Positions 1 to 64,000 of a DNA stretch of 64,000 bases are shown here, one piece after another. The stretch comes from Ulota crispa. Taxonomy: Eukaryota; Streptophyta; Bryopsida; Orthotrichales; Orthotrichaceae. The notes under the pieces are model-generated. The model was not told the DNA's origin and ran no database searches. It saw only the letters and a list, made by a program, of their open reading frames with translations. The position numbers and the translations under genes were made by a program. Position 1 is the stretch's first letter. Every line of letters begins with the position of its first letter. The stretch is from NCBI GenBank assembly GCA_963920765.1, contig OY987249.1, positions 1,738,501 to 1,802,500 on the forward strand, read 5' to 3'.

Positions 1-397
1 TTCAAATTTCATGATTTTATGGCATTGCAATATTTTACAGATTATGATTCATACATCCACTTTGTTTGGAAATTCTCTCACACTTACCTAACTTGGTCTT
101 CAACTTGGAAAAAATGAACCTCAACCTTGAGTAGAGCAATTTTTTTGATGTAGGAGCCGTCAAAGGCTTCTGGAATTTTTGGGCAACTAGGGAAAAAACA
201 TTTTTTCACTTCAGATGTCAATATCTCAATCCTCTACATCTAGAATGAGCTAGTTTTTTTTCCAACAGGTACCTCCTGCAATTTAGGGCAAGATCTTATG
301 GTTGGATTTCTAAAAAAAACTTTTTTTCCCACCTTTCTACTCATTCCTCCAAAAGTGGCAGTTTCAATATCTTTCACAAAAAAAATGGCTTGATCCT
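1..397. repeat. Left arm of a long inverted repeat, cut by the window edge
   Basis: This arm is the reverse complement of roughly 402-800, with scattered mismatches, so the two would fold into a hairpin of nearly 400 bp per arm centred near 400. A single-arm relative lies at 26180-26669. No coding potential is visible. It may be a second, inverted copy of the TTAA-flanked element that starts at 398, joined to it end to end. Confidence 0.75.
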
Positions 398-1322
398 TTA
401 ACCCCTAAAGGACCAAGCCCTTTTTTCAGTGAAAGTTATTGAAAACTGCCACTTTTGGGGGAATGAGTACAAAGATAGGAAAAACAATTATTTTTGGAAA
501 TCCAACCATAAGATGTTGCCCTAGACTATGGGAGGTAATTGTGGGAAAAAAATTAGCTCATTCTAGATATAGAGGAGTGAGATATTGACTTTTGAAGTGA
601 AAAAAAAAGTTTTTTTCTTTGCTGCCCAAAAATTTCAGAAGCCTTTGATTGCCTCTAAATAAAAAAAAATGCTCTACGCAAATGTGAGGTTTATTTTTCC
701 CATGTAGAAGACCAAGTTAGGTAAGTGTGGGAGAATTTTTAAATGAATTGGAGGTGTGAATCATATTTTGTAAAATCCTGCAATGCCATAAGGCCATCAA
801 ATTTGCATATATACTAGGCAAAATTGGAGGATTTATGTAAAATTGTGAAATGTGAATTGCTTTGATCCAAATGATGAAAACCAAGGAATCTTAGTCTACT
901 ACAGCAAGGAAAAAAAAAAGTCAAAAAACAAATTCACAAAGAGCACAAAAAGTATAGCACCAAAGGCAAAAGGAATGGAAGTATGGGAGTTCCGTACCTA
1001 CCCGCAAACTAAAACTTTTCAATCATAAGTTGGAATTGAATGATTCAAAGCTCCCCACATATGTATAAATCTAAAGAACCAATTTCAGATTTTTATTTTT
1101 AGAAAAGTTTTTAGCTGCCCAATCTCCACCTTTTTGCAGATTTTCATGCATAATTTCTTCAATAAATGTCATAATGAAGAAAAAATTAGATGCCCACGTA
1201 GGTTTTTGAATTCCTCATCTTCCATAAAAGTTTCAAAAAATCATGCAAAATAGTTTAGTTGTAAGTACATGCCCAAAATCCCAATTGTCCCCCGAGGGGA
1301 CAGTTGGTCCTTTAGGGGTTAA
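398..1322. mobile_element. TTAA-flanked MITE, family with CCCCTAAAGG ends, 925 bp
   Basis: The element starts TTAA-CCCCTAAAGGACCAA and ends in the exact reverse complement, TTGGTCCTTTAGGGG-TTAA, so TTAA sits at both borders. The interior is AT-rich and has no ORF of note. The same internal sequence is found in inverted order at 24709-26669, and its right-hand third recurs in both arms of 40249-40970. The TTAA target and CCC-type ends resemble piggyBac or Sola3 transposons. No transposase is present, so the superfamily is an inference. Confidence 0.7.
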
Positions 1323-1810
1323 GGATTAAATCTAAATCAGTCACATGTAGTTTATCTTTTGTGTCACAAAAGGTAAGCTATCTATGACTTACTTAGATTA
1401 AGTTGTAAAATGACCACCTTGTGTACATACAAACGCTATTTAGGTGAACTTGCCTTTCTTGATAAAAGAACCGATCAAAATTCTTAAATTTTGTATAGTG
1501 TGTTATGATATAAATATTGGAAATATATTGCGCATGCCTGTGATAAATCAATTAAAAATGGAAAATGACTAGTTTTAACTGGTGAAACTTTTGAATTCTC
1601 CCCAAATAGAATGTTCATATGTATTACTAGTGTACGGACACACACTTTGAGCAAATTGGAGATGTACTAGCAATGCAGCATTCAACTTTATAGAATATCA
1701 ATATCTCACAAATCAATTGGTCTAATATCTAATCTTGATGTACTTTACAAAAATTAGTATTTCACAACTAGTTTAGAATTTAAGTAATTTTGATGCATCA
1801 TTGTTAACTA

Positions 1811-2172
1811 CTCCCTCTATCCCAAAATGATCTTCGTATTGACCTTTATTTAGTGTCCCAAAATGATCTTCTTGTTGGAAGAGGAAGGGAGTTAGTGACA
1901 CTTGCACATAGTCCAAAAGCATGGGCATGCTAACCAATCCCATGCCATCAAGTGAGTGGCCACTAGTGCTCTTCAAAAATGCCTCAAAAATTCAATTTTC
2001 AAGCACTTTGACGCCACACTTTGAAAACTAATTTGAAACTCAAAATTTCAGAACAATAGGAGGACATCAAACTCTATTCATAGGTAAAAAAAAAATTGAA
2101 AAATGGTTCTTTTCAAGCGTAATCTATAACATTTTGTGTAACAAGAAGATCATTTTGGGTCTGAGGGAATGG
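1811..2172. mobile_element. Stowaway-like MITE (Tc1/mariner)
   Basis: The left end reads TA-CTCCCTCTATCCCAAAATG. The right end is an inverted, slightly degenerate version (CATTTTGGGTCTGAGGGAATGG-TA). CTCCCTC..CCCAAAATGAT with a TA target is the usual plant Stowaway terminus. The subterminal motif AAAATGATCTTC occurs at both ends and again just inside the left end. The interior does not code. Confidence 0.8.
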
Positions 2173-2179
2173 TAGTTAA

Positions 2180-2309
2180 TTGGTCCAAATCAAGCAATTC
2201 TAATCTACATAAACATGTCCTAATCAACACTACTATGTTCAAAATGCCCTAATCAAGAGGTCCAAATTAACACAATATTGTTGATTTGGGTCATGTTTTC
2301 TTGTAGTGA
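2180..2309. mobile_element. Degenerate CACTA-type mini-element
   Basis: The right end carries TTTTCTTGTAGTG, the standard reverse-orientation terminus of plant En/Spm (CACTA) elements. The left terminus is not intact, but AT-rich subterminal sequence is weakly inverted relative to the right end. It follows directly on the Stowaway element. Confidence 0.45.
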
Positions 2310-2385
2310 TAATTTGGTTCTTTTTTTAAACCAAAAATAGTAATTTTTTTTTCATCACAATTATACTCTTTAAATTTTTTGCTAG

Positions 2386-2660
2386 AGGGCGTTTGACATT
2401 TTGTTGGTTTTCTAGCATATGGTTAAAATGCTTTTGGTGTTTTATATTTGGGGCACTCTTTATAGTTTCAACTTCCACCAAAATCTTCTAGAAGATTTTG
2501 GAAAAGGACATAGTTGGAGGATGCTTGGTGTTCTATATTTAGGACATGCTCTATTGCTTTAATTTCCACTAAAAAGTTATAGAAGGTTCTAGAAAAGGGT
2601 GGAAAGTTGTAATCCTCCCACTTAGCATTATAAATTGTTTTTGGTATTTTAAAAATTGTA
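2386..2660 (-). mobile_element. Decayed relative of the Helitron at 24980-25265
   Basis: Read on the minus strand, this region matches the Helitron body (ACTAAGTGGGAGG..CTTTTCTAGAACCTTCTA..), including the paired CTAGAA motifs and the internal duplication. Neither a clean TC start nor a CTAG end was found, so the borders are approximate. Confidence 0.45.
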
Positions 2661-5423
2661 GCCATAATTTTTTTTTTCAAAAGGAGGAGTGTAGTTTTTT
2701 TATTTATTTTTTCTCTCTAAATTACATGTAACAAAAAATTCAAAATTTATTAGAGAAGCAAAGTTTTGGCATTGTGACATCAAAGTAAAATAACAAGATT
2801 GGCAATACATCACAAACTATTATGCCAATAAAAGGCAATACAAATCTTATAACAAAAGGAAAGTTCACGACATTCTAAACTTTGCACAAACTATTTGACA
2901 ATATAAAATCCAATACACCAGAGCAATTATTAGCCAATTCGTATACTAATACAAATTATCAAATAGCATAAATACATATTTTTTTGATTGAGCCAAAACT
3001 CTATGAAATCACAAATACCAAAGTGGCATAAGTCACCAATCACAAGGGTCTTGAATTTGTGCCCAATTGAACACAAAAATCACTAGAAAATAGTGGCTTA
3101 GTGACACTTTCTAAAGTTTCAAAATTGCTAAGTAAGCATGGCTTTTACTAAAAAGATCAATAAAAAAACAGTTCTACAACTTGAATTCAGAGAAAGTAAA
3201 CACAAACGTTTCCACAATGTTTTTTTGAATGTCAAGGAAGAAACGAGAAGTATTGAGACCCATTGCATTGTAATCAACCCATATTATGAACTAAACTATG
3301 TTTCATAAATGGGTCTTTGTGGACCATCAAAGGTACACAACACTTTCTCTTTGGGATACTCAATCTAAAGGGGAGTGCTAAATCATGAGTAGGGAGTCAT
3401 GAGCTAGGCCGTGAGCCATGAGCCTAGACTTTTTGTCAAAAATTAAACTTCACCCATAAATGGGTACTTAGGACCTTATAATTGTGCATTATAAACATTC
3501 ATCTCTTGAAAAATTTTATATTTTTAAAGTTTTTTCATTGATTTTAAGCTTAAATTGGTTCCCACTCACAAAATCTTACAAAATCTTGACCCACCACTCA
3601 TAAGCTCACCAACTTATGTTCACAAAATACAATAGCATTGTCCCTTCCATATACTTTGTTAAAATCTAAAACCTAATTAATATTACTTGAAAGCCAACTT
3701 GGCTACATAAGTGATTTTATCCAAAGTTATTTAGTTGTGAAATTGTTGGGTGTGATGATTAAATAAAAATAGAAGCAAAAGATGAGGCATGGCTTGGATG
3801 AAAGAAACTTTGGCCCAAAAGCATGGCAATTGTCTATATGGTGTTGTTATTGTCCTAATTATATTATGAAAAGAATAAAAGGACAATTCATTATCGACTA
3901 CAATCTTGAAATTTTGTGATCAAAATTTGGCTCTCTTGACTTCAAATGCATAATATTAGGCGGTTATAAATTCAGATAATTTTTGGAATTTTCATAAGTA
4001 TTAACGCTTTCCTAAAAATTTAATAAAAAGAGGTTTTTATTTGTCAATTTAGAAAATTCTCTTCATTGTTTATCATAGAATATGAAATTACCTGAGAGGA
4101 ACAATGGCAACCATACCCCTTTGCAAAAATTTCACTAATTACAATGTCTTTTTGTAAAATATAGTCATATAATAGCAAGATGACACACATTGTGGGCCTA
4201 AATTTCTTTCATTCAGTAGGGATGGTCTTCGTCCAAATGCATGATTATAATGAATCATTCATAGATGCCCAAATCAACAATCTGTCCACAACGTAACCCT
4301 CTTATTTATGTGTGAAAGGTTTTCACTAAAAAATTGTCATCACTTTTCTAGAAATCAAGTGCACATGAACTTTTACATAATGAAACTTGCCTTCACACGT
4401 GTCTACAATCTATTCACTGTAATTAACACAATGCTGTTTTGAAATTGTATGTTTATCATCTACATAGTGGATGTTGGCTAGCTTATGGGGCTTCACAGTG
4501 TATCCCATGTCCCACGTCCCATGTCCTGTTAAAATTTGAGAATCTAATTGGTGCAAAGTCAAAAATTGAGACTTGGTTCTTCACACTATGTTTCAAGTCT
4601 TAGGCTACATTTTGCTTTCATGGCAACATTTTTTGAAAATTTTGACACTAGAAAAGGTGGGGATTTTCTCAAAGTTTAGGTCAACTTTTTGCTCAAAGTT
4701 CCACTAATTTTTTGGCATTAAATATTGGTGACTTTCTAGAGTACTCATTTTTGTCCTTAACAACCCAATGATGTTGGGATCTTGCATTAAGGTGGGACTT
4801 GCATGGGTAAGATATGGGACCTAGTGTCATGCGCCCCTAAGGTATGTTCACCCTTGATGTTAAGAGTGATAATTGCAAAGAAAAATTACATACATTTGGA
4901 CACACTTTTAGATTGCATTCATATTGTTAATAACCCTCCTAACGCTGAGTTTGAACATACTTTGGAGATGAAGATAACACATAACACACAACTCACAAGA
5001 TCCCTCCCCTTCTTTTCTTTTTTTTCTTTTTTTTAGTATTTTTGTGTAATTTCTTATTGTCTGTTTCTTCATCGTTTTTCCTATAGTTTTTTTCTTGATG
5101 CTCTTCTGCATTTATTTTCCTATTCTAAAAAATTTCTTCCAATTGAAGTACGGTTTCAAGACATGACAACAATATTGCATTCAATATCCTCCATGCCCGG
5201 GTATTACGGAGGTCAAACCAGTGAGAGACACTGACAAGGAACATAACCAGAATAGAAGAGGTTTTAAAGTTCTGACTTCTGAGCAGTCAGACAAAAACCA
5301 GTATTGTCTAATGCGGCTAAATTTAGCAAAATTATATTTGAATTAATTTACTAGCTTAAAAAACGAGAATGTTCAGGTTTTATATTTGAATTTTCTGCTG
5401 CGGCAAAATTTGCCTAAATCTTA
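2661..5423. other. Non-coding AT-rich stretch with one MITE-like repeat
   Basis: No splice-compatible ORFs, RNA genes or recognisable protein fragments were seen. The only structured item is a repeat at about 3377-3635 of the family whose ends read GCTATTTTGTGAGC. Related copies lie at 12252-12488 and 60073-60308, with internal matches such as the GACCTTATAATTGTGCAT region. A pyrimidine run near 5005-5035 is simple sequence. Confidence 0.5.
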
Positions 5424-5454
5424 GGGTCGCTTTACATATGGGGGCAGGGTCTTA

Positions 5455-6632
5455 GGGTCGCTTTACATATGGGGGCAGGGTCAATTTACTCTGTCAGAGG
5501 TCAAGAATCCTCACTTGTGATTGGACAAAAGGTTGAAATCAGCCCCAGCCCCTTTACACTTAAAATAAAGGTCAATTTGGTGGAATGAATTTTTTATTTA
5601 ACAAAGACAAGATCTGACATGGTCCGAGCTCATTGAATTGGGTGCACCCAAAGTGGGAGGCCAATTCTTGGCCTTGGGGCCAATGTCAAGTTCCATTTTT
5701 TTAAAATCATAAAGTATTATTTTTTTCTCCAATAGAATCAAATATACCAAAAGCTAGGGGGCACGAGAGAAGCCAGGACATGGGGGGCATGGGGGCATGG
5801 GGGCACAGGGGGGCATGCGGGGCATGGGGGGCATAGGGGGCATAGGCTTGTATATTTTGTATCTATTTGCAAATCATTTTTTCCTTCTATGCTTCTCATC
5901 AAGTTTTTACATAAACCTTGCATATATTGATATATTGATTTTTTTTCTATCATCTTTTATGCAAGATACTCTTGATGATCTGTAACTCATAGTATTTAAT
6001 TTGCTAGATGCTATCCAATTAAAACTTGAATTTTGGAAGAACTAATTAGTAGGCACAAATAATATAATTGTTTTGTGGTTGATGTAAAGAAAATAAATGA
6101 AGGCAATTGGTATAATATACCTTGATAATGTAAACAAAAAACTTAAGAGTTTGTTTCAAACTTCATGTTTAGGGTTCATGCACATTTTGGCAACATCCCC
6201 CTCTGCCCAATTCTATTTTTTTGGTGTCTATCATCATGTCATTGTTTCAATTTAAAAAATATAAAGTAAAAAAAAAGTAAAAAGTAAAAAGTAAAAATAA
6301 AGAAACTAATTCATTTAAAAATATATTGTGGCCTATTCTCACTTTACATTGCAACAAGAAGTCACTATCTCCAAAGGCTAGCTTTTTGAAAACAAGCCAT
6401 GGCCCATAAGAGATTTTTGTCACAACTTCTCACCTCTAGTGTAAAGATGGCTTAACTTTATTGAATTGGCCCAATTCCTTGGCCTTAAGGCCTTTACATA
6501 TGAGACAACTGGCCCCCACAATAATCTTATTTTAATTAGTAGTGGAGGCCGGCCTTAAGCAAAATGTGGGTTGAAATTTGAGGCAATCGGCCCCAAGCCA
6601 AATTGGCCCGGCCTCCATATGTAAAGCGGCCC
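5455..6632. mobile_element. PIF/Harbinger-like element, 1.18 kb, TTA target duplication
   Basis: The left end is TTA-GGGTCGCTTTACATATG and the right end CATATGTAAAGCGGCCC-TTA, giving inverted termini and a 3-bp TTA duplication, as expected for PIF/Harbinger. The first 31 bp including TTA are duplicated in tandem (5421-5451 and 5452-5482), so the left border could also be 5424. A second copy lies at 41337-42507 in the opposite orientation with similar length and internal order. The element carries the G-rich minisatellite at 5757-5847. No transposase ORF was seen. Confidence 0.75.
5757..5847 (+). repeat. G-rich minisatellite (GGGGGCAT)n
   Basis: The block contains about nine runs of four or more G separated by CAT, CAC or CATGC units. 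It lies inside the Harbinger-like element; the equivalent place in the second copy (about 42155-42180) has only two or three units on the opposite strand. The short ORFs that cross it are low-complexity artefacts. Confidence 0.85.
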
Positions 6633-6639
6633 TTACTTC

Positions 6640-6870
6640 AAGTTGCCTTCAAGTTGTCACCAGCTATTGTAACAGTGAAAAATGTTGTGCAAGAATGAAT
6701 AAAATTGTCAAATCCCTCTCCAAACCAACACCAAATTCACCAGAGTTTGGATAAAATTTATTAATGTTAGTATGTTTTATAGATGAACATGCACATGTTG
6801 ACAATTCTATCTAGTTTTGTTCAATATTTCTTTACCTCCTTACATTCTTGGGTGCCGGCCGCTCTACCCG
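6640..6870. repeat. Dispersed repeat R1, copy 1
   Basis: A roughly 230-bp sequence is shared with 11540-11780 and 39545-39805 in the same orientation and with 25770-26010 reversed. Shared landmarks are AAATTGCCAAGTCCCTCTCC-type sequence, a block around ATGAACATGCACA, and in this copy and at 39780 a terminal GGGTGC(C/G)GG(C/T)CGCTCTACC. It does not code; the repeat class is unknown. Confidence 0.55.
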
Positions 6871-7354
6871 CATCAAATGAAAAAGAAAACTTTGGCATTT
6901 AGCAATGTTTTTAGCCACTTGAGCTAATTATGAAAACTACATTTAGATTCATTATTGGAGATGGCATGTTTAAGGTAGGAGGCTTGGAAATAAATTGGAC
7001 TCTAAAAGTGCTCATTAACGCCAATGTACATATTAGATTCAAAAATACATATGTGACTCTTCAACGAATGAAAAATAAACGTTTCAAGGTATAGTTGTTT
7101 TTTATAGCATTTATCATTTAAACTTTCGAAACCACTAACTAATTCCGCAAGAGTTCAAAGTATTTGAAACAACTTAGATTGGATGCTAATTCCATGTTTG
7201 TATAAATGGGAACTCATTGTGACATATTTTTTAGGAGAGTTTGGCTCCCTCAAAAGAGCAAATCAGGTTTGCAAGATCATGGGAAGCTTTTGCATTCACA
7301 GGCAAAAATCCAGCAATTTTCAATCTCAACTAGTTTTTTAAGTGCATGCACCAA

Positions 7355-7928
7355 AACTACACTACTAAGTGGGAGGCTTTCCCTCATTGCGCCCTTTTCA
7401 ACAACCTTTTAGAATTTTTTGTTGCAAGTTGAAGCAACAAAGGATGTCCAAGATAGAAAACATCATACGCCCTCCAATCATGTCCTTTTCAAAAAAAATA
7501 TATAACTTTTTGGAGGAAATTGAAAAAATAAAGAATGCCTCAAATATAAAACATCAAACACCCTCCAATCATGTGATAGAAAATCAACAAAATGTCAAGC
7601 GCCCCCTAACAAACTATTAAAGAGTAGCATTGTGATGAAGGCAATTGGGATTTTTGGTCTCAAAGAAGGACCAAATTTAGTTCAAGAAAATCATAGTTGA
7701 ATCTACAAAAAGTTGACAGAGATTGTGACCTAATCTATGGTATAATGTAGATTAGGTCACAATTTTTGTCAACTTTTTGTAAATTCAACCATGATTTTCT
7801 TGTAGTGAAAATGATGGTGCATCAAGGTTAGATTTTAGACCAATTGTGAGATATTGATTTTCTATAAAGTTGAATGTTGCATTACATGTACATGTCTAGC
7901 CTGCGCAAAGCGTGTGCATGTATACTAG
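7355..7928 (+). mobile_element. Helitron-like element with an inserted hairpin element
   Basis: Positions 7360-7620 are about 75-80% similar by eye to the Helitron at 24980-25265. The 3' end has the hairpin GCCTGCGCAAAGCGTGTGC followed by ACTAG and a T, which is the Helitron 3' signature (hairpin, then CTRR). The 5' end is degenerate (ACTACACTACTAAG against TCTATACTACTAAG). The extra middle section contains the CACTA-like hairpin at 7670-7808. Confidence 0.6.
7670..7808. mobile_element. CACTA-type hairpin mini-element
   Basis: About 55 bp on each side are nearly perfectly inverted around TGGTATAATG. The right terminus is TTTTCTTGTAGTG. The left terminus has decayed to GTTCAAGAAAAT, so only one CACTA end is intact. 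Confidence 0.65.
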
Positions 7929-7929
7929 T

Positions 7930-8353
7930 ATTGCTTATTTGTATACTAGTATATGAAAGAATGCCTTTTGTGAAGTAGCTCATTCTGATTGGTTGAGAGA
8001 GTGTGTTGTAGTGCAACTTCCACTGACATGTTTGTCCTTTTAGGGAGGACCAATGTGGGAGAGAGGGGTACATGCATAAAGTAGTTTACATTAAGGCTTT
8101 CCTTTGAATCAAGCTGGCATTTGTGGGTTAATCATCACTCATGAGTTAAATGTTTAAATTGGCAACATTTTGTGATAAAATTGCTACAACATATTTTACT
8201 TATATTGCATGAATATTCATGTTGCCTCTATTGATACAATTGGTGCCTACATATAATATGATTGGAATTTTTTTATTTTTAAACATAGCTAGTGGTAGAT
8301 TTCATTTTTAAGTAGTTTTGTTTTGCCGTTTCATTAGATCGATCAACTTCCTA
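7930..8353. other. Non-coding stretch, nothing recognised
   Basis: This is AT-rich sequence without an ORF over about 60 codons, RNA gene or inverted repeat that could be identified. A second TATACTAGT near 7940 may be a remnant of another Helitron end. Confidence 0.4.
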
Positions 8354-8673
8354 TTAAGGTATGGACACCCATAAGCGTCAAACTAAGGGTTTTGAACATG
8401 ATGAGTATCAAAAAACTGCTAGCAAACTATAAGATCCTATTAGGAACAGAAAAAAAATGATTTTGCACATTCAAATGTATTATTTGGATATTGTGAGAAT
8501 AAGTTGTGAATTTTTAAAAAGCAAACTGCCATTGCACCCATAACCAACACTAAGGTTTCATATTCACATGTCGTACATCCTTATAGTTACATCTATACAG
8601 TTCCACAAATTTTCCAAATTTTTAGAGGTGACGGTTATGGGGACAGTGGTGCTTATGAGTGTATATACCTTAT
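8354..8673 (-). mobile_element. MITE family with GGTAGGAACACCC ends, copy 1
   Basis: The copy is about 320 bp and inverted relative to those at 9710-10029 and 30224-30542. Its ends are TTAAGGTATGGACACCC and GAGTGTATATACCTTA, a degenerate version of the family terminus. The interior, including the ACATGTGAATATGAAACC region, matches the other copies throughout. There is no coding content. Confidence 0.75.
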
Positions 8674-9709
8674 TGTTTTTTGGATCCTGCCTCAGTTGAT
8701 CAACTGGCAAGGTGTCGGTTTTAGGACCTCCTACTTTGCGTGAAAATTTATTGCCTGCATATGCAATACAATCAGACTTTACGCACATGATGAGGTAATG
8801 AATATGCTCCCCTTCTCTCACCAACCATCTCCTTCCATGTTTTCTATCATTTTTCTCCTATTTTGAAAAACGTGGTAATTGTTTAGCATTTTTTTTATTA
8901 TAGTTTCTTTACTTGCTTTTTTTCCCTCCCTAAAGTATCAAGCGACATCACCTATGAACCAAAATAATTGCTCAAAAACGATTTAGAAGCTCATTTTGGC
9001 AATCAAAGTGTACAGTCTAATGCAATTTTATAGCAATCGAAATGGTCATGTATGATGTTTTATACTTGAACACAGGTGAAAAGAGGATAAAACTTTCAAA
9101 AACAATCTTTTGTATTTAAGTTTGTAATATGAATATGACCTATGTATGGTTGAAAAGAAAAATACCACAATGTAAAGAGTTTTTTCTTACATGAAAATGA
9201 TGGATCACAATGGCAGTAACAAGATTAGATTTAAAATAACCAAAATTGCCGGGGGTTTTTGTTTTTCCCAATGAACAACATTACGATAAGAACGTGCATA
9301 AACAGTTGGTTCATAACAATTACAAATGTCCACCATCTATTAAATGACTCAATTATAGTCATTGTGGATATTTATGGTTATTGTGGAATAATCATTTGGG
9401 ATATGTATTTCTTGTGGTGCAATTGTTTAAACAAATTAACAACAATACAAAGTTCACCTTGGCCAAGAGAAAAATTAGGAAATTATGTGATTATCAATGG
9501 ATGCACAACTGTGAAATGGATAAAAAATTTGGGTGCTAAAAAAAACTATGATTTAGATTTAGATTTGACACTTGAGTAGGTTTCGTTGCCACCTACTCCG
9601 TAAAACAAAGTATGTGCTTGTCATTTTATGTCATTTTGATGCAGGCAGCCCAATCGCTTTTATTTGTGGTTCTTTACTTCTTTCTTGCAATAAAGGAGAG
9701 TGCAAGATA
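8674..9709. other. Spacer between two inverted MITE copies
   Basis: About 1 kb is bracketed by inverted copies of the same 320-bp MITE. It contains a 106-codon open frame (9259-9579, plus strand), hydrophobic at the start and acidic at the end. I recognise no domain in it and the base composition does not differ from the surroundings, so I do not call a gene. Confidence 0.4.
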
Positions 9710-10029
9710 TTAAGGTAGGAACACCCTTAAGTGTTAGTGTCCCCATAACAATCACCTCTAAAATTTTGGAAAATTTGTGGAAGTAAATAGATGTAGTTAC
9801 AAGGATGTATAACATGTGAACATGAAATCTTAGTGTTGGTTATGGGTGCAATGGTAGTTTGCTCTTTAAAAGTTCACAACTTATTCTCACAATATCCAAA
9901 TAATACATTTGAAATTGCAAACTTATTATTTTTCTATTCCTAATAGAATCCTATAATTTGCTAGATGTTTATAAATAGTCATCATGTTCAAAACCCTTAT
10001 CTTGACGCTTATGGGTGCTCCTACCTTAA
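9710..10029 (+). mobile_element. MITE family with GGTAGGAACACCC ends, copy 2
   Basis: The ends are TTAAGGTAGGAACACCC and GGGTGCTCCTACCTTAA, with about 17-bp inverted termini and TTAA at both borders. The copy is 320 bp and matches 30224-30542 along its length. The target duplication could be TTAA, TAA or TA. Confidence 0.8.
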
Positions 10030-10174
10030 AGTGTGGCTTTGTTGTGATTGGTTACTAAGATGCCAAAAGGGAATGTTGATAACTAAATAGGTTTTAAAAT
10101 GGACTTACTTCCTTGGATTGCCTCTATCTACAAGCATTGCCTTAGCTGAACAATATGTTTGCCCGCAACAATAA

Positions 10175-10555
10175 GGTAGGTAGCTTGAATTGCATCCCCT
10201 TATGGATAATGCGTCCTATAGGTAGCCCAAGAATGGATATGAGGTAATTCTTGAATGGATCCTCCTTAGTTGTAAAAGAAAATATGTTTTTTATTGCAAG
10301 AGTCAATCACACTCTTTGATTTCATTTCATCTCTTTATAATTTACAGAGGGAAGGTTTATGGAAGACCTAGAACCACAAATAGGTGCCTATTACAAAAAA
10401 ACCAAAAATTTATCAACAATTCAATAATGCTTCAATAAAAAATAAAAAAATTGTGTTACATTTTGCATCCATTTCTCTTTGTCTAAAAACTAAACAAAAA
10501 ATCTTCATGTCTTGAAAAAGCCATGAAAAAGCAGATCAGCCCTTAAACTATCACT
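10175..10555 (+). repeat. Dispersed repeat R2, copy 1
   Basis: This approximately 380-bp sequence recurs in direct orientation at 25350-25710. Shared landmarks include GGTAGCCCAAGAATGGATATG, the TATTGCAAGAG block and a CATCCATTTCTCTTTGTCTAAAAA block. It has no ORF and no recognisable ends; it may be part of a larger decayed transposon. Confidence 0.6.
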
Positions 10556-12251
10556 TTCCAAACTACCTACCTTACACCAAAAGATAAGTGACAAAATTAC
10601 ACAACTCTTTTTTTTTTCAAAAACAAACTTTATCCTGAAAGGAAAAATGAAGGGTTTCAAAGAAAAATCATCCCAACATTTTGAAAAATATGAGTTGATG
10701 GTCTTGGATGTGGTGAAGCCACTATCTACATAAGGGCGTCCTCAGCCCTGCCGGGATGAAGGTACAATATTGGTATTAACCCTAAACGCCCAGCTAACCA
10801 TTTTCTGATTGCTGCCCTTTTTGCGGGCTCCCGGAGATGAAAACATATTTTTTTTGAAAAAATAAAATAAAATTTCATATAGGAAAACAAGTCCTCTTTC
10901 CAACTCAATTTGAATTATGTCAATTTAAGTTAAACTCCATTAAAGAGAAATTTCTAAAGACAAACATTTCAATATTTGCTAGTGTAATAAAATTTACTAT
11001 TTCGGAAACTAATGATGTCCTCTCCTTTAAAAATATTGCATTTTTGAGTTTAGAATAATTTTTTAATTTTTAACGAATCATACCAAATTTCAAATCATAT
11101 AAATACAATTTGTGATTTTGGCAAATATTAAATGGTAAATGTTTCTAAATTCATTAAATAAGAGTCCAATTTTTTTTTTTGAATGTTTGACTGCATGGAT
11201 AATTACTAAACATCATGATTTTGGTTTTCTCTTTTGAAGAAAACTTCATAAAAAGTTACAAAAGTATCATTTTATAATGCATCTCTATTTTGTCCTTATC
11301 CCCTTGGGCATTTAGGGGTTAAGGAGGTGGATTCAAGCATAATTTTAGAAGAGGAAACTTGCAAACTCCAAAGAGCTTGTAATTATCAATCTCAATGATA
11401 AGTACAACTTATTTTTTGACAAATCCTCCTCCAATTCTTCCGTCCCTCTCACAATCAGCCTCTCCAACCATGTGCTCCTAGGATCCTGGCTATACCAAAG
11501 CCAAATGCACATCTGGGCTGCAAACTCCTTTAAGCAATTTTTAAATTCCTAGCAAGTTTTTGCCTAGATTTTACTCCAATTTTGGACTAGTTACTATTAC
11601 ACTAAAAAAAACCATGTGAAAAATGGATGGAATTGCCAGGTCCCTCTCCAAGCAAACACAATGTCTACCAAATTTGGATGAAAGCTACTAAACTTAGTAT
11701 ATTTTATGAATGAACATGCACAAGTTGTTAATTCTATCCATTTCTATCCAAATTTTTTGTACTTGCTTGCATTGATGGATGCATGTAGTGTGACTAACAA
11801 AAAGACAAAATTTAAAAGCTGAAAGAGATCGCTACAAAAACTGCACCCCTCTTACTATTTCCAAGGCTCATACCTGTACCTCAACTGAAGACGCCCTAAG
11901 TTATCTTCCCACGAATTGTGCTGAAAACCCTGCAATAATCTCCTCCTGGGGGGCATGGCAATGTCTGACTATCTGCAAGGAATGGAGCTTGATGCCGGCA
12001 AGTTTGTTATGCCAGGGAAACCAGACTGCAGGATCATTGGATGACATGATGACTTATCAGATTTCTCACTTGATCCAGAATGAGACCGTGCTCCTCATAA
12101 TTCCCATTCTTGAGGGCTTGCTATGCTGCACATGCGGCTCAGTTTTACTGCACATAAGTTAAATGTTTGTGGGTGGGGCCAGGATGGAAAATATCTGATT
12201 TTTCATCCCAAAAAACGTAAGAGTTTAGAAATTTACCGAGTTACTGACTAC
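10556..12251. other. Non-coding stretch holding R1 copy 2 and one TTAA-element end
   Basis: R1 lies at 11540-11780. A lone right-hand terminus of the TTAA family (GCATTTAGGGG-TTAA) ends at 11322, without an identifiable left partner. A slightly GC-richer patch at 11870-12170 has no open frame or splice structure that could be trusted. Confidence 0.45.
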
Positions 12252-12488
12252 TCTATATGGTGAGAGTAAAATGGTGAGCCATGAGCAGAGATTCAAGAAT
12301 TTGTGAACTTGAATGGATTCTCAATTCAAATGCAATGAAACAATAAAAAAAATAACTAGTGTTTTAAGAGATGATAGTTTAAAATGCACAATTATAGGAC
12401 CTTACATACACGGTTATAGGTGGAATTTATTATTTTGACAAAAAAAATCTTGACCCACTGCTCACGGATCCATGCTCACAAAATAGCA
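12252..12488. mobile_element. MITE-like repeat, GCTATTTTGTGAGC family, copy 2
   Basis: The right end has GCTCACAAAATAGC and the left end is degenerate (ATGGTGAGCCATGAG). It shares the CACAATTATAGGACCTTACA region with the copy at 3377-3635 and the AAATCTTGACCCAC-type segment near the right end. Confidence 0.5.
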
Positions 12489-12539
12489 ATACTAGATGCT
12501 AATAATTTGTTTTTCCACAACTTTATCGTTGTTGTTAGA

Positions 12540-13910
12540 TCATTTAAAAATAAAATAAAAAACTACCGCAATAATTAATGGCTACAATTATTGCAGAGAT
12601 CAATATCTACTTATTTAGAGTAAATGTCAAAGAACTAGTGAGGGGCAACCCAAATGCAATGTCTACTGTAGTTCCACAAACTTGTATGTGTAATAAACTG
12701 AGCCTGCACATGCGGTTTTGTGGGCCTCCAACTTTTTTTTGCAAACATGAGTACAAGTAAGAATCTGCCTCTATTATATAGGTGATCAATTTTATCTCCT
12801 TCCAGAGCTCCAGTCTAAATCCTAGCCTTTGAATATAAGTGTAAATTCAAAATTCCCAAATTCAATCTCACGATGATAAATTTTGAAACTCTTTCATTTT
12901 CTAGTAGGTGAGGTTTTTCATGGTGACCTCACAAACACCTTTGTGCATTATATGCCAAGCCATTCTTGAATACTACATTGAATATTGCATTTATGTTGCC
13001 TTGACAATTAGGTTGCCTTACCTTGGTAAGTTACCTCACAACTTATCACTTGATCACTTGGAGGTGCATGCAACACACTAAATATTTAAATTTCACACAG
13101 TTTATGATTTGGAAGTCATGAGTTTGTCTTTTTGCAGTTTCATTGTTATCTGAAAATGGTTTATTGCACTAATTTTTAATGAAAAACATTATAGCAGCAG
13201 TAAATATTTACATAGAGTGAAATGTCCAGAAATTAGTGTGGGGCAACCTAAACGCAATATTCAGAGTAGTACATTGCATTGGCAATAAATTTTCAGTCAT
13301 GAGCAGTCCCCTTTCATATTTTGGTGTGTACTAGAATGGCAAAAATAATTATTACTGTGAAGCCACGTATTTTGGTATTCATGTGTATTTTGGATATGTA
13401 TCATTACTCCAGATACTGTAGTTAGGGTGTCTTTCAGTATAGGTGGCCTTATTTTCACGAAAGTAACCCTAACGGATGTTGCTGTATTGTATATGATTTT
13501 CTGTGTTGTATACGGATGGTACATTTGGGTAGCACAAGAATTCCATTGGAATTATAAATTTTAAGACAAGTCATAAACATATTATATGTCAACTAGGATT
13601 TTTTGGAGATTTTTTTACATTTGTCATAAAGTCATTTTTTAGTTCTTGTATGCATACAACCAACACTTTTAATAGGCAACATCCTTTAAGGGTTGACTCT
13701 GTAAAAAATGTATCGCTTTCTCAATACATGGATGACATGTGGGATTTGGACACATAAGAATGTAAATTCTCTCTGCAATCGTAGCCCGTTTCAAGTTTTG
13801 TGTTTGTATCAATATTGTAGTACCAAAAATAAATATTCTGTGCAGTGCGAATGTTGAGCAAAATAGCGCAGGGCAACCTAATGAGCTTATTTGGTGATTA
13901 CTAGTTATTT
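12540..13910. repeat. Cluster of short related repeats with a GGGGCAACCTAAATGC core
   Basis: Three local segments (about 12560-12700, 13150-13290 and 13800-13900) share a motif of the form AGTG(T/A)GGGGCAACC(T/C)AAA(T/C)GCAAT near TAAATATT sequence. Inverted and direct relatives occur at about 45240-45350 and 45480-45540. They look like remnants of one mid-repetitive family. No gene was found between them. Confidence 0.4.
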
Positions 13911-15269
13911 AACCCCTAAATGCGTGAGGTCGTTTTTGAGCTTCTAGGAATTTTTTCTAAATTGAACAAATAGTCAACATTTTGGTAATTTTTATTTTTA
14001 CTTTTTAAATTGTAAGCCATAAAATTTAAACTAGATATGTTATAGGCATAGGAAAAGAAAACACAACAATATTACTTATGGATTGAAAGATTATAATGTT
14101 TAATCATGAGAGTGTTAAAATTGCAAAATTGACTTGAAGTCTTTCCATAACTCTTTTCATATGTCAAAACTAAAAAAATGTTCACCAAAAAAATACAAGG
14201 TTAATCCTTGAGCACCCACAGCTGAATCAAAAAAATGAGGCCAAGGGGACCATGCTTCAAAATATTGTACGACCCCAGCTTGGAAATTAGATCAAGGAGG
14301 CTTCACCACTGAAATAGCAAAAAGGGTGCTTGATGCACTTGTCCAAAAATTTGTAAAACTTTTGACAACACCATTTTGGAGATTATAATAGTCAAAGTAC
14401 AACCAATTTTGGGGGGTTCGTGGATGTGGACGCAAAAACTCATGCCTCAAAGGAGGTTTTATTGATGAAATTTAAGCAAGGGTTGCAATTTACAATTATC
14501 TTGCTTGCTGCCAATTTGGTGATGTTCTGACATCCGCAAAGTGCTTTTTGAGAGGCATGAAGTTGCAAAGCTCACATGGCATGGTGGAAGATAGACGGGG
14601 GATATATATGGTTTTGATCTCCAAGTGGAGTAGGTAAAGAATTTTAACCCCCATATTCTTTGGCTAATAATTGCAAACAATAACAAAAAACTAGGTTAGT
14701 TTATGAGAATGTTGAAATAAAAAAATAAAAAAATCAATAAAATTTTAACTAGAATTTGTTGATTTCATTTGTTGATTTGGTTAAGTTGATTGGAATTCTT
14801 TTTGAGAAGAATTTGTTGATTTTTGTTGTTTTTCTATTGTTCAATTATAATCTATGTGTTGTTTTCGTCAATAATTTAAAAAAAATGCAATAAAAAAATG
14901 CGGAAAAAAATGCAAAAAGAAATGTGCAAAAAAAATGTGAAACAAAAAAGTGCAAAAAAATTGCAGAAAGAATTGCGGAAAAAAAATGTGGAAAAAAATA
15001 AAAAATAAAAATGTGGAAAAAAATGAGGAATAAAAAAGCAAAAAAAAATCAAGAAACTTCAGCCCTATTGGGCAGGACAGCTGCAGCACAAGCTAGGCGG
15101 CGTAGTAGACCCTCAGAAGATACGGAGACAAAAACACGAGCAAAGCAGCGAAGAAATGCAAAAGAGGCAAAGACGAACAAATAAGACCAAGCAGCAGAGC
15201 AAAGCCACAGAAGAGGCAAATACAAACAAAGAAGACCAGGTGGTGAAGCAAACACTATTTGTAAATTGT
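13911..15269. other. Non-coding stretch with low-complexity A-rich block
   Basis: A single left terminus of the TTAA family (TTAA-CCCCTAAATGCG) starts at 13909 with no clear right partner. Positions 14870-15055 are an A-rich imperfect repeat of AAAAAATG(C/T)(A/G)GA units. Positions 15090-15245 are purine-rich with repeated AGAGGCAAA(G/T)AC-type words. No gene was recognised. Confidence 0.5.
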
Positions 15270-15325
15270 GACCTAAATCAATTTGGACCATTGGTTCAGA
15301 TCGATGGTCCAAATTGATTTAGGGT
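15270..15325. repeat. Short near-perfect hairpin
   Basis: A 22-bp arm starting CCTAAATCAATTTGG and its reverse complement surround a loop of about nine bases, with one mismatch. It could be the end pair of a very small MITE or a hairpin RNA source. There is no evidence of transcription. Confidence 0.55.
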
Positions 15326-15807
15326 TTAGTAACGCATTTTGCCGAAAGAGTTGGTTTCTGTGATAATCTCGAGTCCTCAGTGGTTATATTTGAAATTTAT
15401 TGTATCTCTACCAATTGCGTGGCGACTTGTACAGTAGAATGCATACAAGTAAGGAAAAGTCATTGGGTAATGTAATTCATGTATGCATGTGTCATCCATT
15501 ATATCACTGTTATTAGTAACTTTTGTTCAATTGTTTCTGAACTTAGTGTTTCTTTGCGATTCACTCAAATTTTTCATCCAATTTTATAAATATTATAATA
15601 GCCAATTTAGAAAGTAAGGTAAAATATAGGGATTATTTGTCAAATAAACGTCAATTGTTCATAAATCATAAGTGCAAGAAAAACCTCAAAAAAAAAGTTG
15701 GTGTTGGATTTAGAATTTGAATTATTTGTTAGTCCCCATACAAACTTTCAACCAGCTATAAGCCTCCAAGTGTGCTACAACAACAAAAGAAAAGGAATTG
15801 TTGTTTA

Positions 15808-16140
15808 TCTATACTAATAATAGGTTTAGTTTCATTAGTTGGGTAGTTGGGTGTTGGCCCAAGAAGATTAAATGGCGGTTATGTGATGGTTATTCTTATT
15901 TCTATGGTTATGTGGCGGTTATGGTCGTCTTTGGGAATGGGGTATACAAAGGAATAGGGGGTGGACGCTTAGAGAAAAAGGCAAAGCGCGTAAGTAGGCA
16001 TAGTACAAGTAAGCTCATTGGAACAGAAAGGAGAAAAAGCTTGAAGAAGGTGATTATGAGGAAAATCATGTTAATATTTTTGCAAGGATTCCCTCTCGTG
16101 ATGGCCCTCCGCCAAAACGGCGAGTATAAAGGTCCACTAG
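15808..16140 (+). mobile_element. Non-autonomous Helitron H1, copy a
   Basis: The element begins A|TCTATACTAATAATAGG and ends GGTCCACTAG|T. A hairpin CTCCGCC-AAAA-CGGCGAG lies about 14 bases before the CTAG end. The TC start, CTRR end, 3' hairpin and insertion between A and T are the full Helitron signature. The inverted paralogue at 18777-19148 agrees with it over its whole length. The 126-codon open frame crossing it is not a gene: it is disrupted in the paralogue. Confidence 0.85.
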
Positions 16141-16519
16141 TTTCCAAAAAAATGATTTGCAATCCAAATCTTGGATGAATTTGTAAAATACAAATTTTCA
16201 TTCATATATACTTGCCTTGGTTCTTGTACTAGTTGAGTAACATTTGAATGGTTTGGTTTTGCATAATGTTTTATTAGTATTACGTAGATCAAAGATTGAA
16301 GTATGTCAAATTTAAAATCGTAACGTTTGTAATTTAAGTAGTGACCATAAAGAACACGCTTTAAAAATCAAGCTTTCAGAGAGATTCATAAAATGAATAA
16401 GTCTAATACTTTTAGAATCTAAGATTTGTCATTTAAAGATATAATTAACTTTTGAAGGGATTATGAACTTTAAGTTTCAAATTTTGTTTATTTATAACTT
16501 AGGTGATAACAATAGTGAA

Positions 16520-17423
16520 TTCAATTGTACAGTACCTAAAGGAAAGAGTACATAACACTCTTTTATGGCATCCAAAGAAGTATGTATAACTTATGTATAA
16601 CAAAGAATATAACTGACATTTCATTCTCACATTTTTAATATGAGATCTTCATGCAATCTTGATCAAGCATATCAAATTTCAGTTACTAAAATCTAAAATC
16701 CTATTTTTGGTAAATGATTTTGTGTCAAAATCATGGTTTTACAAGAAAGTTGATTAATAAATAATGGTGATGAATTTTTGAGATTTGATTGCATGAATAT
16801 GTAGGAGACATCCATATGCACATCTTCCTTTTAAATAGACATTTCCAAAAAGGATCAAATTTCCTTCTGTAGAGGTTTTCATGTTAGGGTGATCATGACC
16901 AAATTTAGTAAAATACATATTTCTTCATGGAAATTAGTTTTTGGCAAAAAAAACATATCATCATGTTTAAAGTTACAAACTTAATCACAATGTATGAGTC
17001 AAATAACAAAAACTAATTTCCATGAAGAAACATGTATTTTACTAAATTTGGTCATGATCACCCTAACATGAAAATCTCTACAGAAGGAAATTTGAATTTT
17101 TTGGAAATGTTTGTTTGAAAGGAAGATGTGCATATGGTTGTCTCCTACATATCCATGCAATCAAATCTCAAAAATTCATCACCACTATTTATTAATCAAT
17201 TTTCTTGTAAAACCATGATTTTGACACAAAATCATTTACCAAAAATAGGATTTTAGATTTTAGTAACTGAAATTTGATATGCTTGATCAAGATTGCATGA
17301 GGATCTCATATTAAAAATGTGAGAATGAAATGTTAGTTGTATTCTTTGTTATACATACTTCTTTGAATACCATAAAAGGATGTTATGTACTCTTTCTTTT
17401 GGGTGCTGTATAGTACAATTGAA
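16520..17423. mobile_element. Long foldback element, 904 bp
   Basis: Two arms of about 415 bp (16520-16942 and 17007-17423) are reverse complements with few mismatches and are separated by about 64 bp. The ends carry TACAGTACC..AAAGAGTACATAAC and its inverse. A relative with a deleted left arm lies at 50743-51294. No ORF is present, so it is a non-autonomous foldback element. The target duplication is not clear. Confidence 0.85.
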
Positions 17424-18776
17424 ACATTTCCTCAAAAACTAATACAATTTATTCCTCCAATTTTGGTTTTGTGAAATAAGTGCACAAATCTTTGGTGATC
17501 CAAGGCCTTTACAAGTTATGTCTACTTACAAAAATGCTTGTTGTGGTTCTGAACTCCTTCAAAACACGCAAACTTACAAGGATAAGACAATTTTGATAGT
17601 GGATATAAACATTAAAAGCACAAATTTGCATCCAAAAATATTAAAAATACCTAGCTTTTTTAATTCTACTACAAATGCTAAAATATCTTAACTCTTCAAT
17701 GCTAGGTTGGTATCCATGGCTTGCCCTACACTCTAGCGTCACAATGTTGTAATAAGTGTCCACTTTATAATGTTGTTTCTAGAAGTTGCAAAAGTCAATA
17801 ATACATGCTGACTTTATGAAAACTAGTGTGGCCCCGTGCAATTGGCCCAATTTTCACCCTTCCATGCCCCCCATGTTATCTTCTCATGCCCCCCATGTTA
17901 TCTTCTCATGCCCCCCATGCCAAAATCTCATGCCACCCATGGTTAAACTTGTACTTTACTTTTAGTTAAACTTGTAATTTGTTTTATTTTTAAGTGGACA
18001 TCCAAAGGTTACTTTATTTAAACTTGTACTCTATCTTATTTTTACACAAAACTTGTTTTTGGCCAATCAATAATTTTTTAAAATTTTAATCCATACAAAA
18101 CTTCGAAATTTGATAACTTTCCCACCGTATGCCCAAATGCCACAAAACTAAGCTTGTGCACTCCTCCTTGCCAAGAGCTTTCTAATGATACCAAACACAC
18201 AACAAGAGGGCACATGATCCGGGAGATCTCAATGTGACAAATAAACAAACAAATCCAAATAAACAAATAGTTTGATTTAAGGTACAGATTACCAAAAAGC
18301 AATTGATCATGAGGCGTCGTACTATATCTATTAACTTTTATACAACATACCTAGCCCAAGGGACATGGTATTCATAAATCCTTCTTTATATAGTAGTACC
18401 ACTTGTTTGTAGCCAAGTAGGCACAAGTTCTTAATTTCAACTCAATGCAAACCATCCATTGTACTTATTTGCAATATTTAAATTTACCATATTTACTTGT
18501 CATGTGCACATAGAATATTTGAAGGATTGTTTGATTCTTGCCCCAAGTCTCCGATTCCCTCATGTGGTTGTTTGTGATTGAATATGTATTCATGCCCGGC
18601 CTTTATATTTACTTCTTATTTGTCCTATAAATCTTGAGGTTGCCCTATTGGGACCAAAAATGTTGTCTAAGGGTTAGCCCCTAAAGTCCTAAGCTAAGTT
18701 TTTCATCAAAACTGCTCCAAAATTGTCATTTCTAGTACAATTACCAAATTTTATAAAAGAATCATTTTTTGACACA
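17424..18776. other. Non-coding spacer with a C-rich tandem repeat
   Basis: Positions 17862-17942 contain a tandem repeat of the form CATGCCCCCCATGTTATCTTCT, about four units. A fragment resembling the TTAA-flanked element at 30539 lies around 17755-17825, and a degenerate CCCCTAAAG terminus around 18670. No gene structure was seen. Confidence 0.5.
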
Positions 18777-19148
18777 CTAGTGGACCCTTCTACTCGCCGT
18801 TCCGGCGGAGGGCCATCACGCGAGGGAATCCTTGCAAAAATATTAACATGACCTTCCTCATAATTACCTTCTTCAAGATTCTTCTCCTTTCCGTTCCAAT
18901 GAGCTTACTTGTACTATGCCTACCTATGCACTTTGCCTCCTTCTTTAGGTGTCCACCGCCTATTCCTGTGTATACCCCATCCCCAAGGACGACCATAACC
19001 GCCACATAACCATAGAAAGAATAACCGCCACATAACTGCCATTTAATCTTCTTGAAGCAACACCCAACTACCCAACCAATAGAGATTTTATTCTAATATA
19101 GACACCCAACTAACCAACTAATGAAACCAAGCCTATTATTAGTATAGA
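18777..19148 (-). mobile_element. Non-autonomous Helitron H1, copy b
   Basis: On the minus strand it starts A|TCTATACTAATAATAGG at 19148 and ends GGGTCCACTAG|T at 18777. The 3' hairpin is CTCCGCCGG-AA-CGGCGAG. It is 372 bp against 333 bp for copy a and lies in inverted orientation, with the 904-bp foldback between the two. Confidence 0.87.
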
Positions 19149-19609
19149 TGTAGCCGTAAGATCTTGTACTACACTAGTATAAAAAGATGCGGAAAAGAAT
19201 TCAGAAAATTTTACCATGCATATTGTAAGATATTTGAGTATGAATTGACAAAAAGCCATTTTATCACTGCAAAATCCAAGTAGCTACACTTTATAGAGTC
19301 ATATTTGTATGATTTTTTTTCCAATTGAAAATGGTTGGAATTTTTTGGATTTGTTCTTCAAAGTAAGTTGGATACACTCTTTGAACTTTTCAAACCATTT
19401 GGAATTGTACAACACATAGAGAAAAACAAGTAAATAAAAAGAAGTAGTGAATGATCTAAACCACTTAATTATTAAGAACTTAATCATGGAAATGAAAATT
19501 TCCAATCCCAATGGTTGTAATGTTGTAATAAACATTTTACATATTCAGGTATTGTTTTTTTCCCAAAACATTAAAAATTGAGTAAAATAAAGGACTTCAA
19601 GGTTTATTT

Positions 19610-20007
19610 TAGAGTTGAAAATCCATAACTGCCTGCAAACAAATTCTCCTCATAACTTTCATCTCGTTAATCAAAATAGAATGATTCAAAGCTTCCCATG
19701 TATATATGAATCTAAAGAACCAATTTCAAAAAAATTAAAAAAAGGTAATTTTGAAAAAAGTCTTTTGAGTTGCCCAATCTGCATGACAAGCAAAGAAAAC
19801 TACATATCATGCAATAACTTTTGAATCATGAAATCAAAAGTTATGAAAATTGTTGGGCCTTAAAGCTACTCCTTGGACACATCATGCTTGAAAATTTCAA
19901 CAAAAAAACATGAAAAACCCATTAATAGTGAGTTGACAAAAATAGCTATGTTGCCGCCACAAAAACAAAAAAAACAAAAAAAAAAAGTTTATGACTTAAG
20001 GGGTTAA
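19610..20007. mobile_element. Truncated TTAA-family element
   Basis: This single-arm copy corresponds to the right half of 40249-40970: the CATAACTTTCATCTC and GAATGATTCAAAGCTTCCCA blocks are shared. It ends in AAGGGG-TTAA at 20007. A run of AAACAAAAAA sits just inside the end. Confidence 0.55.
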
Positions 20008-20596
20008 GATTGTACGAGATTGGATAGCTTGTAGATCCAGAGGTAGAGGCAAAATAAACTATGGCCCAAGAAGATTGAAGGAGTAAGATCTTCATTTTTG
20101 CAAGTTTCTTTTGTTTTCTTTGTCTCTTCATGAATTGATTTGAACCTTGCACAAAAACCACGATTCATTCAATGATCAAACTAGTCACATATTTAAAGAA
20201 TAGACAAAATTGGCTCTTTAAGCATACGCACATGTACATAATTTGTTTTACACAATAAGCATTTGAAATCATTCATTGTCTACATTTTAGAATTTGACTT
20301 TTTAAAAGTTTTAACGAAATAAGCGGCTACGCTACTAGAGTCTCTGTCCTTGTAACAATAGTTCATTTTTCAAATAAAGTAAATACTCCAATTTTCACAA
20401 TATAGCTTCTCTCATCGCAATGCCTCCTTCCCTACGGTCTAAATCCAACTAAATGTCAATCATTGTCTTTGATATCGTTACAAGTGCTCCCAAATACTTT
20501 GTTTTGTACTTGATATCGTTACAAGTGATTCCAAATACTTTGTTTTGTAATTACCTGAAATGATATAAAATTACTACAACACAGATTATAAATAAA

Positions 20597-20926
20597 TAAA
20601 TTTGATAGATACCCGAAAGTTTGCAATATTTGTATAGATATCCTGGTTTATCAGAAACTACATAGATGTCCTTGGACCATAATTCTCTGGCGCTTATTTT
20701 GTTGTGCTTGACACTTCCTTCATGACCAATGTTGAAGCAATGAGTATAATAAACTGAGACCATAAAAGAAGCAATGTGCGCACAAAGGGAGAAGAAAATG
20801 GCGTGCACAATAAAACAAATGCATGAAATCATGGTCCAAGGATATTTGTGCAATTTCTGAGAAACCAGGGGTAAGCTTACCTGTACAAATGTTGCTAATT
20901 TCGTGGGTATTGATCAAATTTTCCCT
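20597..20926. mobile_element. Inverted-repeat MITE, TTTGATAGATACCC family, copy 1
   Basis: The outer 100 bp or so are inverted: the left TTTGATAGATACCC..TTTGCAATATTTGTA matches the inverse of the right end. Copies lie at 55652-55972 and 59171-59434, both inside introns of the kinase-PP2C gene. The central third differs among copies. Confidence 0.7.
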
Positions 20927-21228
20927 TAAAAATTTAACACCATGGTATTCAAAAAAATTTGAACTGTACAGTGCAGTACAATTTAAATTGGTACAAATTT
21001 GTTTTTTAAATTTGGTCACGTGTGTAAACTTTGACCATGACTTACTGACCGCTTGGATAACTTACATGATTACTATAAAATTAGTATTTTATTATACTAC
21101 GTATCTGTTCTGCAGTAAATTAAATGAGAGATGATCCTCTCCACGTGTCAACAGGTTTGACTGCTATGCCATTTATCAGTGGGAAAGGGACCGTATAGAG
21201 TTGAAATTCGCTAAAACTCGCACTGAAC

Positions 21229-21460
21229 TTAACCCCTGAAGGGCCTTTCGGCTGTGGAGCTACGGTACCAAATACGGTCACAACCAATATTTAGAAGTTT
21301 GAATCAATTAGAAATTAAGTGTTACAACTATACATATTGAAGAGTTATATGATGATAAGTGCATAAATTTTTTTGGAAAGCCCTTAAAACAGTTCAAATA
21401 CGTTTGTACATACGGCCATACATATGACCGCAAAAGGCTTTCATAACGTTTAGGGGTTAA
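21229..21460. mobile_element. TTAA-flanked MITE, 232 bp
   Basis: The left border is TTAA-CCCCTGAAGGGCC and the right border is CGTTTAGGGG-TTAA. Subterminal motifs with GGTAC and ATACGGTC are partly inverted. It has the family's TTAA border rule but an interior unlike the long members. Confidence 0.65.
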
Positions 21461-21916
21461 TGACTCTAACACCTTCTTTGTGGGACCAAGGTAAAAATTA
21501 TGCTATTTTGTGAACAAGCATACTAGTAAGAATGGGTCCCTGTTTTGGAGTTGATCATTTGAATTTTCTTCTAGGATTTTTATGGTAAATTAACATTTTC
21601 AAATCCAATTGTAAACTCAAAATCCCCAAATTCAATCTTATGATAGTAAATTTCTAAACTCTTTAGGCTTTTTTTTGCATGTAAATAACAGAGCTTTTTC
21701 AATTTGGTCCCACAAAGAATGTGTCAAAGGCATTACATAAAAGTTCGGAAAGGTTTGAAGCCCAAAAGTTGAGGGCGTAACTATTAGCCTTGAGGTTTTT
21801 AGAAAAGAAGGAATGAAGGACTTCTAAAAATGCAGTCCTTAGGGACACATGGAATTACGCATGTAGAATGCTCGTCCTCTCAACTTAAAGGTGATCCACA
21901 AAATTCATGTGGCTAA

Positions 21917-22056
21917 GAGCTTCTCCACTGCAGCCCTCAACCGGACCGGGAATACCGAGCTTGGTTTATCGATTGCCATGAGATCATGATCTCATGGCTA
22001 TCGATAAACCAGGCTTGGTATTCTGACTCCGGTTGAGGGCTGAAGTGGAGAAGCTC
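21917..22056. mobile_element. 140-bp palindromic MITE, TAA target duplication
   Basis: The ends are TAA-GAGCTTCTCCACTGCAGCCC and its inverse followed by TAA, with arms of about 65 bp meeting at a GAGATCATGATCTC centre. It is markedly GC-richer than its surroundings and almost fully self-complementary, which suggests a recent insertion. The TAA duplication fits PIF/Harbinger (Tourist-type). Confidence 0.8.
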
Positions 22057-22237
22057 TAAGCAGCTAAGGAAGAAAGGATTTTCAAAATAGATTTATGAAA
22101 ATAGGGATCCATTACATTTTTACAAAACCATTGTAAAAAAGACAAACCCTAAGAAGATTTAGAAGCATCAATGCCTAAAAGGTTGATCATTGCTCTTTGA
22201 CGTGTTTTTTCATACATGTTGTTTAAGAAAATCATGC

Positions 22238-22602
22238 TTAACCCCTAAACGTCAAGGAGGACAAAAAACGTCCTCCAATTCTAAAAAAAGATTATGTGAT
22301 TTAGAAAAAAGACGTTTTTCATCTGATTTTTTTTCAGAAGTGACCATAAACACATGGTTCATCATGGAAGACAAAAAATTACCTCTTGAGATGCTTTTTT
22401 TTTTTGTAACCCAAATTGTGATAAGATTTAGAAACATGGTGTTAGCTCCCAAGCTGCCCTTCTTGCAATTTTTGTGAGGGCACAATGCTTTGTTGACTTT
22501 TCCAACTTTTTGAGGCAATACTACTGATGCCCATATGCAAAACACTGTAGACTACTACAAGTAGGACAAGCCATGGTGATCCATCTGTCCTTTAAGGATT
22601 AA
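22238..22602. mobile_element. TTAA-flanked MITE, 365 bp
   Basis: The borders are TTAA-CCCCTAAACGTC and CTGTCCTTTAAGGA-TTAA. The interior matches 30539-30895 in inverted orientation (AAAAAGTTGGAAAA, TTGGGTTACAA and GTGACCAT/ATGGCCAC regions), which supports the borders independently. Confidence 0.75.
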
Positions 22603-23281
22603 ACTATGATTCAATTTTTACTTTCAGAATTATGTTTGATTAGTTTTAACTATACTTTACTAAACTTAACTCTAAATTCACTTTGAAATTCTCAAAAACA
22701 GGAATCCTAAAACTGAGTATTGCATAAGAATTACAAGATGAGTGAATATTATCACAGTTGCACTATGACGAATATTGTGGCTTAATGATTTAGTATTTGA
22801 AAAGTAAAATAATCCTCTCACTATGGTTGGTGCTTTGATATTTTTAATGGAAATCTACACTTCTGACTGCAAAACAAAACAAAAAAAAACAATCAAACAA
22901 ATAATGATTTATTTTATCGGTCTAATTTTTTGTTTCTTTAAAACCCAAAGAGGCATAAAACTTTCGTTGAGAGAATTATTTTTGAGAGGGAACTCTATCA
23001 ATTTATTTAAGCTTTAATTTATCCACAAACACAGATTTTTGTGGTATTTCCATTTTGGCATATTGTTTGGTATGTAAAATGATTTCAACTCCCAAGAATA
23101 CAACATCCACTAAATGTATAATGAACATTATTTCAAAGCCACGTTACATTTGCTTGTAATAGATGGATTTTAGCTTGCATGCAAAAGCAATTGAAGAGTA
23201 CTTTGAATTTGTATAGTTGGTTTTGCAAATGATTGTTACACATTTGAAGCACCATTTCTACAGGTACCCCGAAAATGGGAG

Positions 23282-23518
23282 TTAACCTTTAAGCGCCTCA
23301 GCGACATGATCTTGTCATTGGGGCCCACACCTTTATATCACTTTTTCTCTTAATTTGTACGGTGAAAACAGTCATGGTTGGTCCCCATCAGCAAGGAAGG
23401 TAGTCCTTTTTCAAATCTTGCGGTCACTTTTTCTGGATGTAATTTCCAAGTTGTGGTGGCCATTAAACCCTCCATTTTCTCCTAAATCCTAAAATAACTA
23501 TGGGTGCTCCGGGGTTAA
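23282..23518 (-). mobile_element. TTAA-flanked MITE, 237 bp
   Basis: The borders are TTAA-CCTTTAAGCGCC and GGTGCTCCGGGG-TTAA. The interior is the reverse complement of 38209-38427, sharing the AGTCATGGTTGGTCCCCATCA block. A second family trait is the CCC(A/C)CA-rich segment near one end. Confidence 0.75.
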
Positions 23519-23579
23519 ATAACCAGGTATAGGATCTACTATTCAAACTCTTATGATTTCAAATTGGTGATATAAAATC

Positions 23580-23672
23580 TAAGAAACAAGCTTTATATTT
23601 CCATTTCTCTTTCTTTTTCTTTTTTTCTTTTTCTTTTTTTAGGTTTCTTTTTCTTTTCCTTTTGGGTAGTTT
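23580..23672. repeat. Pyrimidine tract (TTTC)n
   Basis: Irregular TTTC/TTTTTC repeats make up this low-complexity tract. No function can be read from it. Confidence 0.8.
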
Positions 23673-24708
23673 CGTTGACCTAAATTGAACATATGATATT
23701 GACAGAGGCAGTTAGACAGCCTAAGTGTAAGAAATCTTTTTTTGTCATTGTCTTTATAATAGCAGGAGATGAGCAGCGAAGGCCAAGTACAAGTGAAGTA
23801 GTGGACTACTGTACCGTACTCCAAGGACAGGGTAGGGTTGGCACAAAATAATTCAAAAAACTGGTATAAGAATTTCTTCATAGAAGCAAAAAAAAATGTA
23901 GCTCTCTAATGGAAATGCGAACTAAAATAAACTTAGGAGAATTTATAAAAAGGGGCGCAAAAACAAAAAACATTGAAGATTGGGGAATAATTTCAGAATA
24001 ATTACAAATAGGGGCACAATTTCAAGATTCCTTTATTACAATTATCTTATTTGGGCTTAATTTGGAGAGATCTTTAGGTTTTTTAGAAGTTAGCTAATAT
24101 TTAATGCAATTTATCTACATCAACCAATGTCCAAGCCAAAAATTTACTAGAGTTTACACAAAAAGAAATGTACCACTATTTGTAATTATTTTGAAGTTGT
24201 GTCCTTATTTGTAATATTTTCCATTTTTGTGCCCCTATTTGTAAATTCCCCATAAATCTTTGGATATGTTATGAGATTGTTTCATCTGCTTCATTTTGTT
24301 TTTCGGAACATACAAGATAAATCACTATTGTGGACCGAGTTGCTAGTTTGATATATTAGATTGAAATATTAATTTAAACATTGAGGTGAACATGTAGCAA
24401 GAAAAACTCATTAAAAAATGTGGGAGAGGGGAAATTAATTCTAAAGATGCATTACATTGTTCATTAAACTTTGGAAAGTGTTAGGAGCTCACGTGACTCC
24501 ATGAAGGACATTGGGTAGCTCATCACTATCATTAAAGTAAAAATAACATGGCTTGTGAATGCCCTTGGATAATGCCAATACCTTTACAAACCCCATAACA
24601 ATTTGATTTGGTCGCTTTGTATGTGTGTTGTGTCTAAGGAAAAATCCCTTTATTTGAAAATTGCATCAACCCAAAGAAACCATGCCAACCCAAAAACATA
24701 AGGCCCAT
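23673..24708. other. Non-coding stretch, nothing recognised
   Basis: Only AT-rich sequence was seen. A weak inverted pair (GGGGCACAATTTC around 24013 and GTGCCCCTATTTGTAA around 24230, with a related GGGGCGCAAAAAC at 23953) may mark a decayed MITE of about 280 bp. Confidence 0.35.
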
Positions 24709-24979
24709 TCAACCCCTAAAGGCCTAAGTGGTCCTTGGGGGCTAAGTGGAGTTTTGGGCTTGTACTTATAGCTAAATTATTTTGTGTGATTTTTTGAAAT
24801 TTTTATGGAAGGTGAGAAATTCAAAAATTTGTGTGAGACATCTAGTTTTTCCTTCATTCCAACATTTGTTGAAGAAGTTATGCATGAATTTCTGAGAAAC
24901 AAGGGAGGGCGGGCAACCCAAAAACTTTTTAAAAATCACATTGTTTAATTTAAATAAAACGTGTAATTGGTTCTTTACA

Positions 24980-25265
24980 TCTATACTACTAAGTCCCTAA
25001 GTGCGCCCTTTTCTAGAACCTTCTAGAACTTTTTGTTATAAGTTGAAACAACAAAGGACGCCCAAGATATAAAACACCAAATGCCCTCCAACCATGTCAT
25101 TTTCCAAAAATTTCTAGAACTTCTCGGTCAAAGTTGAAATAATAAAGGATGCCCCAAACATGAAACACCAAATGCCCTCCAACCATGTGCTGTAAAACAA
25201 AAAAAATGTTAAGCTGCATCATCCACATATGTCCAACTCATGCAAATTGTGTGCTTGTATACTAG
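24980..25265 (+). mobile_element. Non-autonomous Helitron H2 nested in a TTAA element
   Basis: The element begins A|TCTATACTACTAAG and ends ATACTAG|T. A weak stem (CATGCAAATTGTGTG) precedes the CTAG end. Without it, the flanking sequence reads on as in the paralogous element at 40249-40970 (GTTCTTTA..ACATATATGTGGGA), so the insertion borders are visible within the window. Related decayed copies are at 7355-7928 and 2386-2660. Confidence 0.82.
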
Positions 25266-25344
25266 TTTATATATATGTGGGAGCTTTGAATCATTCGGTT
25301 TTGATTAATGAGATGAAAGTTAAGGTGCTTTGCTCAAAAAACAA

Positions 25345-26025
25345 TCCTTGTCAGATAATGAGTCCCATAGGTAGCCCAAGAATGGATATGAGGTAGTTCT
25401 TGAACAAACCCTCATTAGTCTTAGTAGAAAAGGTGTCTTTTATTGCAAGAGCCAATCACACTCATTGATTTCACCTCATCTTTGTATAAGTTGTAGGGGG
25501 ACGGTTTATGGGAGACCTAGACTCACAAATAGGTGCCTACTACAGAAATCTTTGAAAATTCATCAACTATCCAATAATGCTTCAAAAAATATGAAAAAAT
25601 TGTGTTAAAATTAACATCCATTTCTCTTTGTCTAAAAATTAGTCAGAAAATCTTTATGTCTTGAAAATGTCATGAAAAAAAAGATCAGCACTTAAACTAT
25701 TGCTTTTCAAGGAAACAACTTTACAACATGGTTTAATTTATGTTTTTGTCAGGGTAGAGCAAATTGCACCTTAGAGTGCAGGTAGGTAAGGAAAATTTAG
25801 CTAAAATTGGAACCAATGAATGATCATCAAAAGTTCATCCAAAAAACTACTAATATAAGCTACTTTCATCCAAAATATGGCAAATTGAGTTTTGTTCAAG
25901 TACAAATTTGGCGGTTTCATCCAATTCTTCAGTGGAATTTCTTTGTGTATTAGTAGCCGGCTGACATTCAAGGTAAGATTTAGGCAAATTTTTCCAAGAA
26001 ATTAAATGCTGCCTTGCGATAAGTT
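25345..26025. repeat. Block holding R2 copy 2 and R1 copy 4
   Basis: Positions 25350-25710 match 10175-10555 in the same direction. Positions 25770-26010 match R1 in reverse. Together they interrupt the host TTAA element, so both families have inserted, possibly as one unit. Confidence 0.55.
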
Positions 26026-26422
26026 TTAGTTTGCTAGTAGGTATGGGACTCCCAAACCTCCATTTCTAGTGCCCCTTGTAAAATTTGGTGCTTTACTTTT
26101 TGAGCTCTTTGTGTATTTGTTTCTTGATTTTTTTTTCCAAGTTGTAGTAGACTAAGATTCCTTGGTTTTTGCTTTTTGGATCAAAGCAATTCAAATTTCA
26201 TAATTTTATATAAAATCCTCCAATTTTTCCTAGTGTATATGCAAATTTCATGGCCTCACAACATTGCAAGATTTTTCAAAATATGATTCACACCTTCAAT
26301 TCATTTGAATTTCTCCCATACTTATCTAGCTTAGTCTTCTATATGGAAAAAATAAACCTAAACTTTAAGTAGAGCATTTTTTTTTGATATAGGAGCGGTC
26401 AAAGGCTTCTAAAATTTTTGGG

Positions 26423-26427
<5 letters not shown>

Positions 26428-26463
<36 letters not shown>
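26428..26463. repeat. (TA)n microsatellite
   Basis: About 18 uninterrupted AT/TA units lie inside the TTAA-family element at a place where the paralogue near 200 has a short A-run. This is a probable length-variable locus. Confidence 0.95.
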
Positions 26464-26465
<2 letters not shown>

Positions 26466-26669
26466 TTCACTTCAAACGTCACTATCTCACTCCTCTACAT
26501 CTAAAATGAGGTGATTTTTGTCCCACAATTACCTCCATAATCTAGGGCAAGATCTTTTGGTTGGATTTCCAAAAAAAAATCTTTTTGCTACCTTTCTACT
26601 CATTCTCCAAAATATAGCAATTTTCAGTGACTTTCACAGAAAAAAGGGCTTGAGCCTTTACGGTGTTAA

Positions 26670-28407
26670 AACATAGAATATCCTACAATGCAGCAATCAT
26701 GAGTCCCTAAACAACCAAATTGACTCTCATTCAAAGCAAAATGTGTTAAAATTTGGGCTCCGATTTGCCTTTCATTGTTGTGGCTGAAATATTAAACTAT
26801 ATCCATGCTATCCACAATCAAATGAATGTCCTCAGTGGGATAGTTTACCTTATGCACTAAAATGAAGTGCCAAACCCTTGAATTACGGTAGACAAATGGT
26901 GTTAATACCTTCGTTGATTGTTAATGTGCAATTGTAAGCAATTAAGGACTTCTTGTCTCTCTCAATTCAACCCAATTTATATGTCTAAGCATGTTGGATA
27001 TATTAGAAGGTGAATTTTCGTACTAAGTTTATAAGTTGATAAGTACATTGCGCATTCCTTGTTGGCATTGGTGGCTACGTGGCACACCAAGGCAAACATA
27101 CTTATGTTACTTGGAATTTGCTTTTAAAATACGGGGCATGTGACGTTTTAATGCAAAAAATAAATGCTTTACTTCAAATTCGCTATCAAGTTGTAGTGTG
27201 CGGTTCCCATCAATATGGGTGATTTGCAAATATGTCCCAAGTCCCCAATCATTTTACAAATTCTCAATAAACTCATTAGTTGTAACGTCAAGGCTTGCAG
27301 CTTGCAGCTTTCAGCTTCAAGCTATGTTCCAAGTTGTAAGTCTTGATTTGTTTATTAATGGCCTCATAGCAACATCTTTTATGTTATTTTTTGCTAATAA
27401 AGTGAGAGAAATTAAAAGACATGCTCCTCTTTACAAATGATAATGAACCACAAGATTTACAATTTATACATATGGACTTTAAAAGATGAAGATCTGTGCT
27501 CCATAATATATACCAAAATTGATCATGATTTTTCTTTTGAAAGTTTTGTTATCCTTAAAAAAAGATTGAATCTATAAATCATTTTTCTAAATTTCTCTTT
27601 GTATTGGATTATAGATTAATATTTTGTTTGGTAATTGACTATTGACTAAATGATGAACTTATTTGTATATACCAAAATTATACAAAAAGTCATGTATGAA
27701 GTTTAAGGCTTTGGCTCCCTTTCATCTTTTGACATACCTTACCATTTCCGTTGTATCAAATGACAATGTTTTGCTTCTGGGCTTTTTGGTGTAGTTATAA
27801 TAAAATTATTTCTTTTATATTTGGAGAAACGTTTCAAATAAAGATCTGAGTTACACTTCCAACTTAAATATTATTTCATTTTCATTATGAGATACAACCA
27901 AGGCTTTCTTTTGCTTTCATCGAATCATTTTTTGTCTCTTATCTTTTACATTACATAATTGACGTGGAATTCTCAAATCTAAAAAAGAATATTTTGTTGC
28001 AACTAAATATTGCAATGTGTGATCTATCAGTAATAAATGACATTTTGTAGAAAATAAAGCATGGCATATGCATTTTTCCTTTATTGTGAAATGAGTTAAC
28101 AACTTCATTTCATTAATTTTTGTACACTACACAAGATACAAATATTTGACTTTGGGAAATCTTGAGAAACACACTTTGAATAGTGCCAAAATAGATGGAT
28201 CTATCATTGACAAGGATGGCGCAAATAAGGGCATGATCAACTTTATGGTATTAAGAGCATCTTCACCTTCACAAGAAAAGAACAAGCTAGGGAGACTTCT
28301 AAATGAAAACATGGCAATCAATGCATGGACTCACCAAAATCTTCAATTTAACACTACAAAAATTTGCAACTTTGAAATGCATGACAATTCCTTCAAACAC
28401 TACCTTT
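26670..28407. other. Non-coding stretch, no gene recognised
   Basis: Open frames here (for example 27198-27440 and 28146-28415) have no recognisable domain, no splice continuity and AT-rich composition like the surroundings. No inverted repeats longer than about 15 bp were noticed. Confidence 0.4.
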
Positions 28408-28527
28408 CACTATAAGAAAATGAGTATTTTACGACTTCAAGTTATGACTATTGTGAGTCATTCATAGTTTTAAATGACTCACAACAGTCAGAAGTCAGAG
28501 TCATAAAATATCCATTTTCTTGTAGTG
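28408..28527. mobile_element. Miniature CACTA element, 120 bp, TTT target duplication
   Basis: The termini are TTT-CACTATAAGAAAATG and CATTTTCTTGTAGTG-TTT. The arms are inverted over most of the length (TATTTTACGACTTC against GAAGTCAGAGTCATAAAATA). CACTA ends with a 3-bp duplication are diagnostic of En/Spm-type elements. Confidence 0.88.
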
Positions 28528-29025
28528 TTTTCTTTCACAATTAGAGTAGATTGAATAGTTAATGGTGAAGAATTTGTTTTACTTTTGCAAACATGGAATT
28601 TTTTCATTGGTTGAATCACTTGAATGTTAATTTACCTACTTGAACACGTATAGAAAACAAGTGATCAATGTGCAATCAAGAAACATTGTGTTTCCTAACA
28701 ATGAAGTTTTTGAGGTCAAGTGGAAATGCCCTAAGCTATCAATATCCTCTTTGTTCTCTTCTAAAAGAAAAAAGAAAAAGAAATGAAAATTTATGAAAAA
28801 TAAAGTCAACATATTTTACTTTAAAGATACCTTTCAAAATTTCCTTTGTCTACAAATATCTTGTTTTCTCACATCTTTCAGGCTGTTTATGAGGAAATGC
28901 AATATTTCCAAAACATGGACTTAATTTTTCTCATAACCCATGAGCACCCTAGCGCCCCAAATCTAGCCTCTCCATATTTAACACTTTGTTTTCTTTGATC
29001 ATTATAATCTTTTGATGCGTGTAAT

Positions 29026-29180
29026 GAAAACTTACCAATTTTTTCACACATCTGTGGACCCTAAGCCTTGCGCAATGAAAACTTACCAAATTTTTCATAC
29101 AGCTGCAAACCCTAAGCTTTGTGCAAAGAAAACTTATCAAATTTTTCATACAGTCACAAATCCTAAGCCTCTTGCAATAT
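29026..29180 (+). repeat. 51-bp tandem repeat, three copies
   Basis: Three units of about 51 bp each contain GAAAACTTACCAAATTTTTCA and CCTAAGC(C/T)TTG(C/T)GCA. Because the period is divisible by three, an open frame (29012-29212) reads 17-residue repeats beginning KTYQIFHT. That is expected by chance and is not evidence of a gene. Confidence 0.8.
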
Positions 29181-29344
29181 CAACGACCAACTCTTTCAGA
29201 TGTTATTTTTGAACTTATGGTGCCAAGTTGTTTACAATGATATCCAACACGACATGAATTTGGAATGAGCCCTTGAATTCATGATTCCATTTTTGATCAA
29301 ACAATCCACTCTTTATTTTCAATACTTAAATGTTGGGCTAGTAA

Positions 29345-29686
29345 CAGCAGGCTTGCCCAGCAAGGGCTTTACAATTTTGTGACAGTGCCCACCCTATATG
29401 ATTGATTTTGAAAACTGCAAAAGTCAACAATGTACGGTGCCCTCATAAGAATGGCAAGAAGGATAACATGGGACTTAATATTGTGTCCCTAAATCTTTTC
29501 ACAATTTTGATAACATAAAAGTATGAGTGTATTTTGTGAGGTTGTTTTTTACCATCCATGGTGGCTATTTACAGTCACTTTTGAAAAAAATTAGACGAAA
29601 ATGGTTTTTTTTTTTTGTGCTAAGTTATAGAGTGTCTTTTTGAAACTAGCAAATGAAAAACATCTCGTTGGGCATTTAGGGATTAA
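29345..29686. mobile_element. Degenerate TTAA-family MITE
   Basis: The right border is GGGCATTTAGGGA-TTAA. The interior resembles 30539-30895 and 22238-22602 (GTTTTGAAAACTGCAAAAGTCAAC, ATAAAAGTATGAGTG). The left border is uncertain. Confidence 0.5.
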
Positions 29687-30223
29687 AGCCCAGTTTAGAT
29701 TAGCAACCGGCCAAAAAATTATTGGACGTGATTGGTTGAAATTTGGATTTTGGCCGCTGCAAGGTTCAAATCAAGGGTTGGTCCAGTACTTTTACATCCA
29801 TCTTCACCAACCAATATAACCACGTCAACGGCCAAGATAGTGAAGTTTTGGGGCTTGCTCCAAGGGTGGTACCAAACTTGTCCGGCAGAGGCACATTCCT
29901 GGATGACACACAATTACACAGAAAAGTTTCTAGTGGACAAAACATTGGATAGGATGTCGATTTCCGTCTCTTGGCCGGTCGCTAGTCTAAACTGGGCCTC
30001 AAATTAGGAGCACGTACATGGAAACCTCTCTTATTGCAAATTCCCTATTTGCATAATTAACTATAGTTCTTAAATTGCATAATTCTTATGTGCATAAAGA
30101 GTATTGCTAGTGGTCTGAAATAGGAGGCAGTCAACCATCACCAATTTTTGTAGATGAGCCACATGTACATCATGCACATGAAATAAATGACTTACAACGC
30201 TTCACCTCTTTGTGTGCATAAGC

Positions 30224-30542
30224 TTGAGGTAGGAACACCCATAAGCGTTGGTGTCTCTATAACTGCCACCTCTGAAATCTTACAAAATATGTAGAAATGA
30301 ATAGATGTAATTACAAGGATGTACAACATGTGAACATGAAACCTTAGTGTTGGTTATGGGCGCAATGGCAATTTGCTCTTTAAAAATTCACAATTTATTC
30401 TTACAGTATCCAAATAATACATTCAAAATTGCAAACTCATTATTTTTTTGTTCCTAATAGGATCCTACAATTTGCTAGATATTTTTAATAATCATCATGT
30501 TCAAAACCCTTAAACTCACGTTTATGGGTGTTCCTACCTTAA
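30224..30542 (+). mobile_element. MITE family with GGTAGGAACACCC ends, copy 3
   Basis: The ends are TTGAGGTAGGAACACCC and GGGTGTTCCTACC-TTAA. It is about 85% similar by eye to 9710-10029. Its right-hand TTAA (30539-30542) doubles as the left border of the next element. Confidence 0.8.
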
Positions 30543-30895
30543 TCCTTAATGGACAGATGGATCCTTGTGGCTTGTCTTGCCTGTAGCAGTCTATAGTCTT
30601 TTGCACATGGGCACCAGTAGTATTGCTTCAAAAAGTTGGAAAAATCAACAGCGTATGATGCCCTCATGAAAATTGCAAGAAGGGCAGCTTGAGAGCTAAC
30701 ACCATGATTTTGAATCTTATCACAATTTGGGTTACAACAAAATATGAATGCATATTATGAAATAAACTTTTGCCTTCTTTGATGGACTATGTGCTTATGG
30801 CCACTTCTGAAAAAATTTGATGAAAAACGATTTTTTTCTGAACCACAACATATTTTTTTAGTGCTGGACGATGTTTTTTTTTTATATTTAGAGGT
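30539..30895 (-). mobile_element. TTAA-family MITE abutting the previous element
   Basis: It starts TTAA-TCCTTAATGGACAGATGG and matches the inverse of 22238-22602. The right end has decayed to ATTTAGAGG-TTGA. It shares a TTAA with the neighbouring MITE. Confidence 0.65.
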
Positions 30896-31800
30896 TGAAA
30901 GAACTACCCGTCGTTCTCAAACAATAAAAACATCATCAATGTGTACACTGCGAATGAGACTCGGAAATAGTCGGTCTTGCATCGCTTTCCGCCTCTTAAC
31001 TATGTAGTTTCTTTCACTGGCTAGATCCTTCCAATATTGACGCAATTCCCGTCGCAGATTCAAGCATGGTAGTAAAAGAATGTATGTACTTGAAAGTTGT
31101 TGTTGGGAAATTGCAAGCTATTGCAAACTATTGCAAACTATTGTAAGCTATTACAAGCAACATTGTTGGGTTGAGAGGAATGCGCTTTGAGAATACGCAG
31201 AGTGTCTTGCTGCAATTGTGCGTTGTTGACTAAGAATCATTGTCGGTCTTGATTTTTACAGTTCAAATCTTCAGTCTTCAGCCTTCCGTTGGCCTATCCT
31301 GTTGCTGACTCTAGGGGTATAAGGATCAAGGTAGGAATAAGAGTCCACTGAATACGGGACGGGTAGATTAGGATAGCAAATACAAGTTGCTGTCCATATG
31401 ATGGGATCCTAAAATCAAATTCACAATCTGTTAGCCAAAATTCCAGATTGTGAGAACAGAGCAAGTCTAGACTATGTGAGTGATCAATTTCACTTTGTCA
31501 CTACGACAATAAATGGAATTAAGTTTGGTTTAACCCAAACTGCCCGTAACAAGGTTTACAAAACAGAATAAAAATGAATTGACAAACAAGCCTTCAAAAC
31601 CGGCTAGGAATAACAAAGCGACATCCTACACATACATAAAAAATAAATCCAAAACATTCCTCTTGAAGTCTTTATATCTTCAGATCTTCAAGTCTTCATA
31701 TCTTCAAATCTTCAAGTTTTCATGTTTTAATAAAAACAATGAGGCAAATCACAAATAACAAGTCATAAATAGGCTGCAACCTTCTATCTAGTGCCACAAA
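30896..31800. other. Non-coding stretch upstream of the 180-bp repeat
   Basis: This holds a small 11-bp tandem repeat (AACTATTGCAA units, about 31108-31152) and a TCTTCA(A/G)(A/G)TCTTCA-rich patch around 31665-31725. No open frame of note was found. It may belong to the same unit as the array that follows. Confidence 0.4.
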
Positions 31801-31859
31801 TGGCTCAAAGATTCAAATACTAAGTGTAATAGCAATTTAAAAAGTTCTTTTAACCTTCT

Positions 31860-32650
31860 AATATTTTTTTAAATTTCAACTCAATCTAAACTATTGTTCA
31901 AAAGTTATGCGAGTTCAAAGTAGAGGCTCTTCTAACTTCTTGCAAAGTAAATACTGCTTCTCTGAACCTCTATAACTTTTATTTTACACATCACCCATAA
32001 AAACATGATATCAATTTGAAAAGATGATATCATTGGCTACAACTCATAAAATTTTTACTTTAAAACAAAACTCTGTCCAAAAGTTCTAGTCAATCAAAGT
32101 GTGGGTCTCAATTTTTTAGAGAGCATCCAAACCTCTAACTTCTACCCACTATAACTTCTTCAATAAAACTCCAAATGGAATGATTGAGAATAATTAGGGA
32201 AACTATGACAACAAATTATCACTCCTAAAAATTTGTAAAGAAAATTTCATACTGTCCAAAAGTTGTAGCTCTTCAAAGTTTTGGCATTCTTCTAACAAAA
32301 ATACAACCACTTTCAATCCTTCACACCTCTATAACTTTTTTCTTCAAGCTTCAAATCTCAAGTTTAAAAACTTTCTAAAATGCTAAGACTAAGATGAACA
32401 TTCTCTCCAAATCTTGTTGCAAAATGATATATAAATCATAAGTTATGGCTTATCAAAGTTGCAGCATTTCTTCATAGTTTGGCTTTTTGACTCCAAAATT
32501 TAAACATTCATAACTTTTGCATTACAATTTCAAATCAAACTTGCAAACTCATTTTGGAAAGGTAATCATTCAAGAAACAATTTCTCTAAATTCCAATTCA
32601 ATATCATGTATACGCAAAAAATTCTCTCACATCAAAATTTCGAGATTTCT
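31860..32650. repeat. Degenerate tandem array with about 180-bp period
   Basis: The motif (C)TATAACTT(T/C)T recurs at 31971, 32151, 32331 and 32510. A second motif, CAAAAGTT(N)TNG...TCAAAGT, recurs at about 31900, 32080, 32260 and 32440. Both keep 179-181-bp spacing and the same relative offset, so this is a four- to five-unit tandem array with strong divergence between units. There is no coding content. Satellite DNA, or the repeat part of an LTR retrotransposon, are both possible. Confidence 0.65.
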
Positions 32651-32789
32651 TCTCTCTTTCCATCAATACTCATCCACTAACTTCTAACATACTAAGGAAT
32701 CTCCGCTCTTTAATCTTGATCCTATCTAAGGTAAGGAGGTGGGACACATCAGCCCATGTTCCTCTCTATCCTAACTCCATTATAGATGC

Positions 32790-32792
<3 letters not shown>

Positions 32793-32822
<30 letters not shown>
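32793..32822. repeat. T30 homopolymer
   Basis: An uninterrupted run of 30 T. Read on the minus strand it would be a poly(A) tail, which could mark the 3' end of a retroposon on that strand, but no such insert was identified to its right. Confidence 0.9.
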
Positions 32823-32825
<3 letters not shown>

Positions 32826-32939
32826 CATTTTTCATCTATTTCTAAATCTTTAGTATTTTTTATTCAAACAAAAGTAAAATATATGAGCTTTCCATTACAT
32901 CTAGATAAACATATAAAAAAGATTAAATTACAAAATAAA

Positions 32940-33310
32940 CACCACCATAAAGTGGCCAAGTGCCCTTGCGGACATATAATAGCGTTAAACGCTAGTCTTC
33001 AGTTGCCAAGTCGTGGACTTAGTTAGTTAGAGAAGCGGTTGTCTCTGGCTGCCCGCCGGTCCGAATTTGAACTCCATCGGATTTGTCAAGCGGTGATGAC
33101 GGCCCACGGTTTGGTAGCTAGTGAAGCAGGAAATTGGCTCAGCCAACCCGCTATCTACCTTCCTGAGCTGTGCATGTGACAAAACGGCGCAGCGTACTAG
33201 AATCTATGGCCCCTGCGCTGTCACTAAACCGTGGTCCTTTCCACAACTACCCCTTTTGCTGCAACTGTTGATTTATTAAAATCAACACAAACATAAATAA
33301 ATAATAAGTA
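32940..33310 (+). repeat. Possible old tRNA-derived SINE
   Basis: A GC-richer block has an A-box-like TGGCCAAGTGCC, or alternatively TTGCCAAGTCGTGG near 33003. Downstream is a B-box-like GGTCCGAATTTGAACTCC near 33059. It ends in an A-rich ACATAAATAAATAATAAG tail near 33310. The boxes are imperfect and no flanking duplication was seen, so this remains tentative. An inverted pair CCACGGTTT(G/A)GT also lies at 33104 and 33234. Confidence 0.3.
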
Positions 33311-33602
33311 TTTACATGATGGAGGAATATCCATCATGACAACGTGTCACTTTGTCAGTAAATGTAGTGCGCATTCAAAAAACAAGTTGAGACATAGAAA
33401 AATGAAACAATATGCCGCTCTATGAGGTAGTTTTAACGGGGCTTGGTCTGACGTTTCCGTTCTGGTGGCAACATTAAAACCCTAAAAATACCTATAGTTC
33501 CTATTAAAGTGATCCTCATCCAGAGAAATGCAAGACTAGCCCATTCCCAATGTACACATTGATGATATTCTAAAAGAGGTTTCACTGTAATTGCAACGAC
33601 AC

Positions 33603-33775
33603 CAGAACTCATCCAAAAATGAATGAACAACTTTCATCAAAAATGAACGAACAGCTTTTATCCAAAAATGAACGAACAGCTTTCATCCAAAAATGAACGA
33701 ACAGCTTTCATCCAAAAATGAACGAACAGCTTTCATCCAAAAATTAACGAACAGCTTTCATCCAAAAACAAGGAC
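33603..33775 (+). repeat. 25-bp tandem repeat upstream of the RING-H2 gene
   Basis: Between six and seven units of AAAAATGAACGAACAGCTTTCATCC with few substitutions. The array ends about 490 bp before the RING-H2 start codon, so it lies in the promoter or far 5' leader. Each unit carries an ATG, but the frame shifts every unit (25 is not a multiple of three). Confidence 0.9.
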
Positions 33776-34138
33776 AGAGGGTGTCGTCACTCTCGTTGTT
33801 CCACTGTGGCTCTCGTTCGTCGCAGTCGCAACCCCTGCGCCTCGCAAGTCAAGCCCCGACCCCGTGGGCTTTGCATTTTGCAACCCCCTCCTCACCTCCT
33901 CCTCTACTCCCCTCCCGCTTTACTTAACTTACTTCACAACGGGTCAGGTTTTGGTCATCGTAACAACCAACACGAGCTCCCCTTTCATATCCCCTAATTC
34001 CAAGCTCTCTCCATTTCCCATGCCTTGGTAGGGTTTATCGGTGGCTCATTCCTCGCCGGTTGTAATTCCGCTCGGATTCTCAGTTCTTGATTCCGTTAGG
34101 TTTTCGAGAATCAGACAAAGACGTCAAGGATCGAAGGG

Positions 34139-34229
34139 AGACGAAGAGGAAGAAGAGGAAGACGAAGAGGAGGAAGAGGAGGAAGAGGAAGAGGAGGAAG
34201 AGGAGGAAGAGGAAGAGGAGGAGCAGGAA
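34139..34229 (+). repeat. Purine tract (GAGGAA)n in the RING-H2 leader
   Basis: GAAGAG/GAGGAA units run almost to the start codon at 34268. The frame with a long Glu run ends in TGA overlapping that ATG (TGATG) but has no ATG of its own, so it is taken as untranslated leader. GA-rich leaders are common in plant promoters and 5' UTRs. Confidence 0.75.
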
Positions 34230-34267
34230 GAAGTCTTGATTTTAGGGGAAATTGGAAGGGAAGATTG

Positions 34268-37067
34268 ATGTCATCTGCGGCGGAGTTTGTAGAGGGCGGT
34301 GCACAGGACCCGTGTGACGATGCGTGTAGCATCTGTCTGGAATCTTTTTGCGATGACGATCCTGCGACTGTAAGCTTACAAGAAGAAGCAATTTCGATTT
34401 ATCTTATGTGTGTGTGCAATTCTGATTGGAAAAACTATCCGTGTGTATCTAAGCAATTAGGGTAATTAATTGAACTTGTGTTTAGTATAGGGCGATGATG
34501 TACTCGTGTTACGTGCAGAGGATTTTGTTTTTTGTTTTGTTTGCTTTTGGTTTGGTGTTTTTTTTTTGTTGTTTTCTGGAGGTGTGTTGTTATTTTTGGT
34601 TTGTGATGTAGTGGTTAATTGGATTGGATTATTTGTGTAATTTACTGACTTTTACTGCTGGTTTTGGTGCAGGTTACTAGCTGCAAGCACGAATACCATT
34701 TGCAGTGTATTCTTGAATGGTGAGTGCTGTGCTTTATCAGCTTTGAAGTTCTTCCAGAGACTTCGGGATCATCGATTCGATCTAGACTTCGATATAGCCT
34801 CTTCTGAAGTAATTAAATTATATAAAGAAAATTAAGATAAAGTAGTAGCTAGTAACGGCTGTAACTATGTTTAGCTGCTCCTGGTCTGATGAATCCGATA
34901 GAATTGTGTCCTATTTTAGCATATTAGGGTTTACATCAATAAAATAATAAATCTTTGTCGGGGGAAGGGGGAGATAGTGCACCTTCCTCTGTTCTCAGCT
35001 ATAATGAATCTGTTGTTGATGTTTCATCTGATCTTGTGTCATTCTGTAGGTCACAACGCAGTAAGGAGTGTCCTATGTGCTGGCAACCACTCAGCTTGAA
35101 GGATCCTGAAAGGTAATTCTTTTGCAGCTTAGGTTTAACTTGTAGATTACAGTTTTTCAATTATCTTCCTTGCAAAATTCCTTCTTTCTCTTTGCCTGCA
35201 ATGGAGTACTTGTCGTCATTGCTGGCTGATTTTAATAGTATCATCCTTGCAGCCAAGAATTGCTGCAAGCAGTCGGGCGAGAGCGGGCAGTTCGTCGTAA
35301 CAAAATACAAGCCTCTCACGTGTATCAGCGATCCCCAGTTGAGGAGTATGAATTCGATCGAGTAAGTATTTGTATTGGACTTCCATTTAATTTTTCAGGA
35401 AAGTGCAGAAACTTTTGCTGTAATTGCAACTTATATGAATATGCGTATCAGTAAACTCAAATAAACTGTTTCGTGTCGAAGCTCATTTTGTTAAAATCAC
35501 TTTTGAGGATTTTGAATGGTTTATTAGAAGGACTGGCAGTTGAAATTTCAGTCGCTTTGAAGCGAGATCGACACGTCTTGCTGAGTTACTGGAAATATGC
35601 TCATAACATCTTTTCGGAGTTCTCGTCAACTTAATTTGCTGCATTTCTCGTCGATTATGTTTGCTGTTCAGCTTCATGTTTAGATGTGCCCTGTTTTTCT
35701 TTAATTGTATCTTCCCATGGTTAATGCAGTTTGCATCCTATGGGGACGAGGATTTCATTATGCAGCATTTGGCGGCCGCTGCTATGGGACGAGCTCATCA
35801 AATGGGCAGGAGGGAACACATACGCTTTCGGCCATCTACTACTGCTCAGGGTCCTCCGCATTTTGTGCTTGTGTCTGGTACTCCTACAGGAGCGCCATCT
35901 TCTCCTGCATCCAGTTCGCCAGCTGCATCCCCTCCGCAAACTACAAATAACGAGCCATCCTTGACAAGTGTTTTCACATATCCTCATTACTCTGGTTCTA
36001 GCAGGGACGGTAGCTCAACGAATTCTCCAACTCTCAGGTAAGGCTGGACTTGCAGATATGGCATCGTTGGTGAATTGGCGGCACTTTCTATATTTAACTT
36101 ATTTGTATTTTTAATATCAGAGTGGATTGAATTACAACAGGCACTGATATTCAGAGCATGTGAACCATGAAAATGATATGTCTTTTCGTTTTGAGTACAT
36201 ATTATAAACCTTTTAGGTAGTTTTCTCTTCTGCTGCTGAAAAGGCAAACTTTTGGTCGACTGTGTCGTGAATAGTCACCAATTTTCGTGTTTTGTTTTTT
36301 CTACTACACTCGTGTAGGTCACGGAGTATGGATGTGGAGGAGCAAGGAACATCCTCTTCAGAGTCTCTTGATACCTTCAAGTCTCGTTTGGTTGCGGCAT
36401 CTTCCAGGTATACCTCAATTCGTACATGGAGATTGCCCCTAAGAATTGTTAATTTGTGTCGCTTCTTTGGCCGATTTTGAGTTTTTTGGATTTCAGTTGT
36501 CATGTGGTGTAATTGAAGTAGTCTTGAACTGTTTCCGTTTGTGTGGGTTGTCAGGCTGTGCAAGTGACTGTTCCCTGATTCACTAAAACTTTTACGTCAT
36601 CTCACTAATTTTGCTCCAAGATGTTTGATGTGCATGTGTCTCACAGATACAAGGAGTCCTTGACCAAGAGCACCAAGGGATTCCGTGAAAGGTTGCGAAC
36701 TCGCGGTGGCATCATGCAGGACCTTGGTGCACGGGCACGTGAGATGAGCGTTGGAGTGGTACGAGCTATAGAACGAATGTCCATAGAGCCAGGAACAGAC
36801 CAACCAGGAACAGACCATCCAGGAACAGATCAGCCAAGGGCAGATCAGCCAAGAACAGACCAGCCAGGAACAGATCGACTAGTAACAGACCGGTCAGATG
36901 CACTCGATGCTCCGCCTGAGCATCCTTCCGACCCCATTCATCATCCACCTGATCTACATGGTTCTGGTTCAACCTCAGGAGGGTCACCAGGAAGGAACTC
37001 TGCAGCACCTCTTTCCACAGGAAGTCTAACTACTACTCCGGAACTACGTAGTGGAGCAGATCATTAG
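34268..37067 (+). CDS. RHF2A-like: RING-H2 E3 ubiquitin ligase, RHF1A/RHF2A type (7 exons, 379 aa)
   Basis: Predicted E3 ubiquitin-protein ligase. Coding exons: 34268-34369, 34673-34719, 35050-35112, 35253-35361, 35730-36037, 36318-36407, 36647-37067. All introns are GT-AG and phases close to 1140 bp. The N-terminus MSSAAEFVEGGAQD leads directly into a RING-H2 finger with ligands C20, C23, C38, H40, H43, C46, C57 and C60; one more Cys pair flanks it (C16, C28). The segment DDACSICLE, then CKHEYHLQCILEW, is typical of the plant RHF subgroup, as are the later LAAAAMGRA and RYKESLTKSTKGFRERL motifs. Arabidopsis RHF1A/RHF2A are of similar length and act in degrading the cell-cycle inhibitor ICK4/KRP6 during gametogenesis; that role is family knowledge, not shown here. 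Residues 150-235 are Ser/Pro-rich. Residues 288-322 are seven pentapeptides of PGTDQ type, apparently lineage-specific. The start is the first ATG after the leader and matches family N-termini. RHF1A versus RHF2A identity is not settled. Confidence 0.93.
36789..36893 (+). repeat. 15-bp coding minisatellite in the last RHF exon
   Basis: Seven units of CC(A)GGAACAGACCA type encode PGTDQ/PRTDQ/PGTDR repeats in the disordered C-terminal tail. The period keeps the frame, so copy number can vary without breaking the protein. Confidence 0.88.
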
Positions 37068-39544
37068 TGTGTAGCACACTATCAAACAAGAATGAATGCT
37101 GGTGTAAGCCTCTAATCCCAGCTGCTAAGTAAATTGTATAGAGTTAGAACGTAGTACGCCGGCTGTGAAGTAAACTGTAAAGGGGTAGAACATGTCAAAC
37201 GCCCGATAAAAGGTAGATAACGCATGTCACTGTGTTCACATATATTGCCCTGAGGAGAGAGACTTCTGTTATACGCCATCTTGAAGTGTGAATCGTTATG
37301 GGATTGTCGATGCCATCCTGCATAGGTGAATAATTTAATATATCTGGAGTTTTAAGAGAATTATGTGTCATAACATCCTGAGCGTATTTCGTTACCTCTA
37401 GGGTTATCTTATTGATATGCAGGCTTGCTGAATCATTATGGAAATGAAGTTATGGTGGTCCTCTGAGACAAGGTATTGTGGTGGGCAGTGAAATAAATAT
37501 TCCTGTCATATTTGTGTTGCTGTTCTGCTTTTGTTGCACTCCATATGCTCTATGATCACCTGTTTTGCACCATAACTTAAGACTGCGTTACTGTACTGAG
37601 CAGACAAGACTGACCTCATGAAGTGTGGATGTGTAGTAATCACTAATCAATCATACTTTTAGGAGAGTAATTTTCCTCACTTATTCATGAATCATTGCTT
37701 GACTTAAATTTCATTTCTTGCATTGGACTCTGAATAATCAATCACAAATTCACAATTAAGTTATGAGCAGCTATTATTATTGACACTAGAATTAAGTTTT
37801 GGCGTAGTTAAGATTTGAGCACTCATTGTTGACACTGCCTTGGGTACTGGCACCTAAATACGAACTGTATATCATCACTGATTAATCATTGGTAAATTGG
37901 TGCTGTTGCTACCTGTACTTCCATCAGTCATGAATACGTGCACTTATGTGAGTCCACAGTTTTGTTCGCTTACCGTGCTTCTGTGTGCTTGTGATGTGTG
38001 CTTTCTATTTATGGGGACCATGCTCACTATCAATTATTGGTGCTCAACTCAGCTGAACTTTGACAACAAGTAGCTGTCCATGTTCATGTCCATTTTTCAG
38101 CCAAAGTTCCCTATTTCCACTTTAGCGGTCTTTTTTTTGTGGTGCCAATTATAGATGGTCATAATTCATATTGTAGAGTGGTCTTATTGATTTTGCATTT
38201 GGAGTCCTTTAACCCCTGAGGAGAAAATGGGGGTTTAATGGCCATCACAGCTTGGAAAATTACATTCAAAAAAAGTGATTATAGGATTTAAAAAAGGACT
38301 ACCTTCTTTGTTGATGGGGACCAGCCATGACTGTTTTCACCAAACAAATTACAAATTAAAAAAAAAAGTGAGATAAAGTTGTGGGCCCCAACAACAAGAT
38401 CATGTTGCTTGGACGTTTAAGGATTAATCACTTGCTTTGGCACTAGAATGATGTTTGCATAGATTATTGCAAGAGAACTAAGTGCACTATGCAAATGTTA
38501 TAAGACCTTTGTTGTGAGATTGGGGTTTAGGTACTGTGTATTTGCATTGGTTGGTTTCAAAATACAATTATTACTGTCTGAAATTCCAGTTGTTGGTCAA
38601 AACCTTGCCATGTGGTGCACTCTCTTTGTAAGTGGTTCACTTTTCTTGAGATTGCAGAATGGAGACTATTGGGGTTGATGTGGAAAAGTTCCACCTAATA
38701 GTTCATGGAGATTTTACCTACCTCAAGTAAATAATACATGGTCTTCAATGCTGAAAATTCAATCACGTACTTTGTGATTGGAGACAAGTTTTTATTTGTT
38801 CCATGATAGAAACTTGCGTTTTCCCTATTGAAAAATGAAGAGCAGATGAGATATTAATTATACCTAGTCTTTTAAACCCCCTATTTGTCCTTTATTCTAG
38901 TTTTATTGTTGAATGCATTTGGTATTGAGCACTTCTCTCTAAATCTCTTAAGTCAGGAAATTAACAAGCAATGAAACTACTTCTGTCACTAATATGGTGG
39001 CAATAGCTTATTAATTAAGTAAAAGGGTATATTCAATCTTCTCCACAAGTATTATTACGTCATTAAAGTATCTGCACCCACACACCTTTAATACCCTTGC
39101 AAGAGCACTTGGCATGGTTGCTCCATTTGATGTGCCTCACTACAAATGTACCAATGTCCTATACAAGACAAGGCTTGCTCAATTGTAACTCAAAAACTAA
39201 AATGTCCAAGAGTTGTATGATTCGTTAGCGCACCCAAGTTCAAGACAGATGGAACTTACTAAATGGTCCATTGAAGAGGGGCCGCAATTGAAACTCGACA
39301 CTTGTCCTCTATGATACGCTCACAATTCCTTTTAATACCTGCTTGAGGGTAAGAGTGAGACATCTCAGATTTGAGGTAGTGATTGTGGATACACCCTCAA
39401 CACTTGCTTTCAAGAGCTCCAAATTGCATGCAAGGGTGCAGATGCTCTTAAGCCAGTAACCCTTTAGAGAGCCAACAAAGCATGATTTCCTTTGTAGTAC
39501 TGATTTGGCAAACTATCTTGAAATCCCGGTGACTCGATCACTGT
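37068..39544. other. RHF 3' region and following intergenic DNA
   Basis: The 3' untranslated region probably extends a few hundred bases; a possible polyadenylation motif AATAAA lies at about 37492. Beyond it no gene is seen. One TTAA-flanked MITE (38209-38427) interrupts the stretch. Confidence 0.45.
38209..38427 (+). mobile_element. TTAA-flanked MITE, 219 bp
   Basis: The borders are TTAA-CCCCTGAGGAG and GGACGTTTAAGGA-TTAA. It matches 23282-23518 in inverted orientation across the full length, which fixes both ends. It is the shortest member of the TTAA group in the window. Confidence 0.78.
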
Positions 39545-39805
39545 TTTTTTTCTTGGCAAAAATTTGCCCAAATCTTTACCTAAAATTGATATTGGCTCCC
39601 AATACACTCAGAAATTTTTGAGAAAAAATGGATGAATTTGCCAAGTCCCTCCTGTGACAAACAATAGATTTGCCAATTTTTGAATGAAAGTAGCTTGTGT
39701 AATAGTAAACATATTGGATGAACATGCACACTTCATTCATTCATTCCAATTATAGGTAAAGTTAACTTACGTGTGGTCTGGGGTGCGGGTCGCTCTACCT
39801 CGACA
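39545..39805 (+). repeat. Dispersed repeat R1, copy 3
   Basis: It is similar to 6640-6870 and 11540-11780: the GGATGAATTTGCCAAGTCCCTC and GGATGAACATGCACA blocks are shared. It ends in GGGTGCGGGTCGCTCTACC about 150 bp before the tRNA gene. The terminus slightly resembles a tRNA T-arm region but lacks a proper B box. Confidence 0.55.
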
Positions 39806-39949
39806 AATACAAAAAAAAAATACGCTGGACTCGATCCCCACCTCCACCCCCTAACGGCCTAACCCCCCAGACCCGAGAACTTCTCAGTAAACAGTACTAA
39901 GTTTGAAAAGTTATAAATTCTTTACTTCGACCACCCATCTCAGTTGTCG

Positions 39950-40021
39950 GGATCCGTGGCGCAATGGTAGCGCGTCTGACTCCAGATCAGAAGGTTGCGT
40001 GTTCGATTCACGTCGGGTTCA
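39950..40021 (+). tRNA. trnW-CCA (nuclear): tRNA-Trp (CCA)
   Basis: A 72-nt cloverleaf without intron. The acceptor arm GGATCCG pairs with CGGGTTC, with one G-T and one T-G pair. The A box is TGGCGCAATGG, the anticodon stem TCTGA/TCAGA with loop CTCCAGA reads CCA, and the B box is GTTCGATTC. The terminal base before the added CCA is A, the discriminator at position 72 in this count. A TATAAA element at 39912-39917 lies about 35 bp upstream, as is usual for plant tRNA genes, and T-runs follow at 40055-40065. It decodes UGG in cytosolic translation. The sequence is of the plant nuclear type, not an organellar insert as far as I can tell. Confidence 0.96.
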
Positions 40022-40054
40022 ATACCCCGATTCTCACCGGAAAGATACCGTTTC

Positions 40055-40065
40055 TTTTCCTTTTT
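40055..40065 (+). terminator. RNA polymerase III terminator of tRNA-Trp
   Basis: TTTTCC followed by TTTTT lies 34-44 nt after the tRNA 3' end. Runs of four or more T on the sense strand end Pol III transcription. Confidence 0.7.
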
Positions 40066-40248
40066 CTTTCGACAGTGGGTATGAATAATTTTAGTCTTTT
40101 GCATTTAGACAAGATTTTTTCTTACCTTTTTCGATGTGCTATAGGATAAACATTTTTTATAAGTATAATACATCTGGGTAGTTAAAAAATACAACGCCAT
40201 CAAGAAAGACAAGCTATTTATGACTTCAAAAGATGCATAGTAGTTTAA

Positions 40249-40970
40249 TTAACCGCTAAAGGATCACTTGTGCCTATGAGGGACAAATGGGATTTTGGGC
40301 ATGTACTTATTGGCTAATCTACTTTGTGTAAAATTTTGAAACTTTTACGGAAGATGGGGAATTCAAATATCTTTGTGGGCATTTAATTTTTACCTCATTC
40401 TGACATTTAATAAAGAAATTAAAAATGAATTTATGAGAATTTTTGTTTGGCAGGCAACCCAAAAATGTCTTTAAAGTTTGCATTTTTTTAAAATAAAAAT
40501 TTGAGGTTAGTTCTTTAGACTTACATATATGTGGGAAGCTTTGAATCATTCAATTTTGATTGATGAGATGAAAGTTATGAGAAGTTTTAATTTGCGTGTA
40601 GGCATAGTTTTGGGATTTTCTACACCTACATGCAAACTAAAACTTCTTATAACTTTCATCTCATCAATTAAAATTGAATGATTCAAAGCTTCCCACATAT
40701 ATGGTAAGTCTAAAGAACTAACCTCAAATTTTTATTTAAAAAATGCAAATTTTAAAGAAGTTTTTGGGCTACCCTCTGAACAAAAATTCCCATAAATTCA
40801 TTTTTAACTTCTTCAATAAAAATGAGGTAAAAATTATATGCCCATAGAGATCTTTGAATTCCCCATTTTCCATAAAAGATTCAAAAATTTACACAAAGTA
40901 GTTTAGTCATAAGTACATGCCCAAAATCCCATTTATCCCCCATAGGGACAAGTGTTCCTTTAGGGGTTAA
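40249..40970. mobile_element. TTAA-flanked foldback element, 722 bp
   Basis: The borders are TTAA-CCGCTAAAGGATCACTTG and CAAGTGTTCCTTTAGGGG-TTAA. The whole element is an inverted repeat of two roughly 350-bp arms meeting near 40615. Each arm equals the right part of the element at 398-1322, so the foldback probably arose by inverted duplication of one end. It begins 228 bp after the tRNA gene. No ORF. Confidence 0.88.
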
Positions 40971-41107
40971 ATTATGGTGTATCAATATTTTTGTGTATAA
41001 ATTGCAATGTTATTGATATACAAAGCTTGCAAACACATTTTCAATAATGCCTCATTTAACTAAATCTAATCTAAGTAAAGTCTTGAAATAATACAAGATT
41101 TGTTATA

Positions 41108-41282
41108 TGTACATAGGGGTAAATCTTAGATATTTATCATTAACAAGTTGAATTTGGGAAATTTGAATTCATGTTTGGATTTAGAGACCTTGATTTAGTC
41201 TATAACCACAAAAGAGGATACAATTGAACAATGCCTAGTGGAAAAGCTTAGTTAGGGAGCAAATTATTACTTTTACCCTACC
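41108..41282. mobile_element. Half copy of the GATATGTGCACA palindromic MITE
   Basis: The segment TAAATCTTAGATATTTATCAT..AGCTTAGTTAGGGAGC matches one arm of 61806-62171. The outer terminus GATATGTGCACA is missing, so this is a truncated copy. Confidence 0.55.
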
Positions 41283-41336
41283 CTTTAATTTGATTTGTTG
41301 CAATGATGGCAATTGTGGCCAAGTTGTTGTTACTCA

Positions 41337-42507
41337 GGGTTGCTTTACATATGGGGGCCGGGCCAATTCGGCTTGGGGCCGATTGCCTCAAATTTTAGCC
41401 CACATTTTGCTTAAGGCCGGCCTCCACTATTAATTAAAATAAGATTATTGTGGGGGCCAACTGTCTCACATGTAAAGGCCTTAAGGCCAAGGATTCGGGC
41501 TAATTCCGAATAAAGTTAAGCCATCTTTACACTAGAGCTAAGAAGTTGTGACAAAAATTTCTTATGGGCCATGGCTTGTTTTCAAAAAGCTAGCCTTTGG
41601 AGATAGTGGCTTCTTGTTGCAATGTAAAGTGAGAATAGGCCACAATTTTTTTTTAAATGAATGAATTTATTTATTTTTTACTTTTTGCTTTTTATGTTTT
41701 AAATTGAAACAATGAAATGATGATAGACACCAAAAAAATAGAGTTGGATAGAGGGGGTCGTTGCCAAAATGTACATGAACCCTAAACATGAAGTTTGAAA
41801 CAAACTCTTAAGTTTTTTGTTTACATCATCAAGTTATATTATACCAATTGCCTTCATTTACTTTCTTTTTATCAACCACAAAGCATTTATAATATTTTTG
41901 CCTATTAATTAGTTCTTTCAAAAATCAAGTTTTATGCAGATAGTATCTAGCAGAATAAATACTATGAGTTATAAATCATCAAGAGTATCTTGCATAAAAG
42001 TTGATAGAAAAAAAATCAACATATCAACACCTCAACATATGCAAGGTTTACATAGACTTGATGAGAAGCATAGAAGGAAAAAATGATTTGCAAATAGATA
42101 CAAAATATACAAGCCTAGTGTTTTCATACACATAAGAACTAGCTTAGCAAGCTAAATACCCCATGCCCCCCATGCCCCTTTGGTTTCTCTTGTGCCCCCT
42201 TGACTTCTGGTATAACGGATTTGATTTGAGAAAAATTAATGTTTTGTGAAAAAATATATTTTTTAATGAAACTTGACATTGGCCCCAAGGCCACAAATTG
42301 GCCTCCCATTCTTGGTGCACCCAATTCAATGAGCTCAGGCCATGTTAGATCTTGTCTGTGTTGAATAAAATATTCATTCCACCAAATTGACCCATACTCT
42401 AGGTGTAAAGGGGTTAGGGCTGATTTTAACTTTCTATCCAAGCACAAGTGAGGATTAGTGGCCTTTGACATAGTGAATTGGCTTGGCCCGCAAGTGTAAA
42501 GCGGCCC
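41337..42507 (-). mobile_element. PIF/Harbinger-like element, 1.17 kb, TCA target duplication
   Basis: The borders are TCA-GGGTTGCTTTACATATG and GTGTAAAGCGGCCC-TCA. It is the inverted paralogue of 5455-6632, sharing the GGCCTTGGGGCCAATGTCAAG block, the AAGATACTCTTGATGA region and the GGCCGGCCT-rich end. The longest open frame (42139-42471, minus) is not transposase-like. Confidence 0.77.
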
Positions 42508-45240
42508 TCATTATGTTGTTTTGCCTTGAAAGCTAAAATAATTCCTCTTTTGGATGTTGCCTCAAGAGTTTGTTCATCTTTGAAGCCCAAATCATATCTA
42601 GTGAAGTTATTAGGAGGATTAGCAAATCTAGTTCTTTGAACATACAATTCTTTAACATTATTATCTTTGTCAACATTGCAGCATTTGGGTCTCAACAAAT
42701 AGTAAGGTTATAAGTGTCCATTTAGAAAGGAGTAATTTGCCAATTGCTAAACTAAAGTTAATCTAGCTCAAAGGAAGTACAAATAACACAAGATCAACAA
42801 TTCTTTTGTCATGTACTTCACCTCCAATCCTTGCAAGTTGAGCAAAAATGAACCAATATTAGATAGTTTTTTTTCTATTGACTTAGCGTGGCTTTTGTTT
42901 ATATGCTCTAGGCAATTGGAGTAGCCTAGTGGCTAATTCTAATTTATATCTTAATGTCTACAATGGCAAACTTTGTTAAATGATTTATTTTTTGTTTATG
43001 AAATTTGTAAACTATTTTTGATTTTGATCTTGTTTTGGGTGCAACCCTATTTGCAAAGCCAATAGGTGCAACCAAAGTATAATCCTATATGGAGGAATGA
43101 ACAACTTGTGATTGCCAACTAATGTTGGTAAGGTTTGGAAGGCATTGTAGTGGTCGAGTGGGTCAACAAAGTTTGCACTCAAAATTGCATAACTTTTATT
43201 TCAACATTAAGCATTTAGACTCACAATTTGACTCAAACAAATTTCCAAGTTCTTTCCAAAGATTTGAGGACTCAACAAGGAATCAAACTTAAAATATAAT
43301 TGATTCCTTCATTGATTAGGTGAACAAAGTAACGCTATTTGCTTGAGGGCTTGTCCATTTATAACAAAAGACAACAACAAATGTTAAATGCTTGCACTAC
43401 TAAATTGAGATTTGGAGGGCCTCCTCCAATAAAATAACCAATGCTAGATATCCAACAAACAACTAGTGATAGTGCAAGGCCGAAGGTAAAAGTTGAAATC
43501 AATTCATTTAGCAATACTCTGCTCCTAGGAGATGGCTTTTGTCACAACTTTTCCTTCAAGAAAATTTGCTTAACTTTGAAGCCCTACAAGGTATATTTGG
43601 AACCTCCTTCCAACCTCATGCTCTCAAATATTCCCTTGCCCATCTCCATCAATTTATTGAAGTGAGTATTTCTCTCAAAAGAAAAAGAAAAATCCCCACA
43701 AATGTTGTGCTATTAGAGCGTAGGAACAGTACCACAATTAGTTTACAATAGACGATGTTCAAGCCTTGATTGTAATACCATGTTGAGATTGATAATCTAT
43801 TGTAAAAGAGGGGAGAAATGTCCAGTTTGTATAGCAAACACAAGGTTACAATGACAAGACTAAATCATAACTAGCAGCTTAACAACCAACTTTCAATAGA
43901 CCAAACAAGAAAACATACAAATCTAGATTAATATAAATGGGCTTCAGAAAGAGCCTTTTTGACTTGAATACCTTGAGAAGGAAGGAGACTATAATTTGGC
44001 CATAATTTTGAGAAGCAGAAAATCATACTGTAAACGTACTCCATTCTAGTTCCTGTTTTAGCCAGAATTTGTCCTTTGTTAATTCTCTAATCGTCCAAAA
44101 CTGAAGAACCCCAATCACATGACGCTCAAACATGGAGCCTCGACAACTATTAAGGGGTTCAAGGTAAATAATTAATCAAACTGCAAAAATAGTGTTCACC
44201 TTTGTGTTGTGAAATTTTCTATATACTATCCTTCCGAAATAACAATTAAAATGAACCTACTTCTGCCAGTTGTAACTGATGCTCAGTAATCCAATGACTT
44301 AATTGTCATCCATGACCAATATGTCTAGGTTAAAAAAGACACTCATTTGGGTGGAATCAACACTTACGTGAATTATTACAATCTTTTGAACTAATTCAAC
44401 CATAAATATTGAGTTTTATCAACAAAATCAACATTATTGTATCATATTATTTCTTCTGTGTAATCAACTGTTTCCCGGTTTTTCACCTTTGACTTCATGG
44501 ACTTGTTTTTTAATAAACCCTGCTATAAGGCTACGAAAGGAAAGTGGAAACCAAGAGGCCTAGAGTTAAACCTTCAGAGATTTTCAGAAAACATCAATGA
44601 GTTAAAGTACTACTAGTAACCCAAAGGCTCTTGAAAGCAAGAGAAAATGTGAAAGAAACAAAAAGAGAGTGCCTAGTTCTAATAAATGGAAGCATTCCAA
44701 TATTATATTACCACAAAACCATACGAGTGACTGACCACAGGATACAAGCTGTCAAGAGTACAAGCGTGTATTAAATACTTGTCCATACTCCCAGCATTAG
44801 GAAGAAAACCGATACAGACCAATTTTGCTGTTGCAAAACGTTTTTAACCTAAAATATGAGTGTTAATATATGTCTTAATCCAGGAAAATACATCAATTTT
44901 TGTCAAGGTCGTTGAATTTGGATACAGAAAGGTTTATTATATTACTAATACTACATGGGAGAGTTCCAAAGCTCAGGGTCAGAAGTGTTGCCACTGGAGC
45001 AAGCTTACCAACGTGCAGTGTCTCTGAATACTCCTCCACGTCGCCACAATGATAAATACACCTCTCGTTGCAACAAAGTCTGCTTGTATGGCTTCACACA
45101 ATCTCCACCAATCCACTTTTTCCATCATTCATTGAAAGAAAATCCATGTGGAGCATCTTTATAGAGTTCCTGTAGATATGGCGTCCATAGGTTGCCTGCT
45201 CATCAATGTAAGGGTTACCCGGATTGTTACAGAAGCCAGC
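42508..45240. other. Non-coding stretch, no gene recognised
   Basis: Several frames of 60-90 codons occur (for example 42426-42698 minus and 43539-43751 plus), but none shows a known domain or splice continuity. A clear pre-gene boundary is not visible. Confidence 0.4.
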
Positions 45241-45981
45241 TCTGAAGTACACTAAATAGTGCATTTAGGTTGTCCCACACTAATTTCTCAACATTTTACA
45301 TTATATAAATGCTTACTGAAACTATAATAATTTTCATCAACAATTAATGCAATAGGGGCCTGACAACAGGGAAAAATAAACTAGCAGAGTTCAGGCCATG
45401 AACCATGTGAAATCCTAGTATCCAAAGAGTCACATGCGCATCCAAGTGGTCAAGCAAAGAGTCATGAGGTAACTTTCCAAGGTAAGACAATATAATTGTT
45501 GAGGCAACCTAAATGCACTATTTAGTGTAGCCAATATATTTTCAGGTTCCATGGTAAAAATGACTTATGAGAAAGCCACCTACTTGTATATTCATGTGTG
45601 TTTTGGAAAGAAATGATTTGTTCATCTATTTAGAATCTAAATCTGACAATTTCATTCAATAATTTATCAGGAATGGAAGCATCTGGCAATGAAGCTCTCG
45701 ATTGTAGGCTCATTATATAGCCAGATTATATTAAATTGGTGCAATCTGGCTCTATTTCGCTTTTTAAAAACAAGGCTTGAGCTGAAAACATATAGTCAAA
45801 TCCACTGCCTTGTTAAGGCATTGGCTCCTTCCATACAACATCCGTTTTCAAATTCCAAGTAACACTCAAAGCACAGCTCGTCATACATGAAAAATTAGAA
45901 AAAAGGGCAGTATCAACATAAGGTATCGCTGCTTGACTCTACGACCAGAAAAGAGTGTAAGAAGACTTACCCTGTATGGCA

Positions 45982-47252
45982 TTACTGCAAGGTCTTCACA
46001 TACTGATCTAAAGTTGCGTTGAAAAGCTCGCACCTGCCATTACCAGCAAACCATCATTACACGCAAAAAAAAAAAAAAAAACAACAAACCTTCTGCGAGT
46101 GTAACAATCTTCACACAAAGCTAACAAAATCTGAAAACGATCAAAACAAGCCTATTCTAAAGTGCACATCACATGGCGTTGCTTAGAATAGGGGAAGATT
46201 TAAACACCGAGGACTTACTTGAAGGGCTGTCCAAGCGAGTACAAAGGATTCTTTACTACATACTCCACATAGATGTTGTTGTAGATGAATTTCAAAGCTT
46301 CTCGAAGATCTCCCATCCTGGGATCTGTAACCAATATCAGCTGCAAAGAAGATCCATCCATTTATGTTAATTCCATAACTTGAAGTGACAAAAGGTTTGC
46401 AGCTGTGCAAAGCAAACCCTAAAACATTGACATATCACGGTTTTAAGTGCAAAGCCAAATCCAGACCCACTGAGATATCATGGTTTCAAGTGCAAAGCAA
46501 ACCCTAAAACACCCAGATATCATGGTTTCAAGTGCAAAGTAAACCCTAAAACACTGAGATACCATGGTATTTAGTGCAAAGCAAACCCTAAAACATTGAA
46601 ATATCATGGGTTTAAGTGTAAAATATATAACTTTAAATTTGTATTATCAGGATCAATGAAGAATACTGCATTATACTGACCAATTCACTTGAACAAGTTG
46701 CGGATATTAGTCATTAGTCAAAACATGAACCCTAAACCCCAAACCCAAAAAAAACTATGACTCTCAAGTTGGATTGATTGGTTGGTTCTGGAGGGGGCTA
46801 AAGAGGGTTTTATAAGCTCAATGCCGATTTACCTTGATGCCAGACGGCGATTCCATAAAGCTGAGCTTGTAAGTGTTGGTGCGAAAGCTGTGAAACGAAC
46901 AGCCTTGTCCGGGTAAACTTGGCAACCCGAGGTTACCCTTATTACCACTGCAGATCACGAGAACACAGTCAGCATTGCAGATCACGGGAACACATTCAGA
47001 AATGGTTAAAGAGAAGAGAAGGGTAAAGAAAGAGGAAGAGGAAGAGGGAGAGGAGCGAGGGGCGCACCCGACGGGATCCATTTTGGCAGCGAAGGACTTG
47101 AGCGAGAAGAGAAGGCCGAACATGAGCTTCTGGTCTTGCTGCTGACTAAGCGTGGTGTGAGGTCGCATCCACACGTGGTAATGCAAGCACACCCCGTTCC
47201 GGTTGAAGATGTACATGCATCGCATACGTGAGGTCGGGGCAAGTGCAGCCAT
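45982..47252 (-). CDS. BET5: TRAPPC1/BET5 trafficking subunit (4 exons, 157 aa)
   Basis: Core subunit of the TRAPP tethering complex, which works as a Rab/Ypt1 GEF in ER-Golgi and Golgi traffic. Coding exons on the minus strand: 47252-47068, 46947-46833, 46340-46219, 46033-45982. GT-AG introns, 474 bp in total, no frameshift. Family landmarks in order: MYIFNRNGVCLHYHVW, QKLMFGLLFSLKSFAAKMDP, GQGCSFHSFRTNTYKLSFME, SPSGIKLILVTDP, GDLREALKFIYNNIYVEYVV and a C-terminal CELFNATLDQYV. This is a longin/profilin-like Bet5 fold with no catalytic motif expected. The start could be M1, M10 or M13; M1 is taken because it is the first ATG, but family N-termini are short and variable. Intron 2 has a telobox-bearing tandem repeat. 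A strong donor (GGGTAAGT) lies about 11 nt after the stop, so a 3' UTR intron is likely. Confidence 0.94.
46404..46615 (-). repeat. 42-bp tandem repeat with AAACCCTAAA in TRAPPC1 intron 2
   Basis: About five imperfect units contain GTGCAAAGCAAACCCTAAAA and a GATATCATGGTTT half. Each unit carries the plant telobox-like AAACCCTAAA on the plus strand. It lies wholly within the intron 46832-46341. Confidence 0.85.
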
Positions 47253-47576
47253 CGCTGGTGCGACGCAATCTCAGCTTGGTAATGGCGAAATCTCAGCTCG
47301 GTGGTGGCGGAGAAAATGAGGTACAATACATCGGGGGGTGCACGGAAGAGGAAACCCTAATGACAGAGTTGAGATCCGAAAGGAGTGAGGTCGAAATTCA
47401 AAAGAGTCGGGGGGCGAAGACGGAGGAACTCGAATGCCAACATTTCTGTCTGCGACGGTTTCTCCGCCACGAGAGAGAAGAGAGAGAGAGCGAAGAAACC
47501 AAGGCACTTCGGACGAAGTGGACGAAGAGAAGCTGGTTTTTCACCGACAAGTCTAGGCATGGATTTTGGAGTTAAC
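47253..47576 (-). promoter_or_regulatory. TRAPPC1 5' flank and probable leader
   Basis: This is 324 bp between the start codon and a MITE, and is the most GC-rich part of the neighbourhood. It includes a CT-rich stretch on the coding strand (47470-47490). No clear TATA box was found. Antisense open frames such as 47228-47575 are composition artefacts. Confidence 0.45.
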
Positions 47577-48155
47577 TTAACCCCTAAAGGGTGTTACTTA
47601 CCAAGTGTTGGTTGTATTCATACAAGGACCATTTAGTACTTGAAGAAATGGTTTTATGACAAATGTCAAGAATTCCCAAAAAATCCTCATTGATTGATAG
47701 TATGTTTATGATTTGTCTTAAAATTTACAACTCTAATGGGATTCAAGTGTTATCTAAATACCCCATCCATATACAACACATGAGAGCTTGTACAGTGGTG
47801 CTTGGTTAGCGTCAACACTTTGGGCTAGTAAAAAGTGTTGACCTTATCCAAGCATTGATCATAAACAAACCTTCCATTTGTATTACTTTCCCTAGTTCTA
47901 AGGGTTGCAACTTTGGAGGTGCTTTCCCACCCAAGTTTTTGGTACACTAACCAAACGCCTTTCTAACTAAGAAGTCAAAATGGGAATTGATGAAAAGAAA
48001 ACGTTGACCATAGGCAAGCACTTGACCTTAACCAAGCTCATAATACATGCTTTTGAGCAAAAGGGGAGTGGAGCTAAGATCTTACCCAAATGTTGCTCTT
48101 ACAAAGGTTGACACTAACCAAGCACCACAATACAAGAACATCCTTTAGGGGTTAA
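47577..48155. mobile_element. TTAA-flanked MITE next to the TRAPPC1 promoter
   Basis: The borders are TTAA-CCCCTAAAGGGTG and CATCCTTTAGGGG-TTAA, 579 bp. Inside, at about 47795-48128, is an inverted pair CAGTGGTGCTTGGTTAG../..CTAACCAAGCACCAC. It belongs to a second family that also occurs at 58145-58339, so one element may be nested in the other. Confidence 0.8.
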
Positions 48156-48180
48156 GCATGGAGTTAATAAGGATCTTAAC

Positions 48181-49060
48181 TCAACCCCTAAATGCCTCAG
48201 GCACCCAATTTGGGTGCTCATGAAACTTTGAGAACATGTTGAAGGCAAAGGTTTTGTTTTTTTAATTTTTTTGGAGAAGTTGCAGTTTGAAGTTAGCTTT
48301 AATGTCCAGTTTGAATTTTCTCCATACCACATTTCAATAGTTTTTGGCGGAAGCTAAAGTGCAAGCATACCTCTTGCACATCAAAAAGTGTGATGATAAT
48401 AGTGTCACTAAAGAGCCTATGACAAGCTAGTTGCCACATTGGAAAAATAGGGAGCAAGTTGAGAATAAAGTGAAGATTTCCCTTGGGCAATGAGGGCCCT
48501 TTTACTAAAATTTCATCATTTAACAAAATCTAAATGTGTTTTTGCACTAATTTCACTTGGAGTGTTTTTGTTATACAAATTAGAATTCATTTAAGGTTGA
48601 GCTCTCTTTTGTTCATAATTATTTTTGGTTAAATACCAAAGCTAAAAGCTTTCTTTATATGAGGTGGGATAGTTGCATTGCAAGCTCATTTATAAAATTG
48701 TGATCATGGATTTGAAACGGGAGTCATTAGTTTTGAAGAAACAACAATAAGTACTAAAGCATTGTAAGTGGTTGTTTCCCAATTTTGTACTTAAAAAGTT
48801 GCCATTTTTGCATTAGAAGTTTTAGGTGGCTAAATAATAAACAATTTTTTTGTACTCATCCACATTCAATCACAAATATCTTAAAATCTATGTGATCTTT
48901 TTGAAAATTTTTAGGTAACACCATCTAAAAGCCTTGAAGTTCAAAATCCTATGGTTACAATTTTGTTTTGATGTTTGATAATGATCATATAAGGACAATT
49001 CAAAAACTTCAAAATTGCCTTCCAAAACAAGAAAATTACCTTTGAGCATTTAGAAGTTAA
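48181..49060. mobile_element. Probable TTAA-family element, 880 bp
   Basis: The borders are TCAA-CCCCTAAATGCCTCAGGC and TTGAGCATTTAGAAG-TTAA. Ends are about 70% matched. It starts 25 bp after the previous element. The interior does not code. Confidence 0.5.
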
Positions 49061-50742
49061 TGGATAATTTATTACAAGAACCCTTTTGCATTATCATTTT
49101 GAAAGTATCAATATCTTGGCAATAGCAATTAGGATTGTTAAACAAGACATCATTTGGAAATTCCGTCCATTTGCAATAAAGCCAAACTTGCTAATGTCCA
49201 ATTCACCAAGAAGCACCATTTAGGGATGTAAATCAATTGTTACTCTAGTGAAGCATGAAACTGCCATAACTTTTGTGAATAGGTTGTTTGTCATTCAAAT
49301 TAGAACTGAACAAAAAGCTATAAATAACAAACAAAATTTAGCAAGCAAGGGATGCAAAGCTACGAAAATTAACAAAATTTGGCAGCTAGCAGTTCAATAG
49401 CTGGCAATCAAGATTTTATAAAATACAAACATGATTGTAGTTTTTATTTTTTTTCTATAATGACAAATATGATTAAATAGGTGTTTGGCAAGTTTATCTT
49501 TCCAAGGTAAAAATTCAATCCATTGAACCCATGAAATTTTTGCAAAGGGTTGCACACAACAAATGCATCAACCTCAATAGTTGGCAAATGTTGGACGCCT
49601 TAACAACGGCTTGACAACAACAAGAGCCTTTTAGGTTTGTTTTAATAGGTTTTTTGTGCCCATTGTTGGTGTGGCTTATGTTGCTCAAAGAAGAAATTTC
49701 TCTGGCATTTAGTAGGTTAATTTGGTTAAATGCTATATTTTTTTTGTGAATTTGCTTATTTAAAACCTCATACCTCCGAATTCTAAAACAAGTTTAGCCA
49801 CAAGGTTTAGTTGGGCTACAAGAACCGTTTCAATTTAAGTTGAAAGATTCAAAACTGCACTAACTAAGCCTTTTACGAGGATTGTGAATTTATTGCATTT
49901 CGTCAATACAAGAAATAGTATGTGGTTATTGTATATTGATCAAATTCTATTGAATGTCCGTATGACTGAATTTTTGATTAAGGATGTATAAGGTAATTAA
50001 TTGTCTTAGAACCGCTCATTAGTGTATAACTGGTTCTAAGAAAACAATTACCGGACATAATCAGATTTTGATAAAAAAAAAGTCAATTGATGAGATTTAT
50101 TTTTGGAAATGTCACAACGGTATCCAGTTGGCATCTCATAACAAGGTTTTGTTTTCAAATTGTTCATAGTCATTTTTTTGTGCTGGTTATTGATTGTGGA
50201 TTGCTCTTTTTAGAGCCAATTGCTGAGTGGCACATTTGCAAAACTCACAAAAGAAATCAGTTATATTATTGTGGGGCATGACATTCTTGTGCAAGGGCAT
50301 CTTCATTTTATGCTTTTGATATTGCAAAGGAAAAGAAATTACAACAAATAAGTATAGCACATATTGTAACAAACAATTTTCAAGCATGGTTGTTTGTTTG
50401 TCATGTGATATTCAAAATTCTCTATGAATACCACAAGTTCAATTTTTTTATTTGTAGAGTCTTGGACATTAAGTTGCACTCCTTTTTAAAACCCCTCCCA
50501 CACATTCAATTCTTCATCAAATTCAAAAGTAATTACATGTTTGAAAAGCCAGCTCAAGGGGATAAAATGTTTTAGAACACAAAAAATAGATTATTCTTAT
50601 TTCATATTTTCAATCCATGTCAAATGTGATTTTGCACAAATGAGTATGCCATATTTATCCACTTTTATCAATATCATCAACATCTTTGTGGCTTTTAACC
50701 GCCTTTTAGAACTTGAAATTGTCTCAACTCAAGCAAGCTTAT
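49061..50742. other. Non-coding stretch, nothing recognised
   Basis: AT-rich, with an imperfect inverted pair near 49990-50060 (AAGGTAATTAATTGTCTTAGAACC and GGTTCTAAGAAAACAATTACC) that could be a tiny MITE of about 70 bp. No gene. Confidence 0.4.
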
Positions 50743-51294
50743 TGTACAGTACCCTAAAGAAAGAGTACATAAGTCTCTCTTTTGGGATTCAAAGAAGTTT
50801 GTACTATAAATAAATTTGTTTTTGGCAAAACAAACATATCATCATGTTTAAAGGTACAAATGTGATCACAATGTATGAGTCAAATAACAAAAACTAATTT
50901 CCATAAAGAAATATATATTTTACTAAATTTGGTCATGATCACCCTAACATTAAAATCTCTACAGAGAGAATTTGGAATTTTTTTGGAAATGTTTGTTTGA
51001 AAGGAAGATGTGCATGTGGATATCTCCTACATATCCATGCAATCAAATCTCAAAAATTCATCACCAATGTTTTTTAATCAACTTTCTTGTAAAACCATGA
51101 TTTTGACACAAAACAATTTACCAAAAATACAATTTTGGTTTTTATTAACTGAAATTTGGTATGCTTGATCATAATTGCACAAGGATTACATACAAAAAAT
51201 TTGAGAATAAAATGCCAATTATGTTCTTTGTTATACCAACTTCTTTGAATGCCATGAGAAGGACTTATGTACTCTTTCTTTTGGGTACTGTACA
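50743..51294. mobile_element. Deleted copy of the 904-bp foldback family
   Basis: The termini TGTACAGTACCCTAAAGAAA and its inverse are almost identical over about 31 bp. The left arm keeps only about 60 bp, while the right arm matches 17008-17423 along its length. The ends of this copy define the family terminus better than the full copy does. Confidence 0.82.
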
Positions 51295-52290
51295 TTGAGA
51301 ATAGATTGAGAATGTACTAGTGGTAAATTGTTGACAAACTTGTAGTGACTTTAAAAACATTTAAACCATAACTGGATTTCTTTTTCAAATGTTTTTTTTC
51401 TAACACTTCTCAATATTGGATTTACGTCAAACTTTCAACACAATTTGCTCCTTTTTCTAAGCTTTTAAAATATGTAATTAGTTTTAGATTTGATAAAACA
51501 TTGATTGTGTCAGAAAATTATAAAAAAAGGACTACAACTTCCTGTCCAGGACTCTACAAAGCATTCGGTGTCAAGCATTGCACATTGGGTGTCTATTTGT
51601 TACTCAAATTCTGAATTACAAAAAGGAAGGAGGAAGATATAAAGATAAGAACAAGGAGGACAAAAAGTCACCTAAAAATATTGGAAATTAAAAGAGATGG
51701 TGCAAGGCACATGCCTTGGAAACATTTTTCAATATTTTTTGGAAAACTTATAACAAAAGTAAGTAAATGATGGCCAAGAAGTGGCAAAAAAGAAGCATTG
51801 GATAAAGTACATGTACATGATCTTTTACATACAAATTTCGGGTCATTGTTCTAAGTGGATTTCATAATGATTTGCATGACTAAATCATGCAGCAAATAGT
51901 GTTTCCATATTCACATCACTTTTACAAATGTGACCACTAAAATATCTCATTTCTAACCCCACTACATCACAAAAGCAAGTCAACTCCTTCCTTGCAAGAT
52001 TCTTCTAGTCAAAATATTCAACAATTGTTGTACTCTTAACCTAAAGCAAACAAAGATCAACAAGCCACACATGTCTCAATATTATCGCTCACTAATAACA
52101 TCCCATCTAGAAGGGTTATACTACACTTCTTTCAATAAAACTTCTCAACAAAGACATCCCATTTGCAAAAACTATGTCACACTCGTTCTTGCTCACCAAT
52201 ACATCCCATGACTAAGCCTTGCCCTAGAGCAAAGAACATCCAAGTACCAATACATACAAAAGAATGGATAAGTTTTGAAAATACCTCATT
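51295..52290. other. Non-coding stretch, nothing recognised
   Basis: AT-rich sequence without open frames of note, RNA genes or inverted repeats that could be identified. Confidence 0.4.
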
Positions 52291-52429
52291 CACTACAAGA
52301 AAAAAGTGTCCTCAATGACTTCCACAAAGACCAAAAATGTCCATAATAATTAATTGAATCATTTAATAATCATTGTAAACATTTAGAATTGTTGTAATCT
52401 ACTCGTTCGAACACGCATTTCTTGTAGTG
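52291..52429. mobile_element. Miniature CACTA element, 139 bp
   Basis: The termini are CACTACAAGAAAAAAGTG and CGCATTTCTTGTAGTG, flanked by ATT and ATC (a degenerate 3-bp duplication). It lies about 280 bp past the 3' end of the kinase-PP2C coding region, so possibly in or near its 3' UTR. Confidence 0.82.
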
Positions 52430-52707
52430 ATCGACAATGGCACAACAACACACTAGGAGTACAAACAAAGACCACTTTCAAAAAGAATCAGCGGCTCATT
52501 TAGTGACTAAACCTTCAATTATTATGCATAATAACAATCTATACAAGGCTTTAATAATCTATACAGGACATAGATAGATAGTGTTAGTGCAAGATAATGT
52601 GCAGGTGTAGGAGCATTTCCTCCTGTTTTTTGGACAAATACCTCAGGCACCTTCTCAAATTCCAACCTTAGACCACAAGGTTGGATAAAACAGGCTGAAG
52701 AGTTTGC

Positions 52708-55700
52708 TTAGTACACACGCTCCACCGTAGAGACAGGTTTGAGAAATATCACAAGTACAGTGATGTTGTCACGGCTGCCACGCTCAACAGCCTCCGTTGC
52801 TAGCCTCTTGGAAACCATGCTTGGCTCCTTCACCGTGTCTTTGACAATTGCTACAACGTCGTCGCTTGGCATGGTCTCCCACAACCCATCACTTGCAATT
52901 ACCTGAGTCCCAGCAAAAATAAATAAATAAATCAGCACTTTAGCTTTTCTTAAAACATTAATAAAACACCAATTTACAATATATGCCATATTTTTAAAAA
53001 TCTAAAAAAAATCTAAATTATTCATGCAATTTTGAGTTTTCTAGATTTTTTAATTAATTTTGGTCTTTTAATGTATTGATAAAACATCACGACATCTCTT
53101 AGTATTTAAGCAAAGCATGGGAGATCTCTCAACATTTTGTATCTATCTCCAAAAGAGTAAAAATTGGACTCTTATTTCTAGATTTTAGATTGTTTACATT
53201 TAGTTAGATCTATATGGAATTTAGGTTTCACAAAAAACTACACTATTTATCCTATTTGGTGAATGGTGCAATCTTTTGACAATACACTAGGAAAACCATG
53301 TATCAGTGAAATGTCCCATTTAACAAAATTTGGAAAAGTCCAAAGTCCGAGAACAAAAACCATGCCACCATGCAAAAGAGAAAATTGAGAGTTTTGCTAA
53401 CTTGTGGTTCTTATTGATTGCATGGAGAGATCCCTTAATAGAAGATCAATCCATGCTTGGAGAGTTGAGCTCTAAGATAATTGTACATGACATTGGAATA
53501 TCTCATGTCCAGATTAGAGTTACGATTCATTCTCTAAAATTCACTGAACTTTGCATCTCGTATTAAACGGCCACTTATTATTATTAACTATTCACTCAAT
53601 AGCTGCTTGTTGGTGAATATAGTTTAACAAAAGGAATTCAGGGATATTTTGGGGTTTCATTAATCATGAAAGGAGTAGATACAAGAAAAAATTACTACTC
53701 CTATATTTTCTAAATATTGGTGATAAGTACTCCAATTAGAAGAAGAACTCTAACCTATTGAGCCGGCATGAATGAAGAGTCCATTTATTCAAGACCCAGG
53801 ATAATGGTAGTGAGTACTACAATCAAGTACTCCGAATGAAATGATGCAAGCAACTGAGGAAGGAAGCTTACCAAATATTCGTCATCAGTGCTCAACTTGA
53901 ATGCAGTGACTTCGGGATTTGCAGTGACAAATGGTTTCAGATCATCATCTCCTATTGACCGTGTGACCTGCGCATGAGTTGCATTGAAGCTTTTTAGCAT
54001 CGTTGGGTTTCAAAAGAAAACACATCAGATTAAACACCTGCCAAGATACAAATCACACTAGAATGGAAATGTGGAGAGCAGTGATCCCAAATGCAATTTT
54101 TGTGAGTAGGTCAAAACAATGCTGACTGCGCTAAGTTTTTTGAGTTTGATATGGTTGTATTTTCGTTTTTCATATAGTGCATGACACTTATAACCAACAA
54201 CCCCCAAATTTGAGCGCCAGTGTACTGTACTACTTTGTCAAAAAAAAAAGGCTATCAAAAACTCAAGACCAGTGAGTTTAAGCCTGAGTTTTGATATTTT
54301 TACTGGTGAAATTACTTTTGAGCTAATGGAAGTATGTGTTGTGCTTTAGCATTTCTTTGTCGCTACAATTTAGTTAATTACAATTGTCATGCACTATAGC
54401 AAAAAAGAATTTGGTGGAAAATTTGCTAAATTTAGCCACATTTGAGAGCACTGATTGAAGAGCACCTCAATAGCAGCTGCACCAACTCGCCAGGTATTGA
54501 CTCTCCAACTGACAGACCCACCAGCTTTTATTACTCGCTCTCGCTCATTGCTGCTGCTTGCTGTATGGTCCTGTGAAGAAAAAGCCAACAACTTCCTGAT
54601 TAATTAATAGCAATGCTATGTTTTAGTAATTCTAGACAACCCAAAGTACAAAAACAAAAGCCATGTCATAAGGCAAAGAGAGATTGTAAGATTTGTGTCA
54701 ATCTATGAAATTTATAGATTGCGTGGAGAGACTTTTTGGGAGCTGGTTCATGTTTGGAGAGCTTAATTTTAGAAGATGTGCATGACATTGAAATATCAAT
54801 CATCATGATCCTATGTAATGTTGATCCGCCTTCATAGTTCAGAATTAGTTAGATATGATATAACATGTAAAACAGAGAACTACGTACCAAAGTTGTCACT
54901 AGAAGTCAACACTAATTTAGAATTGGAAGTAAACTACAAAAAAATGATTGCCAAAACCTACTCATAGAATCCCATCCCTTTTGTCAACCACAAGACAATC
55001 AATTGTTTAACTTTAAATTTTAAAATCATCAATATTGATCTAAAATCTACTTGACATTGGAGATTCATAACAAAAAAACAAATAGAATATGCACACCCCA
55101 ATCACATTGGTTAAAATTCAATACAACAAGGAAGTCAATCATCTCCATTCAATACTAAATTTTGACTGGTTTCATTCTTATTCAATCAAATTAATTTCTT
55201 GATTCCTTGTGTTATTTTGGCTTTCTTTCTATAATATTAACAAGGGGACAAATCACAAAACTTGCCAACAAAAACCCCGTCTCTAGAACCCACAACTTTG
55301 AGAGAAGGGAGATGTGGGGGTGTGTCTGTAACTTGTCAACTAACCATGTAGCAACACAGTTTTCAAAAAGATTCAATTTTCTATTCGATTACAACTTTCA
55401 AAAAGACTCAGATTTTTTTAGTACAAGACACAATAAACCAACAAAACTATTGACCAAAAATGTCTACCAGGCGCCAACTTTGAATGCCAATAACTTTTTT
55501 TTGGAAATAGCTCTAATTTGTTTTTGTAACCTTTATCCTAATAAAGACCTTCCTGCTTATAGTTACAAAAGCTTCAACTTATTGAGGGTGCTATGTATAA
55601 ACAGCACATATAGTTGTTAGATCTTTGTTGGTTCAAACACCGTATTAAGTTAAAGGGAAAATTTGATAAACACCCCTGAGATTTGCAATATTTGTATAGA

Positions 55701-58700
55701 TACCTCCTGGTTTTTTGGAAATTGCACAAACACCCTTGAGATAGTTATTTCGCTTTTTCAAAATCATCGTTTCTAGATCTTGCAATGAATACCTTAATGT
55801 TTGAAGCATAGAAACACACAAAGATGGAACAATATAATTGAAAAAAAAAATACTTGCAAAACTACTTGAGATGCTCCTTTGAGATGTCAAGGATATTTGT
55901 GCAATTTCTGAAGAATCAAGGGTATCTGTACAAATATTGCAAATTTCAGGGGTATCTATCAAATTTTCCAAGAGTTAAATGGTATTATTCATTAGATTCA
56001 CCCCCACTTTAAAAATATTTGCATTAAGATTAAGGAAGTTTTTGAAGTACCGTGCTAAGAGGGAGAGCTTGTCCTTTCCGGCAGAGGATGGTTCGGCAAT
56101 CTCCAGCATTGGCAACATAAAGCATGTCATGCACAAGCAGCGCCGTGATGGCAGTACACCCGGGGTGCCAGTCCAAACCCCCGCCCTTCCTCCTTTGCCT
56201 TTGCTTGTCCAGCTCTCGGCGGAATGCCACGTCCGTTTCAATGAATGCACTCGTCAAAGCGTCCTCTGGGCTGCACCCCCACAAACAACAGAATTTTTTA
56301 ATAAGCAAGGTCTGTCTTTTCCTATCAAGTTTCTAAGTTCACCTCAGCACTTTCTACTTCCACAAATTCGATATCCCTCAAAAAAAAAAAGAAAAAAGAA
56401 AAAATATTCCTCACATATAGCATTGACCAGCCTAAGCTCACAAACAGTGGCAAATTTAGTGAAATTAAACACAAAAGTTTTACTACATGGAGCAGAATCT
56501 GCACAACCCCTAGACCGTTTATTAGCTCTGGATCGCAAGGGAGAAGGCGTTGCATTGAGAGAAGCTATCTTGAGGAAGTTTGAGTAGGTACCTTATTCAA
56601 AAAGTAGTGTATTTGCTTGTTTTATTTAATGTCATCCAAGAGTTAATGTAACACTCAAATATTATGCTATAGAGCAAACTACAAAGTTTTCTAATAGTTT
56701 ATCTTCATACCACCATCAAGAGTAGATTTTAAGTGAACAGGCAACAAGCGATCAGTCAACTAGTGACCAAGACAAGATCCAAATCTCAATGAACAATGTT
56801 CATCAAATACATATAGCCACGTTTAATGAATTTTGGAAAGACCAAAAGTCACCATGCCAAATGGCAAAAAAGAAAAAAATTGAAATGTTTGCCGATTTGT
56901 GGTCCTTGTAAGTTGCATGAAAAGATTCCTTGATAGGGAGACCAATCCGTGCTTAGAGAGTTCAGTTCTAAAGGATGTGCATGACGATGAAATATTAATA
57001 TTTATCGATCCCCACGACCTTGTACAGCCTAGATTTGTACTTTTATTTGTCTTCATAGTTCAAAGTTGGTTAAATATGACATACATGATGTTCATAGTAC
57101 ATTGTAAGCCTACAAAAAGAGTACATTATTCACCGAACAGAAGAAGGAAAATATTGTACCTGGAAGTGGAAGCCTTCGAAAGTAAAATCTCAGGAATTGC
57201 CATAACTGAAAACTCTGCAGCCTCAGGCCCTGATCCAGTTCATAAAAGAAAACAAAGTCATACACAAAAAAAAAAAAAAAACCAATACCGACATCATCAA
57301 CCTCTCTTTCTCCCTGATTTACTTCCATTACCGACATAGATAGAGAGAACATTCACCTTACAAACCCGGAGGTTCAGCACAAAAGAAACTAAAACTTACC
57401 TCGATGTCCATCAAAGACGCCAAAAGCATGGACATTGGAATCTTCGCCCAGCTGAGATTTTAAGAAGTGAGTATCTTCCATAGTTTGTCTTGCTCCAATC
57501 GTTGCAAATGATCCCATTGAAAGCACAGGAAGGTAGCTTGAGTTTTGCTTTGCTTGGTTAAGCCAACCTCGAGAAGAAGGCTGCATAACCGTGGATTTCA
57601 ACCCTTCCACAACCTGAGAGGCCCAGTTTACATCTGTTCTCCTCTGCTGAGTGTAATTTAACACTACTTCCAGACCGTTTTTATCAGTGTTTGATGAAAC
57701 GAAAACTTCTGGTTTTTTCACTGAATTATTGTCTGATTTTGTTTGTTTTAAGAGTAGCTTGGAAGTGATTTCATGGAGTGATTTCAGTACAGAATCAAAA
57801 GATGGACGCTCTGCTGGGTCGCCATGCCAGCATCGATCTATCAAGGAGGACAATTCTAATGGAAATCCAGATTCGGAACCAGCACGTACTGGTCTCAAGC
57901 CTTGTGACGTGACCGCCGTTGAGAGCTGTTGCTCTGAGTAATTCATCTCTAGAACCGTGTGTGCCTGCCACGTTACCACATGTGTAAGAAAGTACAGTTT
58001 TAACAAACTATCGAATAGGTCATATAGGAAAAAATAAAAACAAAAATAGAAATCAGTTGTATGTATTTGTTTCACCAACTTATACTATGACCTTCACGGA
58101 TTCTAGTGATATAAAATTTCTTTCCCAGTGGAAATAGTCTGCAACTACAGTGATGCTTGGATAAGGTCAATGCATTGGACAAGAAAATAGCAAGAAAATA
58201 ACTTTGGCCATATCCAAGTAATAACCGTAAACAAACACTCCATTCAAAAGGGCCTGGAACACAAAAAAGAGAGTGGGACCTTTGACACTATTCAAACGTT
58301 TCTCTTACAAAATTGACCTTATCCAAGCAACACTGTAGTAGTCAAATATGTCATTTTAAAACCATGAACTTTTTGTTCTTAAGGGGTTGATTAGCTCAAA
58401 ACCAACTTAATCAAATTTATACTTCAAAGTGGGTTAAGTGTTCATATTGGTCATTTCATCCTCTTATGCCATGTTTAACTAGACAATCCAAAATCCAGAA
58501 ATAAAAATCATGTCTTAAGGCAAAGAGCAATTGTAAGTTTTTGTCAACTTATGGCTTCTATAAATGGTATCCATATAAGAGCCCAGTCCATGTTTGAAGA
58601 ACTTAGTTCTGGATGATGTGCGTGACACTAAAATATTATCAAATTGCCATGGCTTTGTACAGTCCAGATTTTCCTTTCATAATCCAAAATTGGTTATCTA

Positions 58701-61700
58701 CGGTATGCTTTCTATTTTCAAAGAATAGGAAATCTACGAAGTTTGTGGGCAATGCTTTTGATGAGAGAGCTAACCTGAGCTGCAGTTTTCCGGTCAGTGT
58801 ATGGTACAACACCTGTAATAAGTTCACTGCCAATAGTTCAGTCAAAAAAATGCACAAAATTTAAAAATATGCAAATAGTTTAACCAGATTTGAACATCAT
58901 CAAGATGGTTTAAATCAAAGTTCATTTAACGACATTGACAAAGGGTGTTAAACACCATATTATCTATTAACCTCTAGGTGCCCAAATGGCTGCTTTTATA
59001 TCTATAGAAGTTGAAACGAATCACTTAAAAAAGAGGCTTCAAACAAAGTAACAAAATTAACCAACAGAAAAAAGAAACCATATTCGACGATTTTGACAAA
59101 TAAAAACATGATTTGAAATTTAGTACAATGAGCTATTGACTTCCAAAATAGACTTTGAAATTGAGTTTTTTTTAGGATACCCCTGAAGTTTGCAATATTT
59201 GTGGTTTTTCAGAAATTGCACAAATACCCTCATACCATAATTTTCAAGCATTTATTCTATTGCTTATGCTGCTACGGGAAAGAAACGGCGTGTGCATAAA
59301 GGGAGAAGGAAGTGACATGTACAATAGAACAAACGCCTCAAAATTATGGTCCAAAATTGTTGGTGCAATTTCTGAAAACCTAGGGACATCTGTACAAATA
59401 TTGCAAACTTTAAGGGTATTCATCAAATTTTCTCTTGTAATTGTAATTAAAAACTTGGGCAATTACAGGAAAATGAAGAGGCATTATAAGATACGTACTT
59501 GAGAGTGATGCCGAATCCGTAAACATCAGACTTCTCTGATTGCACATCTTTCCTTAAAATTTCAGGAGCCATATACAAGAGAGTCCCAACCATGTTTTTC
59601 TTATGGAATCCACCAGTTGGCTTCCCCGAGGATTTCCAATTTTCTAGGCTGTTCTTTGCAAGGCCTGCAACAGTGGCAGCAAGCCCAAAGTCTGCTAAAT
59701 ACGCATCCCAATTGCTGTCAAGCTGCAAAGCACTATCTCATCAATAAACACACCAAGAGACTTGACAAGCCAAACTTCAACCCTAATGGAAAAAAAAAAA
59801 AGCAACTCAAATAACTGAAAAGAAAGCTTCGTTTAAAAAGCTTCACAGTAAAAAAACATGTACCACTAGCAAAAGAAGAAGTCAAACCCTAACTTGAGAA
59901 TCACTCACTAAAATATTAGCAGGCTTCACATCTCGGTGCACAATGCCCTCCTTGTGCAAGTATTGCAGCGCCTTAGCTGCAGCACACCAAAAAGAGATTT
60001 CATGACAATTTTCACAAACCACAAGAAGAAACATAAAACTAAAAAAACTTCAATTTATAAGAGAAGAGGAACGCTATATTGTGAGCGGGGATCTGTGAGC
60101 CATGATGAAGTTTTTGTTAGAATACTAGATACTAAATTTCACCTATAACCGTGTACATAGAGTCTTATAATTGTGCATTTAAACTTTCATCTCTTAAAAA
60201 ACTTGCTATTTTTTGGTTTCTCCATTGATTTTGAACTTAGAATTGGTTCGCCCTTACAGAATCTTCGCTCACCGCTCATGGCTCACCGTTTTACGCTCAC
60301 AAAATAGCATTGTTCATAAGAGAAAGAGAAGAGAAGTATACTAACCCAGTTGTGTAGCAATGCTCATAACTTGCTGCAATGAGGGTCGCCAATCAGACAC
60401 GTGGAGTGCATCAGCCAAGTTGCCATGCTCGTAGAGTTTGTACAGGAAGTAGTAGTCAGGTGGGTAAGCACGTGCACCAATCAGAGTAGCAATATTAGGG
60501 TGGCTTAACTTGCTGTTAACACAACCAAACAAAAACACAGAATTTTCAGCTTTGTCTCAGGTTTTTTGAAACATATCTAGACAGTAACCACTAGTGAAGT
60601 ACAGCTATTGAACACTTCAAAATCAATAAAATCCCACAAGGCTGTATGCTAGCAATCTCAAGTCACATATCTATAAATCATATTAATGAAAAAATACTAG
60701 TGAGGCTATGGGACTTGTTATTGTTTTGACAAAGTTGAAATAATGGCAAGCTGAGTTTCAAAAACATAAACTTGTTGGATGGCACTGTACTGTACAGTAA
60801 GAAGCAGAACTTGAGATCAACCCTAAAAAAACAGAGTTTCCAGAAAAAAATTAGAGGAAAATTATAAGCAAAAGGTCTAGGGTTAAGGTTGGATGACTCA
60901 CTTAAGTATCTGCAACTCGGTGTGGAATCGGTTCAAGTCATCAGTTGTAGAGAGGCGAGGCTTTTTCGCTGCTACAGACTTGCCACCATAACGAGCTTCG
61001 TAGACCACACTTTCAGACCCTGGACCATCAAATCAACCAAAAGGTAGAAATATTTTTCTCTGAGTACTTCAACCAGTAGTATAATTTTGGAGAGCTGTGG
61101 AAAGAGGTATTACCAATGACATCCTAAGTCATCTAAATGGGAAATTGTTGAGCACCATCAAAGAGACACAATAGATATCCCTCTTTTCATGCAAATATTA
61201 GTTGGTCATAGCCATGTCATGCTTACATCCGATTTGCTAATTGACATTGTAGGTGAATCAAAAGTATTGAAAGAGATGAGTTGCTATGAGTTAGTCCATA
61301 GGATACGCCGTTATGGGTTTTTCACAAAACGATCAACGTATAATGCAAAGAGCTAATAACCATATGAGCTGTTCATAGCACCCCTTAATAAGTTGAAACT
61401 CTTGGTAAATATAAGCAAGAAGGTCTTAAGATAAAAGTTACAAAAACACATTAAAACTATCATTTGTCAAAAAGAAGTTATTGACATTCAAAGTCAGCAA
61501 CTCTTTGACATTTTTTATCAACAATTTGTTGGATTATGGTATCTTACACTATAGCAATACATATCATCCGCCACAGTGCATATCATATATTATTCACAGA
61601 AAAACAAAGAGGAAGTACACCCTTTCATATGAGAAACCTATTGTTAGGAGGTCATCAATAGCCCATGAATGGACTACTGTTAACCAAAAAAACTTAAGAA

Positions 61701-62421
61701 ATCATAACTTGTTCCTATAATACTTAAATGATACAAAGTTTAGTGCGTTAAAATCCTTACAAAAGTGAAATCCAGACCACATTATAAAGAGAAAGAAGGG
61801 GAAATGATATGTGCACACCCGGGGGTAAATTTTAGATATTTATCATCAACTACTTGAATTTGGAAGATTTGAATGGACTTGCAGGTCTTAATTTAGTCTA
61901 AATCCACAAAGGAGGTTACAATTGAATAATGCCTAATGAAAAAGCTTAGCTTTTTATATAATCAAGGGTAAAAGTAATAATTTGCTCCCTAGCTAAGCTT
62001 TTCCATTGGATGTTGTTCTATTGCAACCTCCTTTGTGGTTCTAGACAAAACTAAGATCTCTAAATCCGTATCTAAATTCAAATTTTCCAAATTCAAGTTG
62101 TTGATGGTAAATATCTAAAATTTACCCCCCCTCCCGGTGTGCATATATTAAACCCCGGGTGTGCACATATCAATTCAAAAAAAAAAGAAAAAAAAACCAC
62201 TTATAAACAGCTGAAAGCTAAATTATCTGAAAGCCTACATATTTAATAATTTCTGAGGGTCAAAATTTGTACAAAGATGAGGAAAGAAGCATGGAGATTC
62301 TTGGCTTACCACGAGCAATCTCGGCCACGATTTGAATTTCAGACTTCGGGATGGCCAAAGGCAAAGAATCGCTGTGACAACATCCTCGCACACATGAATC
62401 CGGGCCCTTCAGTTCCGGCAT
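52708..62421 (-). CDS. Bifunctional Ser/Thr kinase + PP2C phosphatase (12 exons, 663 aa)
   Basis: One protein carrying a kinase and a protein phosphatase 2C domain; it corresponds to the conserved plant family of Arabidopsis At2g40860 (658 aa). Exons (minus): 62421-62310, 61019-60902, 60512-60346, 59976-59909, 59722-59499, 58826-58775, 57964-57400, 57229-57160, 56270-56051, 54570-54466, 53967-53872, 52902-52708. All GT-AG; 1992 bp closes in frame. Kinase (about 35-317): SESVVYEA in place of a classical Gly loop, K56 in SVAAKK, HRDVKPAN with D148, DFG 166-168, MAPEI 206-210, SDVYGFG, RPSF. Linker about 318-395 is polar. PP2C (about 396-655): MED 409-411, FDGHRG (D432), AGDCR (D516), VTRSIGDDD, ASDGLW (D604), SRDN (D644). 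All metal-binding aspartates appear present, so both activities are plausible. No signal peptide or membrane segment was seen, suggesting a soluble intracellular protein. Substrates are unknown. Confidence 0.95.
53325..53560 (+). repeat. Intronic repeat R3, copy A (intron 11)
   Basis: About 230 bp shared with three other introns of this gene in the same direction (54630-54815, 56828-57065, 58485-58700). Landmarks are CCATG(C/T)CA..GGCAAA(A/G)AG, TGCATGGAGAGA, TCCATG(C/T)TTGGAGAG(T/C)T and TGTACATGACATTG. It does not code. Confidence 0.7.
54630..54815 (+). repeat. Intronic repeat R3, copy B (intron 9)
   Basis: It contains CCATGTCATAAGGCAAAGAG, GCGTGGAGAGACT, TTCATGTTTGGAGAGCTTA and ATGTGCATGACATTGAAATA, in the same order as in the other three copies. 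Confidence 0.7.
55652..55972. mobile_element. Inverted-repeat MITE, TTTGATAGATACCC family, copy 2 (intron 9)
   Basis: The ends GGAAAATTTGATA..CACCCCTGAGATTTGC and the inverse of AAATTTCAGGGGTATCTATC face each other, with a further inverted pair inside (TTGCACAAACACCC/ATTTGTGCAATTTC). The element is 321 bp. Nearby TTAA words (55650 and 55975) may or may not be its target duplication. Confidence 0.72.
56828..57065 (+). repeat. Intronic repeat R3, copy C (intron 8)
   Basis: It contains CCATGCCAAATGGCAAAAAA, TGCATGAAAAGATTCC, TCCGTGCTTAGAGAGTTCAG, ATGTGCATGAC and a TTGTACAGCCTAGATTTGTAC tail that is also found in copy D. Confidence 0.7.
58145..58339. mobile_element. MITE with CTACAGTG.TGCTTGG ends (intron 6)
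   Basis: The ends are CTACAGTGATGCTTGGATAA and the inverse of TTATCCAAGCAACACTGTAG, 195 bp. A related inverted pair lies inside 47577-48155. The interior does not code and there is no obvious target duplication. Confidence 0.72.
58485..58700 (+). repeat. Intronic repeat R3, copy D (intron 6)
   Basis: It contains TCATGTCTTAAGGCAAAGAG, TCCATGTTTGAAGAACTTAG, ATGTGCGTGACACTAAAATA and TTGTACAGTCCAGATTTTCC. It is the best match to copy B at its start and to copy C at its end. Confidence 0.7.
59171..59434. mobile_element. Inverted-repeat MITE, TTTGATAGATACCC family, copy 3 (intron 5)
   Basis: It shows GGATACCCCTGAAGTTTGCAATATTTG against the inverse of CAAATATTGCAAACTTTAAGGG. The left outer terminus is eroded. 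It matches 20597-20926 in the middle, including the GGGAGAAG(G/A)(A/A)A segment. Confidence 0.65.
60073..60308. mobile_element. MITE-like repeat, GCTATTTTGTGAGC family, copy 3 (intron 3)
   Basis: The ends GCTATATTGTGAGCG and CGCTCACAAAATAGC are inverted, with a second inner pair GTGAGCCATGA/TCATGGCTCAC. It is the most intact member of the family and shows terminal repeats of about 15 bp plus inner repeats. Confidence 0.65.
61806..62171. mobile_element. Palindromic MITE, GATATGTGCACACC ends, copy 1 (intron 1)
   Basis: Two arms of about 165 bp are inverted: GATATGTGCACACCCGGGGG at the left and its inverse at the right, with TTAGATATTTATCATCAA-type inner sequence. The right end has a partial duplication of its terminus (62135-62171). 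It is 366 bp and does not code. Confidence 0.82.
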
Positions 62422-63045
62422 TGCGAAGTCCGTTTACGAGCTTTGACAACCCCTCGATCGGCAGTAGTGTGCACAGCTACTTCGACTTTCAGCAAAAAGC
62501 AAAAGCGAAGAATGACGAAGCCAAACTCTGGTAATTAGGGTTCTTCGACCTCGCCAACTTCAACAGAGATCGGTTCTCGAATTGGCCAGTTTCTATTGCG
62601 ACTAATTCAACGACTGAATATAAAGAAGCCGTATCTGCGGAACCATAAAGGCGAGATTTTTCAAGCAATTTGTAGTATCTCAGAGCAGAAGATTGAATGC
62701 AGATGAATCCAACTGTTCTGCTGGGTCGCGAATTGAGTAATAACGCGAAAAAGGTGAGTTTGTGTGAACAGGAAGATTTGAACAATTGAACGTGTTGCTG
62801 GCTTTGCAAGTCGTCGACGCCGGGAGGTGTGACAAAATAGTAAAGCCACGAACAAAACAGAAGCCACAAGAAAAGTATGTGTACTTTAAAGTTCGTGCCA
62901 CGCGAAGCAAAGGAGGAACTTTTGAAGGAACTTCTGAGGACCCGTTCACACTACGTCCCACATCCCATCTCTATGAGTCCCAATGCATCCCAGCTTCATT
63001 ATGTTATAGAGGGCAAAATGGAGTGAGAAAGATGGCCATAAATAT
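62422..63045 (-). promoter_or_regulatory. 5' flank and leader of the kinase-PP2C gene
   Basis: About 620 bp between the start codon and a palindromic MITE. It is moderately GC-rich near the gene (62430-62640), consistent with leader and core promoter. No confident TATA box or initiator was found. Several open frames on both strands are short and unrelated to the family N-terminus. Confidence 0.45.
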
Positions 63046-63447
63046 TGATATGTGCACATCTGGGGTTTGATATTTGCACACCCTTGGGAGGTATATTATA
63101 GATTTCTACCATCAAAAAGTTGAATTTGAGTATTTTGAATTCAGATTTGGACTTAGAGACCATGGTTTACTCTAAAACTATAAAAAAGGTTGCAATTGAA
63201 CAACACCTAATGAAAAAACTTATCTTTTTTAACAAACAAAAGTAAAAGTGATACTTTTTTCCCTAGCTAAGCTTTTTCATTGGGTGTTGTTCAATTGCAA
63301 GCTTTTAATGATTCTAGAGTAAACCATGATCTTTAAATCCAAATCTAAATTCAAAATTTTGAAATTCAGCTTTTTGATGGTAGAAATCTATAATTTACCT
63401 CCCAAGGGGGGTGTGCAAATATCAACCCCCCAGTGTGCACATATCAA
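63046..63447. mobile_element. Palindromic MITE, GATATGTGCACA ends, copy 2
   Basis: The ends are TTGATATGTGCACATCTGGG and the inverse CCCAGTGTGCACATATCAA, with long inverted arms that meet near 63250. It is similar to 61806-62171 along the full length. It carries an inner second terminus (GATATTTGCACACCC at 63068), as does copy 1 at its right end. Confidence 0.82.
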
Positions 63448-64000
63448 TTTCCTAAATATTTTATGCAAAAGTATTGGTGGGACTTGGGTTGAAAGTAGGG
63501 TCTAGCAAAATAGTCAACCTAAACTTGGAGTGAAGTCTCATTTTCTTTGGGGCCATTTTTTTCAAAAGGTGTTGCCATGTAAGCAACTAAGATGTGGGAC
63601 TTGAGATGTAATGTGAAGCGCCAAGTCCAAACTTTTGGCTATAAACCAATTAGATTCTCAGATTTCGGTGGGACTCAATTGGGATGTGGGACATAGTATG
63701 TGCTTTTTTAGGCTTGAGTTGTTTGCGGTTTATTTTTCAACTTGGTCTTGTGACTAATAGGCTGGTAACCCCATTTTCTTGTCGTTAAAACTTCCAAAAG
63801 TGTTATCACATAATCGAAGTGCAAAATGTTGTGAACCAAGGCGTAGGATTTGAATTATAATGCAAATTGTGAAGTCCCAACTTTTGACTCTAAATTAGTT
63901 GGATTTTGACAGTTCAATAGGACATGGGATTTAGAGTAAAGCACCTCTTGGTTGGGAAGAATGTGTTGCTTACAAACTCCTTAAAAATTAATTTGCCCAA
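63448..64000. other. Non-coding stretch at the window end
   Basis: No gene was recognised. The words GGTGGGACTTGGG and ATGTGGGACTTGAG recur at irregular spacing, and related GTGGGACTTG/GTGGGAC words occur near 4790-4820, hinting at one more degenerate repeat family. Confidence 0.35.

Follow-up and report, generated by a model that had tools for sequence, protein, structure and literature searches.

Short TTAA-flanked elements in a land plant genome, probably that of a moss, as likely non-autonomous members of several piggyBac families

For the short TTAA-bordered repeats in the window (the whole stretch of 64,000 nucleotides that was analysed), the best explanation, with a probability of about 93%, is that they belong to several families of the piggyBac superfamily as non-autonomous, MITE-like elements, the host being a land plant and probably a moss. 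The superfamily was assigned to piggyBac because the genome carries genes matching the Pfam profile PF13843 (DDE_Tnp_1_7), including genes in two longer copies (L041 and L042) that have the same ends. The original prediction had proposed either piggyBac or Sola3 and had left the mobilising transposase an open question; two copies whose ends are of this kind carry a PF13843 transposase, which provides an answer to that question and supports piggyBac with high probability. piggyBac, a TTAA transposon and common genetic tool, is known mostly from animals, and the new findings here are copies that carry a transposase between proven ends, how many and how varied they are in a plant, and a conserved region upstream of the transposase.

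The window contains 18 matches to the 14-bp terminus TTAACCCCTAAAGG (allowing up to two mismatches) against 0.65 expected, and none of 100 shuffled versions of the window reached 18 matches at this threshold. The genome-wide check that had been advised for this terminus bore out its abundance, as 15,411 exact copies of the 14-mer are present in the whole 275-Mb genome (7719 forward and 7692 reverse), compared to a single occurrence (one forward, none reverse) of the same letters read backwards. The elements have inverted repeats of a CCCCTAAARG-type consensus that are symmetric around TTAA, and terminal inverted repeats beginning with CCC, a hallmark of piggyBac, are thereby present. Many of the window ends face one another as pairs, and those at 11309, 13683, 13909, 18674, 19994 and 29673 (up to two mismatches) have no partner. 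A literature search with the letters of the terminus retrieved unrelated titles only, among the matches listed. The features of the window, with the mismatches to the terminus at the left and right end, are as follows:

3–397: portion of a relative of the 398 element in inverted orientation, its terminus split by the element at 398–1322
398–1322: 925-bp non-autonomous element, mismatches 0 and 0
21229–21460: 232-bp element, mismatches 1 and 1
22238–22602: 365-bp element, mismatches 1 and 2, relative of the 30539 element and of elements in L007, L043 and L040
23282–approximately 23493: inverted relative of the 38209 element, right end decayed and end coordinate approximate
24709–26669: inverted relative of the 398 element with approximately 1 kb of other DNA inside, right end TTAACACCGTAAAGG
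30539–approximately 30898: inverted relative of the 22238 element, right end decayed and end coordinate approximate
38209–38427: 219-bp element, mismatches 3 and 3
40249–40970: 722-bp near-palindromic element, mismatches 1 and 0
47577–48155: 579-bp element with exact ends (0 and 0), interrupted by a repeat of another kind of approximately 338 bp
48181–49060: 880-bp element, mismatches 2 and 3, non-autonomous relative of the 5.7-kb transposase-bearing L042 element

Ten elements had been predicted to share one rule for their ends and TTAA borders. This description stands for seven of them, which have both ends within three mismatches of the terminus (exact at both ends in 398 and 47577), while it has to be relaxed for the remaining three (23282, 24709 and 30539), each of which has one clear end and another that is decayed or lost; all three align to relatives. 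By BLAST, bases 9–408 of the 398 element align to window positions 400–3 at 83% identity, and its bases 1–623 and 698–923 to positions 26669–26018 and 24936–24711, respectively. Similarly, bases 11–219 of the 38209 element align to 23483–23282 at 83%. The 40249 element has inverted arms and is 86% identical to its reverse where the two align; no relative of the 21229 element was present among the sequences fetched for BLAST comparison. Where four or more unrelated interiors had been claimed, BLAST thus yields six sets, i.e. 398 with 24709 and partly 40249; 22238 with 30539; 38209 with 23282; and 47577, 48181 and 21229 each on its own. The reported size range of 219 bp to 2 kb is correct at its lower limit (the 219-bp copy at 38209); its upper sizes are inflated by nesting, because 24709–26669 holds approximately 1 kb of other DNA and 47577–48155 a repeat of approximately 338 bp.

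The elements are discrete units with fixed borders. When the 398 element was searched against the genome (40 of 9453 first-look candidates scored, yielding at least 43 matches among those listed), 40 of the 43 listed matches covered the element exactly from its first to its last base (1–925), and identity was 90–96% for the 39 top matches besides the element itself.

Additional repeats were observed in the window. The repeat inside 47577–48155 (at approximately 47791–48128, with ends GTGGTGCTTGGTTAG...) is MITE-like and of another family, with 91–94% identity in 38 of 60 listed genome matches. Positions 13502–13696, absent from the earlier list, constitute an inverted partial relative of the 47577 element (bases 3–204 against 13694–13502, 76%). 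Further long inverted repeats are located at 8354–10029 (arms of 326 nt) and 16518–17420 (arms of 260 nt).

The PF13843 profile gave at least 120 matches in the genome among those listed (best 1.3e-73), a lower bound as 116 of 528 candidates were scored, with a few matches representing two pieces of one gene. The listed matches are spread over all of C1–C11; the window itself has none among the matches listed, and no match was obtained in 14 control genomes. The L042 transposase piece matches the profile at 2.6e-59, and at E ≤0.01 its only PDB matches are piggyBat (9c0f, 1.7e-16), the best of them and distant in sequence, and 6x67 (3e-13), which, together with 6x68, we take to be the Trichoplusia ni piggyBac transposase. 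None of the L042 pieces matched any Tc1/mariner Pfam model, and a Cys-rich tail is visible in the C-terminal piece, a part matched by no Pfam model. In 36 aligned transposase cores, with the catalytic columns assigned via what are presumably D268, D346 and D447 of the T. ni protein, Asp occurs in 33 of 36, 27 of 36 and 18 of 22 rows (the latter being those that reach the third column), and the DDD triad that is a hallmark of piggyBac is accordingly found in these cores under this assignment of the columns. The cores are diverse, with pairwise identities of 24–88% (median 35%), nine groups by single linkage at 50% identity, and a tree in which 21 of 33 inner branches are well supported. Two divergent matches, C1:1180709-1181995 and C8:19570986-19572215, lie in stop-free reading frames of 563 and 472 aa and are possible candidates for domesticated piggyBac genes.

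The original prediction had advised looking for a longer copy with the same ends and a DDD/DDE transposase. Two such copies were found, L041 (8.0 kb) and L042 (5.7 kb), each with a PF13843 transposase between such ends. Of the 120 listed transposase matches, 110 hold at least one stop, a point against the favoured reading, and present-day mobility of any copy would be conjectural. Among eight ten-kb loci (L039 to L046), L041 and L042 are the two with ends proven by an empty site or by copies. A search with the whole L042 element (5746 bp) gave 29 places that match its two ends only, on one strand and with a span of 904–1064 bp, 28 of which start at L042 base 1. Of 33 matches to the L042 3′ end without the transposase, 31 stop at base 5746 (82–92% identical), and this 3′ end is shared by three further transposase-bearing copies, which extend to bases 5746, 5744 and 5741. 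The 48181 element corresponds to the L042 3′ end over bases 305–880 (78%) and to the 5′ end over bases 3–119 (69%), with end scores of 39.5 and 78.5 against shuffled maxima of 15.0 and 17.5.

The two unlike ends of L041 match those of L001 end for end, and those of the 398 element in reverse, with scores of 25–37 against shuffled maxima of 15.0 and 12.5 (a shuffle is compared with one random end, whereas the real score is the highest among 26). L007 is among the best matches for the L041 3′ end, and both ends of the 40249 element are of the L041 5′ type (scores of 26.5 and 27.5, shuffled maximum 15.0). By these sequence likenesses, two window families are tied to two transposase lineages. Between the 22238 element and the element proposed in L039 there is a weak likeness (16.0, against a shuffled maximum of 11.5) that gives only a hint of a relationship, and 21229, 22238/30539, 38209/23282 and 47577 would be placed in piggyBac from their ends and TTAA borders alone. 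A search of 1.5-kb flanks at 30 transposase loci detected no paired ends; both proven copies are longer than its reach. For L039, L040 and L043, the proposed end pairs are weak: ends taken from different loci reached a score of at least 10/12 in 13 of 56 combinations, compared to four of eight for ends from one locus. For this reason, score-based pairing of ends around transposases was not kept as proof. Among the ten-kb loci, no convincing end pair was detected in L044, L045 and L046.

It might be argued that, although the ends are piggyBac-like, the host has domesticated the transposase genes and the short elements are old relics unlinked to them. The stops described above and the two open, divergent gene-like places on C1 and C8 would suit this explanation, yet it is improbable, given that transposases reside inside elements with the same ends, one of which is flanked by TTAA on both sides, and that the listed PF13843 matches occur on all of C1–C11.

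The comparison of empty with occupied sites, also advised in the original prediction, revealed TTAA on both sides when a site is filled and once when it is empty, for both the L041 insert and the 398 element. On C7 (L057 and L041), a relative of the window element at 48181–49060 is split by an 8033-bp insert which begins TTAACCCCTAAAAGCCC, ends GGGCCTTTAGGGGTTAA, is flanked by TTAA (host positions 701–704) on both sides and carries the L041 piggyBac transposase; an element of approximately 0.9 kb is apparently nested inside it. Uninterrupted relatives contain a single TTAA at this site in six of eight distinct places and differ by one base in the other two (the nine aligned rows represent eight places, as L042 and L047 are one place, and two of the six, L049 and L050, stem from the duplication of a single segment). 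At the second empty site, the 398 element sits in the internal TTAA of the end of its inverted neighbour (C8:1737962-1738900, 79% identical), and joining of its flanks restores the neighbour's terminus TTAATCCTTAAAGGATCAAGCC, in which the insertion point reads as a single TTAA. The host family of the C7 case also harbours a third nested insert, at L046 8562–9478; at that site the relatives are without an exact TTAA.

A duplicated TTAA target, another hallmark of piggyBac, is therefore seen at the L041 insert and the 398 element, where duplication of fewer bases inside TTAA would leave an identical picture. As the empty sites fit duplications of 2, 3 or 4 bp alike, it is the symmetry of the ends and the piggyBac gene inside that decide for TTAA as the duplicated unit. 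Furthermore, variants in the first and the second T of TTAA number 654 and 679 genome-wide against 15,411 exact copies, and this equal rarity is as expected if TTAA is one unit. Sola3 and Kolobok are other superfamilies with TTAA target sites, and the TTAA duplication fits them equally well; nevertheless, it is very improbable that the elements belong to either and are moved by another transposase, since the transposase in two copies with these ends is a PF13843 piggyBac protein and that of L042 has piggyBac-type PDB relatives only. Least credible is a reading as elements of the Tc1/mariner type (TA) or the Harbinger type (3 bp) whose target preference is fixed on TTAA and whose ends include the extra bases. 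The empty sites would agree with it in not separating the three duplication lengths, but against it stand the outermost T, varying as rarely as the second (654 versus 679 of approximately 16,000), the symmetry of the ends around TTAA, favouring 4 bp, and the piggyBac gene inside L041 and L042.

A DDD transposase, excision via hairpins and joining into TTAA are known piggyBac biochemistry, and they form the basis of the mechanism proposed for the favoured piggyBac reading. The DDD transposase would bind the element ends, the element would be cut out via hairpins and then joined into a TTAA, and excision could restore a single TTAA. Short copies without a gene would be moved by the transposase from longer copies.

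The T. ni piggyBac element, the ends of which are of the CCC type, is similar to the elements described here with respect to its PF13843-type transposase with DDD motifs, its TTAA and these ends. The two proven transposase-bearing copies differ from it in their size of 5.7 and 8.0 kb, compared to 2472 bp as given in a passage of PMC10140906; further differences are the conserved coding region upstream of many of the transposases and the plant host. According to an excerpt of PMC11707139, the host of piggyBat is a mammal. A section of a 2008 grapevine paper states that only five cut-and-paste superfamilies had been reported from plants, piggyBac not being among them (PMC2528002), while passages of later reviews include PiggyBac among seven angiosperm MITE superfamilies (2023; PMC10004981) and list it among plant superfamilies (2024; PMC10794571). 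The angiosperm piggyBac-type MITEs are alike in kind to the present elements, the passage in PMC10004981 giving no transposase-bearing copy or empty site. Repeat tables excerpted from two further papers contain 1230 PiggyBac entries (0.00%) for Ceratopteris (PMC6890710) and one for Stipa (PMC8319324), and passages of two animal papers refer to piggyBac as known from plants (PMC10813416; PMC10140906, citing Bouallegue 2017). The MITEs of two coral genomes (PMC2872659) are a MITE group from an animal host, described in a paper whose excerpts often name piggyBac-like elements. A literature search for piggyBac in mosses or bryophytes yielded no report in a moss among the matches listed; a Niphotrichum moss paper was rejected, as 'piggybac' there is part of 'piggybacking'. 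The diverse transposases and more than 15,000 exact ends indicate a land plant genome heavily shaped by the piggyBac superfamily, which supplies plant-resident transposases and ends for study and suggests that TTAA-flanked repeats in bryophyte annotations may merit re-examination. The host was judged from C157, a plastid contig of 112.5 kb with psaA, psaB and rps14. In the PDB, the psaA protein comes closest to 8htu (1733 bits) and to 6l35, 7ksq, 7kux and 7xqp (1712.8 bits), presumably all from Physcomitrium patens, with 9lut (1697.7 bits) and 7wfd (1650.6 bits, presumably from Arabidopsis) scoring lower; this bears out a land plant and makes a moss likely.

A conserved coding stretch of up to approximately 120 residues is located upstream of the transposase in five of the eight ten-kb loci (L039, L040, L043, L044 and L045), and none was detected in L041, L042 and L046. 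The L043 version (L043:2471-2905) matched 90 places in the genome, itself included. Of these, 38 are followed on the same strand, no more than 10 kb downstream, by one of the listed transposase matches (36 at 1.4–4.5 kb). The corresponding figure is none with strands flipped and one with the order reversed, and 500 random placements gave 0.23 on average and three at most; the other 52 have no transposase so placed among the matches listed, which is not evidence of absence. The region has no match in Pfam except one at E 0.15 and no credible match in the PDB (best 0.09), and in the L042 family the upstream frame is another one, rich in Glu and Gln. The conserved region may be a separate gene or an N-terminal exon, and as such raises a testable question. 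A broader proposal, which we regard as possible though somewhat doubtful, is that mosses host an old and diverse piggyBac branch, many lineages of which would encode an upstream second protein or N-terminal part acting in transposition, and which would have given rise to MITE-like copies in the thousands, if not tens of thousands. On the other side of the transposase core, a long simple repeat reading HTYI in frame lies just downstream in L041 (L041:5773-6393).
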